This document shows positions 1 to 64,000 of a stretch of DNA of 64,000 bases, piece by piece. The stretch lies in contig NC_088311.1 of the NCBI RefSeq assembly GCF_910592395.1, forward strand, positions 18,354,501 through 18,418,500, in the 5' to 3' direction. The notes beneath the pieces are model-generated. The model saw only the letters and a program-made list of their open reading frames with translations. It ran no database searches and was not told where the DNA came from. Each line of letters starts with the position of its first letter. The stretch's first letter is position 1. This DNA comes from Lineus longissimus (Eukaryota; Nemertea; Pilidiophora; Heteronemertea; Lineidae). The position numbers and the translations under genes are program-made.

Positions 1-254
1 CTCGCCAGCGAGGCGTATTTTGACTTATTTAGGGGATCATTCTTAGCCGCCAGCCATAAAAGGGACGGGTTATCAAACGTTCTCTCTATTTTGAAAATCA
101 TTTCGTCCCTGAATTCATTCATAAAGCAAATGTTCTCACAGTCTGCAATAAGTTTATTCACAGTTCTCTTCCAAATAGGTTTCGCTGGAAATGAATCAGC
201 GGCCAATTTTGAGGTGATCTTTGTTAATGTTTTGTATTGGTCTTTCTTTCCAAG

Positions 255-447
255 CTATTACCTGTGAACCTCCTGTCATATCAAACGGACATGCTTCAGT
301 CACCAAAACCAGCCGTGTATGGGTCAACTGTAACCTATCGTTGTAACCAAGGCTTTGTTCTGGATGGAAAAGAAAGCTCCAGGTGTATTCAAAATGGAAC
401 TGACAATGTTTATGGGAAATGGACTGACCAGACGCCTGTGTGTAAAG
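255..447 (+). pseudogene. CCP exon A1 with a 1-bp frameshift
   Basis: Type-A sushi exon preceded by tttccaag and followed by the donor gtaaagt. It is 193 bp long, whereas all other A exons are 192. The extra base is an A in the run at 305-308 (four A where intact copies have three), after the codons for S-V-T. The phase-1 frame then reaches a stop within about 15 codons, while the expected C-N-Q-G-F, S-R-C and P-V-C-K segments continue in the shifted frame. A real disabling mutation or a homopolymer sequencing error are both possible. Upstream intron homology to the array introns fades near position 215. Confidence 0.75.
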
Positions 448-3400
448 GTAAAGTTCCTCCAGAGAGAAAGCTTTCCTCATTTCCTTTCTACATTTCCCCC
501 ATTTTTGGCCTTGATCATCATCATTATCGATACAATCCCGTACATTGATTCTTTTTCCAGCCATAAGTTGCGACACACCATTGTTACTGAATGGACAAGT
601 AATAGCGGATGGTCAAAGTACCAATGGCACGACAGTGATCTTTAGGTGCAACGAAGGCTTCATGCTCGAAGGAAAGACGAATTCTACGTGTGTTCATGAA
701 GATCCAAACAGCGCCAAGGGAAAGTGGTCAGAGCCAACGCCTGTTTGCAAAGGTAAGTCCAATGCCTACCGCACACGATTGGCCAATTTCCTTCCCATGC
801 ACCCATAATAAACATTTAAATTGTTTGTGGTATGAAGAAATTTTGAGATGGTCCTTAATGTTGTGTTTTATTCTTCTTTTTCTTGTCTAGCTATTACCTG
901 TGAACCTCCTGTCATATCAAACGGACATGTATCAGTCACCAAACCAGCCGTGTATGGATCAACTGTAACCTATCATTGTAACCAAGGCTTTGTTCTCGAT
1001 GGGAAAGGAAGCTCCAAGTGTAGTCAAAATGGAACTGACAATGTTTATGGAAAATGGACTGACCAGTCGCCTGTGTGTAAAGGTAAAGTACCTCCAGAGA
1101 AAAAACTTTCCTCATTTCCTTTCTACATTTCCCCCATTTTTGGCCTCGATCCATATCATTATCGATACAATCCCGTATTTTGATTCTTTATTCAGCGATA
1201 AGTTGCGACACACCATTGCTACTGAATGGACAAGTAATAGCGGATGGGCTAAGTACCCATGGCACGACAGTGATCTTTAGATGCGACGAAGGCTTTATTC
1301 TTAAAGGAAAGACAAATTCTATGTGTGTTCATGAAGATCCAAACAGCACAAAAGGAACGTGGTCAGAGCCAACGCCTGTTTGCAAAGGTAAGCCCAATGC
1401 CTACTGCTCACGATTGGCCAATTGCCTTCCCATGCACCCATAGTGAACATGTTGTGGTTTGAAGGAGTTTCGAGATGGTCCTTAATGTTGTGTTGTATTC
1501 TTCTTTTCTTTTCTAGCTATTACCTGTGAACCCCCTGTCATATCAAACGGACATGTATCAGTCATCAAAGCAGCCGTGTATGGGTCAACTGTAACCTATC
1601 ATTGTAACCAAGGCTTTGTTCTGGATGGGAAAGGGAGCTCAAAGTGTAGTCAAAGCGGAACTGACAATGTTTATGGGAAATGGACTGACCAGACGCCTGT
1701 GTGTAAAGGTAATGTTCTTCCAGAGAGAAAGCTTTCCTCATTTCTTCTTTACATTTCCCCCATGTTTTGCCTTGATCATTATCATTATCGATACAATCCC
1801 GTACTTTGATTCATTTTCCAGCCATAAGTTGCGACACACCATTTTTACTGAATGGACAAGTAATAGCGGGTGGGCGAAGTACCCATGACACGACAGTGAT
1901 CTTTAGATGCGACGAAGGCTTCTTTATCGATGGAAAGACAAATTCTACATGCGTTCATGAAGATCCAAACAGCGCCAAGGGAAAGTGGTCAGAGCCAACG
2001 CCTGTTTGCAAAGGTAAGTCCAATACTTATTGAACACGATTAGCATATTTGCGAGGGCAGTTGAAGTTGTGGTAACATTTTCTTGCGTCTCCCTATGGAA
2101 GTGGTCATATCAGCAAAATATTTGTTCATGTTAATGTTAATATTTTACAGCAACAACATGTGAGCCGCTGGTAACTAGTGCGCACATTCGTTGCAAGATG
2201 AGCAAGCGGCTTGGGACCAACATGAAACAGTTGACGCTTAATAGTTCTTGTGTGACTTAAATGAGATCGAAGCACAATGTTATTAAATTCATTCAGCTCA
2301 GTTTTTCGTAGGCAGTAACTAAACGGTCATGGTCACATATTTTTTACGACCAAGCGACATATTCACTCATACAATGTCCGCGATTAAGAGTACGTTTGAC
2401 CCTTATAGCTCTGATTGTGGACTGCGGAGAGGACGTCGAAAAATACCAAAGGCCTTGGGGGTCGGGGACTTTGCTTTTGTGTTTATGGGCCAACATGTGA
2501 GTATGGACCAAGCACATTGCCCTCACAAAAGAAATATACTTTGAAGCCACGATCTATAATGCCTATAAAACATTCGCTTCTATTCTACTCTCAAGGAATT
2601 ACCTGTGACCAACCCGTTCTACAGCATGGTAAAGCATCCACTGGTTCCTTACAATATAATTCAACAGTAACATACAGCTGCGAGGAGAACTATTCTCTTA
2701 CTGGGAAGGCAACGTCCACTTGCGTCCAGGAGAATAAGACTAGCATCAAGGGTGTGTGGGCAGATCCAATACCGATTTGCACAGGTGAGAACCTTTTGGC
2801 AATTTCCGATATAAGTTTTCTTCGTCTCCTAAGTCGTGGTTTGTTGGTGTATCTAACATGTCTTCTGTTGGTTATCTGAAATAAGCAAGGCGCAGCACAG
2901 TAAATAGAAACTTAAGCGCGATCTTAATTGGCGTGTAGAGCATTTCTACGTGTTTACACGCGTCAGTAGCTCTGTCCAAATCATATTCAATGCATCATTT
3001 ACTTATTAGGAATATATCAAATTTAATTTCAAATTTTGATTTTGAACGAACTAAGTTGACCTCAATCTGCAAGACTTTCTGAAGCACGGTAATACTAGTG
3101 TAATCACATATTTCATTACAAGTCTTCTGCTTTAATAATCACTATCGGGAGAGCTCGCGGCCATTCACAGAATATGGCAGTGTTCAGTAAAACTTAAGTC
3201 GAGTATTAGTAAAAGAGCGACAACTTCCATTGGTTTTGCCCTATACGTACATGCTTATGCCTTCTTTGATTTAATCCTTACAAAATGCGATTTGATTGAC
3301 CAAAAAATCCAAGGTCAACTCGATTTGATTTGATTCACAGAAATTGGATTGGAGTCACCTTCGTCGACATTGAATTACGTGCATGGAGACGTGGGAGGAC

Positions 3401-6296
3401 GAACAAATACGCGTGATGAATCAGGTAAGTTGGGATCGTCAACAAAAATTAAGAATGAGTAATTAAAGACTTCACTGAGCAATTGAACGGAAACTATTGC
3501 GTATTATACACAATTACTAACCCTGTCACTTGTTACATCATCAGTAACTTGTGCTTGCCTTTCTCAAATGCTGACACAAATGAGGTAAAATGCGAATTTC
3601 GAGTTCCTTATACACAGTGCGATTTGAAGGTTTCCGCATCGGTCGAATATAAAGTAATGCAAAATGAGGAAAAGCTAGGTTTTTCATTGTGTGTTCCTTT
3701 CACAATTCCCGAGCGTGCAAATAGAGAATATTTCTGCTAACTCGGTCATGACCACATTTGCCCTTGCTGCGTGCATGTATACGGTGACCATTTCTAAACC
3801 TCTCTATTAAATTTGTTTACATGAGGTTTTTTTACACATAAATAATTTAAAACCTCTCTCTTGGTGTCTTCTTTGTTATCTCTATTTTCAGTATCAGCAA
3901 TGAACATCGGAATTGGTATTGGCTGCGCGACAGTTGTTCTCGTCTTGGTAATCATTGGTATTATTTTGGCAATTAAAAACAAAAGGTACGTCATTCCCAT
4001 TTTACAATACAATGCATGCAATACTGACACGATAGATTCGGAAAGAGCCAACCGGATTATTGTGGTTTTTACATGTCGGTGCCAAGTTCAGCTTGACTGG
4101 AGTCTGAGGTTTTCCATTCTATCTGAACTTCCCTCAAAAATCCCTCAAATCGTTTCTCAATCAGCCATGTCCTTAGCGAGTGCTTAAACGAAATGATACT
4201 GTCTGCCATCCTTATATGGGTCGGCAGCTGGTTCCAAACCAAAGAAATGGACCACTCGCCAAAAAGGTTCTGTCCCAAATGAAGTCTTCGTGCGCTTTGG
4301 TTGCAACTTGAAGCAAACGAAAGCGGTTGACCTTGAACGACGAACAAATTCGGCGAGGGGAAGCTGTTGGAAACCATGCCGACCAATGAACACCCCTATT
4401 AGCATAGGTAGCAAAACTTTGAAAACCATACGAGTCATATCCGGCAGCCAGTGGAGTTACCGGATGACTAGCGTAATATGATCGATCGTACTTGTGCGTT
4501 CTTCTCTCAAATCTCGCAGCCCAAATTTTGAATACGCTGGATAGGTTCGATATTCCACTCCTGCTGACACCCAAAACAATGCCTAATGCCTTTCGTTCAA
4601 CTCATACCGGTTTCAATCTTGCTTCCAGGATGGCGAAGATGTAAGTGCTCGTGCGATCACACCCTACAACAAACCTGGAGGCGGGAAATGCCGGGTCGAC
4701 TTTTATAGAAAGTCAAATGCAAACAATAAATGACGTTTCCTTGACATTTTTTTTATTGCATATTATGTTGGCTGGGGATATCAGGCAAGCAGCTTGCCGA
4801 ACTAGCATCATTTTTGTTCTGTTTGGAGAGCCGCTTGCCGAACAGCATTGAAAATCAACCCAGTTTTGCCAGCCCGGCTTGCCAAACATTACAAAATTCT
4901 TCCCTGTTTGGCGAGCTGGAGACTTCACAACATGGCCAATCAGCGCAGTGAACAGATATCATATTGGAATTAATAGGCGCATAATTTACAATCGCTCTCG
5001 CTCTAAATTCACTTTTGAATATTTAAAATAAGTCCTTATGTAAAATTGTCCACAAGAGTTTATTGAGAATTAAAATGTGATTAACTGATAAGTGTAGCAA
5101 ATACATTGCAAATTCCTTCGCTATACATCCAGTAGTGTTGTTTACCGCGTTGCCATGAATGATAATACGGATATGATAATGAGCTCCTTGCAGGCTAATG
5201 TATGAATGAGTTCAGCTCTCCATATTGGTCAAAAGAGTCGCTGTATGGGAAGCCGGGTTTGCCGAATAATCAATTCCTGTTATGTTTCGACCCTCAGTCT
5301 CAAGGAAAGGGTATCAAACATCACTTTAGATTAAATAATAATAATAATAAAAAAATAGGTATTGGATCAGGATCGTACAAGGGTGAAAGAACAATTTAGT
5401 TGGTGTGTACTACTCATCACCTCCGGTATTGTATGGGTGAGTTAAGCTGTTAGAAAATGAAAGAGTGCCGATCAGGGAGATCTGATCATATCAGGACAGT
5501 GGCAAGAAGCCACCAATGAAAAAGTGAAAAATGTGATAATAGTGTAAAAGTCTATTAAGAAGTTTGCCTGCTTTAAGTTCGGCCTTCAGCCCTAATGACT
5601 TGTTTCGATGAGAATCCCAGGTTATTTCAGACGTCTTTCATAAAACGTCAGGTCAAATCTCAATTCTTCCATTCTGTCAAATATTGTAGCTAAAATGTTT
5701 GCACCTGTGAAGTGGACCACGTATCTTGCAGTTTTTCCAATAATAATACAAATGTGGCAATTTTTATTTTCGCGAATCAAGGTTATTCGCAAAATTCGAC
5801 AGTTTTCAGTATTCATTTGATCAGAAAATTTGTAGTCCAGCTTCATCGTCGACCATCTTTGCCTATCGGAGCCGGTTTGCTGAACTTTCTTATACAGCGT
5901 GAATAGCACATTATGCTATCTCCACATTAGCGATTAACGCGGTGTTTTGCAACAAGAGGCTCGATTTCCTCAGACATTGGTCTAAAGCCAGATATTCAAA
6001 TGTATCGGTCTTGGAATGAAACCACACAGTGCCGGCGGACAGGGCATGCATCGTGGTGTTAAACGATAAGATAGTTCTTTTCTTGTCAAACAATCCATAC
6101 ATGTTAATTTTGTTTGTCTTGTCTGATATTTTCCAGTCGAGAAAGCCCACCACATGAAACACTCGAAGAAGAGCCCCCTGCCAAATCCAAAGAAAGGGTC
6201 TTCCAGAATCCACTTTACAATATAGAGGAATGGAACGAAGGACAAAACGAAACAAGGGGCAGTTCTGATGAGACGTTCCGCCTAGATTTTGTTTGA
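255..6296 (+). CDS. Gene 1 (5'-partial): CCP-repeat transmembrane receptor
   Basis: Multi-exon gene whose 5' end lies outside the window. Exons in order: six sushi/CCP exons (255-447, 561-752, 891-1082, 1196-1387, 1517-1708, 1822-2013), a seventh CCP exon (2596-2784), a short Ser/Thr-containing stalk (3341-3424), a transmembrane exon (3892-3985) and a tail exon with the stop codon (6137-6296). All internal junctions are phase 1, except TM to tail, which is phase 2 on both sides. CCP domains are extracellular recognition modules found in complement regulators, selectins and adhesion receptors; the inferred product is a type I membrane protein. The first exon carries a one-base insertion that breaks its frame, so gene 1 may be a pseudogene, may skip that exon, or may contain a sequence error. 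The 3' half is paralogous to gene 2 (42612-46802). The ligand is unknown. Confidence 0.7.
561..752 (+). CDS. CCP exon B1
   Basis: Type-B sushi exon, 64 codons, phase 1-1, bounded by ctttttccag and gtaagt. It encodes the four-Cys CCP framework: ISC near the start, FRC, STC, then W (GKWSEP) and the terminal PVCK. TNSTC contains an N-glycosylation sequon. The A-to-B intron is 113 bp and the following B-to-A intron is 138 bp; these sizes recur throughout both genes. Confidence 0.85.
891..1082 (+). CDS. CCP exon A2
   Basis: Intact type-A sushi exon (acceptor cttgtctag, donor gtaaagt), 192 bp, phase 1-1. Framework: ITCEPP, YHC, SKC, GKW, PVCK. The NGT sequon follows the third cysteine. It differs from the gene 2 array consensus by H instead of Y after the first NG (SNGHVSV) and by SPVCK. 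Confidence 0.85.
1196..1387 (+). CDS. CCP exon B2
   Basis: Type-B sushi exon, 192 bp, phase 1-1, acceptor ttattcag, donor gtaagc. The third cysteine lies in NSMC, so the N-S-T sequon of other B exons is lost here. The following intron lacks the AATAAA seen in most other B-to-A introns (the homologous position reads atagtgaac). Confidence 0.85.
1517..1708 (+). CDS. CCP exon A3
   Basis: Type-A sushi exon, 192 bp, phase 1-1, acceptor tttctag, donor gtaatg. It carries SVIKAAVYG and CSQSGTDN, so the usual NGT sequon is lost (N to S). The SVIK variant is shared with the last A exon of the gene 2 array (41975-42166), consistent with these two being positional counterparts. Confidence 0.85.
1822..2013 (+). 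CDS. CCP exon B3
   Basis: Type-B sushi exon, 192 bp, phase 1-1, donor gtaagt. It contains GFFIDGKTNSTC in place of GFILVGKTNSTC. It is the last A/B-type CCP of gene 1. The next CCP exon of the common 3' end is at 2596. Confidence 0.85.
2151..2260 (+). CDS. Possible alternative terminal exon (truncated CCP ending in a stop)
   Basis: After the acceptor tattttacag, the phase-1 frame reads A-T-T-C-E-P-L and continues 36 codons to TAA at 2258-2260. Cysteines follow a CCP-like start (TCEPL, HIRC, SSC), but the second half of the domain is missing. The paralogue at 42612-42721 keeps the same length, frame and stop. If used, transcripts would end before the TM exon and encode a secreted form; an ATTAAA at 2282-2287 could serve as a weak poly(A) signal. 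No donor follows. It could equally be a decayed CCP exon inside an intron. Confidence 0.4.
2596..2784 (+). CDS. CCP exon C (membrane-proximal sushi domain)
   Basis: 189-bp phase 1-1 exon between ctctcaag and gtgaga. It encodes GITCDQPVL, then YSC, STC, GVW and PICT, the complete four-Cys-plus-Trp CCP signature, but is clearly diverged from the A and B types. Sequons at YNST and ENKT. The open frame extends about 180 bp upstream of the acceptor, which is probably chance. The homologue in gene 2 is 43062-43250. Confidence 0.8.
3341..3424 (+). CDS. Stalk/linker exon
   Basis: 84-bp phase 1-1 exon between tgattcacag and gtaagt. It encodes 28 residues rich in Ser, Thr, Gly and charged residues (ESPSSTLNYVHGDVGG...), with no cysteine. 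Its position between the last CCP and the TM exon, with matching phases on both sides, suggests an extracellular juxtamembrane stalk. Conserved at 43807-43890 in gene 2. Confidence 0.6.
3545..3740 (+). CDS. Conserved Cys-containing ORF, possible alternative terminal exon
   Basis: Follows catcatcag. A frame reading S-N-L-C-L-P-F-S continues to ...NREYFC and TAA at 3738-3740, with five cysteines and no recognised domain. The paralogous copy at 44051-44246 has the same length with no indels, although flanking sequence does have indels. The acceptor phase is 2, which does not fit the preceding stalk exon (phase 1), so it is not part of the main transcript as modelled. It may be a relic tail exon, since the genuine tail exon is also phase 2, or intronic sequence that happens to be open. 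Confidence 0.3.
3892..3985 (+). CDS. Transmembrane exon
   Basis: 94-bp exon (acceptor tctattttcag, donor gtacgt), phase 1 in and phase 2 out. It encodes V-S-A-M-N-I-G-I-G-I-G-C, a run of about 22 hydrophobic residues (CATVVLVLVIIGIILAI) and a basic stop-transfer KNKR. This is a classic type I single-pass segment. Nucleotide identity to 44398-44491 in gene 2 is complete by eye, the best-conserved part of the duplicated 3' end. Confidence 0.85.
4069..4580 (-). mobile_element. Decayed LINE reverse-transcriptase C-terminal fragment
   Basis: On the minus strand, within the TM-to-tail intron, overlapping frames contain pieces typical of the C-terminus of CR1/L2/Jockey-like ORF2 proteins: DHITLVIR, LHWLPDM, then LVWNQLPTHIRMAD followed by FKHSLRTWL. 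Frameshifts and stops separate the pieces, so the fragment is dead. A parallel copy lies at 44594-45110, so the insertion predates the gene duplication. Confidence 0.7.
6137..6296 (+). CDS. Cytoplasmic tail exon with NPLY motif
   Basis: 160-bp terminal coding exon after gatattttccag, phase 2, ending in TGA at 6294-6296. It encodes 53 acidic residues: SRESPPHETLEEEPPAK, then VFQNPLYNIEEW, then a Ser/Asp/Glu-rich end. NPLY matches the NPxY consensus bound by PTB-domain adaptors and some endocytic adaptors; the tyrosine could be phosphorylated. The gene 2 counterpart (46643-46802) keeps NPLY. A candidate poly(A) signal AATAAA lies at 6503-6508. Confidence 0.8.
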
Positions 6297-8312
6297 GGAA
6301 AGTACACAACATCAAATTATTCAGGAGATTTATAGCTGTGTTTCAGTTGGTGATAATCGATTTACGTCACGCCAGTTTTCGACGTCACAGGACTTGGTCA
6401 GTGGCAAAAATCCTTTGTACATTTTTAGAGACATAATTTATTTCTCAGAGGAGTTAAACCCGTTCTTCTGAAGGCATCACAATGAGATTTTCACAGATAG
6501 ATAATAAAAAACAGAATAACTGGCGAAAAATATCTTCATTTAGTGCATTCTAACATTGATATTTTCTGGTAACGTACATGGGGACGAAAAATACAGACGA
6601 GGTACGCGACGTTGCCGATGTTCACCACTGACTGACACTGAAGGTATCGTGTGAAACAAAATTGATCAAATTTCAGAAAACGTCTTGAATTAGGCATGTT
6701 AGGAAGTCCATGTAGGGGATGAACTTATTAATAACAGATTTGATGGCACAACATTGATTGTCATGTTAATTGGTCAAATTTCAAAATAACATTTAATTAA
6801 TCGATAGTTGTTTGATTGTTCTTGCACCTTGGCCTTTTTATATAGTCACCCAATTACTATAAATACATTAATTAGCTTTATCAGATATTTCTATCATGAT
6901 ATTTTCTCTATATCTTCTGGCAAATAACTTGACTGTATTATTGTTTTGGGCTTTTCAAGTTATGAAATGAGAATGTGGACAGGCTTTGTTATCAAGTGAA
7001 AATATTAAAATCTAAGTTAAATATTTTTCTTTTCTTCTTTTTCATCATCTCAGGTGTCTTTTCTTCGTTTCCACCTCCTCCTCCGTTCCTTATCTATATC
7101 ATAATACTATTAGGCGGCTCGATAAAGTGCCATTTGGGGGTAGTGTTTCGTCTCGAAATTTTGCACGTTTGCAGGTGACATGTTATCCTGATGCAACGTT
7201 ATGTTTATTTTCGGAAATTTACTTCAGCGGAGCAGTAATGAGGGATTTTTAATCGGACACTCTCAATTCTCAAGCCAAGCCATTGCTGTTTATATGCAGG
7301 GGATTAATCAATTACCTGCACTCCCTGTGGGGTGACTAACACTACCTGTTGAACAGCTGGCTGTAGGGGGATGATTGGAACAGCCTTTACCTGTTGACCT
7401 GCTGAACCAAGGTTAATGTTATTTTCAATCCACGATTGCAGGTCACCTGATCTTTGAGATTTCGCGGGGAAAGAAATTGTAAACAAACGTATGTGTCCAG
7501 TTCAAATGTAAACAAAAATGTATTTTTGGTACTTTTGGTTGCTTGACTTGGGTTTGCCCGCAGTAAGGAGCTGGGGTCAAATTGGTGGGCTATTGTCTAT
7601 GTGTGCTGTGTTAGCCAGAGCTAGCCCTTGATTATGAAGGGATTTTCAAATGAAGGTTACCATGGTCTGTTTATGTGCTCACCACAGCTTTCAATACTTG
7701 ATGCAAGAGGCACTCTGAACTTGGCATGGCCTTAACAAGGAGCTGCTCACGGTGCTGAACATCAAGCTTGCCTGTCGAGTAAGGATCGAGTAAGTGCCTT
7801 GCCCGAGACCTTGCTACATGTAGGAGGAGCACGCATTTTAAAGTTATAGTAGTGACTGATAGTGCAATTGGTTCGAGCCATTTGGAGGCCGACATTAGAT
7901 TTTCATTGCAATTCAATCTATTCAAGGTAGAGGCCATTTGAACCTGCCTACGCTACGGGTACAATGCTAGTACCAAATATTACACTTTTTCCGCTGCCAG
8001 TACCTCAAATCAGCTAAGGCCCACGCCAGAATCCATCACACATTTCAGGGTATCAAAAACTGCCTGCAGTAAAATGCTTAAGTGCAATATCCAGATTTGC
8101 TGCAACTGAATAATCACAAATGTAATAACTCCCGAGTGTTTATCAAGATAGCCCGATGGTCTATTTTTAAAAAGAGATCCTCGAATGCCGTAGGTTTAAG
8201 TTCGGTGGGGACCCAGAAAAAAACCCATTTCACTTTTCATTGCAGTGTCCGCGGGAAATGTCGTTCCAAAAATCACACCAGATGCCGTTTTTGAGAGTCT
8301 TTGTCTTCACCA
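6297..8312. other. 3' UTR of gene 1 and intergenic sequence
   Basis: No coding exon recognised. AATAAA at 6503-6508 is a plausible end of gene 1. Homology to gene 2's downstream flank (46803 onward) runs to about 6745, resumes at about 6998-7090 and again from about 7966. The stretch 7098-7965 has no counterpart in the other copy and contains a dispersed repeat (7409-7950). Confidence 0.6.
7409..7950 (-). repeat. Dispersed repeat, inverted partner at 58923-59696
   Basis: Reverse complement of this segment matches 58923-59696 over most of its length, including motifs such as gccatttggaggccgacat and ggtcacctgat. It lies within a stretch present only in this copy of the duplication, so it probably arrived by transposition. 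No terminal repeats or coding capacity recognised. A short open frame on the minus strand (7304-7486) ends inside it. Confidence 0.6.
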
Positions 8313-9369
8313 TTAACTCTTTCGCGTCCGCTCCCGGGCATGGCCGGGTTGCGTTCCCAACAGTTGACGGCCGCTCCCGGCCATGTCCGGGACCCTATCT
8401 TCCCCGATTCAAATGCTTGTAGAGCCTACTATGTGTACCCTCACCGAAAAGCAGTGTGATATCAGTCAGGATTCAGTCAGGACTTGCAGTGTTACCTCAC
8501 ATTTTTATGGCAGTGTTGAAATCAGTGGAAAGCAGTCATAGGGAGTGTTTTTCAGTCACACGTTACCAAAGCATACAGTTATACAGCATTCAAAAATAGA
8601 GGTTAGGGAGTCATAAGCAGTGGTAAGACAGTCAAAATCAGTGGTAAGGCAGTCAATGAAGACGATGAAGACGATCAGATGGATTATCAAAGTGCAAGCC
8701 CTAAACCTCTGATTCTCTGATGCAGGAGATGCTGTGAGGCTGGAGGCAAGATACTCTGAGCATTGGCCTGAAGATCTTCCTTTTCAGGATACTACACCTG
8801 GGGTGAAGAGACGGAGGAAGTTGCGGGGGGGTGGGGGGGGGGGGGGGGATACAACAAAAGCTTGTCTTCTATATTGTTCTTTGAATGTTTCCTCCCAAAA
8901 TTTAATGTTTTCAGTGATAAATAACTAAAGGTAAACCATTTTGATTCATTTCAAAACCGTTCATAATCATTGCAAAATTTGAAAAAAATTCGACCCTGTC
9001 ACTCAGTTACTATAAATATTTTGCCTACAAGGGGTTAATCTTTTGACCTGAAACACTACATGCTGTTAGCTTATGTTCTGATCATCATTTCCTGAAAGTT
9101 TCAAAGCTGTATTGAGTGAAATAAACTTTCTAAACGTTTTGAAGTGAAAAAATAGCATCGCAAAGCGAGCATAACCCCTCAGCCTATTAAGGTTGAAGGT
9201 GAGATAATGGTGAAGTTGGCTTAGTGGAGTGGCTAGTCTGCATATGGAAATTAAAATTGTGGAAACCTATTTTGAGGATGTGAGCGTGGCGGCCATATTG
9301 AATTTCGAATCGCGCTGATTTTCGAAAGGAACCTTCCCCTTACAAAACTGCATTAGGCCTACACTCACT

Positions 9370-9805
9370 AAAAATTGATTCCATCCTCCAAGCCGTTCTC
9401 CTCGAAATTGACGGAAACCGATTTCAAGCACGTTGCCCTGGTGACCATATTGAGAATCAGAACGAGCCTGTTTTCGAAAGGAACCTCGCTCTAGTCACCC
9501 CCAACGTACATACCAAAAATGAATTTGATCGGACAAACGGTTCGCCTCGAAATTGACGGAAACCGATTTCAAGCAAGCCGCCCTAGTGGCCATATTGATA
9601 ATCGGAACGCACCCGATTTCGAAAGGAGCCTCGCTCTAGTCACCCTCAACGTACATACCAAAAATGAATTTAATCAGACGGTTCTCCTCGAAATTGACGG
9701 AAACCGATTTCAAGCACGCCGCCCTGTGAGCATATTGACAATCAGAACGAGCTGGTTTCAAAAGGAACCTTCCTCTAGTCATCCCCAACGCACATACCAA
9801 AAAAA
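9370..9805. repeat. Short tandem repeat block (about 140-bp units)
   Basis: Three adjacent diverged units share the strings ctcgaaattgacggaaaccg, atttcaagcacg and catattga, ending in ...cataccaaaaa. They lie inside the piggyBac-like element, just left of the 302-bp repeat array. Coding potential is not supported: open frames are short and caused by repetition. Confidence 0.6.
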
Positions 9806-9806
9806 A

Positions 9807-10990
9807 TCATGATTTTAGCTAGCATAATTCCTGAGATATAGCCAAAAGTAGTTTTTGCGCATAAAGCGCCCCCTTGGGCCAAGTGTAGGTCGAAAACCGT
9901 CAAAACTGCCAAAAGGCACAATGGTACCATAACACTTCAAACCACCAAGAGATGAAATGCCCAGCATTTATGGTTACGGATATATGCTCCGGAAACCACT
10001 GATGATCAATTTACGCTACTTGACCCCTGTGACCTTGAAAAGTAGATCAAATCAAAAACCCGGGTATTATGTGATGTAGTCTCATGAGTACTGTCCTCAG
10101 TAAAAATATCATGATTCTAGCTAGCATAATTCATGAGATATAGCCAAAAGTAGTTTTTTTGCATGAAGCGCCCCCTGGGGCCAAGTGTAGGTCGAAAACC
10201 GTCAAAACTGCCAAAAGGCACAATGGTACCATAACACTTCAAACCACCAAGAGATGAAATGGCCAGCATTTATGGTTACGGATATATGCTCCGGAAACCA
10301 CTGATGGTCAATTTACGCTACTTGACCCCTGTGACCTTGAAAAGTAGATCAAATCAAAAACCCGGGTATTATGTGATGTAGCCTCATGAGTACTGTCCTC
10401 AGTAAAAATATCATGATTCTAGCTAGCATAATTCATGAGATATAGCCAAAAGTAGTTTTTTGCATGAAGCGCCCCCTGGGGCCAAGTGTAGGTCGAAAAC
10501 CGTCAAAACTGCCAAAAGGCACAATGGTACCATAAGACCTTCAAACCACCCAGAGATGAAATGGCCAGCATTTATGGTTACGGATATATGCTCCGGAAAC
10601 CACTGATGGTCAATTTACGCTACTTGACCCCTGTGACCTTGAAAAGTAGGTCAAATCAAAAACCCGGGTATTATGTGATGTAGTCTCATGAGTACTGTCT
10701 TCAGTAAAAATATCATGATTCTAGATAGCATAATTCATGAGATATAGCCAAAAGTAGTTTTTTGCATGAAGCGCCCCCTGGGGCCAAGTGTAGGTCGAAA
10801 ACCGTCAAAACTGCCAAAAGGCACAATGGTACCATAAGACCTTCAAACCACCCAGAGATGAAATGGCCAGCATTTATGGTTACGGATATATGCTCCGGAA
10901 ACGAGATCAACGGACAGACGGACAGACGGACAGACCCTCAGACAGACGGCGAACGCCTCTACAATACCCCTCTAGCCTTTATGGGCTGAG
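9807..10990 (-). repeat. 302-bp tandem repeat array with ACGG-type microsatellite and terminal hairpin
   Basis: Units start at 9807, 10109, 10411 and 10713 (constant 302-bp spacing); the last is cut at about 10903. It is followed by a (GACA/GACG) microsatellite (10904-10945) and a hairpin-forming stretch near 10965-10993 (CCCCTCTAGCC / GGGCTGAGGGG). Read on the minus strand this is hairpin, GTCCGTC-type microsatellite, then tandem units, the same order as the elements at 54000-56350. Units 1-3 each contain a DR3 motif (10021, 10323, 10625). Confidence 0.75.
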
Positions 10991-11728
10991 GGGTAAAAAA
11001 GGAGAATTTTCCTTTTTGCACCGAATGACCCCAGATTTTAGACCCCAAGGGGTTAAAATTTTTGAAAACTTTGACTATGTTCATGTAGCTAAAGGTCTTG
11101 CCATTAGTTTGTAAAAGTTTCACCTTCATATTCCAAGCAATAAAAGTTCTATGATTTTTTTAGCAAAAAATGTCATTTTCTGCATTCTTCCAAAAAAGTA
11201 TGCGGCCAGAGACTACGGTACACTATAAAAGTATGTGGACGCGAAAGGGTTAAGGAATAAAATCAATTAAACAATACTTGGTCAATCACACGAAATATAT
11301 CTTTCCTATTCGCCTGTCCGTGGAAGAGATTGGACAGAAGGGACGAACATTGGGACGACAACACCAACTTTCTTTTCGAGTTGAAACCTTAGCTAGAAAC
11401 TATTAAATAGAAAAGGAAAGTAGGAAAGATTCCCTTCGATTGATATCGTCTGCCAGAAATATCACCGAATGGGCACAAGCTATTTCTGAAATGATAGACA
11501 TATCACGAGTTTTTATTGAACAATCTTTGTTATCAAGGATTTGTTTCAAAGGCCACCCGTATCGGCCAAGAAGGGGTGCAAATTCCATAGACGTCGCCAC
11601 AAGACAATTGCGAAATTGGTTCATGCTATTACGCACTCCATATCCGAGAATTTTATGGACCTTCATTGTCACAGACCTGCTGTTGAAAGAAGGAACATTG
11701 TCAATTTCTTTCTTGTGCGAGAAACAAA

Positions 11729-11789
11729 ATGAGACAGGTTTTCTATCTGATCACTGTTTGGAATGCTATTTTTTCAAACATCGTAGCAG
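11729..11789 (+). CDS. Signal-peptide exon, gene 2
   Basis: ATG in good context (aacaaaATGa, purine at -3). It encodes MRQVFYLITVWNAIFSNIVA, a typical n-region plus hydrophobic core ending in a small residue, then one base and the donor gtatgt (phase 1). A second intact copy is at 49923-49983; two broken copies are at 14102 and 14975. Conservation of the ATG, the hydrophobic core and the AG|GTATGT donor between the intact copies argues for function. The next in-phase exon for gene 2 is the Gla exon. Confidence 0.65.
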
Positions 11790-14700
11790 GTATGTAAAAT
11801 TAGGTTATCCTTTAGAAACACATTCTTATCGTTTGTTTCTAGCCTCAAATCAGCCAACAGCGACAGAAAACGTCTGACTTTGGCTGAAATTGGCTCGCTT
11901 TCGTGGGATGTTTGGTCCCATACCCAGAACCCACTGATAACTAGTGCATGTCCTGAATTTAGTTGCTTGCTGGACTTGGGACAACGTGTGTCAATATTTT
12001 GCAATGTCATTATGGGCTTCGGATATTCCCATAATAAATGCATTTGCAAACCGCGCATCAGTAGCACTCAGGGTCAGCCATTCTATACTCGACTGTCCTT
12101 CATTCGGTTGCCGTGTACAACCTGTGGTAGTTTCTTTTAATTCAAGTTCCGCAATCGGAAGTTGACATCAGAAAATCTCGAAGGTGTTTTCCTCCTTGAC
12201 GTTTTGAAGCGAAAGACCAGGCAGAAAGTGGGTGTTACAAGGACATTCTAACGTTGCTGAAAAGTATGTAACGAAACCACTCGAACGAAGTGCCAAGTAG
12301 ACCGGTAGTGTGACAACCACAATACCAAAACTGCTACACGGCGAACAGCCAGCGCTGAAAGCACCGCAAGATATTTAGCTCCTACTAAAAATGCCCTGAG
12401 AGCCCACACGTATAAATAGTTTCTTAACGTTTATGAAATAGAGGTTACACAAGAGCTTACCCAGCACACGCCTACTCAAAGTTGATTATTCGAACCGCGA
12501 CATGGTACGTTTGCAAATGTATGATTGATGTTTCACGGTATACAAACGATAGTAGCGATGCTAACTGCTATAATACACTTCCGATTAAGCTAAATAGTCG
12601 GCAAGTAGGTAAAATTGATAATTTCAAGCTTATCCCTATTAGTGATTATTACGCAGTTCTGACGCCATCTCTTTGTGGCATATGGAAGAACATTTCGCAC
12701 AAACCACTATCTGCTCTCAAAAAAGTTTTGTCGATTTGGATATGCACTATACTCAAATCCACGCTATGGGCTATACCAGTTGGGCGCTATAAGTGTATGG
12801 GATATACTACATTGAGCTTATGAGCAATTCCACCGGCCTTTTTGCTAATTAAGTGCTCCAAGAGGGACGAATACAGCATTCGCTCAAATGATTCGCATAT
12901 TGCTTCGTAATTTATTCTAAAGAGGAGGGTAATGTCCCGATTTTACGATTAACTGTCTCCATAACAGGGCCCTTTGCATCAAATGAAACCGACGACTCCG
13001 TAATCACAATTCATGAAGTATGGTAGGAACTGTATAGTAGAACGAACCCCTTCGGATCCGAGCAAAAATAGGACATTTATATCAAAGGTTATACTTTCTT
13101 TGTCCCCAAGGCGGTAATTAAAAAGGGACAAACATTTTTAATCATGCATTTTCTGTGGGCTTAAACCAGCTGTTGTCCGCATATTCCAAAACTCTTTTTC
13201 ACATACGTGACATATGTATTTTCAAATTTTCCGAGCGTGACCCTTAGAAAAATTTAGCCCCCTCCCCTCCCGCCCATCGCTATGTGGTTATTGGTTCCTA
13301 GGTGTCTATATATCAAATTTGAAAAGTCTAGGACAATTAATGACGAAACGTGCTACCTTCGCCAACATTTTATAGCTTGACCTCTGTGACCTTCAAAAGT
13401 AGCTAAAATCTAAAGCCCGTATTATGTCATGAAGTCTCATCAGAAGTATTGACAGTAAAAATGTGCATGTTCTAGCTATCAGCATTCATGAGATATTGAC
13501 AAAATAAGGTTTTCAAAGATGGCCGCCGGGAGTTCAGAAAGTAGGTCAAATGGCGATTAAAAACCCGTTTCACTTTTCATGGCAGTGTCCGCGGACAATA
13601 TCGTTCCAAAAATCACACCACATGCCGTTTTTGAGAGTGGTTGTCTTCACCTTTAAGGACTAAAATCAATTAAGCAATACTTGGTCAATTACACGTAATA
13701 TATATCTTTCCTATTGCCTGTCCCTGAAATTGGACAGAAGCCCAGTCTTGGGACAAAAACACCAGACACTCATTTTCGTTTTCTACACCAAGAGTTGAAA
13801 TCTTAACTAGAAACTAATAGAATTCGAAAGATATCCGCTGCCAAAGATGTCACCCAATTGGCACAAGCTATTTCTGAAATAATAGACACATCACGAGTTT
13901 TTATTGAACAATTCTTTGTTATCAACCACATCGGCAAAGAAGAGGGGGGGGGGGGGGTTGATATACATCACCACATGACAATTGCGAAATTAGTTCATGC
14001 TATTGCGCACTCCCGCTCGAGTGTTTTATGGACTTTAATTGTCACAGACCTACCGAAAGTGCGCACATTGTTAATTTCTTACCAGTTGCGTGAGAAACAA
14101 AATGAGACAGATATTTTATCTGATATTTTTTTCTGAATGATATTTTTTTAAACTTCGTAGCAAGTAAGTTAAATAAAGTATATCTTGTTGTTTGTTTTCT
14201 AGTCTACATGATCAGTACCTTTATGTCCATGACATGTTTCAGCTGATAAAGACAAATGATGTCCCACTGACAACTAGAAACAAACAAAGCCGTAGTAGAG
14301 CAGTGACTACATGTATATCTAGACGCTCCAACGCGATAAAAATTGGTCTGTAGAGTATTTCTACGTGAATACGCACAATTGCACTGCTAAAATTCATAAT
14401 CAATACATAAATTACACATCTGTAAAGTCGCAAATTCTTTTTCAAATTTCAGTTTCAACTGGGGGGGGGGGGGGGGGGGGGGGTGTGCGAGGGTGGAATG
14501 TTGTGAAATTGCCGAAATTGGGCCTTAGTCGGGGCCAGGAGGGTGAAAATCGTCCTAAATTTGGATTACCCAGGTACCTGCGTTTATACCCTTTCAAACT
14601 CCTATTACTCATGCCCGGGCAGAACCTTGCATTTAGGGTAATATGATAAAACATAAAACAAGTAGGACGGCCCTTTCATATTTATCATCAGATGAAAATA

Positions 14701-17700
14701 ATCGTAATCAAAATGGGTATAATCTGTCATTTTTAGAACAACCGACGCTTTGCCTGATGTCATTTACCTACTGTTATCAAAGGTCACTGCCTATGGCCGT
14801 GAAAGAGGCGACAATTTGAACGGCATGTCTCAAACCGTCTATAGACCAAGACTCCTTTGAAGTATACGTGTATATTTATTAATTATTTCATTTTGTTTTT
14901 GCGCCCTTGATCCGTGCAAGTCAATTCTTAAACTCTTGTCGAAACTAAGACACACGAGTTGTGCGAGGAACAAAATGAGACAGTTTCTCCATTTGATTAT
15001 TTTCTGGAGTGTTCTTTTTCTGATATCTTAGCAGGTAGGTAAACTTGAAACATTTGTCGTTCGATTCCGTGCTTACTCGATTTTGTTTCAGGCGAGCAGC
15101 AGTTCTTGCGGAATACGCGATTCTTTGCCTTTAATCACATCACCATGTCCTCCCCGCTGTAGGGAGGTTTCGCAGAGCTAGAGTCCGAAACCCAAACGCG
15201 AACGCCGATCTCTTTGTTCGATCTCCTGATCACGATGCCGAACAAAAGGGTAGGCGATCGCGTTGGCGTTTTGGGGATTTGCGAAAACTCTCTAGTAAAA
15301 ATCCTACCCGAAGTTCGGCACTGTTTCGCCAGCCCTACGACTCGTGAAGTATGAACTACTAACTACAAAGGTCTGTCCTGTCAAATCTGTGCTACAAAGG
15401 GGGGGGGATAGCCCCCCCCCCCCCTTTGTAGGGGGATTTTCAAAACTCCTCCCTATGTTAATTTTATGATGATTTTTTTCGACAGTCTACTTTTTTCTGA
15501 TACACCCTGTATAGTCTACATGAATAGATTCCATCAACACATTGCACAAAAAAGGAGAAATTCAAAATCTGACTGAATTATCACGCTTTTTCCGATGTTG
15601 ACTCCAATTTGAACCGATGTAGATCATTTCCATGTGAAACGATGCACCAGTGAGGTCTGTGACGTCATGGTGCGGATATTGATTTTTCCGACGTCACGGT
15701 GATGGCGCGCGCTTGATTACGAGTCGTAATAGCGAGTTGACGTGAACTCGGATCTCGGCGTGCACTCACATGGCGGAAAGGTATTTCGCGACAGCAATTG
15801 CGCGTACTGAAAATAACGAATAACACGTTTTCTACCATCTAAGAGCTGAAAATATAGAAAAATTATCAAACACGTTCAGAAAAAATAGTTTACTGATGGA
15901 CCAGAAGAAGAACAAACATACCTGCAGTAAAAAAGCCGCCCTTTCCTTTATCAAAGGAGTACCACTATATACACGCGCACTATCACAACTTGGATATACG
16001 TGTATATTTGTATATACACGCATGCTATAATGGTTATGCGCCGTGAAATCATCTTTTACAACTTTCATCAATAATTTACCGGGGTGGATATGTTTCATGT
16101 GATGCCGATTAGCCGCTAAGTTAAGTAGAGTTTACCTGACTTTGGAGAGTGTCAGTCTAGTGGTTTCTAGAATGCTACATTGTATAGAGGTGTACATGTA
16201 GTACATGTACCTGAATGCTGAAAGAAGAGACGGAGTTGAATGATTTATTCATTAGTTCTTGATGTTATTGATAGCTTCAAATATTCACCGAGACGATCGC
16301 GTCCATCTTGAAGACAAAGAAGCAAAGTCGTTCCTCGTTGGACACTCCCGCAGGTACCGGCGGACAGAGAAATTGTTTGTGGGTGATCTAAACGAAGAGT
16401 GTCATGAAGGCTGCACATATGAAGAGTGCAGGGAACATGGGCAAGGGCCCAAGGAAGTGGTAAGTGATCGTAAGTTAGAAAGTACTACAATCAAGACTAA
16501 ATGAAGACAATACTACAGCATCTTAACTAGCACTAGGTTCCAAATTTTAAACAAAATTAAATACATGTAATCATTTTAGTCTCTCAGACAAAATGCTCTG
16601 TAACTCCTTTATCTTTAGGAGTTCAGAGCTGAATGTGTTATCATTTTGTTCGTCTTGGTATAATATTTTTACAATGAATCAATACCATTTAATATCTGAG
16701 TTCAGGAAACCCACGGCCACCCTTTTGAAAAAAAGACTTGAGTTTTTTAAATTTCTTAAGTTCCAAATTCTTAGTCTTTGTGAATTCTTGCTACAATGTA
16801 TTTGTCTTCATAAAATGAGACAACTGGGTAAAGGACAGCGTAAGTAATATACATAATGTGGTAGTCTGCGATTAGGCCTGGTACTATAAGGGAATCACAA
16901 TGATAACAAAACAAGCAAAGCTATTGGTTACTAAGATACAAAGGATGTTGTTATATGGGCGGAGATTAGTCCACACGTGGTGAAGTCAACCGTCCATGAC
17001 ATTACTCCGCGGCAACGAGACAGAAAATGTGCGTCGGGTTCAGCATTTGGATGAAGCGGCATGTAATCTTAACACGTATTTTAATAAATAACTAACTTTA
17101 TTAAGAAAACGTATAATATATAAGAGAATTACAATAATAACTAAACAAGCGAAGCTATTGGTTACTAAGATACAAAGGGTGTTGTCATATGGGCGGAGAT
17201 TAGTCCATATGTGGAGAAGTCAACCGTCCATGACAGGTACACTTCCGTATCGGAACAATTTATGCAAATAGTGTCACGGTACTGCATCTGAGTCACGCTG
17301 TTGCCTGGTGACGGAATATGAAACCCAAGAGCCCAGACATCATGTTTTAGCGCTAAACTTTAATACATGTACTGCATGACTCAGCATCCTGAACCTTAGA
17401 CCAGCATTCGATCAGCACTAGAGTGACTCAACCACTCTCTTGATTACATCATAGGGAGTGGCCCGGAACTGGCCAACAGTGGTTCCACACGGTAGATGCT
17501 AAACACAATCACCTACAGTACCCGCCTCGTTTTGAAATGAACTGTTACACACAACCTCGTTTACCCAGGTGTCATTGCGCGCTCCTATGGTCACTTGAAA
17601 TATACCACTGGTATTATGTTGAGCTAAAACATACATATATTTGATTGGTCAGCAAATAACGTTTGACATGCAAATGATATGTAATAATGTTGTTACACTT

Positions 17701-20700
17701 GGCATATTCATGACATATTGAATCGGCAAAAAGGACGACTCAGGGCGACTTATCAGTCCACATAACCATTTCCCCTGATGCGACCACAAATCAATTGACG
17801 GCATAATAGATCTTCATGGACAAGGATGATATATGAGCTAATGCTAATATAAAAAATTCATTGCCTCTACAAGAAAATGTCGTCATTTAGTCGGGCCATG
17901 CGGGCACTCCGAGGAAAACAGAACCGAAGAAGCACGTGTTACAATACCCAATCGCGCGAGCACTGTGAAGCAATTATTTTAAAATCCCTTTTGATAATTG
18001 ATTTTTATATTCAAGTAAAAGGCTTCTTTATCTGTATACATCCTGAGATAATTGGTCAATTTTACAATTATTTGATCGGCTACAAACGGTTTTTGGTCAT
18101 GTTGAAACAGTGCTGACACGTGGTGCCCGAATAGGCGGGTCATAGGTCAAACTTAGCCTACTACGTCACCCCTAGATTCTGGCGGTGAAGAGCGATATGA
18201 TTGGATATGACGTAGACGAGTATACATGGTCTAGTGGTGCAGCCATTTTGAATGCTAATCAAGTAGACCCCGGATGTAGAGGTCGAGGATTATAAAAATA
18301 AAATTGTTTAGAATAAGGCCCCCGGTTTGCCGCCACTTCAGCGCCACCGGTGGGGCCTAATGGTATTAGGCTAGATCAGCACTCATAAGCAGTAACGTGT
18401 GCGAGATTTCGAAGACTCTATATATTATCATAGTATCGCAAATCTCAAAATTGAAAAAGGGCCATATTCTACGGCAACGCGGAAATTATCAGGACATTTA
18501 AAGATCCTATTTCGTCAAACATCAATGAAAATGGTCACAAATGATTTTGCCATTATAAAGGGTATCAAAAGAAACAAAAATCTCATGTAATCTTTCGAAA
18601 ATTCAAAATCTCATATGTTTGAGATTTTGCGATATCAACAAAACGAAAACTTTTTTTTCGAACTTTCCTCACAAAAAGTCAGAGTATGATTCTGTTCCAT
18701 TTCAAGATTAATAATTGCAGGATTTGAAAGAATCCAATCTTTGTCGTGATGTTTTGATATTTTCATGATATTTTACACGCAATGCCAATTTTTGTAACAA
18801 AGGAAAAAAATGGCATGCAACATTTATTGAATAAAGTAGTTTTGGTAAGAATTGTAGACCTATCCAATAGTTTTAGGTGTACGTAAACTTTCGGGCACGA
18901 ATGTACAGCTGGGAGATGGGCGATTAATTTTTTTTATTTATTTATTCGTGTAAAATACATGTACAATATTTGATATAACATGACAAGACATTGGATTATG
19001 AACAAAATAAAACGTACATGCATTACACTGGTAACCATGTAGGTCGAGACCTATTATATGGCACCAGATAATATGGGTTGTGTCGTCGGGGTGCCGGCGA
19101 CATGCGCACTAAGTGGGCCGACAGTTTGCACAACGGCAGAAAGTGACGAAAGTGCACATGTCGTCGACATCCAAACGATCCAACCTGTCAAAATAATAAA
19201 CATTAAGGGACGATTTAAAATGCATTTTTTTCAAATTATGTAATTGGACCGGGAGGCTGTTCCACAGCTTCGGTGTCCTCACCCAGTATGAGGCACCGAA
19301 CGTCTCCGAGTGGAATCTCGGCTGCGCCAGTCGTAAACCGTCGCCCCTTACAGCCGGGGTTATATAAAAACGTGCATTAAAATCCAGGACATTATAATAA
19401 GAATCGTGCATAAAAACTAGATCCTTGATTTCCCGACGGTACGACAGGGGCAGCAGAGACAACGCTCGCAGACGCTCCACATATGGCATATCAGGGCCTA
19501 AAATGTGACGAGTCACCCTCCGCTGGACACGCTCTAAAGTTTCAAGATCACGTCGCACATGTGTGTCGAATACCACCGTACCATATTCAAGGCGACTACG
19601 CACAAGTGATTTATACAACATGATATTCAAATTAACGTCTGCAGTACGCCCGCATACACGCCTGATCATACCCCACATTCTACTTGCACTGCTTGCAATA
19701 CCATTGACATGAGATGACCATGACAGGTCCGAAGAAAAGACAATACCAAGATCCTTGAATTTATCAACCCGACACAATGCAAAACCATTGATATTGTAAA
19801 AGAAGTGTGTCGGATTTAACTTCCTAGTAACACTAAAGTTTTAGGTGTACGTAAACTTTCGGGCACGAATGTACAGCTGGGAGATGGGCGATTAATACGA
19901 CAGCCTCTATTTTCAGTGACCTACCTGTGACCTGCTGAACTGACCCTGATCAATGATGCAGAATCCAAACACAAATCGCCGTGTGTGCCTATGGCCGAGT
20001 TACGGCGTGCTGTTGGAGCGATTTTTTGTACGATTTCTTTTGTACGATTTATCATTTCAGCTGGACTTCATGAGAGAATACAACTGCAAACAACAAAGAT
20101 TATTACCATGTCCTTATGGTCAAGCGTGTGTGGCGACAAATGGAGACACGTCCAAAATTTCCAAGCTACACGTAAAGTGTTCTGGTAGGTCGCTCACCAC
20201 TCTGCCTATGATCATAGCATAAAACCTCACCACTATGATCATAGCATAAAACCTGCTCTTTCGAGAAGACACAATTTGCATTAATTTAAACAACTTTACT
20301 CCATTACCGAATTTAAATCTAAGCAATCTGATTTTATAGCTTCTTTAAATTATAACATCGAACCTACAGTCTGCTGATATTTTACAGATTGAATCATCTT
20401 ACCACAACCCGTTCTTGAAATAATACTCATAGTGGTAACAACTTCAGGTGGAGACTTCAAATTTTGTCAATATTGGATGACATGATTGAGTCATAGCGAA
20501 TCATAGCGAATCGAAATGAAAAACCCTTTAATAGAAGTTCTTAAAAATCTCAAAAATCATTTACTGCAGGCCCATTTTACTGCTAAACCGCTACAGGATG
20601 CATATTGGTGTTAGCCATTAAACCATTAAAAGGTTTTCAAAAGCGCAAAAACCTTTATTTCTAAAAGTGTTCTCTGGCAAATAGGCCTTCCCATACACTG

Positions 20701-23700
20701 GCAACATGTCGGCACCCTTCGCACAGCCGAGCACGAGGCAAGACCACCATTGATTTTTTAAGCCTTTTAGCAGTTCAATTGTCAATGTTTGACCGCGACG
20801 CATCAAATACTGCGTGTGGTTGTGAATCTGAAATTATGATATGATATTCCGGACAGTCGGGCAAGTAAATGGTGAAAAGTAAACTGGTAGTTGACCATGG
20901 AAATTGTTTAATAATCGACAAATTGGACAGACATTGATATTTCCACTCTTTTCAGCCAACTGGCAGAAAAACCTCAAAATACGCCCCCTATTACCAAATT
21001 AGCAAAATTCGAAATTTTTTCATCAAATAATTTCTTTATATCTGTAGACTTGCCACAGCAAATATTTTTTCAATACCTCCACAAATATGTACTTGAGAGT
21101 TAAAAACATGCACTCGTCTAATTGATAGGCCTGGACCCTCCAACCTAGGAATATTCAATGGTGGTATTGTCTCACACTGCTCAACTGTTCTGTCTGAAGT
21201 CCTATTACCCATCCTGAGCTTCAGGTTTTTGATAATAGCGAGAGCTGGAGCATATGGAAAACCACTGGGTGCCGAGGATGCCTATTACCACGCATGTTCA
21301 GCTTTAATCCCTAGTTTCCAGCGGGAGATGCGTATGTCGCACGATTTCAACAGAAAGGGGCCTCTTAGTCTCAAATCAAACTCCTTTTTTCTTGGGTGAT
21401 TTGCGTTTTTCACACGATTTCCATCGACACGCCATTCCTTGTACGACTATATAGAAATCTATTTTCTGGCCATGGTGTCCTCTCGGTTTCTCAAGAAACG
21501 GATTTTAGTCAGTCAATCACCTAATTATGTTTCATGCATCGTCAATAGGCCCTATTTGATGCTAATACGACCTGGCAAATTTAACTGATCGAACTCAAAA
21601 TAGTTTGGAGTCAGGGTGTCTTGCGTCTGGGCTGCATCTCACACCCATGCCACCGAAGATAAACAGGGTGGTCCAAAAAAATGTGCAATGTTAATTGCCA
21701 TAATGTCTACCAATAAATATTGTATTTCTGCCAGTGGTTGGATATATAGACGATCATATTAACAGTGAAAAATATTCTCGTCAACTCCAATTACCTCATT
21801 TTTTAATAATTATTTAAATGTTCGATTTTCAGAATCTTCATTTTCCCACACTTTTTGACGTTCTCATATTCAGTGTCGATGCACATCACAGTTTGAATTT
21901 GCATGAAAATAAGACAAAAACAATGAGGTTTATGGTATCAGCAAAGTATCATGGGCATGTGCAAGCACCCCTGAGTGATAACATAAATATGAAGTGTGCA
22001 ATTGGATAGAGAAATATATCTGGTTCATTATTGCATCGCCGGAACATGCGAGAAAAGTTAGAGGAAATGGACATTCTAAAAATCAAACACGTTACGAAGA
22101 AACATGTCTTTTAAACATGTGAGGAAAAAAGGTGGACTTAAAAACGATTCACCGTCATAATGTTTAACATCAGTGAGGCACCCTAACCCCGGCAGAAAAA
22201 TCTTAGCAGACTGACAACATTTGTAGAAAAATTACGGCAAATTATAAATACGCACTTTTTTTGGACGACCCTACAAGACCCGAAATCGGAACTAGTGACC
22301 ATGGAGTAATAGGCGTATACAGTTTGAGTAGTTGATGGTATTTGAAACAAAGCAGACCCTTAGCCGGACTTCTTTTTACATTCTGAAATCGTGTCATGTT
22401 GAACTCTGTTTTCAGATATAGTTTGCATGAAACAGCTTCCTCTCGAAAACGGTGAGGTTTCTGTATCGAAATTGACCATCGATGGTACGGCGAAGTACTC
22501 GTGCAAAAAAGGTTATGCTCTAAAAGGAGCATCCACGGCCACGTGCGAAATAAGCGGCGGAAAGGGGAAATGGTCAGCTGATAGACCCCAATGTCAAGGT
22601 AGGTAAAGCTGCCAATAAAATAGAGAGAATAGAGAGGTTCCGATTTGGATCGCAGAACAAGAACGAGAACAAAGTGATGTTTTCTCTAGTAGACGACATC
22701 AGGATGTTTCTAGACATACGCCTACCCAACATTAAAGAAATGCTCTTTCATTGTATGTCGGTGAAGAGGTAACGCGATACCCGTCGTCAATGCGGCATCG
22801 TTCTTGTTCTCATTCTCGGGTCAAAATCTGAACCTCTCTATTTAAACCAAAGGCCAACGTGAAACGAAATCTACATCCTGTCCCCTCCATAAAGGTTATC
22901 AGCTCCACATACACACATAGATTATGATTTTGAGCCATTTAAGAAAATTTGCACACCGTTCATCACCTGATGACATGTAAAATAACCGACTTGGCCGCGT
23001 ATTGAGCAAACCAGTAGAGACTATCATGATCTGTAGACATGAGATAATAGCCTTTTTTCAAATAACCCTATGTGATAGGAAAACTTATCTAATGATACAG
23101 TGTTCCGGGGAGAATCCGAGGTAATTGAAGGTTATTTGTCTATATAAAACAATGCCTCCCGTCACATTACAAGAAGGAAGGACGATGCTTTTTAAAACAA
23201 TTATTTTAAGACCGCTACATCGATGTAAAAGTTCGAAATGTCCAAGGGTAGAGTGTCCGCGGAACAGAGGATTCTATTATGCACTTTATTCTCTGAGACA
23301 TCGTTTCCACAGAACTACATGTATATACCATTATCTGAATATAGGACCGGACACTTTTTACCGATTGAACACTTCCGACTACTACACCGGCCCTAAACGC
23401 AACGACATAGAATAACATAATTCCCGGTTTACGTTTGTCGCTTGTGCCCAGGATCTTAACCTCTCTATTAACATGACTGAGCCTAATATTTAGCAAGTAT
23501 AATATCGTTGTGTGTTGATGATTTTTTCATTTCCGGTGTCAGTGAAATACGTGTCAACTTTCACACTTTCTTTTCACAGGTGTAATCTTTGCCAAAGCAA
23601 ATGTCGTAAATCTAATTAGGTGGATCAATTAAGGTCAACAAAATCTCGTCCAAATAAACGAATCTCGAGTACTTTGTCAATAAACTATCACCTTGTAGAC

Positions 23701-26700
23701 TGTTTTGATTTATTGTCTAGATTAATGGCTAGATCACTTCATATCTTCAGCCGTGGTCCGTCAGCTACCCAACTTGGCGAATTGACAGGTGTCCGCCCAA
23801 AATCCAACACTCCCCGATCCTGTCGTGAGATACCTATATGTAGGCCTGAGGTACGCCTAATGCACACTACATGTACGTTATTGACATCCTCGAATACCAG
23901 AGTCAGTCGTTTGCTCCACCCCTTGGTCACGTTACTGACCCTGGAGTAACTGATGGATAATTTCGGGATGAGGCGGACAAATCCACTCTGCCCAATCAAA
24001 ACGGCTCTTACATCTTTCCTTGAAAACAAACGCGCTCTCAATCTCGAATGCATGGGCCGCGAACTTGTTGTTACACGATCTTTTAAGAAGCATCTATCTA
24101 ACCCCCCTCCCGCAATCGCCGAAAAACGTCGATAAATACCACAAAACAACAAAATATATAGTCAGTGCTTATCAAAGCAAGGAATGGATTGAATATACCT
24201 TATTGAGTAACGAGAAAGCAGTTTGTTTTTATTTGAAATATAGTACACAATTATCATCGAACAGCGTTGGTGTTGTGGTATTAGAGAGCAGCCGGCGATC
24301 CCACTTCAAGCCTGAGTGTAGGTTTATTGAGGGCATAAACTCGGTCATCAGTGCCGAGTGTTGCACTGAAGTTCATGATGCATTATAGAACACCAAAACT
24401 TATTCCTAGCCGAAGATCCTGCGTTGACCAAATTCTGTACGGACAACGCAAATAAAATCGTTTAGAATTAGGCCCCCGGCAGCGGCCAATCAGCTCCACC
24501 CGTGGGGCCTAATAGTATCAGGCTAATGAAGACCCCGGCGCTGTAATGTATTTATTATGTCATTATTGTGACGCCCGTGCGTAGACCGGTGCTTTTAGGA
24601 CACGCAAAATATGTAGCTTTTCGGAGGGTGGGGAGACTATCCCAGCGCAGCGTTCCCTTTTTCTAGGGATGTGCATCAAAACCTGACAACCAACAATGCC
24701 TTTATGGTCAGAGCCAACGCCTGTTTGCAAGAGTGAGTCCAATGGCTAACGCACACGATTGGTCAATTGCCATCCCATGCACCCATTATAAACATTTAAT
24801 TTGTTTGTGGTTTGAAGGAATTTTGAGATGGTTCTTAATGTTGTGTTGTATTTTTCTTTTCTTTTCTAGCTATTACCTGTGAACCCCCTGTCATATCAAA
24901 CGGACATGTATCAGTCACCAAAGCAGCCGTGTATGGGTCAACTGTAACCTATCATTGTAACCAAGGCTTTGTTCTGGATGGGAAACGGAGCTCAAAGTGT
25001 AGTCAAAATGGAACTGACAATGCGTATGGGAAATGGACTGACCAGACGCCTGTGTGTAAAGGTAAAGTTCCTCCAGAGAGAAAGCTTTCTGATTTCCATT
25101 CTACATTTCCCCGATTTTTGGCTTTGATCGATATCATTATCGATACAATCCCGTACTTTGATTCTTTTGCCAGCCATCAGTTGCGACACACCATTATTAC
25201 TGAATGGACAAGTAATAGCGGGTGGTCAAAGTACCCATGGCACGACAGTGATCTTTAGATGCGACGAAGCCTTCATTCTCGTAGGAAAGACAAATTCTAC
25301 GTGTGTTCATGAAGATCCAAACAGCGCCAAGGGAAAGTGGTCAGAGCCAACGCCTGTTTGCAAGGGTAAGTCCTATGCCTACTGCACACCATTTGCCAAT
25401 TGCCATCCCATGCACCCATAATAAACATTGAATTTGTTTGTGGTTTGAAGGGATTTTGAGATGGTCCTTAATGTTGTGTTGTATTCTTCTTTTCTTTTCT
25501 AGTTATTACCTGTGAACCCCCTGTCATATCAAACGGACATGTATCAGTCACAGAGGCAGCCGTGTATGGGTCAACTGTAACCTATCATTGTAACCAAGGC
25601 TTTGTTCTGGATGGGAAAGGAAGCTCCAAGTGTAGTCAAAATGGAACTGACAATATTTATGGAAAATGGACTAACCAGTCGCCTGTGTGTAAAGGTAAAG
25701 TTTCTCCCGATTGGAGCTTTCCTAATTTCCTTTCTACATTTCCCCCATGTTTGGCCTTGATCATTATCATTATCGATACAATCCCGTACGTTGATTCTTT
25801 TTCCAGCCATAAGTTGCGACACACCATTTTTACTGAATGGACAAGTAATAGCGGGTGGTCAAAGTACCCATGGCACGACAGTGAGCTTTAGATGCGACGA
25901 AGGCTTCATTCTCGTAGGAAAGACAAATTCTACGTGTGTTCATGAAGATCCAAACAGCGCCAAGGGAAAGTGGTCAGAGCCAACGCCTGTTTGCAAAGGT
26001 AAGTCCAATGGCTAACGAACACGATTGGTCAATTGCCATCCCATGCACCTATAATAAACATTTAATTTGTTTTTGGTTTGAAGGAATTTTGAGATGGTCC
26101 TTAATGTTGTGTTGTATTCTTCTTTTCTTTTCTAGCTATTACCTGTGAACCCCCTGTCATATCAAACGGATATGTATCAGTCACCAAAGCAGCCCTGTAT
26201 GGGTCAACTGTAACCTATCATTGTAACCAGGGCTTTGTTCTCGATGGGAAAGGAAGCTCCAAGTGTAGTCAAAATGGAACTGACAATGTGTATGGGAAAT
26301 GGACTGACCAAACGCCTGTGTGTAAAGGTAAAGTTCCTCCAGAGAGAAAGCTTTCTCATTTCCTTTCTACATTTCCCCCATTTTCGGTCATGATGATTAT
26401 CATTATCGATACAATCCCGTACTTTGATTCTTTTTCCAGCCATCAGTTGCGACACACCATTATTATTTAATGGACAAGTAATAGCGGGTGGTCAAAGTAC
26501 CCATGGCACGACAGTGAGCTTTAGATGCGACGAAGGCTTCATTCTCGTAGGAAAGACAAATTCTACGTGTGTTCATGAAGATCCAAACAGCGCCAAGGGA
26601 AAGTGGTCAGAGCCAACGCCTGTTTGCAAAGGTAAGTCGAAAGGCTACCGCACACGATTCGTCAATTGCCATCCCATGCACCCGTAATAAACATTTAATT

Positions 26701-29700
26701 TCTTTGTGGTTTGAAGGAATTTTGAGATGGTCCTTAATGTTGTGTTGTATTCTTCTTTTCTCTTCTAGCTATTACCTGCGAACCCCCTGTCATATCAAAC
26801 GGATATGTATCAGTCACCAAAGCAGCTGTGTATGGGTCAACTGTAACCTATCATTGTAACCAAGGCTTTGTTCTCGATGGGAAAGGGAGCTCCAAGTGTA
26901 GTCAAAATGGAACTGACAATGTTTATGGGAAATGGACTGACCAGACGCCTGTGTGTAAAGGTAAAGTTCCTCCAGAGATGAAAGCTTTCCTCATTTCCTT
27001 TCTAAATTTCCCCCATGTTTGGCCTTGATCATTATCATTATCGATACAATCTCGTACTTTGATTGCTTTTCCAGCCATAAGTTGCAACACACAATTGTTA
27101 CTGAATGGACAAGTAATAGCGGGTGATCAAAGTACCCATGGCACGACAGTGAGCTTTAGATGCGACGAAGGCTTCATTCTCGTAGGAAAGACAAATTCTA
27201 CGTGTGTTCATGAAGATCCAAACAGCGCCAAGGGAAAGTGGTCAGAGCCAACGCCTGTTTGCAAAGGTAAGTCCAATGGCTAACGAACACGATTGGTCAA
27301 TTGCCATCCCATGCACCTAAAATAAACATTTAATTTGTTTTTGGTTTGAAGGAATTTTGAGATGGTCCTTAATGTTGTGTTGTATTCTTCATTTCTCTTC
27401 TAGCTATCACCTGTGAACCTCCTGTCATATCAAACGGATATGTATCAGTCACCAAAGCAGCGGTGTATGGGTCAACTGTAACCTATCATTGTAACCAAGG
27501 CTTTGTTCTCGATGGGAAAGGAAGCTCCAAGTGTAGTCAAAATGGAACTGACATTGTGTATGGGAAATGGACTGACCAAACGCCTGTGTGTAAAGGTAAA
27601 GTTCCTCCAGAGAGAAAGCTTTCTCATTTCCTTTCTACATTTCCCCCATTTTCGGCCATGATCATTATCATTATCGATACAATCCCGTACTTTGATTCTT
27701 TTTCCAGCCATCAGTTGCGACACACCATTATTACTGAATGGACAAGTAATAGCGGGTGGTCAAAGTACCCATGGTACGACAGTGAGCTTTAGATGCGACG
27801 AAGGCTTCATTCTCGTAAGAAAGACAAATTCTACGTGTGTTCATGAAGATCCACACAGCGCCAAGGGAAAGTGGTCAGAGCCAACGCCTGTTTGCAAAGG
27901 TAAGTCGAAAGGCTACCGCACACGAGTGGTCAATTGTTATCCCATGCACCTAAAATAAACATTTAATTTGTTTGTGGTTTGAAGGAATTTCGAGATGGTC
28001 CTTAATGTTGTGTTGTATTCTTCATTTCTCTTCTAGCTATTACGTGTGAACCCCCCGTCATATCAAACGGATATGTATCAGTCAACAAAGCAGCCGTGTA
28101 TGGGTCAACTGTAACCTATCATTGTAACCAAGGCTTTGTTCTCGATGGTAAAGGAAGCTCCAAGTGTAGTCAAAATGGAACTGACAAAGTTTATGGGAAA
28201 TGGACTGAACAGACGCCTGTGTGTAAAGGTAAAGTTCCTCCAGAGAGAAAGCTTTCCTCATTTCCTTTCTACATTTCCCCCATGTTTGGCCTTGATCATT
28301 ATCATTATCGATACAATCTCGTACTTTGATTGCTTTTCCAGCCATACGTTGCAACACACAATTGTTACTGAATGGACAAGTAATAGCGGGTGATCAAAGT
28401 ACCCATGGCACGACAGTGAGCTTTAGATGCGACGAAGGCTTCATTCTCGTAGGAAAGACAAATTCTACGTGTGTTCATGAAGATCCAAACAGCGCCAAGG
28501 GAAAGTGGTCAGAGCCAACGCCTGTTTGCAAAGGTAAGTCCAATGGCTAACGAACACGATTGGTCAATTGCCATCCCATGCACCTATAATAAACATTTAA
28601 TTTGTTTTTGGTTTGAAGGAATTTTTAGATGGTCCTTAATGTTGTGTTGTATTCTTCATTTCTCTTCTAGCTATTACCTGTGAACCTCCTGTCATATCAA
28701 ACGGATATGTATCAGTCACCAAAGCAGCGGTGTATGGGTCAAATGTAACCTATCATTGTAACCAAGGCTTTGTTCTCGATGGGAAAGGGAGCTCCAAGTG
28801 TAGTCAAAATGGAACTGACAATGTTTATGGGAAATGGACTGACCAGACGCCTGTGTGTAAAGGTAAAGTTCCTCCAGAGAGAAAGCTTTCCTCATTTCCT
28901 TTCTACATTTCCCCCATGTTTGGCCTTGATCATTATCATTATCGATACAATCTCGTACTTTGATTGCTTTTCCAGCCATAAGTTGCAACACACAATTGTT
29001 ACTGAATGGACAAGTAATAGCGGGTGGTCAAAGTACCCATGGCACGACAGTGAGCTTTAGATGCGACGAAGGCTTCATTCTCGTAGGAAAGACAAATTCT
29101 ACGTGTGTTCATGAAGATTCAAAGAGCGCCAAGGGAAAGTGGTCAGAGCCAACGCCTGTTTGCAAGGGTAAGTCCAATGGCTACCGCACACGATTGGTCA
29201 ATTGCCATCCCATGCACCTATAATAAACATTTAATTTGTTTTTGGTTTGAAGGAATTTTGAGATGGTCCTTAATGTTGTGTTGTATTCTTCTTTTCTCTT
29301 CTAGCTATTACCTGTGAACCCCCTGTCATATCAAACGGATATGTATCAGTCACCAAAGCAGCCGTGTATGGGTCAACTGTAACCTATCATTGTAACCAAG
29401 GCTTTGTTCTCGATGGGAAAGGAAGCTCCAAGTGTAGTCAAAATGGAACTGACAATGTGTATGGGAAATGGACTGACCAAACGCCTGTGTGTAAAGGTAA
29501 CGTTCCTCCAGAGAGAAAGCTTTCTCATTTCCTTTCTACATTTCCTCCATCTTCGGCCATGATCATTATCATTATCGATACAATCCCGTACTTTGATTCT
29601 TTTTCCAGCCATCAGTTGCGACACACCATTATTATTTAATGGACAAGTAATAGCGGGTGGTCAAAGTACCCATGGCACGACAGTGATCTTTAGATGCGAC

Positions 29701-32700
29701 GAAGCCTTCATTCTCGTAGGAAAGACAAATTCTACGTGTGTTCATGAAGATCCAAACAGCGCCAAGGGAAAGTGGTCAGAGCCAACGCCTGTTTGCAAAG
29801 GTAAGTCGAAAGTCTACCGCACACGATTGGTCAATTGCCATCCCATGCACCCATAATAAACATTTAATTTCTTTGTGGTTTGAAGGAATTTTGAGATGGT
29901 CCTTAATGTTGTGTTGTATTCTTCTTTTCTCTTCTAGCTATTACCTGTGAACCCCCTGTCATATCAAACGGATATGTATCAGTCACCAAAGCAGCTGTGT
30001 ATGGGTCAACTGTAACCTATCATTGTAACCAAGGCTTTGTTCTCGATGGGAAAGGGAGCTCTAAGTGTAGTCAAAATGGAACTGACAATGTTTATGGGAA
30101 ATGGACTGACCAGACGCCTGTGTGTAAAGGTAAAATTCCTCCAGAGAGAAAGCTTTCCTCATTTGCTTTCTACATTTACCCCATGTTTGGCCTTGATCAT
30201 TATCATTATCGATACAATCTCGTACTTTGATTGCTTTTCCAGCCATAAGTTGCAACACACAATTATTACTGAATGGACAAGTAATAGCGGGTGATCATAG
30301 TACCCATGGCACGACAGTGAGCTTTAGATGCGACGAAGGCTTCATTCTCGTAGGAAAGACAAATTCTACGTGTGTTCATGAAGATCCAAACAGCGCCAAG
30401 GGAAAGTGGTCAGAGCCAACGCCTGTTTGCAAAGGTAAGTCCAATGGCTAACGAACACGATTGGTCAATTGCCATCCCATGCACCTATAATAAACATTTA
30501 ATTTGTTTTTGGTTTGAAGGAATTTTGAGATGGTCCTTAATGTTGTGTTGTATTCTTCATTTCTCTTCTAGCTATTACCTGTGAACCTCCTGTCATATCA
30601 AACGGATATGTATCAGTCACCAAAGCAGCGGTGTATGGGTCAAATGTAACCTATCATTGTAACCAAGGCTTTGTTCTCGATGGGAAAGGGAGCTCCAAGT
30701 GTAGTCAAAATGGAACTGACAATGTTTATGGGAAATGGACTGACCAGACACCTGTGTGTAAAGGTAAAGTTCCTCCAGAGAGAAAGCTTTCCTCATTTCC
30801 TTTCTACATTTCCCCCATGTTTGGCCTTGATCATTATCATTATCGATACAATCTCGTACTTTGATTGCTTTTCCAGCCATAAGTTGCAACACACAATTGT
30901 TACTGAATGGACAAGTAATAGCGGGTGGTCAAAGTACCCATGGCACGACAGTGAGCTTTAGATGCGACGAAGGCTTCATTCTCGTAGGAAAGACAAATTC
31001 TACGTGTGTTCATGAAGATTCAAAGAGCGCCAAGGGAAAGTGGTCAGAGCCAACGCCTGTTTGCAAGGGTAAGTCCAATGGCTACCGCACACGATTGGTC
31101 AATTGCCATCCCATGCACCTATAATAAACATTTAATTTGATTGTGGTTTGAAGGAATTTTGAGATGGTCCTTAATGTTGTGTTGTATTCTTCTTTTCTCT
31201 TCTAGCTATTACCTGTGAACCCCCTGTCATATCAAACGGATATGTATCAGTCACCAAAGCAGCCGTGTATGGGTCAACTGTAACCTATCATTGTAACGAA
31301 GGCTTTGTTCTCGATGGGAAAGGAAGCTCCAAGTGTAGTCAAAATGGAACTGACAATGTGTATGGGAAATGGACTGACCAAACGCCTGTGTGTAAAGGTA
31401 AAGTTCCTCCAGAGAGAAAGCTTTCTCATTTCCTTTCTACATTTCCTCCATTTTCGGCCATGATCATTATCATTATCGATACAATCCCGTACTTTGATTC
31501 TTTTTCCAGCCATCAGTTGCGACACACCATTATTATTTAATGGACAAGTAATAGCGGGTGGTCAAAGTACCCATGGCACGACAGTGATCTTTAGATGCGA
31601 CGAAGCCTTCATTCTCGTAGGAAAGACAAATTCTACGTGTGTTCATGAAGATCCAAACAGCGCCAAGGGAAAGTGGTCAGAGCCAACGCCTGTTTGCAAA
31701 GGTAAGTCGAAAGTCTACCGCACACGATTGGTCAATTGCCATCCCATGCACCCATAATAAACATTTAATTTCTTTGTGGTTTGAAGGAATTTTGAGATGG
31801 TCCTTAATGTTGTGTTGTATTCTTCTTTTCTCTTCTAGCTATTACCTGTGAACCCCCTGTCATATCAAACGGATATGTATCAGTCACCAAAGCAGCTGTG
31901 TATGGGTCAACTGTAACCTATCATTGTAACCAAGGCTTTGTTCTCGATGGGAAAGGGAGCTCCAAGTGTAGTCAAAATGGAACTGACAATGTTTATGGGA
32001 AATGGACTGACCAGACGCCTGTGTGTAAAGGTAAAATTCCTCCAGAGAGAAGGCTTTCCTCATTTGCTTTCTACATTTACCCCATGTTTGGCCTTGATCA
32101 TTATCATTATCGATACAATCTCGTACTTTGATTGCTTTTCCAGCCATAAGTTGCAACACACAATTATTACTGAATGGACAAGTAATAGCGGGTGATCATA
32201 GTACCCATGGCACGACAGTGAGCTTTAGATGCGACGAAGGCTTCATTCTCGTAGGAAAGACAAATTCTACGTGTGTTCATGAAGATCCAAACAGCGCCAA
32301 GGGAAAGTGGTCAGAGCCAACGCCTGTTTGCAAAGGTAAGTCCAATGGCTAACGAACACGATTGGTCAATTGCCATCCCATGCACCTATAATAAACATTT
32401 AATTTGTTTTTGGTTTGAAGGAATTTTGAGATGGTCCTTAATGTTGTGTTGTATTCTTCATTTCTCTTCTAGCTATTACCTGTGAACCTCCTGTCATATC
32501 AAACGGATATGTATCAGTCACCAAAGCAGCGGTGTATGGGTCAAATGTAACCTATCATTGTAACCAAGGCTTTGTTCTCGATGGGAAAGGGAGCTCCAAG
32601 TGTAGTCAAAATGGAACTGACAATGTTTATGGGAAATGGACTGACCAGACACCTGTGTGTAAAGGTAAAGTTCCTCCAGAGAGAAAGCTTTCCTCATTTC

Positions 32701-35700
32701 CTTTCTACATTTCCCCCATGTTTGGCCTTGATCATTATCATTATCGATACAATCTCGTACTTTGATTGCTTTTCCAGCCATAAGTTGCAACACACAATTG
32801 TTACTGAATGGACAAGTAATAGCGGGTGGTCAAAGTACCCATGGCACGACAGTGAGCTTTAGATGCGACGAAGGCTTCATTCTCGTAGGAAAGACAAATT
32901 CTACGTGTGTTCATGAAGATTCAAACAGCGCCAAGGGAAAGTGGTCAGAGCCAACGCCTGTTTGCAAGGGTAAGTCCAATGGCTACCGCACACGATTGGT
33001 CAATTGCCATCCCATGCACCTATAATAAACATTTAATTTGATTGTGGTTTGAAGGAATTTTGAGATGGTCCTTAATGTTGTGTTGTATTCTTCTTTTCTC
33101 TTCTAGCTATTACCTGTGAACCCCCTGTCATATCAAACGGATATGTATCAGTCACCAAAGCAGCCGTGTATGGGTCAACTGTAACCTATCATTGTAACGA
33201 AGGCTTTGTTCTCGATGGGAAAGGAAGCTCCAAGTGTAGTCAAAATGGAACTGACAATGTGTATGGGAAATGGACTGACCAAACGCCTGTGTGTAAAGGT
33301 AAAGTTCCTCCAGAGAGAAAGCTTTCTCATTTCCTTTCTACATTTCCTCCATTTTCGGCCATGATCATTATCATTATCGATACAATCCCGTACTTTGATT
33401 CTTTTTCCAGCCATCAGTTGCGACACACCATTATTATTTAATGGACAAGTAATAGCGGGTGGTCAAAGTACCCATGGCACGACAGTGATCTTTAGATGCG
33501 ACGAAGCCTTCATTCTCGTAGGAAAGACAAATTCTACGTGTGTTCATGAAGATCCAAACAGCGCCAAGGGAAAGTGGTCAGAGCCAACGCCTGTTTGCAA
33601 AGGTAAGTCGAAAGTCTACCGCACACGATTGGTCAATTGCCATCCCATGCACCCATAATAAACATTTAATTTCTTTGTGGTTTGAAGGAATTTTGAGATG
33701 GTCCTTAATGTTGTGTTGTATTCTTCTTTTCTCTTCTAGCTATTACCTGTGAACCCCCTGTCATATCAAACGGATATGTATCAGTCACCAAAGCAGCTGT
33801 GTATGGGTCAACTGTAACCTATCATTGTAACCAAGGCTTTGTTCTCGATGGGAAAGGGAGCTCCAAGTGTAGTCAAAATGGAACTGACAATGTTTATGGG
33901 AAATGGACTGACCAGACGCCTGTGTGTAAAGGTAAAATTCCTCCAGAGAGAAAGCTTTCCTCATTTGCTTTCTACATTTACCCCATGTTTGGCCTTGATC
34001 ATTATCATTATCGATACAATCTCGTACTTTGATTGCTTTTCCAGCCATAAGTTGCAACACACAATTATTACTGAATGGACAAGTAATAGCGGGTGATCAT
34101 AGTACCCATGGCACGACAGTGAGCTTTAGATGCGACGAAGGCTTCATTCTCGTAGGAAAGACAAATTCTACGTGTGTTCATGAAGATCCAAACAGCGCCA
34201 AGGGAAAGTGGTCAGAGCCAACGCCTGTTTGCAAAGGTAAGTCCAATGGCTAACGAACACGATTGGTCAATTGCCATCCCATGCACCTATAATAAACATT
34301 TAATTTGTTTTTGGTTTGAAGGAATTTTGAGATGGTCCTTAATGTTGTGTTGTATTCTTCATTTCTCTTCTAGCTATTACCTGTGAACCTCCTGTCATAT
34401 CAAACGGATATGTATCAGTCACCAAAGCAGCGGTGTATGGGTCAAATGTAACCTATCATTGTAACCAAGGCTTTGTTCTCGATGGGAAAGGGAGCTCCAA
34501 GTGTAGTCAAAATGGAACTGACAATGTTTATGGGAAATGGACTGACCAGACACCTGTGTGTAAAGGTAAAGTTCCTCCAGAGAGAAAGCTTTCCTCATTT
34601 CCTTTCTACATTTCCCCCATGTTTGGCCTTGATCATTATCATTATCGATACAATCTCGTACTTTGATTGCTTTTCCAGCCATAAGTTGCAACACACAATT
34701 GTTACTGAATGGACAAGTAATAGCGGGTGGTCAAAGTACCCATGGCACGACAGTGAGCTTTAGATGCGACGAAGGCTTCATTCTCGTAGGAAAGACAAAT
34801 TCTACGTGTGTTCATGAAGATTCAAAGAGCGCCAAGGGAAAGTGGTCAGAGCCAACGCCTGTTTGCAAGGGTAAGTCCAATGGCTACCGCACACGATTGG
34901 TCAATTGCCATCCCATGCACCTATAATAAACATTTAATTTGATTGTGGTTTGAAGGAATTTTGAGATGGTCCTTAATGCTGTGTTGTATTCTTCTTTTCT
35001 CTTCTAGCTATTACCTGTGAACCCCCTGTCATATCAAACGGATATGTATCAGTCACCAAAGCAGCCGTGTATGGGTCAACTGTAACCTATCATTGTAACG
35101 AAGGCTTTGTTCTCGATGGGAAAGGAAGCTCCAAGTGTAGTCAAAATGGAACTGACAATGTTTATGGGAAATGGACTGACCAGACACCTGTGTGTAAAGG
35201 TAAAGTTCCTCCAGAGAGAAAGCTTTCCTCATTTCCTTTCTACATTTCCCCCATGTTTGGCCTTGATCATTATCATTATCGATACAATCTCGTACTTTGA
35301 TTGCTTTTCCAGCCATAAGTTGCAACACACAATTGTTACTGAATGGACAAGTAATAGCGGGTGGTCAAAGTACCCATGGCACGACAGTGAGCTTTAGATG
35401 CGACGAAGGCTTCATTCTCGTAGGAAAGACAAATTCTACGTGTGTTCATGAAGATTCAAAGAGCGCCAAGGGAAAGTGGTCAGAGCCAACGCCTGTTTGC
35501 AAGGGTGGGTCCAATGGCTACCGCACACGATTGGTCAATTGCCATCCCATGCACCTATAATAAACATTTAATTTGATTGTGGTTTGAAGGAATTTTGAGA
35601 TGGTCCTTAATGCTGTGTTGTATTCTTCTTTTCTCTTCTAGCTATTACCTGTGAACCCCCTGTCATATCAAACGGATATGTATCAGTCACCAAAGCAGCC

Positions 35701-38700
35701 GTGTATGGGTCAACTGTAACCTATCATTGTAACGAAGGCTTTGTTCTCGATGGGAAAGGAAGCTCCAAGTGTAGTCAAAATGGAACTGACAATGTGTATG
35801 GGAAATGGACTGACCAAACGCCTGTGTGTAAAGGTAAAGTTCCTCCAGAGAGAAAGCTTTCTCATTTCCTTTCTACATTTCCTCCATTTTCGGCCATGAT
35901 CATTATCATTATCGATACAATCCCGTACTTTGATTCTTTTTCCAGCCATCAGTTGCGACACACCATTATTATTTAATGGACAAGTAATAGCGGGTGGTCA
36001 AAGTACCCATGGCACGACAGTGATCTTTAGATGCGACGAAGCCTTCATTCTCGTAGGAAAGACAAATTCTACGTGTGTTCATGAAGATCCAAACAGCGCC
36101 AAGGGAAAGTGGTCAGAGCCAACGCCTGTTTGCAAAGGTAAGTCGAAAGTCTACCGCACACGATTGGTCAATTGCCATCCCATGCACCCATAATAAACAT
36201 TTAATTTCTTTGTGGTTTGAAGGAATTTTGAGATGGTCCTTAATGTTGTGTTGTATTCTTCTTTTCTCTTCTAGCTATTACCTGTGAACCCCCTGTCATA
36301 TCAAACGGATATGTATCAGTCACCAAAGCAGCTGTGTATGGGTCAACTGTAACCTATCATTGTAACCAAGGCTTTGTTCTGGATGGGAAAGGGAGCTCCA
36401 AGTGTAGTCAAAATGGAACTGACAATGTTTATGGGAAATGGACTGACCAGACGCCTGTGTGTAAAGGTAAAATTCCTCCAGAGAGAAAGCTTTCCTCATT
36501 TGCTTTCTACATTTACCCCATGTTTGGCCTTGATCATTATCATTATCGATACAATCTCGTACTTTGATTGCTTTTCCAGCCATAAGTTGCAACACACAAT
36601 TATTACTGAATGGACAAGTAATAGCGGGTGATCATAGTACCCATGGCACGACAGTGAGCTTTAGATGCGACGAAGGCTTCATTCTCGTAGGAAAGACAAA
36701 TTCTACGTGTGTTCATGAAGATCCAAACAGCGCCAAGGGAAAGTGGTCAGAGCCAACGCCTGTTTGCAAAGGTAAGTCCAATGGCTAACGAACACGATTG
36801 GTCAATTGCCATCCCATGCACCTATAATAAACATTTAATTTGTTATTGGTTTGAAGGAATTTTGAGATGGTCCTTAATGTTGTGTTGTATTCTTCTTTTC
36901 TCTTCTAGCTATTACCTGTGAACCCCCTGTCATATCAAACGGATATGTATCAGTCACCAAAGCAGCCGTGTATGGGTCAACTGTAACCTATCATTGTAAC
37001 GAAGGCTTTGTTCTCGATGGGAAAGGAAGCTCCAAGTGTAGTCAAAATGGAACTGACAATGTGTATGGGAAATGGACTGACCAAACGCCTGTGTGTAAAG
37101 GTAAAGTTCCTCCAGAGAGAAAGCTTTCTCATTTCCTTTCTACATTTCCTCCATTTTCGGCCATGATCATTATCATTATCGATACAATCCCGTACTTTGA
37201 TTCTTTTTCCAGCCATCAGTTGCGACACACCATTATTATTTAATGGACAAGTAATAGCGGGTGGTCAAAGTACCCATGGCACGACAGTGATCTTTAGATG
37301 CGACGAAGCCTTCATTCTCGTAGGAAAGACAAATTCTACGTGTGTTCATGAAGATCCAAACAGCGCCAAGGGAAAGTGGTCAGAGCCAACGCCTGTTTGC
37401 AAAGGTAAGTCGAAAGTCTACCGCACACGATTGGTCAATTGCCATCCCATGCACCCATAATAAACATTTAATTTCTTTGTGGTTTGAAGGAATTTTGAGA
37501 TGGTCCTTAATGTTGTGTTGTATTCTTCTTTTCTCTTCTAGCTATTACCTGTGAACCCCCTGTCATATCAAACGGATATGTATCAGTCACCAAAGCAGCT
37601 GTGTATGGGTCAACTGTAACCTATCATTGTAACCAAGGCTTTGTTCTCGATGGGAAAGGGAGCTCCAAGTGTAGTCAAAATGGAACTGACAATGTTTATG
37701 GGAAATGGACTGACCAGACGCCTGTGTGTAAAGGTAAAGTTCCTCCAGAGAGAAAGCTTTCCTCATTTGCTTTCTACATTTCCCCCATGTTTGGCCTTGA
37801 TCATTATCATTATCGATACAATCTCGTACTTTGATTGCTTTTCCAGCCATAAGTTGCAACACACAATTGTTACTGAATGGACAAGTAATAGCGGGTGATC
37901 ATAGTACCCATGGCACGACAGTGAGCTTTAGATGCGACGAAGGCTTCATTCTCGTAGGAAAGACAAATTCTACGTGTGTTCATGAAGATCCAAACAGCGA
38001 CAAGGGAAAGTGGTCAGAGCCAACGCCTGTTTGCAAAGGTAAGTCCAATGGCTAACGAACACGATTGGTCAATTGCCATCCCATGCACCTATAATAAACA
38101 TTTAATTTGTTTTTGGTTTGAAGGAATTTTGTGATGGTCCTTAATGTTGTGTTGTATTCTTCATTTCTCTTCTAGCTATTACCTGTGAACCTCCTGTCAT
38201 ATCAAACGGATATGTATCAGTCACCAAAGCAGCCATGTATGGGTCAACTGTAACCTATCATTGTAACGAAGGCTTTGTTCTCGATGGGAAAGGAAGCTCC
38301 AAGTGTATTCAAAATGGAACTGACAATGTGTATGGGAAATGGACTGACCAAACGCCTGTGTGTAAAGGTAAAGTTCCTCCAGAGAGAAAGCTTTCTCATT
38401 TCCTTTCTACATTTCCCCCATTTTCGGCCATGATCATTATCATTATCGATATAATCTCGTACTTTGATTCTTTTTCCAGCCATCAGTTGCGACACACCAT
38501 TATTACTGAATGGACAAGTAATAGCAGGTGGTCAAAGTACCCATGGCACGACAGTGAGCTTTAGATGCGACGAAGGCTTCATTCTCGTAGGAAAGACAAA
38601 TTCTACGTGTGTTCATGAAGATCCAAACAGCGCCAAGGGAAAGTGGTCAGAGCCAACGCCTGTTTGCAAAGGTAAGTCCAATGGCTAACGAACACGATTG

Positions 38701-41700
38701 GTCAATTGCCATCCCATGCACCTATAATAAACATTTAATTTGTTTTTGGTTTGAAGGAATTTTGAGATGGTCCTTAATGTTGTGTTGTATTCTTCATTTC
38801 TCTTCTAGCAATTACCTGTGAACCCCCTGTCATATCAAACGGATATGTATCAGTCACCAAAGCAGCCATGTATGGGTCAACTGTAACCTATCATTGTAAC
38901 CAAGGCTTTGTTCTCGATGGGAAAGGAAGCTCCAAGTGTAGTCAAAATGGAACTGACAATGTGTATGGGAAATGGACTGACCAAACGCCTGTGTGTAAAG
39001 GTAAAGTTCCTCCAGAGAGAAAGCTTTCTCATTTCCTTTCTACATTTCCCCCATTTTCGGCCATGATCATTATCATTATCGATACAATCTCGTACTTTGA
39101 TTCATTTCCCAGCCATAAGTTGCAACACACCATTATTATTTAATGGACAAGTAATAGCGGGTGGTCAAAGTACCCATGGCACGACAGTGAGCTTTAGATG
39201 CGACGAAGGCTTCATTCTCGTAGGAAAGACAAATTCTACGTGTGTTCATGAAGATCCAAACAGCGCCAAGGGAAAGTGGTCAGAGCCAACGCCTGTTTGC
39301 AGGGGTAAGTCCAATGGCTACCGCACACGATTGGCCAATTGCCATCCCATGCACCCATAATAAACATTTAATTTCTTTGTGGTTTGAAGGAATTTTGAGA
39401 TGGTCCTTAATGTTGTGTTGTATTCTTCTTTTCTCTTCTAGCTATTACTTGTGAACCCCCTGTCATATCAAACGGATATGTATCAGTCACCAAAGCAGCC
39501 GTGTATGGGTCAACTGTAACCTATCATTGTAACCAAGGCTTTGTTCTCGATGGGAAAGGAAGCTCCAAGTGTAGTCAAAATGGAACTGACAATGTGTATG
39601 GGAAATGGACTGACCAAACGCCTGTGTGTAAAGGTAAAGTTCCTCCAGAGAGAAAGCTTTCTCATTTCCTTTCTACATTTCCCCCATTTTCGGCCATGAT
39701 CATTATCATTATCGATACAATCTCGTACTTTGATTCTTTTTCCAGCCATCAGTTGCGACACACCATTATTACTGAATGGACAAGTAATAGCGGGTGGTCA
39801 AAGTACCCATGGCACGACAGTGAGCTTTAGATGCGACGAAGGCTTCATTCTCGTAGGAAAGACAAATTCTACGTGTGTTCATGAAGATCCAAACAACGCC
39901 AAGGGAAAGTGGTCAGAGCCAACGCCTGTTTGCAAGGGTAAGTCCAATGGCTACCGCAAACGATTGGTCAATTGCCATCCCATGCACCTATAATAAACAT
40001 TTGATTTGTTTGTGGTTTGAAGGAATTTTGAGATGGTCCTTAATGTTGTGTTGTATTCTTCTTTTCTTTTCTAGCTATTACCTGTGAACCTCCTGTCATA
40101 TCAAACGGATATGTATCAGTCACCAAAGCAGCGGTGTTTGGGTCAACTGTAACCTATCATTGTAACCAAGGCTTTGTTCTCGATGGGAAAGGAAGCTCCA
40201 AGTGTAGTCAAAATGGAACTGACAATGTTTATGGAAAATGGACTGACCAGACGCCTGTGTGTAAAGGTAAAGTTCCTCCAGAGAGAAAGCTTTCCTCATT
40301 TCCTTTCTACATTTCCCCCATGTTTGGCCTTGATCATTATCATTATCGATACAATCTCGTACTTTGATTGCTTTTCCAGCCATAAGTTGCAACACACAAT
40401 TGTTACTGAATGGACAAGTAATAGCGGGTGATCAAAGTACGCATGGCACGACAGTGATCTTTAGATGTGACGAAGGCTTCATTCTCGAAGGAAATACGAA
40501 TTCTACGTGTGTTCATGAAGATCCAAACAGCGCCAAGGGAAAGTGGTCAAAGCCAACGCCTGTTTGCAAGGGTAAGTCCAATGGCTACCGCACACGATTG
40601 GTCAATTGCCATCCCATGCACCCATAATAAACATTTAAATTGTTTGTGGTTTGAAGGAATTTTGAGATGGTCCTTAATGTTGTGCTGTATTCTTCTTTTT
40701 TCTTCTAGCTATTACCTGTGAACCTCCTGTCATATCAAACGGATATGTATCAGTCAACAAAGCAGCCGTGTATGGGTCAACTGTAACCTATCATTGTAAC
40801 CAAGGCTTTGTTCTCGATGGGAAAGGGAGCTCCAAGTGTAGTCAAAATGGAACTGACAATGTGTATGGGAAATGGACTGACCAGACGCCTGTGTGTAAAG
40901 GTAAAGTTCCTCCAGAGAGAAAGCTTTCTCATTTCCTTTCTATATTTCCCCCATTTTTGGCTTTGATCATTATCATTATCGATACAATCCCGTACTTTGA
41001 TTCATTTCCCAGCCATAAGTTGCAACACACCATTATTACTGAATGGGCAAGTAATAGCGGGTGGTCAAAGTACCCATGGCACGACAGTGAGCTTTAGATG
41101 CGACGAAGGCTTCATTCTCGTAGGAAAGACAAATTCTACGTGTGTTCATAAAGATCCAAACAGCGCCAAGGGAAAGTGGTCAGAGCCAACGCCTGTTTGC
41201 AAGGGTAAGTCCAATGGCTACCGCACACGATTGGTCAATTGCCATCCCATGCGCCTATAATAAACATTTAATTTGTTTGTGGTTTGAAGGAATTTTGAGA
41301 TGGTCCTTAATGTTGTGTTGTATTCTTCTTTTCTCTTCTAGCTATCACCTGTGAACCTCCTGTCATATCAAACGGATATGTATCAGTCACCAAAGCAGCC
41401 GTGTATGGGTCAACTGTAACCTATCATTGTAACCAAGGCTTTGTTCTCGATGGGAAAGGAAGCTCCAAGTGTAGTCAAAATGGAACTGACAATGTGTATG
41501 GGAAATGGACTGACCAAACGCCTGTGTGTAAAGGTAAAGTTCCTCCAGAGAGAAAACTTTCTCAATTCCTTTCTACATTTCCCCCATTTTCGGCCATGAT
41601 CATTATCATTATCGATACAATCTCGTACTTTGATTCTTTTTCCAGCCATCAGTTGCGACACACCATTATTACTGAATGGACAAGTAATAGCGGGTGGTCA

Positions 41701-44700
41701 AAGTACCCATGGCACGACAGTGATCTTTAGATGCGACGAAGGCTTCATTCTCGTAGGAAAGACAAATTCTACGTGTGTTCATGAAGATCCAAACAGCGCC
41801 AAGGGAAAGTGGTCAGAGCCAACGCCTGTTTGCAAGAGTAAGTCCAATGGCTAACGCACACGATTGGTCAATTTCCTTCCCATGCACCCATAATAAACAT
41901 TTAATTTATTTGCGGTTTGAAGGAATTTTGAGATGGTCCTTAATGTTGTGTTGTATTCTTCTTTTCTTTTCTAGCTATTACCTGTGAACCTCCTGTTATA
42001 TCAAACGGATATGTATCAGTCATCAAACCAGCCGTGTATGGGTCAACTGTAACCTATTATTGTAACCAAGGCTTTGTTCTGGATGGGAAAGGAAGCTCCA
42101 AGTGTAGTCAAAATGGAACTGACAATGTGTATGGGAAATGGACTGACCAGTCGCCTGTGTGTAAAGGTAAAGTTCTTCCAGAGAGAAAACTTTCCTAATT
42201 TCCTTTCTACATTTCCCCCATGTTTGGCCTTGATCATTATCTTTATCGATACAATCCCGTACTTTGAATCATTTTCCAGCCATACGTTGCGACACACCTA
42301 TCTTACTAAATGGACCAGTAACAGCGAGTGAGCTCAGTACCCATGGCACCACAGTGAGGTTTAGATGCTATGAAGGCTTCATTCTCGAAGGAAAGACAAA
42401 TTCTACGTGTGTTCACGAAGATCCAAACAGCGCGAAGGGAAAGTGGTCAGAGCCTGCGCCTGTTTGCAAAGGTAAAACCAATGATTATTGTACACGATCA
42501 GCAGGTTTTCGAGGGCAGTTGAAGTTCTGGTAGCATTTACTTGCGTCTCCCTATGGAAGTGGTGTTATCTGCAAAATAGATGTTCATGTTTTAAATGTTA
42601 ATTTTTTACAGCAACAACATGTGAGCCGCTAGAAACTAGTGCGCACATTCGCTGCAAGATGAGCAAGCGGATGGGGACCAACATGAAACAGTTGACGCTT
42701 AATAGTTCTTGTGTGACTTAAATGAGATCGAAACACAATGTTATTAAATTCATTCAGCTCAGTTTTTCGTAGGCAATAAGGAAACGGTCATGGTCACATC
42801 TTTTTGTGCGACCAAGCGACATATTCTCTCATACAATGTCCGCGATTAAGAAAGCGTTTGACCCTTAAAGGCTCTGATTGTGGGCTGCGGACAGGACGTC
42901 GAAAAATACCAAAGGCCTTGGGGGTCGGGGACGTAAATGTGTTTATGGACCCACATGTGAGTATGGACCCAGCACATTGCCCTCACCAAAGAAATATACT
43001 TGGAGCACCTACCCACGATCTATAATTCCTATTAAACATTCGCTTCTATTCTACTCTCAAGGAATTACCTGTGACCAACCCGTTCTACAGAATGGTAAAG
43101 CATCCACTGGTTCCCTACAATATAATTCAACAGTAACATACAGCTGCGAGGATAACTATTCTCTTACTGGGAAGGCAACGTCCACTTGCGTCCAGGAGGA
43201 TAAGACTAGCATCAAGGGTGTGTGGGCAGATCCAATACCGATTTGCACAGGTGAGAACCTTTTGGCAGGTTCCGATATAAGTTTTCTTCGTCTCCGAAGT
43301 CGTGATTTGTTGGTGTATTTAACATGTCTTCTGTTGGTTATCAGAAATAAGCAAGGCGCAGCACAGTAAATAGAAGCTTAAGCGCGATCTTAATTGGGGT
43401 GTAGAGCATTTCTACGTGTTTACACGCGTCAGTAGCTCTGTCCAAATCATATTCAGTGCAGCATTTACTTATTAGGAATATATCAAATTTAATTTCAAAT
43501 TTTAATTTTGAACGAACTAAGTTGACCTCAATCTGCAAGACTTTCTGAAGCACGGTAATACTAGTGTAATCACATTTTCCATTACAAGTCTTGTGCTTTA
43601 ATAATCACAATCGGGACAGCTCGCGGTCATTCACAGAATATGGCAGAGTTCAGTAAAACTTAAGTCGAATATTAGTAAAAGAGCGACAACTTCCATTGGT
43701 TTTGCCCTATACGTACATGCTTATGCCTTCTTTGATCTAATCCTTACAAAATGCGATTTGATTGACCAAAAAATCCAAGGTCAACTCAATTTGATTTGAT
43801 TCACAGAAATTAGATTGGAGTCACCTTCGTCGACATTGAATAACGTGCATGGAGACGTGGGAGGACGCACAAATACGCGTGATGAATCAGGTAAGTTGGG
43901 ATCGTCAAAAAAAATTAAGAATGAGTAATTAAAGACTTCACTGAGCAATTGAACGGAAACTATTGCGTATTATATACAATATTACTGGCAAGAATGATAA
44001 TCTCACAGATGCATCACTCTATATAACCCTGTCACTTGTTACATCATCAGTAACTTGTGCTTGCCATTCTCAAGTGCTGACCCAGATGAGGTAAAATGCG
44101 ACTTTCAAGTTCCTTATACATTGTGCGATTTGAAGGTTTCCGCATCGGTCGAATATGAAGTATTGCAAAATGAGGAACAACTAGGTTTTTCATTGTGTGT
44201 TCCTTTCACAATTCCCGAGCGTGAAAATAGAGAATATTTCTGCTAACTCGGTCATGACCACATTTGCCCTTGCTGCGTGCATGTATACGGTGACTATTTC
44301 TAAACCTCTCTATTAAATTTGTTTACATGAGTTTTTTTTACACATAAATAATTCAAAACCTCTCTCTTGGTGTCTTCTTTGTTATATCTATTTTCAGTAT
44401 CAGCAATGAACATCGGAATTGGTATTGGCTGCGCGACAGTTGTTCTCGTCTTGGTAATCATTGGTATTATTTTGGCAATTAAAAACAAAAGGTACGTTAT
44501 TCCCATTTTCCAAATTATACCAGCTGGAGGTATACAATGCATGCAGTACTGACACGATAGATTCGGAGAGAGCCAACCGGATTATTATGGTTTTTACATG
44601 TCGGTGCCAAGTTCAGCTTGACTGGAGTCTGAGGTTTTCCATTCTATCTGAACTTCCCTCAAAAATCCCTCAAATCGTTTCTCAATCAGCCATGTCTTTA

Positions 44701-46802
44701 GCGAGTGCTTAAACGAAATGATACTGTCTGCCATCCTTATATGGGTCGGCAGCTGGTTCCAAACCAAAGAAATGGACCACTCGCCAAAAAGGTTCTGTCC
44801 CAAATGAAGTCTTCGTGCGCTTTGCTTGCAACTTGAAGCAAACGAAAGCGTTTGACCTTGAATGACGAACAGATTCGGCGAGGGGAAGCTGTTGGAAACC
44901 ATGCCGACCAATGAACACACCTATTAGCAATAGATAGCAAAACTTTGAAAACCAAACGAGACATATCTGGCAGCCGGTGGAGTTACCGGATGACTAGCGT
45001 AATATGATCGATCGTACTTGTGCGTTCTTCTCTCAAATCTCGCAGCCCAAATTTTGAATACGCAGGATAGGTTCGATACTCCACTCCTGCTGACACCCAA
45101 AACAATGCCAAATGCCTTTCGTTCAACTCATACCGGTTTCAATCTCGCTTCCAGGATGGCGAAGATGTAAGTGCTCGTGCGATCACACCCTACAACAAAC
45201 CTGGAGGCGGGAAATGCCCGGTCGAGTTTTAAAGAAAGTCAAATGCAAACAATAAATGACGTTTCCTTGACATTTTTATTGCATGTTATGTTGGCTGGGG
45301 ATATTAGGCAAACCGCTTGCCGAACTAGCATCATTTTTGTTCTGTTGGGAGAGCCGCTTGCCAAACAGCACTGAAAATCAACCCAGTTTGGCCAAACATT
45401 ACAAAATTCTTCCCTGTTTGGCGAGCTGGAGACTTCACAACATAGCCAATCAGAGCAGTGAACAGATATCATATTGGAAATAATATGCGCATAATTTACA
45501 ATCGCGGTCTTCTCGCTCTCGCTCTAGATTCAATTTTTAATATTTAAAATAAGTCCTTCTGTAAAATTGTCCACAAGAGTTCATAAAGAATTAAAATGTG
45601 ATTAACTGATAAGTGTAGTAAATACATTGTAAGGTCCTTCGCTATACATCCAGTAGTGTTGTTTACCGCGTTGCCATGAATGATAACACGGATATGATAA
45701 TGAGCTCCTGGCAGGCTAATGTAGTATGAATGAGTTCGGCTCTCCATCTTGGTCAAAAAAGTCGCTGTATGATATGGAAAGCCGGGTTTGCCGAATAATC
45801 AATTCCTGTTATGTTTCGACCCTCAGCTCAGACAAGGAAAGGGTATCTTACCTCACTTTAGATTATATAATAATAATAATAAAAATAATAGGTATTGGAT
45901 CAGGATTGTACAAGGGTGAAAGAACAATTTAGTTGGTGTGTACTGCTCATCACTTCCGGTATTATATGGGGAGTTAAGCTGTTAGAAAATGAAAGAGTGC
46001 CGATCAGGGAGATCTGATCATATCAGGGCAGTGGCAAGAAGCCACCAATGAAAAAGTGCAAAATGTGATAAGAGTGTAAAAGTCTATTATGAAGTTTGCC
46101 TGCTTTAAGTTCGGCCTTCAGCCCTAATGACTTGTTTCGATGAGAATCCCAGGTTATTTAAGACGTCTTTCATAAAACGTGAGGTCAAATCTCAATGTCG
46201 TACTTCCATTTTGTCAAATATTCCTTTGAAGTGGACCACGTATCTTGCAGTTTTTCCAATAATAAAACAAATATGGCAATTTTAATTTTTGCGAATCAAG
46301 GTCATTCGCAAAATTTGACAGTTTTCAGTATTCATTTGATCAGAAAATTTGTAGTCCGGTTTCATCGTCTGCCATCTATCGGAGCCGGTTTGCTGAACTT
46401 CTTTATCCAGCGTCAACAGCACATTATGCTACCTCCACATTGGCGATTAACGCGATGTTTTGCAACAAGAGGCTCGATTTCCTCAGACATTGGTCTAAAG
46501 CCAGATATTCAAATATATCGGTCCTGGAATGAAACCACACAGTGCCGGCGGGCAGGGCCTGAATCGTGGTGTTAAACGATAAGATAGTTCTTTTTTGTCA
46601 AACAATCCATACATTTTGTTTGTCTTGTCTGATATTTTCCAGCCGAGAAAGCCCACCACATGAAACACTCGAAGAAGAGCCCCCTGCCAAATCCAACGTG
46701 AAGGTCTTCCAGAATCCACTTTACAAAATGGAGGAATGGAACGAAGGACAAAACGAAACAAGGGGCAGTTCTGATGAGACGTTCCGCCTAGATGTTGTTT
46801 GA
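11729..46802 (+). CDS. Gene 2: transmembrane Gla-domain protein with a giant CCP array
   Basis: Gene model from splice signals and phase. Signal peptide 11729-11789 (phase 1 out), propeptide+Gla 16275-16459 (1 in, 0 out), aromatic stack/Cys loop 20061-20184 (0 in, 1 out), CCP 22416-22598, 56 A/B CCP exons 24870-42471, CCP C 43062-43250, stalk 43807-43890, TM 44398-44491, tail 46643-46802. Summed length is 11,832 bp, divisible by three, giving 3,943 residues if all are used. The Gla module would be vitamin-K-dependent gamma-carboxylated and bind Ca2+ and phospholipid; CCPs form an extended rod; the tail carries NPLY. Vertebrate transmembrane Gla proteins (PRRG family) lack CCPs, and known CCP receptors lack Gla. 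The weakest links are signal exon to Gla (4.5-kb intron) and exon 22416 to the array, across transposon-rich introns. Confidence 0.55.
11843..12072 (+). other. Conserved open frame of unknown role downstream of the signal exon
   Basis: Starts after gtttgtttctag in phase 2, reading S-L-K-S-A-N-S-D-R-K-R then WDVWSHT, SACPEFSC, CICKPRIS; six cysteines and an RKR site. The copy at 50037-50270 keeps the frame with a 3-bp in-frame insertion. Phase does not match the phase-1 signal exon, and in phase 1 this copy stops after 11 codons, so I do not include it in gene 2. It may be an alternative first-exon product or fortuitous. Confidence 0.25.
12171..13255. other. Intron of gene 2, no exon recognised
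   Basis: Homology to the other duplicated copy continues (12300-12590 matches about 50820-51105) and then ends; this is the right boundary of the large paralogous segment. The rest is AT-rich with no supported coding exon. Confidence 0.5.
13256..13560 (-). repeat. Fragment of the GTCCGTC/DR3 repeat superfamily
   Basis: Reverse complement matches about 60790-61025, including gtaggtcaaatggcg-, catgagatattgacaaaa- and gaccttcaaaagtag-type strings. It contains a perfect DR3 nuclear-receptor motif on the minus strand at 13378-13392. Confidence 0.6.
13561..14170 (+). pseudogene. Third copy of the signal-exon region, broken
   Basis: Homologous to 8220-8310 plus 11246-11800 and to 48900-49990. It contains an uninterrupted cacctTTAAgga, the empty site for the piggyBac-like insertion. 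The signal exon starts at ATG 14102 but reaches TGA at 14138-14140 and also has a frameshift before the donor gtaagt (14164). A poly-G tract (13944-13957) replaces part of the upstream sequence. Confidence 0.65.
14461..14483. repeat. Poly-G tract
   Basis: An uninterrupted run of G (about 23), followed by tgtgcgaggg. Simple sequence; length is prone to assembly error. Confidence 0.9.
14930..15070 (+). pseudogene. Fourth, broken copy of the signal-peptide exon
   Basis: ATG at 14975-14977 in the same gaacaaaATGagacag context. It encodes MRQFLHLIIFWSVLFLIS, still signal-like, then a TAG at 15029-15031, because the exon is one base shorter (60 vs 61) than the intact copies. The donor gtaggt at 15035 is kept. 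This is the signal-like exon closest to the Gla exon; a one-base assembly error here would make it the more natural first exon. Confidence 0.6.
15392..15431. repeat. G-run/C-run perfect hairpin
   Basis: CTACAAA followed by nine G, a short spacer, then thirteen C and TTTGTAG: an inverted repeat with GC-homopolymer stems. It is also a potential G-quadruplex-forming tract. Confidence 0.85.
15526..15660. repeat. Dispersed repeat shared with 63487-63625
   Basis: Shares tctgactgaattatcacgct and ttccgatgttga- strings, then tttccatgtg and aacgatgcac, with 63487-63625 in the same orientation. The flanks differ. Probably a transposon fragment; family not recognised. Confidence 0.6.
16275..16459 (+). 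CDS. Propeptide + Gla-domain exon
   Basis: 185-bp exon, acceptor attgatag, donor gtaagt, phase 1 in and 0 out, identical to the phases of the Gla exon in vertebrate vitamin-K-dependent clotting factors. Residues 1-26 resemble a gamma-carboxylation propeptide (VHLEDKEAKSFLVGHSRR) and end in the furin-type site R-Y-R-R. The mature part TEKLFVGDLNEECHEG, CTYEECREHG aligns with the Gla core (E-x-x-x-G-x-L-x-x-E-C-x-E-x-C-x-Y-E-E). It holds the disulfide cysteines and at least seven Glu candidates. Fewer Glu residues than vertebrate Gla domains and an extra Cys (EEC) are unusual. Confidence 0.8.
16886..17236. repeat. Direct repeat pair of about 120 bp
   Basis: 16886-17000 and 17116-17236 share agctattggttactaagata, tgggcggagattagtcca and gaagtcaaccgtccatgac, with about 10 percent differences by eye. 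Spacing is 230 bp. It lies in the Gla-to-aromatic-stack intron; no coding potential. Confidence 0.7.
17240..18868. other. Intron of gene 2, no exon recognised
   Basis: AT-rich. A short palindrome-bearing element around 18300-18375 (taaggccccc ... tggggccta) recurs at 24455-24530. No other structure found. Confidence 0.5.
18869..19896 (-). mobile_element. 5'-truncated LINE with a perfect 60-bp target-site duplication
   Basis: Identical 60-bp direct repeats at 18869-18928 and 19837-19896 bracket a minus-strand insert. The T-rich run after the left repeat (18927-18950) is the A-rich 3' tail on the minus strand. The ORF is open from the right repeat (19836) to a stop at 19109-19111. It encodes the C-terminal part of a non-LTR reverse transcriptase: FKDLGIVFSSDLSWSSHV, LYKSLVRSRLEYGTVVFD, LERVQRRVTRHI, LWNSLP and FKSSLNVYYF. 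The intact frame and perfect duplication indicate a young insertion; the family (Jockey/CR1-like) is uncertain. Confidence 0.85.
20061..20184 (+). CDS. Aromatic-stack / Cys-loop exon following Gla
   Basis: 124-bp exon after ttatcatttcag with donor gtaggt, phase 0 in and 1 out, which is what is needed after the Gla exon and before a phase-1 CCP. It begins LDFMREYNC, which aligns with the helical aromatic stack following Gla domains (e.g. M-E-F-W-K-Q-Y in clotting factors) with F and Y kept and W replaced by M. The rest (LLPCPYGQACVATN ... LHVKCS) adds three cysteines, resembling the short disulfide loop after the stack. The other frames lack this fit. Confidence 0.6.
20735..21173. mobile_element. 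MITE-like element (439 bp), partner at 49328-49767
   Basis: Ends are inverted: gaggcaagaccaccattga at left and tcaatggtggtattgtctc at right. The whole element is found in reverse orientation at 49328-49767, where it is absent from the paralogous locus (about 11571). No coding capacity. Target-site duplication unclear. Confidence 0.7.
21174..22415. other. Intron of gene 2, no exon recognised
   Basis: AT-rich, unremarkable. No splice-bounded domain or repeat found. Confidence 0.5.
22416..22598 (+). CDS. Divergent CCP exon at the start of the gene 2 CCP region
   Basis: 183-bp phase 1-1 exon between gttttcag and gtaggt. It encodes DIVCMKQLPLENGEVSV, YSCKKGYALKG, ATCEISGG, GKW and PQCQ: all four CCP cysteines and the Trp, about 61 residues. 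It is not closely related to the A, B or C types and lies 2.1 kb before the array. Its phase fits both the preceding aromatic-stack exon and the array. Confidence 0.8.
22599..24704. other. Intron of gene 2 with repeats, no exon recognised
   Basis: Two modest open frames (23125-23415 plus; 23739-24152 minus) show no recognisable domain, splice context or paralogue, so I do not call genes. A short palindromic repeat at 24455-24530 is shared with 18300-18375. Confidence 0.45.
24705..24732 (+). pseudogene. Truncated B-type CCP exon at the array edge
   Basis: The last 28 bp of a B exon (W-S-E-P-T-P-V-C-K plus donor gtgagt) and its downstream intron are present, but unrelated sequence lies immediately upstream. 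No acceptor is available, so it cannot be spliced in as a domain. It marks the left breakpoint of the amplified array. Confidence 0.8.
24870..27899 (+). CDS. Gene 2 CCP array, modules 1-5
   Basis: A/B exon pairs: 24870-25061/25174-25365, 25503-25694/25807-25998, 26136-26327/26440-26631, 26769-26960/27075-27266, 27404-27595/27708-27899. Every exon is 192 bp, phase 1-1 and open, each coding one CCP. These 5'-edge modules are the most varied: module 1 has GKRSSKC and NAYG; module 2 begins VITC and has SVTEAA, NIYGKWTNQS; module 3 has AALYG; module 4 B reads NTQLLLNGQVIAGDQS; module 5 has TDIVYG, VRKTNS and DPHSAK. NGT in A and NST in B are N-glycosylation sequons. Confidence 0.85.
28037..29167 (+). 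CDS. Gene 2 CCP array, modules 6-7
   Basis: Exon pairs 28037-28228/28342-28533 and 28671-28862/28976-29167. Module 6 A has SVNKAA, TDKVYGKWTEQT; its B starts IRCNTQ. Module 7 is the first with VYGSNVTYHC in A (a new N-V-T sequon) and HEDSKSAKG in B, the signature of type-3 modules in the following higher-order repeat. Confidence 0.85.
29305..31068 (+). CDS. Gene 2 CCP array, modules 8-10 (higher-order repeat copy 1)
   Basis: Exon pairs 29305-29496/29609-29800 (type 1: LLFNGQ, VIFRCDEAF), 29938-30129/30243-30434 (type 2: QLLLNGQVIAGDHS), 30572-30763/30877-31068 (type 3: VYGSNVTYHC, DSKSAKG). The three-module block repeats with a 1,901-bp period. This copy differs from the next two at several sites, e.g. 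donor gtaacg at 29497 instead of gtaaag. Confidence 0.88.
31206..32969 (+). CDS. Gene 2 CCP array, modules 11-13 (higher-order repeat copy 2)
   Basis: Exon pairs 31206-31397/31510-31701, 31839-32030/32144-32335, 32473-32664/32778-32969, types 1-2-3. Type-1 A exons now read HCNEGF instead of HCNQGF. By eye only two bases distinguish this 1,901-bp block from the next (near 32052 and 32930), introns included. Confidence 0.88.
33107..34870 (+). CDS. Gene 2 CCP array, modules 14-16 (higher-order repeat copy 3)
   Basis: Exon pairs 33107-33298/33411-33602, 33740-33931/34045-34236, 34374-34565/34679-34870, types 1-2-3. Near-identical to modules 11-13, implying very recent unequal exchange or an assembly duplicate. 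Confidence 0.88.
35008..36771 (+). CDS. Gene 2 CCP array, modules 17-19
   Basis: Exon pairs 35008-35199/35313-35504, 35642-35833/35946-36137, 36275-36466/36580-36771. Module 17 is a chimera: its A exon starts like type 1 (HCNEGF) while its intron and B exon are type 3 (DSKSAKG), as expected from a crossover within the module. Its B donor is gtgggt instead of gtaagt. Modules 18 and 19 are types 1 and 2. Confidence 0.87.
36909..38038 (+). CDS. Gene 2 CCP array, modules 20-21
   Basis: Exon pairs 36909-37100/37213-37404 (type 1) and 37542-37733/37847-38038 (type 2 variant, with NSDKG in B). With modules 18-19 this forms a two-module repeat of about 1,267 bp, a second higher-order period in the same array. 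Confidence 0.87.
38176..39937 (+). CDS. Gene 2 CCP array, modules 22-24
   Basis: Exon pairs 38176-38367/38480-38671, 38809-39000/39113-39304, 39442-39633/39746-39937. Variants: AAMYG in modules 22 and 23, KCIQNGT in 22, PVCRG end in 23 B, PNNAKG in 24 B. All exons are intact, with phase 1-1 borders. Confidence 0.87.
40075..41837 (+). CDS. Gene 2 CCP array, modules 25-27
   Basis: Exon pairs 40075-40266/40380-40571, 40709-40900/41013-41204, 41342-41533/41646-41837. Variants: AVFGST in 25 A, ILEGNTNST and GKWSKPT in 25 B, SVNKAA in 26 A, HKDPNS in 26 B, and PVCKS at the end of 27 B (AAG A before gtaagt). Divergence rises again toward the 3' edge of the array. Confidence 0.87.
41975..42471 (+). 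CDS. Gene 2 CCP array, module 28 (last)
   Basis: Exon pair 41975-42166/42280-42471. It is the most divergent module of the array: SVIKPAVYGSTVTYYC and SPVCK in A; IRCDTPILLNGPVTASELS, VRFRCYEGFILEG and EPAPVCK in B. Its position and the SVIK variant make it the counterpart of gene 1's last A/B module (1517-2013). Confidence 0.87.
42612..42721 (+). CDS. Possible alternative terminal exon, gene 2
   Basis: Paralogue of 2151-2260: acceptor ttttttacag, phase-1 frame ATTCEPLETSAHIRC, stop TAA at 42719-42721, same 110-bp coding length. Three substitutions are visible, two altering residues (V to E, L to M). Use would give a secreted, TM-less form of the CCP protein. Confidence 0.4.
43062..43250 (+). 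CDS. CCP exon C, gene 2
   Basis: 189 bp, phase 1-1, between ctctcaag and gtgaga. It is the same divergent CCP as gene 1's exon at 2596, with Q-N-G for Q-H-G and EDKT for ENKT (loss of one sequon). It is the membrane-proximal CCP. Confidence 0.8.
43807..43890 (+). CDS. Stalk/linker exon, gene 2
   Basis: 84-bp phase 1-1 exon (acceptor gattcacag, donor gtaagt). Two codons differ in residue from gene 1 (G to R and Y to N); one further difference is silent. No cysteine. It connects CCP C to the TM exon in phase. Confidence 0.6.
44051..44246 (+). CDS. Conserved Cys-containing ORF, gene 2 copy
   Basis: Same 196-bp length and stop as 3545-3740. Of eleven changed codons by eye, ten alter the residue and one is silent, while all five cysteines are kept. 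Phase 2 at the acceptor does not join to the preceding stalk exon, so its use is unproven. Confidence 0.3.
44398..44491 (+). CDS. Transmembrane exon, gene 2
   Basis: 94 bp, phase 1 in, phase 2 out, donor gtacgt. Same hydrophobic segment (CATVVLVLVIIGIILAI) and KNKR stop-transfer as gene 1, with no nucleotide difference seen in the exon. Confidence 0.85.
44594..45110 (-). mobile_element. Decayed LINE RT fragment, gene 2 intron copy
   Basis: Paralogue of 4069-4580, carried along by the duplication. Minus-strand pieces LVWNQLPTHIRMAD and FKHSLKTWL identify the C-terminus of a non-LTR reverse transcriptase. Frameshifted and inactive. Confidence 0.7.
46643..46802 (+). CDS. Cytoplasmic tail exon with NPLY, gene 2
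   Basis: 160 bp, phase 2, stop TGA at 46800-46802. It encodes SRESPPHETLEEEPPAK, VFQNPLYKMEEW and an acidic, Ser-rich end. Compared with gene 1, KSKER became KSNVK and NIEEW became KMEEW, while NPLY and its surroundings are unchanged. AATAAA at 47299-47304 is a possible poly(A) signal, but it lies in sequence not shared with gene 1. Confidence 0.8.
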
Positions 46803-47636
46803 GGAAAGTACACAACATCAAATTATTCAGGAGTTTTATAGCTGTGTTTCAGTTGGTGATGGTCGGTTACGTCATGCCAGTTTTCGACGTTACAGGACTT
46901 GGTCACGGTGGCAAAAATCCTCTGTACATTTTTAGAGACATAATTATTTTCTCGGTGGAGTTAAACCCGTTCTTCTGAAGACATAGAAATGAGATTTTCA
47001 CAGATGAATGATAAAAAACAGAAAAACTGGCGAAAAAGTTTCTCAATATAGTGCATTCTAGCATTGACATTTTCTAGTGACGAGCATGGGGACGAAACAT
47101 ACAGACGAGGTACGTTGCTGATGTTCACCACTGACTGACACTGAAAGTATCGTGTGAAACAAAATTGACCAAATTTCAGAAATCGTCTTGAATTAGGCAT
47201 GTTAGGAAGTCCATGTAGGGGATGAACTTATTAATAACAGATTTGATGGCTTTCACGCATCTTCTTGAAAACACAAAAAAAACAATAGCTACTAAAAGAA
47301 TAAAGCAGAGGCGTCGAAATAATGATTATGTTTTGGTAATTGTATCAATATCATATATTTAACGACTAATCATTTTAACTTGATGTTTTTCGGAAGGGGA
47401 CTCAAGATGTTTTTTTTTTTAGATTTGTACATTTCAAGCTGAACACAACATCCAAATCTACCACTTACCACGTGCTTTTTTCACGACGACGACGACGAAA
47501 ATATTAAAATCTAAGTCAAATATTTTTCTTTTCTTCATTTTCACCATCTCAGGTGTCTTTTCTTCGTTTCCACCTCCTCCTCCTTTCTTTATACCAAATA
47601 TTACACTTTTTCCGCAGCCAGTACCTCAAATCAGCT
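46803..47636. other. 3' flank of gene 2 / intergenic
   Basis: Homologous to 6297-6745, then a private stretch (about 47250-47495), then a short match to 6998-7090, joining directly to sequence homologous to 7966 onward. No coding exon seen. Confidence 0.55.
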
Positions 47637-48710
47637 AAGGCCCTATGGCAAGCGGAGTGTCCAGTAATTAAAAAAACCTAGATTTATTCAAGAAAACCTG
47701 GTTTTTTACCTAATAAACTAAGTTTATTTGGAAAAAATATAGTTTTTTTAAAACAACCTTGTTTATTAGCTAATAAACCGAGTTTCTTTAATTAAACCAA
47801 GTTTGTTTTACTTTATTTCCTAATAAAGTAAGTTTTTTAACAGAATCTAACATTTTATGCTAAAAAACCTGGTTTATTACCTAAAAAACTTGGTTTTTTA
47901 CCTAATAATCGTATAAAATATAAGTTTCTGTACAGAAATGTCCATTTATTCAATAAAACAAAGTTTATTACCAAAACAACCTAGTTTATTTTAAAAAACT
48001 AAGTTTATTACTAATAAACCTAGTTTTTTTAAATAAACCTGGTTTATTAGAAAACTTACATTTTTAAACCTCGATCCTACCTACATTGAGTTATCTGGGA
48101 TGAGGTTTATAATAGGGTCTCACTAACTAGTTTACAGAGTGCAGTGCAGTGCAGCATTAGTACCACGTGATGCCGAGGTTGCCCATCCTCGTCCCGATAA
48201 CATCGCGGATTTGTGTACATGGGGCGAGGTAGAAAATACAAGTTTCTCGATAGAAAGTAGGTTTTTGCACGCCGTTTGTCCAGTTATTCAAAACAACCTA
48301 CATTTTTACAATAAAACCAGGTTTTATTGCAAAAAACTAAGTTGTTTTGTAAAAAACCAAGTTTTTTACGTAAAAAGGTAGGTTTATTAGCCATTTGTCC
48401 AGTTATTGTTAATAAACCAAGATTCTTTGCTATAAAACTAAGTTTATTACCACTGGATGAAAAACTTATATTTAAGGGAATAAAACCAAGTTTATTTGTT
48501 AAACTTGACATTTGTGGATAGAAACAAGGTTTATTAGGTAAAAAACTTGGTTTTATTAAAGAAACTCTGTTTATTAGCTAATAAACAAGGTTGTTTTAAA
48601 AAAACCTATATTTTTTCCAAATAAACTTAGTTTATTAGGTAAAAAACCAGGTTTTTTGAATAAATCTAGGTTTTTTTAATTACTGGACACTCCGCTTGCC
48701 ATAAGGCCCA
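47637..48710. mobile_element. 1,058-bp foldback element with 8-bp target duplication
   Basis: Element 47645-48702 begins ATGGCAAGCGGAGTGTCCAG and ends in its inverse complement; the palindromic arms extend hundreds of bases, built of short repeats of the type aaacctagttt/tttattag. It is flanked by aaggccct (47637-47644) and aaggccca (48703-48710). The paralogous site at 8016-8023 has a single aaggccca: the empty site. Eight-bp duplications suit hAT-type mobilisation. No transposase is encoded. A 187-bp relative is at 61780-61966. Confidence 0.85.
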
Positions 48711-49327
48711 CGCCAGAATCCATCACTCATTTCAGGGTATCAAAAACTGTCTGCAGTAAAATGCTTAAGTGCAATATCCAGATTTGCTGCAACCGAATAA
48801 TCACAAATGTAATAACTCCCGAGTGTTTATCAAGATAGCCGGATGGTCTATTTTAAAAAAGAGATCCTCGAATGCCGTAGGTTTAAGTTCGGTGGCGACC
48901 CAGAAAAAAACCATTTCACTTTTTATTGCAGTGTCCGCGGGAAATGTCGTTCCAAAAATCACACCAGATGCCGTTTTTGAGAGTCTTTGTCTTCACCTTT
49001 AAGGAATAAAATCAATTAACCAATACTTGGTCAATCACAGGAAATATATCTTTCCTATTCGCCTGTCCCTGGAAGTGATTGGACAGAAGGGACGAACATT
49101 GGGACGAAAAAAATAACTTTCTTTTCGAGTTGAAACCTTAGCTAGAAACTATTAATAAAAAAGGAAAGTAGGAAAGACTCCTTTCGATAAATATCGTCTG
49201 CCAGAAATATCACCGAATGGGCACAAGCTATTTCTGAAATGATAGACACATCACGAGTTTTTGTTGAACAATCTTTGTTATCAATATTTGGTTTCAAAGG
49301 CCACCCGCATCGGCCAAGTAGGGGCGA

Positions 49328-49767
49328 AGACAAGACCACCAATGAATATTCATAGGTTGGAGGGTCCAGGCCTATCAATTAGACGACTGCATGTTTTTAA
49401 CTCTCAAGTACATATTTGGAGAGGTATTGAAAAAATATTTGCTGTGGCAAGTCTACAGATATAAAGAAATTATTTGATGAAAAATTAATTTCGAATTTTG
49501 ATATTTGGGTAATAGGGGGCGTGTTTTGAGATTTTTCTGCCAGTTGGCTGAAAAGACTGGAAATATCAATGTCTGTCTAATTTCTCGATTATCAAAAAAT
49601 TTCCGTGGTCAATTACCAGTTTACTTTTCACCATTTACTTGCCCGACTGTCCGGAATATCATATCAAAATTTCAGATTCACAACCCCACGCAGTATTTGA
49701 TGCGTCGCGGTCAAACATTGACAATTTAACTGCTAAAAGGCTTAACAAATCAATGCTGGTCTTGTCT
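49328..49767. mobile_element. MITE-like element (440 bp)
   Basis: Inverse copy of 20735-21173, with inverted ends agacaagacca / tggtcttgtct. It interrupts sequence that is continuous in the paralogue (about 11571-11585), so it inserted after the duplication or was lost from the other copy. Confidence 0.7.
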
Positions 49768-49922
49768 CGACGCAAATTCCATAGACGTCGCCACAAGACA
49801 ATTGCGAAATTGGTTCATGCTATTACGCACTCCATATCCGATAATTTTATGGACCTTCATTGTCACAGACGTGCTGTTGAAAGAAGGAGCATCGTCAATT
49901 TCTTTCTTGTGCGAGAAACAAA

Positions 49923-49983
49923 ATGAGACAGGTTTTCTATCTGATCATTGTTTGGAATGCTATTTTTTCAAACATCGTAGCAG
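49923..49983 (+). CDS. Signal-peptide exon, gene 3
   Basis: Intact paralogue of 11729-11789: MRQVFYLIIVWNAIFSNIVA plus one base, donor gtatgt, phase 1. One residue differs (T to I). It lies about 3.1 kb downstream of gene 2's stop, as the first copy lies downstream of gene 1. Confidence 0.6.
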
Positions 49984-52900
49984 GTATGTAAAATTAGGTT
50001 ATCCTTTAGAAACACATTCTTATCGTTTGTTTCTAGCCTCAAATCAGCCAACAGCGACAGAAAACGCCTGTCTTTGGCTGAAATTGGCGGCTCGCTTTCG
50101 TGGGATGTTTGGTCCCATACCATGAACCCACTAATGACTAGTGCATGTCCTGAATTTAGTTGCTTGCTGGACTCGGGACAACGTGTGTCAATAATTTGCA
50201 ATGTCATTATGGGTTTCCGATATTCCCATAATGAATGCATTTGCAAACCGCGCATCAGTAGGTCTCGTAAGGGAGTTTTCCCGAAATTTCGCGATGATGA
50301 CGTGATCCGTTAACAGGACGTAACATCTATTTTAAAATGCGTTTCCAATGTGATTGCATGATGATAACCCGTTGATGTCGTATATCACTGGAAACGCCCG
50401 ATTCCCCTGGTTCTGCAGGGGCAGTTTATTTTTTTAAATAGATCATAAGCGTCGCATTTGCTCCTAGCTCTGTTCACCATCGGGCAATATTGCCAATTGG
50501 GCAGGACAAACACGGAAAACCCCAAATATAATACATTTCTTCCTGAATAATTCTTACAGTGACCATTCTCCCGTGAAAGACAGCTGCTTACGCTACACAA
50601 AAATCAAAAAAAATCGAGGGTCAACCATTGAACTTTTGAGATATGTTGAATTTTGCACAAATCAGCGAAAAACGCACCAACTGGCACTGGACGGCATTTC
50701 AACACGGGCCCGACGCACATCCCAAGTTTAGTGTACACATACGTCGGCGACAACATTAAAATTGGTAGTTTCTTGTTAGCCGCCTATTCAGAAGCGCTCC
50801 ACTCGAACGAAGTTCCAATTAGAACGGTAGTGTGACAACCACAAGACCAAAACTGCTAGCGAACAGCCAGCGCTGAAATCACCGCAAGATATTTAGCTCC
50901 TACTAGAAATAGCCAGAGAGCCCACATGTATAAATTGTTTCTTAACATTTATGAAATAGAGGTTGCACTCAAGCGCACCCAGCACACGCCTACTTAAAGT
51001 TCATTATTGGAACCTCGACATCGTACGTTTACAAATGTATGATTGATGTTTCACGGTATACAAACGAGCTTGCTGTACTAGCGCTGCTAATTGCAATAAT
51101 ACACTGAATAATCGACACCCTCACACTAAGTTTCATCTTTCTAGACTCAATAGTGAGCAAACGTGCCCTATTATTGATGGACGACGGACGGACGGATGGA
51201 CCGACGCCGGGAGTCCAATCGTTGAAGAACTTTTATAGCAATAACAGAACATCTGGTATAGCACATAGTATTTGTCCAACTGCGCGGGGTATAGCTGTTG
51301 CATATCCATATAATAAGTCTATGGTATTCTCAAATTCTCTTTCTCGGAAGTGTACTATAAGCCCATAGCGTCACTCGAAAAACATTATAGATTTTCGACT
51401 TGCCTTTATGTTTTTCTCAGAAAGAAATTGATAAAAACTTAAGCATCATGGTATTAATAAGAATATAACTTGGATAGGTATTTTACTGTAAGTGTTATCG
51501 CTTATTTGAAGTTTGGAACACATTTCGACGACATGGCATCAGGCGTTCGTGTAGGCGTTTCTGGGGATTCGCTATAGTCGCAAGGTAAGTGCATGGTGTT
51601 AACGAGTGATAGAACTTGGTCTCACCCCTTTTTATTTAATTTTTAAGGTTGTCCGACAAAACACTTCGGGTATAACTGCGAATATCGGTGTCACTGTGAT
51701 GGGGATGAAGATTGCAGCCAAGACGGGTCTTGCCCAAATGGATGTGCCAGTGGATGGGATGGGGAGTATTGTCAGCGTGGTAAGTTTTAAAGATAGATCA
51801 ACTATATCGACACCAAGCGGTTTAGTTTCCATAGTGTTGCACTTAGATATCTAGCCCTTACAACACAACAATGATGTGATTTTTTCGTATTGGATAATCA
51901 GGTCATCAAGATTGTATAGTACACTCACCTGGAAAGACAACAGCAATAATCACGAAGATGACCAATTTGTGCGAATTTCCGATTACCTGATTGAAAAATC
52001 GATAATTACGAATTATTTTTTTAGCAAGTCAAATCATCATGGTTTTTTGATCAGGTGGCCAGGAATGAATCATGCTTCCTGGTATTTTTTGATAAGGTGA
52101 CCAGTTGAAGTTGTTTTTTCTCATTACAAAAGAAGTAGGATACCTTGACTTTTGAAACCTTTAGTGTCAACAGATAAGATAAGCATCTAAATATTTGAAT
52201 ACTTCACAAGGCAATAAATACAAGACAGAATTCTTCTGGCTGTCGTTCATCCATGTTTGGCACGCCTCGGCTTGAAAAAAATTGTTCATGATTATCGCTT
52301 GATGAATATAAAAATAGTCATGCCTATATGCTCATGCCTATATATGTATAGTGGGTGGGTGAAACCTAGGAGATATTTTATAAAAAGATAAGGTCATCAT
52401 ATCGTTTCTAAGTCTGGCATTATCTGATTCAAAATTCTGTAGGTTTGTAGATTTGCTCCACATGTTTTTTGAATATTCAGACACGTTCTTGCATGTCTTA
52501 GATCGGTGAAACTAAAGTATGTGCATGGCGTGTGGCGAGCTGTAATTGGCCACAAGGCACTGTGCAACCTCCTTGCGCCTGACCGGAACTATTTATGTCG
52601 ACGTCGTCCCGTCCGAGCTTGAAATGGTCGCCACAGCAATCTGAATGTGGTGAATGCGTGTGAGTTCTCACCAAATATATGCCTACTCTCGCTACACAAC
52701 CTACGTAATGCATCCATGCCTACACCCATGTGGTACTGCAACTTTGGTCTTTCTGCAGACGTGATAGAATAGATATGGAGACACCGATAGGAAGTCATGT
52801 TTATCCTCAATGTGTTGACATTGCTCAGCTTCCCGGCAACGTGCGTCAGTATAGGCGGAGGCTACGGAGGCATAACCGCTGGAAGTTCAGTATGAGACGA

Positions 52901-55900
52901 AACTAGCATGACGCAATGCGCATTACCACTGAGCTTAACAAATGTATCGTTATTATTGTATCGTCTGTTTTAGGTAATGTTGCTGCAGGAAAGTCTTCAG
53001 ACGCATCACAGGGAACAACCTATGGCACGCATTACGCCTCTTTGGCTCTGGATGGTTATACGAATCAGGCGTTTTCAAGATGCAGTCATACCAACCAACG
53101 CGAACATTGGTGGCAGGTGGATTTAGGGAGGGACTATGTTCTATTTACAGTGACAATATGGACAATGGGTAAGTCATAAATGTGATGAATATCAGAGATA
53201 AGGCCTCAATATCAAGCAAACTGGACTGTAATTCTACTACGACTATCATTATCACTATTATTATTTAAACCATCGTTTAACGCCTGTTGTTAAAATTTCT
53301 ATCAAAACATGCGAACGTTCAAAAAGCTAATTCACAAGATGATTATGAAATTTTGCGATAGCATATGAAAACCTTATATATATCTAAGAAATATCATCAA
53401 ATTATCAGCACCAAATAAATACAGCTTAATTAGCCTTCCCCAGCCAACAATCCTGGGATGACTTGATTTTACTCTACTATAAAAAAGTCCTTCATTATCA
53501 TTATTATCACCTCTGCATCCCAAGCGGCTAGCAGTTTTTAATGAAATTTGACTCAAATATCAGTTAGGGGATAAGAACGAAAATGGCATTGTCCTTTTTA
53601 TCACTGATTACGTAATTCAAATGAAATCATTTGTTTCATGGCTATTTTTTGGGCAAATATTGACAAAAAAATGTTTCCGGACAACTCTGAATCGCTCGAC
53701 GGAGGGCAGCCTGGTAAAACCAAGCGCCTCCCTGCGAAATCTCGTGATATTTGGGTGGTCGATCGCTCCGGTCAACGTAGCTACAATCCAACCTTGCGTC
53801 AGGAATAGGCGGAGGCGAAATGGCTTGGGACGAGGCTGGACGGGGAGCACTGCAACTTTCAGGGATGATAGTTGATATGTTGAAGTTATGCTTGTGGGTT
53901 TTATATTTTCAGTCATGTAACTTATTCACACAATAACGAGTTCCATTGTTTTTTTAACCTCGATAGCTCGTAGAGCTCGCTTTTTGGCTCACCGTAGGGG
54001 AGTCTTTACAATACCGCAGTGTCCGTCGTCCGTCGTCGTCCGTCGTCGTCGTCGTCCGTCGTCGTCGTCGTCGTATCCTGTTTCAAAAACAGTGGCACGT
54101 TTCTTAACCGCTGAGCCTATGAACTTGTAACTTTGTACACAGGACTCCCTTAGTCAGATGACCTGTGACACTAAATTTCGGTCCGATCTGATTCTTAATT
54201 TGGCCATCAGGGGTCCGAATGTAGATATCTCAAAAGTGTGATATCTCGCTTATTAATGACTTGTTTGGAATGAAATTTTTGTGGTAGGTACTCATAGCAA
54301 GGATACATCATATATCATACGGGTTTTTAATTTGACCTACTTTTCAAGGTCACAGAGGTCAAATGGCGTAAATTGGCTGTTTCAGTGTAACTATGGCTCG
54401 TTTTTCAACCTCCACAGCTATGAACTTGAAACTTAGTACATATAACCCCCTATACCAGATAACCTCTGGTGCTGAATTTCGGTCTGATCTGATTCTCAAC
54501 TTGGCCACCAGGGGGCCGAATGTGGATACCTAAAAAGTGTGATAATTCGCTTATCAATAACTTGTTTTCAATAAAACTTTCGTGGTGGGTACTCATAGCA
54601 AGGATACATCATATATCGTACGGGTTTTTAATTTGACCTACTTTTCAAGGTTGCAGAGGTCAAATGGCATAAATTGGCTGTTTCAGTGTAACTATGGCAC
54701 GTTTCTCAACCGCCACAGCTATGAACTTGAAACTTGGTACATATAACCCCCTATATCAGATAACCTCTTGTGCTGAATATCGGTCCGATCTGATTCTCAA
54801 TTTGGCCACCAGGGGGTCGAATGTGGATATCTAAAAAGTGTGATATCTCGCTTATTGATGACTTGTTTTCGATAAAACTTTTGTGGTAGGTACTCTTAGC
54901 AAGGATACATCATATATCATATGGGTTTTTAATTTGACCTACTTGTCGAGGTCACAGAGGTCACAACGCAGACACAGATATGGCCGAAATTGCATGTTTA
55001 GTGTTTTTCGTGTTGTGGCAATCCAAAGGTCGTGAGTTCAAACCCCGGTCAGGGACGGCCAAAAATATTTTTTTATTTTATTATTTTTTATCTTTTCCCT
55101 TTTGTCTTTTCTGACTCGTATCTTACATTTTCTTGATTTTTGGCTCACCGTAGGGGAGTCTTATGTAATACCGCAGTGTCCGTCGTCCGTCGTCGTCGTC
55201 CGTCGTCCGTCGTCGTATCCTATTTAAAAAACAGTGGCACGTTTCTTAACCGCTAGGGCTATGAACTTAAAACTTTGTACACGGCACCCCCTAGGTCAGG
55301 TGACCTCTGACACTGATTTTCGGTTCGATCTGATTCTCATCTTGGCCGCCAGGGGGCCAAATGTCGATATCTAAAAAGTGTGATATCTCGCTTATTAGTG
55401 ACTTGTTTTCGATGAAACTTGTGTTGTAGGTACTCATAGCAAATATACATCTTATATCATACGGGTTTTTAATTTGACCTACTTTTCAAGTTCACAGAGG
55501 TCATATGGCGTAAATTGGCCGTTAGAGTGTAAACTATGGCACGTTTCTTAACCACTAAAGCTATGAACTTGAAACTTGGTACATATAACCCCCTATATCA
55601 CATAGCCTCTGGTGCTGAATTTCAGTTTGATCTGATTCTCAACTTTGCCACCAGGGGGCCAAAAGTGGATATCTAAAAAGTGTGATATCTCGCTTATAAG
55701 TGACTTGTTTTCGATAAAATTTTTATGGTAGGTACTCTTAGGAAGAATACATCACATGTCTTACGGGTTTTCAATTTGACCTACTTTTCAAGGTCACAGA
55801 GGTCATATGGCGTAAATTGGCCGTTGGAGTGTAAACTATGGCACGTTTCTTAACCAGTAAAGCTATGAACTTGAAACTTGGTGCATATAGCCCCCTACAT

Positions 55901-58900
55901 CAGATAACCTTTGATGCTGAATTTTGGCCTGATCTGATTCTTTATTCGGCCACCAGGGGGCCATAATGGAAAAAGGAAGAAGTGCAATATCTTGCTTATT
56001 TGAGTGAATTGTTTTCGATAAAATTTTTATGGCAGGGACTTCTAGCAAGGATACACCACATGTCCTACGATTTTTGGATTTGACCTCCTTTTCTAGGTCA
56101 CAGAGGTCAAATGGCGTAAATTGGCCATTAGAGTGTAACTATGGCACGTTTCTTAACTGCTGAAGCTATGAACTTGAAAGTTGGTACATGTAACCCCCTA
56201 CATCAGATAATCTCTGACACCGAATTTTGGCCTCATCTGATTCTTGATTTGGCCACCAGGGGGTCAAAACTGAAAAAGTAGGACGTGCAATATCTTGCTT
56301 ATTAATGACTTTTTTTCGATGAATTTTTTATTGCAGGGACTCTTAGCAATCACACGATATTGATCTTGTTGATGTCATAGACAATTATTGGTTGGATCAT
56401 AAACTTATATATACTGCCCTGTCTTATTACTTGACATCAATACACATCTAAAAAAAGTCTTCATGCCTGATTGTGTTCACCATATTCACCTCTAAACTAA
56501 GCATGATCCTGCCTACTAAAAGATGTATACGGTGAGCACAATGGCCCCTGGCCGTTTCATTATCAAAGTTATTTTCATGCAATTTTCAGGGAAGGTGGAT
56601 CAGACGATTTGTAATAACTCTTTAATTTGATATTTGCTTTGTTCATGAAATACTTATCAAATGACTAAAAATTGTGTCTTACTGGACTTTGCGCAATATT
56701 TCGCCAAAAAAGTATTCTACGCAACGGTCCCTAGGTGACTTTTCCTATTCATAATACACAGCCTGTCCATCCTAGATCGTGGTTACATGGGGAGTAATCG
56801 TTGTAAAATTTGGCCAAACGCAAAGACAGTCAACCCGGGTACCACTATGTTTACGATGCGAACAAGCCGTGTAAGTCATTATCAGCATTTTTTTTCATTG
56901 AACATTTGCGGGTACAGCGTCACAGGGAGCAGCATTGAACGGTAAACAGGTTCACATCATATTCAGACAATGGCTTGTAACGGCCATACAGGAAGCGATT
57001 CGTATCAAAAACCGACGATCACAACTATTCGCTTGTTGAGAGTATACATTACGCGCATACATTTCATTCAGATATTTGAGCTTCCAAGCTTTGAGAAATA
57101 ACAGGTCATGTGCGAATTTGGCATGTAATTTTGGTAACTTACGTGAGTACATTTTCAACCCCGAAAAGTGTGAAGTGAAGTTATGCTTTTATTTAGTAAA
57201 AATCGGTAGGCATGTCCAACAAGACATGTGTCTCAGCTGCCTGGGTGGGTGCAAGTCATCACTCAAAAGTCGTTCTCTGCAATGCATGCATTTGTGTATA
57301 CAATGTACGTTACCCTCTCTACTTCAAATGAATGAACCTCATAAGGGTTTGATTAATTAATTGTTTGTCGTACCTTCTTCGATCGAGGTCCGAACAAATT
57401 CATGATTTTGATTTTTAAAAACACGTATTCATAATGGAAAACACATCCATACTGGTGACTGACAACACCATCGAACTTGACGCACCGGGGTAAAACATAA
57501 TGGTCGCTCCCCCATTTCGCTCGTTTCGTTTCGTTGCGCAAAGTCCAGTAAGCCTAGTCTGGACTGGTTTTGTTTGGTCCCGTGTGAAGGGCCCTTAGCA
57601 GTGTAGTGCTGTGCCTAAAAAAGAAATCGGTCCAAGCAGACGGGATTTTTTTCATTTAATAATGTTCTGTTGGTGACAATTGTTAACTGAATCCTTTATT
57701 TTGAAATTCTGAGAAAAAGTAGGGCTTGCTGGCTAATTGATTAGACAGAAACCTCACTTCTTGCTGTTACAAAACTGCAATCCAATATTTGATGACGTCA
57801 TCTACATTACAACCAAGCAGGTGTTGCTGATGATTACAGATTTCTCAATTGATTCGATATTGATGTCATTTTGAAATTTTTCAGCTGAAAGTGAGTGCAA
57901 GAAAAATACGATAGGTACAGAATACAAGGGAACACAGAATACAACGTTGATGGGTTTCACCTGTGCGGATTGGCTTGTATTCGAGAAAGCCAGATATAGG
58001 CCGGCTGACTCCTACAATTACTGTCGGAACCCAGACGGTGACGCTCGTGGACCTTGGTGCTATATTACAGCCACAGACCCACCTCCCTATGATAACTGCT
58101 TTATTCCATCCTGTAAAAGTAAGTAACGCCCGCATAAGGGCGTGGTCCTGGAAATCTTATCAGTCGATATTGACATTGTTAGCCAGGGTACTAGTATACA
58201 CTCTTAAAATAAATTTGTAAAAAAAAACTCTTTTACAGTAATCTATTATACCGTACTTATCTGGTAGTTGCTATTGCACCGACTGTCAAATTAGGTTTTA
58301 ATCATCAAAATAGTAATTCTGTTAATACCACTTCAATGGTTATTGTTTACTACATGTACTACATGTATAGGTTTTTTCAGAAGTAAATGTCGCTGTCCTT
58401 TTAGGTTGTTGTGCAAAACTAGTGGGCCGATTTCTTCAAAGTTGTTTTTTTTAAATCTAATTTCGGGATCAAACACAAATTCCAGGTCAGAGAATTGCAA
58501 ATCAAGTTAATTGTTTTTCTTCTTTGGAGCCACCTTTGGCTTTTGGGGGTCTGGACAGGGTCGGATTTTTTCTAATGGATAGGTCTCAATGAAACTTAAT
58601 CTGCACGAAAAAAGTTTACTTGAGCATTTCAGCAAAATTTATCCAGAAATAAGCAGTACGGAGGAGAAAATGTCAAAAGCCATGCACCACGTCAATGTAC
58701 CCGAATAAATACCGAAAAAAAGTTTCGTAACCATGCTTAATGAAATATGAACATCCTCTTGGTTGCCGAAATTGGAGATAAGAAAAACAAACTTTGTAGA
58801 AATCGACCCAGTAGTTTTCGAACAGTGGCACCAAAGGACAGTGACATTTATTTATGAAGCCGACTATACCCATTAAACGGATTCCAATAATACACTAACA

Positions 58901-61900
58901 AATAGCATTGTACCCGTGGCGCAGGCAGGTTCAAATGGGCTATACCTTGAATAGATGAATTGCAATGAAAATCTAATGCAATATCAAAGGTTAGACTAGT
59001 GCAATATCGAAGAGACAAATTAAACCAACCATTTGTCCACAGACTCGGACCTAGCTGTGGCGTGCTGTATGCGTGCACATGAAAGTATATCAATTGGTCT
59101 GATAGAGATGATGAGGCAATATGAATATGCCTCGTTCCTTAGTCAGCAATATGCGCCTTTTTATACGGAGAAGGAGAACCCAGATATGCCTTTACATGTC
59201 GGCCTCCAAATGGCTCGAACCAATTATTCACTATCACTACTATAACTTTAAAATGCGTGCTCCTCCTACATGTAGCATGATCTCGGGCAAGGCACTTAGT
59301 CGACAGGCATGCTAGAAGTTCAGCACCGTGAGCAGCTCCTTGATAAGGCCATGCCAAGTTCAGAGTGCCTCTTCAGATACATCAAGTATCGAAAGCTGTG
59401 GTGAGCACATAAACAGACCATGGTAACCTTCATTTGAAAATCCCTTCATAATCAAGGGCTAGCACTGGCTAACACAGCGCCCATAAACAATAGACCATCA
59501 ATTTGACCCCAGCTCCTTACTGCGGGAAAACCCAAGTCCAGCAACCAAAAGTACCAAAAATGCATTTGTGTTTACATTTGAACTGCACACATGCGTTGGT
59601 TTACAATTTCCTGGCGAAATCTCGAATCTCTGGTTTGGCAGTAATTCTCGAAGATCAGGTGACCTGCAATCGTGGATTGAAAATAACATTAACCTTATTA
59701 CGAGATAATGTTTTCTTTTTTTCCTCTTTAGTGGCACTAAAATGCTGCCGTAGGCACGCGCTGAGAGCGTGCCGAGAAAACAGGAAAATCGATGGAATCC
59801 GTCATGGGTTTGCGGAGCTCGATAGTTGTGATGCAAACGCAGGAGAGTCAGGATGGACTATAGTTGGTTACTTCAACTACTACAATCGTCATGTATTTTA
59901 ACTAATTTCAGAGTTGGTGCAATAGCAACTACCAGATTAGCTTTGACTCACTCTTAAATTTCAAGAGCGTATAGGCCGGTTGTGTCGCTGCAACCAGAGT
60001 CTTTCAAATAAATATGAACGGCTCTGCTGCGACTGAGCCGGTTGAGTCGCAGCAGAGAAGGGCTTTAATTGGCGTGTACAGGCGGCTTATAACGCATCGT
60101 ACTAGACCGGTCGGCAGATTTCATACCAAAATTCCGACGGGATTTTCTTTTGATCGATTTGGCCCCTGACTATCGACACAGTATATACTTTAGCTTCCTT
60201 CTGAGCGGGCACTATGAGTGTTTCATAACCTCGTCGCTTTACTGCTGTCAGATGCCTCCCGCGGTGGACAACTTGCGGCGGCCTCTAATGTTACGCACAC
60301 GAATTCACTCAGTCAAGTAATCATTGGGTATAGAATATTTTACATCATCCTATATCGGCTGGATAAACACAACGCGACGCACTTCAAGGATCAATAACTT
60401 AATTTCTTGCACTGTTGTGAAATTTAGTCGATATATAGATCTGAGAGTTTTGTGCTCGTTCTGAAAATGTGCTGCAGAATGCCTGGTTAGTGTCTGTTTG
60501 ACAGCCAATTAAAGAAAACCTTGAAAGTCAAAAATTGCAATGTCCAAAATAGTCCACGAGACGTTGGATGCAGGTGTCCAAGCTGATGCCTGCCGCCAAT
60601 CAAATGTCATGGAGCACCAATATGAACTATTTTGGATCTGTTTTAGCTCACATGGGTGAGCTTATCTCATCACGTCTTGTCCGTCGTCCGTCGTCTGAAG
60701 GTCCGTCGGTCTTTCCGTCGTCCGTCAACAATAGGTTGAAACTTGGTGTGAGGATGTCTTATGACAACATGACTTGACACAAAAAATCGGCGCCATTTGA
60801 CCTACTTTCTGGGCTCCAGGAGGCCATCTTTGAAAACCTTTTTGTCAATATCTCATTAACGCTGATAGCTAGAACAATGAAATCTTTACGATGAGACTAC
60901 AAGACATGATATATGGGTTTTTGATTTGACCTACTTTTGAAGGTCACAGAGATCGAGCCCTACAATTTCACCGAAGGTAGCACGTTTCGTCATTAATTGT
61001 CCTAGACTCTTCAAATTTGATATCTAGACACATTTTGGGCATCTCCACATATTTTAAAAAACTCCGGTCAATGTGACATACTTTTCAGGGTTAAGTTGGT
61101 CTGGTCATAAAACTCTATGTCAGTTAAATTAAGAAACCTTCACTGTGTGATCCTCAAAGGTGCATCAGTGATCGATATGATCAAGATTGACATAGAGCGT
61201 AGAACATTTTGTCAGAAAGGTCAAACTCTAAAATTCCACTGAAGTTGATAAGTTTCACTACTATTTGTCTGAGATTCTTCAAATTTCATATGGAGACACC
61301 TATTGGGCATCTGTACAAGTTGACCCAAGTTAGGTCAATTGTGACCTAGTTTATCAAGTTCACAGAGGTCAAACTCTAAAAGTGTCATTGACAGTGCCAT
61401 ATTTTGTCATACATGTGTCTAAAAGTCAATTTAACCTTATATGTCATTTCATCTGCAATTAAATGATTCCCAGCTGAGCACAATGTCCCCAGGACATTTC
61501 ATTTATTTCTGGGCAGATAAAGGTGATAGTCTGAAACAATATTTTCATCGGTTGGTGCTCGGTATAAGCATCCTGAGATTCAGGTTATTTTTAGTCTACG
61601 TCATATACATGAACCTGTTTGAAATTTCGACAAGTTGAGTATGTTGAGAACCACTGGTTATGCCAGGATGCGGAATAAGAGGCCGATGGACTAAGCAGAA
61701 TGGTGGGCAAATTCATCACTTAATATAGTGTAATTTGCATGTGACTCTCAATGATTTGAATGTTTTGACTGACACTTCTATGGCAAGCCGTTCGTCCAAT
61801 AATTAAGAAAACCTAGTTTTTTTGAAAAAAAACTGGTTTTCTTCAATAAAACATAGTTTTCTTAAAAAACTTAGTTTCATTGAAAAAAACTAGGTTTTCT

Positions 61901-63393
61901 TGAAGAAAACTATGTTTTTTTCAAAAAAACTAGGTTTTCTTAATTATTGGACGAACGGCTTGCCATACACTTCTTTTATTCAACATCACTTCAACATCCA
62001 TTACAATATTGAAGTGATGTTTTGCATGAATTTTCACTAGGATTGACTGGGGCGCCTTTTGAGATACAGGGGTGGCGAGTGCTCTAATTTTTTGGGATAT
62101 CATAATGTCTAGACGAGAGTATTGTTGTGATATTTTGACACATCACTTAAATTTTGCCATAAATCTAAAATCATCAAACTTATCTTAGAGTAAAAGATTA
62201 AGAAATGCATGAATTTTCACTAGGATTGACTTGGGTGCCTTTTGAAATACAGAGGTGGTGAGTGCTCTAAATTTTGGGATATCATAATGTCTAGACGAGA
62301 GTATTGTTGTGATATTTTGACACATCACTTAAAATTTGCAATAAATCTAAAATCATCAAACTTATCTTAAGCAAAATTTAGAATAATTTAACGAACAACC
62401 AACACCTATTATCAACCGCATCGCCTTAGAGTAGATATCTTTGTAGTTATTTATCCTAAAATGTGGCGCATTTTTATCCATTCAGCCATTACTAAAATCT
62501 GCCTACGGTTTTCGAGACAATGGCACTCAGTCACCCGTGACCGCATAAAACGGCGATGTACGTGTTAAAAAAAGTATGTACATGCAGCTCCTCCTATTTG
62601 CTTTTAGTTTTCCATGAAATGTATACTTTTTAAGGTTCACCCTGTATAAAGCTAGTTTAAAATGTTATGTATGTAACCTCTTACAAAAGTCGAATCGTCC
62701 CAATTGCTTTGTAAAGTCAAAATGCACTCTCTAAATAGTATGTGCGTTTCGTCATTGCAGACAAACTGACGAATTTTAAGATCTTGATAGATGAAAATCT
62801 CTGCCATCATGAAACTGGAACAGTACAGTTTAGTCGAGCACAAGAAATTAAATGTGACTCGCCGGGTCCTGTTGTCGGAAGACGCCTGAAGATCCAACGA
62901 ATGGAACCATCGTCTGCTCTTACATTGTGCGAAGTGAGCGTACAGGCTTTCCAATATAGAGGTGCGTGTAGGCAAGGTCACGGTATTGGTCTATGCAGGG
63001 TTTTTCACTTTATCTCCTCCCTCACAGCCTTATTGCTCCTATACTTCTGCATTTTGTCAGCATGTGTTCGTGTAGCGTTCGACTGAGTTACCTAGTAAAT
63101 GACTAGTACACTAACGAGCATGGTAAATCACACCTTTGTCATGTTTGTCAGCAGCATCACAACCCTAATAAATTTATGCAGCTGTATTATACCAATCTGA
63201 AGTTGTTTAACACAGGCTGTAGAATTCTAATTTATTGAACTTTAAGTACATCTTTCAGCATGCCAAACCAAGCGCTATGGCCCCAACTGCAACAACCGAT
63301 GCCAATGTGCCAATGATGACACGTGTGATGACAAGACAGGACAGTGCCCATCTGGGTGTAAAGATTTTTTCACAGGCCCTTACTGTAACATAG
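49923..63393 (+). CDS. Gene 3 (3'-partial): secreted/membrane mosaic protein with EGF, F-lectin and kringle modules
   Basis: Candidate exons, all joined in phase 1: signal peptide 49923-49983, EGF-like 51648-51779, F-type lectin N-half 52974-53168, kringle 57885-58118, F-type lectin C-half 62761-62961, EGF-like 63259-63393; the gene continues past the window. F-type lectin domains bind fucosylated glycans; the MEGF/scavenger-type EGF modules are common in phagocytic receptors. The kringle exon separates the lectin halves, so kringle inclusion and a whole lectin domain cannot coexist in a linear product unless alternative splicing or unseen exons are involved. Linking the signal exon to the EGF exon is inferred only from phase and proximity. 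Confidence 0.5.
50037..50270 (+). other. Conserved open frame after the signal exon (second copy)
   Basis: Counterpart of 11843-12072, beginning SLKSANSDRKR after ttctag and keeping six cysteines. An in-frame GGC is inserted and about eight residues differ. The phase-2 start is incompatible with the signal exon's phase-1 end. Function unknown. Confidence 0.25.
50280..51647. other. Intron of gene 3, no exon recognised
   Basis: 50820-51105 still matches 12300-12590; the paralogous segment ends there. A short (GGAC)n-type tract lies at 51180-51205. No Gla-like exon was found here, unlike gene 2. Confidence 0.5.
51648..51779 (+). CDS. EGF-like (MEGF/scavenger type) exon
   Basis: 132-bp phase 1-1 exon (acceptor tttttaag, donor gtaagt). 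It encodes GCPTKHFGYNCEYRCHCDG, DCSQDGSCPNGC, ASGWDGEYCQ: eight cysteines in the C-x-x-x-x-F-G-x-x-C-x-x-x-C-x-C pattern of MEGF10/SREC-like modules. First recognisable domain of gene 3. Confidence 0.8.
51780..52973. other. Intron of gene 3, no exon recognised
   Basis: No recognised domain or repeat. Short open frames have no splice-consistent context. Confidence 0.5.
52974..53168 (+). CDS. F-type lectin (fucolectin/FTP) domain, N-terminal half
   Basis: 195-bp phase 1-1 exon (acceptor gttttag, donor gtaagt). It encodes GNVAAGKSSDASQGTTYG, HYASLALDGYTN, CSHTNQREHWWQVDLGRDY and VTIW, matching the fucolectin/tachylectin-4 signature: N-V-A-x-G-K, A-x-D-G-x-T-N, C-S-H-T and W-W-x-V-D-L-G. The domain is incomplete and needs the exon at 62761-62961 for the fucose-site half. 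Confidence 0.85.
53169..54000. other. Intron of gene 3, no exon recognised
   Basis: No supported exon. Overlapping open frames on both strands at 53617-53916 lack any recognised domain. Confidence 0.45.
54000..55060 (+). repeat. Helentron-like repeat element 1 with 302-bp units and DR3 motifs
   Basis: Begins with GGCTCACCGTAGGGGAGTC (imperfect hairpin), then acaataccgcagt, a (GTCCGTCGTC)n microsatellite, and three units with about 302-bp spacing marked by gcacgtttcttaacc-like strings near 54094, 54396 and 54696. Perfect DR3 motifs AGGTCACAGAGGTCA at 54347-54361 and 54949-54963. The hairpin-plus-microsatellite-plus-tandem architecture resembles Helentron-associated or pearl-type elements known from marine invertebrates. 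Confidence 0.65.
55140..56350 (+). repeat. Helentron-like repeat element 2 with 302-bp units and DR3 motifs
   Basis: Second head-to-tail copy, starting again with GGCTCACCGTAGGGGAGTC and (GTCCGTC)n, followed by four units (anchor strings near 55233, 55540, 55841, 56145). Perfect DR3 at 55791-55805 and 56095-56109; one variant at 55489-55503. Confidence 0.65.
56351..57884. other. Intron of gene 3, no exon recognised
   Basis: AT-rich. Open frames at 56952-57541 have no domain, splice or paralogue support. Confidence 0.45.
57885..58118 (+). CDS. Kringle domain exon
   Basis: 234-bp phase 1-1 exon (acceptor aatttttcag, donor gtaagt) encoding a whole kringle of about 78 residues: ESECKKNTIGTEYKGT, GFTCADW, NYCRNPDGDARGPWCY and NCFIPSC. 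It has all six cysteines and the hallmark Y-C-R-N-P-D-G-D and P-W-C-Y. Known kringles mediate protein or ligand binding in ROR receptors, plasminogen and HGF. No protease domain is near it. The single-exon, phase 1-1 organisation suggests a shuffled module. Confidence 0.9.
58119..58922. other. Intron of gene 3, no exon recognised
   Basis: No feature seen. Confidence 0.45.
58923..59696 (+). repeat. Dispersed repeat, inverted partner of 7409-7950
   Basis: Reverse-complement match to 7409-7950 in the gene 1 flank, including gtcggcctccaaatggctcg and gctcctcctacatgta. This copy has about 230 bp extra. No coding capacity recognised. Confidence 0.6.
59697..60645. other. Intron of gene 3, no exon recognised
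   Basis: An open frame through 59733-59900 has no recognised domain. Nothing else seen. Confidence 0.4.
60646..61400 (+). repeat. Helentron-like repeat element 3
   Basis: Starts with the near-perfect hairpin AGCTCACATGGGTGAGCT (60646-60663), followed by (GTCCGTCGTC)n and diverged 302-bp-type sequence (gacctacttttgaaggtcac, tcaagttcacagaggtcaaa). 60790-61025 matches the reverse complement of 13300-13560. DR3 motifs are degenerate here. Confidence 0.6.
61772..61974. mobile_element. 187-bp palindromic MITE with 8-bp target duplication
   Basis: Element 61780-61966 begins ATGGCAAGCCGTTCGTCCAA and ends in its exact inverse complement. The interior is a near-perfect foldback of aaacctagttt-type repeats. 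Flanking acacttct occurs at 61772-61779 and 61967-61974. Shares its terminal ATGGCAAGC and the internal gtcca-taattaa block with the 1-kb element at 47645-48702. Confidence 0.9.
61982..62021. repeat. Short inverted repeat
   Basis: aacatcacttcaa (61982-61994) and ttgaagtgatgtt (62009-62021) form a 13-bp perfect stem with a 14-base loop, directly before the tandem duplication at 62026. Confidence 0.8.
62026..62370. repeat. Tandem duplication, 184-bp period
   Basis: Two adjacent units starting at 62026 and 62210 share atgaattttcactaggattg, gggatatcataatgtctaga and aaatcatcaaacttatctta with few differences. Not coding. Confidence 0.85.
62761..62961 (+). CDS. F-type lectin (fucolectin/FTP) domain, C-terminal half
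   Basis: 201-bp phase 1-1 exon (acceptor gtcattgcag, donor gtgcgt). It encodes DKLTNFKILIDENLC, EIKCDSPGPVVGRRLKIQR and LTLCEVSVQAF, matching the second half of fucolectin domains (L-x-N-F, C-x-x-x-x-V-G-R-x-L-x-I, L-T-L-C-E-V-x-V). It completes 52974-53168 in phase. Confidence 0.85.
63259..63393 (+). CDS. EGF-like exon 2, gene 3
   Basis: 135-bp phase 1-1 exon (acceptor catctttcag, donor gtacgt). It encodes ACQTKRYGPNCNNRCQCAN, TCDDKTGQCPSGC and GPYCNIG: the same eight-Cys MEGF/SREC-type spacing as 51648-51779. Last exon seen before the window ends. Confidence 0.8.
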   Translation, partial: HAKPSAMAPTATTDANVPMMTRVMTRQDSAHLGVKIFSQALTVT

Positions 63394-64000
63394 GTACGTA
63401 AGGAATGAACCTTAAGAAGGACCATTGGTATTATTAAGGGCAATATTACCCAGCTGTCGGCTGCCCAGTCACCTCCTATTCTACAAGCAGTTTCCATCAA
63501 CAAATTGCACAAAATGAGGAAAAATTCGAAATCTGACTGAATTATCACGCTTTTCCGATGTTGATTCCGATTTGACCCGCGAGTTAGCTCTCAATGCGTC
63601 GATCCTTTCCATGTGGAACGATGCACTAGCAAGGTTCTTCCTGGAGCCATGGATCTATCCTAAGCCTACAACTGCCTCGTCCCAAGTCATTGCGCCTCGA
63701 TCCGCCAGTTCCTGACGCATGGTAGGATTGTAGCTACGTTCCATCCACGGAGGTCCGGTAATGGATAGCTTCTGGAGATTCTCCATGAACTATCCATGGA
63801 TTGCCCATGGATGGAATGTTCATGATTAATCCCCATCAACTATCCGTCGACGGAGACTTTTGCCTGTGTACTGAAAAAGAAGACATTGTAAATTTCGCAT
63901 GGTTCCTGCGTGATTATATCCCACAAGTTGAAGATATGCCAACTTCGTTATAACCTTGACCTCTATTGAAATTGATCATAAAACTTCAAAACAACACAAA
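63394..64000. other. Intron of gene 3 to window end
   Basis: Contains the dispersed repeat 63487-63625 shared with 15526-15660. Palindromic tccatgga-rich sequence occurs at 63640-63850. No exon recognised. Confidence 0.5.

Follow-up and report, generated by a model that had tools for sequence, protein, structure and literature searches.

In vertebrates, the Gla module sits on a soluble bridge (Gas6 or protein S) that then meets a separate receptor, and Gla genes show a 1-0-1 phase pattern around the Gla and aromatic stack exons. To our knowledge, vitamin-K-dependent membrane-binding modules have been described mostly from chordates. We know of no CCPs in the membrane-bound Gla proteins PRRG1-4 (TMG). 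Long CCP arrays occur in CR1 and CR2, which have a transmembrane segment (TM) and a short tail. The FxNPxY sequence is the coated-pit uptake signal of LDL-receptor relatives and a docking site for PTB domains.

The locus described here lies in a window of 64,000 nucleotides (the whole stretch of DNA analysed) and very probably holds a single gene for a transmembrane Gla-CCP protein, as predicted from the DNA. The combination of a Gla module, a sushi (CCP) array, a TM and an uptake-type tail appears to be a new domain architecture built from known modules. It is found in the Nemertea, an animal group in which we did not expect a Gla module. The propeptide, the putative Gla at the tip and the single TM are shared with PRRG1-4, one of which (TMG2) is the best match in the PDB. 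(L/P)PXY WW-binding motifs are reported in PRRG4 (PMC3764795); the tail of the Gla-CCP protein has FQNPLY instead and no PPXY. Factors IX and X have the propeptide, Gla core and aromatic stack in common with it, and the match enters the first EGF1 cysteines. However, the Gla-CCP protein has no protease, only half an EGF, a Cys loop one residue shorter and a shorter mature N-terminus, and carries the CCP array and TM instead. The long array is shared with CR1 and CR2, but here it comprises 58 CCPs in alternating A/B exon pairs, and no Gla is flagged among the CR1/CR2 matches listed. SVEP1, the name given to two Lineus predictions discussed below, also has many CCPs. This name does not fit the entries. 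Pfam finds no VWA, pentraxin or EGF match in the N-terminal 312 and C-terminal 240 of the 3,943 residues, except for a cEGF match below cutoff; the residues between these scanned ends are called CCP by exon pattern. The FxNPxY motif is shared with LDL receptor family tails, whereas none of the pieces scanned with Pfam contains an LDLR ectodomain module.

Gene model and related predictions

Rebuilt from the sequence, the gene has 64 exons (11729-46802, plus strand) that splice into a frame of 11,832 bp encoding 3,943 amino acids. Its features, with the evidence for each, are as follows:

11729..11789, plus strand: exon 1, signal peptide MRQVFYLITVWNAIFSNIVA, phase-1 donor (gene model; tandem-unit copy)
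16275..16459, plus strand: exon 2, propeptide (RVHLEDKEAKSFLVG..RYRR) and Gla core (TEKLFVGDLNEECHEGCTYEECREHGQGPKEV), phase 1 in, 0 out (Pfam, PDB and profile matches)
20061..20184, plus strand: exon 3, aromatic stack (LDFMREY) and four-cysteine piece, phase 0 in, 1 out (PDB alignment)
22416..22598, plus strand: CCP 1 (exon pattern scan, Pfam)
24870..42471, plus strand: CCPs 2-57, 28 A/B exon pairs in units of 633-635 bp, all phase 1-1 (exon pattern scan)
43062..43250, plus strand: CCP 58, the last (exon pattern scan)
43807..43890, plus strand: stalk exon (gene model, paralogue comparison)
44398..44491, plus strand: transmembrane exon (gene model; 94 of 94 bases the same in the upstream paralogue)
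46643..46802, plus strand: cytoplasmic tail with FQNPLY and C-terminal LDVV, stop codon (gene model, tail motif scan)

The frame is a multiple of three, and its sole stop is terminal. All 63 introns are GT-AG. A TM-type hydrophobic stretch (19-residue) occurs only once in the 3,943 residues, at 3859-3892, and is preceded by 62 N-glycosylation sequons. The order given by the sequence-only reading (signal, propeptide, Gla, stack, 58 CCPs, stalk, TM and NPLY tail, with matching phases, in 11,832 bp) was thus recovered base for base. Its signal exon is less secure: a tandem unit, described below, does place it at the 5' end of the gene copy, but the exon is one of four related copies and receives no support from the Lineus prediction.

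The predicted joining of these exons into one mRNA is supported in part by two Lineus (ribbon worm) gene predictions, P0001 and P0002, which are the top matches in a search of 5.8 billion proteins and each span part of the junctions. P0001 (813 aa) holds the propeptide-Gla, stack, CCP1 and more CCPs within one predicted protein, although the CCP that follows CCP1 is of a different type from the A type in the window. P0002 (692 aa) consists of CCPs, the last CCP (93.5% identical to CCP 58), stalk, TM and a YQNPLY tail; its last CCP is preceded by one additional CCP. Both are computer predictions, and neither supports the junction of the signal and Gla exons or the central part of the array. The first 22 residues of P0001 were rejected as a true start, because they correspond to an EGF-like exon at 51.7 kb read out of frame, and its end seems by eye to be a misread A exon; the ends of this prediction are therefore unreliable. 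An AlphaFold2 model of P0001 alone is uninformative (mean pLDDT 30.9). A short Gla gene and a separate CCP-TM gene could have been read as one transcription unit, and introns of 2.2-4.5 kb do separate the 5' exons. However, in P0001 the Gla, stack and CCP1 are predicted together with further CCPs in a single protein, which matches the exons of the window one by one at 79% (propeptide-Gla), 78% (stack) and 92% (CCP1), and we consider two separate genes very unlikely.

CR1 and CR2 are among the best matches after Lineus, and no protein joining a Gla to a TM was found among the matches of the 5.8-billion-protein search. The Gla family PF00594 is flagged in none of the 64 matches of that search, nor in the 120 listed among 239 long-protein matches. 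This flag misses divergent Gla modules, since P0001, which bears one, is also unflagged. With that limit, the earlier statement that no protein is known to combine a Gla domain with a large CCP array and a signalling-type tail agrees with the matches listed. The Gla-CCP1 part of the 312-aa query gave 50 candidates, none at E<=10. The long-protein search returned 239 matches at E<=1e-5, and the 120 listed do not exceed 31% identity, so that these include no close relative or annotation of the gene in that size range. Judged by titles and the starts of abstracts, none of the papers listed, among them papers on PRRG proteins, describes a Gla-plus-CCP protein.

The Gla module

The Pfam Gla model matches the propeptide-to-stack piece at E=0.0018 and the 312-aa N-terminal piece at E=0.011. 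Both fall short of the curated cutoff (27 bits, against 18.9 for the propeptide-to-stack piece). The values for Lineus are E=0.018 (15.7 bits) for the counterpart piece and E=0.36 for the whole of P0001. At E<=10 the PDB yields 13 matching sequences, every one of them a Gla protein; TMG2/PRRG2 ranks first (E=0.0022), with the propeptide included in the alignment. With a profile of three Gla proteins, the Gla exon (16275) ranks first among the 1,702 ORFs of the window, with E=1.8e-5, whereas the second-ranked ORF has 1.1. The profile gives 27.9 bits for the window sequence, 22.6 for Lineus, 8.1 for the reversed sequence and 14.8 for the best shuffle (5,000 made, 4,983 scored). A chance match was rejected on the ORF ranking and the shuffle control. 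Comparison of the two nemertean with three vertebrate sequences by hhalign gives a probability of 91.7%, and the phases around the Gla and stack exons are 1-0-1, equal to the vertebrate Gla-gene pattern. Judged by its sequence, the Gla module appears to be real but divergent.

The putative propeptide resembles those recognized by the carboxylase; V.L...EA.SFL..H is common to it and TMG2, and a Phe of TMG2 is His in the Gla-CCP protein. In the alignments to PDB matches, both members of the Cys pair of the Gla core are present. In factor IX numbering, Glu is retained at positions 7, 17, 21, 26, 27 and 30. It is absent at 8, 15, 33, 36 and 40, and there is a deletion of one of 20/21. Cleavage at RYRR would start the mature protein five residues later than in factor IX, and in the alignment part of the membrane-contact loop is gone. 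Exon 3 contains the aromatic stack and four cysteines, a cysteine piece that is read as half an EGF because the factor IX match extends into EGF1.

Identity to P0001 is 24/32 in the Gla core, 26/29 in the propeptide, 32/41 in the stack exon and 56/61 in CCP1, so that conservation is lowest in the Gla core among these four N-terminal segments. With the loop partly lost, Gla positions missing and the core least conserved, phosphatidylserine binding is possible at most. The earlier assignment of the module to the Gla proteins is supported as homology, but the proposed docking to Ca2+ and phosphatidylserine is weakened by the later mature start and the missing Gla positions. These losses, together with the low conservation of the core and a Pfam score below cutoff, could also mean that the Gla is vestigial. 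The protein would then work mainly through its CCPs, as a CR1-like array for binding complement fragments or microbes, with the Gla tip contributing little. The place of CR1 and CR2 among the best matches is consistent with this, and an A/B array with three-unit blocks resembles what we take to be the long homologous repeats of CR1. However, the propeptide is kept and EEC.EGCT.EE.RE is present in the core of both the window gene and Lineus, neither of which a dead module needs. We give a vestigial Gla some weight, while thinking it unlikely.

The CCP array, the tail and a possible role

The whole plus strand of the window was scanned for AG...GT phase-1 exons with a CCP pattern, which yielded 67 rows: 58 distinct exons of the Gla-CCP gene, 2 nested alternative ends, 6 exons of the upstream paralogue and 1 kringle-like exon (57885). 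Pfam Sushi matches the N-terminal 312 residues at E=3.8e-24 and the C-terminal 240 at E=3e-15; NCBIfam shows no match in two protein pieces, and Rfam none within the window at gathering scores. CCPs 2-57 come from two exon types with 28 copies each: type A reads ITCEPP.., and type B usually reads ISCDTP.. or ISCNTQ... In comparisons of every pair among the 28, pN is 0.015 and pS 0.097 for A exons, against 0.035 and 0.066 for B exons, while array introns diverge by 5-6% among copies. As pN is below pS in both types, the repeats have been maintained at the protein level, with type A under the stricter constraint, and the CCP exons show purifying selection. Units 11, 14, 18 and 20 are identical across 633 bp, and units 8-10, 11-13 and 14-16 are near-identical blocks of six CCPs each. 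The array has thus grown recently, and the number 58 is a property of the assembly. The earlier count of 58 CCPs is right in that assembly, but given the identical units the number may vary. Just before the first A exon, 24705-24760 matches 1986-2041 of the upstream paralogue (84%) and looks like the remnant end of a B-type CCP exon, which suggests that the array once reached further 5'.

All three tails compared contain NPLY, as FQNPLY in the gene and its upstream paralogue and YQNPLY in P0002, and all fit [FY]xNPxY. A motif scan of the 56-residue tail of the gene finds no YxxPhi or PPxY; by eye it has no LPXY, and NPLY is its sole P-x-Y. Given this fit and the absence of YxxPhi and PPxY, uptake is preferred over signalling. 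The tail had been described as signalling-type, a label that suits it less well than that of an FxNPxY uptake motif. The C-terminal LDVV or LDFV is kept across the tails compared and might bind PDZ domains.

The reading that we favour is a nemertean type I membrane protein with a Gla tip, a CCP rod and an uptake tail, to which as a whole we assign a probability of about 50%. Its most likely role is that of a capture-and-uptake receptor, an uptake mechanism that we put forward tentatively. In this mechanism, the signal peptide would direct synthesis and the propeptide would recruit gamma-glutamyl carboxylase, after which a furin-type enzyme could cleave at RYRR. The Gla would be displayed at the tip of a rod of 58 glycosylatable CCPs, which from CCP size we take to be ~200 nm long if extended. 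The Ca2+-dependent tip and the rod together may catch a ligand well away from the cell surface. Recruitment of PTB or clathrin adaptors by FxNPxY may then lead to endocytosis or engulfment. A bolder and rather doubtful extension is a protostome single-chain engulfment receptor, in which a phospholipid-reading Gla is linked by the CCP rod to a TM and FxNPxY tail on the same chain. It would belong to a nemertean tandem family with rod length tuned by copying of exon-pair blocks.

Alternatively, the protein could be a glycosylated structural or adhesive rod of a glycocalyx, epithelium or mucus, with a tail for turnover only. The 62 sequons would suit such a rod, and the homogenization of the array through recent duplication is consistent with selection on length. 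A scaffold, however, needs neither a propeptide and Gla tip nor an FxNPxY tail, and we regard this explanation as quite unlikely. If the Gla-CCP protein is real in mRNA, it would place a propeptide-Gla with vertebrate exon phases in a spiralian, which bears on the age of vitamin-K-dependent membrane-binding modules. The coupling of a Gla to a complement-type rod and an uptake tail would then be a test case for Gla recognition outside clotting. Variation in receptor length has a natural system in the A/B blocks, which were copied recently.

Tandem copies and neighbouring genes

An upstream paralogue (gene 1) and a candidate alternative exon of the Gla-CCP gene (gene 2) are also found in the window:

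255..6296, plus strand: gene 1, with its 5' half outside the window (exon scan, paralogue alignment)
561-2013, plus strand: gene 1, five CCP exons
2596-2784, plus strand: gene 1, last CCP
3341-3424, plus strand: gene 1, stalk
3892-3985, plus strand: gene 1, TM
6137-6296, plus strand: gene 1, tail
42612..42721, plus strand: gene 2, candidate alternative last exon (ATTCEPL...SSCVT*), phase-1 acceptor, in-frame stop (gene 1 copy at 2151-2260)

The last four coding exons of the two genes align without gaps and differ at 15 of 527 positions, against 325 of 4,361 noncoding positions (Fisher p=2.5e-5). Two rows stand outside this count: the alternative exon, with 5 differences in 109 positions, and the last array exon, with 26 in 192 bases, as copies in the array do not correspond one-to-one. 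Within these four exons dN (0.028, 11 changes) is about equal to dS (0.026, 3 changes), so that constraint on the tail at the protein level lacks support between the paralogues. The first visible CCP exon of gene 1 (255-447) contains a one-base frame break; as the other CCP exons are phase-symmetric, skipping it would preserve the frame. This break, and two decayed copies of the signal exon at 14102 and 14975, could suggest that the locus is a decaying tandem copy. In the Gla-CCP gene, however, none of the 64 exons is interrupted by a stop or frame break, every intron is GT-AG, and the CCP exons have pN below pS. Decay of this gene is therefore extremely improbable.

Collinear matches in six pieces join 1822-12579 to 42280-51105, and the tandem unit ends with intergenic DNA, a promoter region and a signal exon, which supports the choice of 11729-11789 as exon 1. 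A third unit stops near 51.1 kb and includes an intact signal exon (49923-49983) that differs at 1 of 61 bases. A different gene follows from this point (49923-58112, plus strand), in which the near-identical signal exon precedes EGF-like (Pfam E=0.16, cysteine pattern), F5/8-type (galactose-binding; E=9.8e-7) and kringle (E=3.2e-13) exons. It was rejected as part of the Gla-CCP gene, since it is located past the stop at 46802 and follows a signal exon of its own. From the sequence arrangement, it is an apparent case of promoter and signal-exon capture through tandem duplication. A second EGF-like ORF is present at 63246-63398.

The alternative exon has no Pfam match, and its five differences between paralogues are too few to judge. 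AATAAA/ATTAAA-type signals occur shortly past both copies (42743 and 2282). The exon could give a secreted form, or could be a decayed CCP.

Repeats and a possible retroelement piece were also observed. In intron 2, a 243-codon ORF on the minus strand (19109-19840) resembles by eye a piece of a retroelement reverse transcriptase. An element of ~440 bp occurs twice, in opposite orientations and at 94% identity: once in intron 3 (20734-21172) and once within the downstream gene's copy of the promoter (49328-49769). Tandem arrays with units of ~302 bp are located at 9800-10902, 54093-54963 and 55235-56349, and 9999-10716 matches 56131-55412 in reverse orientation (62%).
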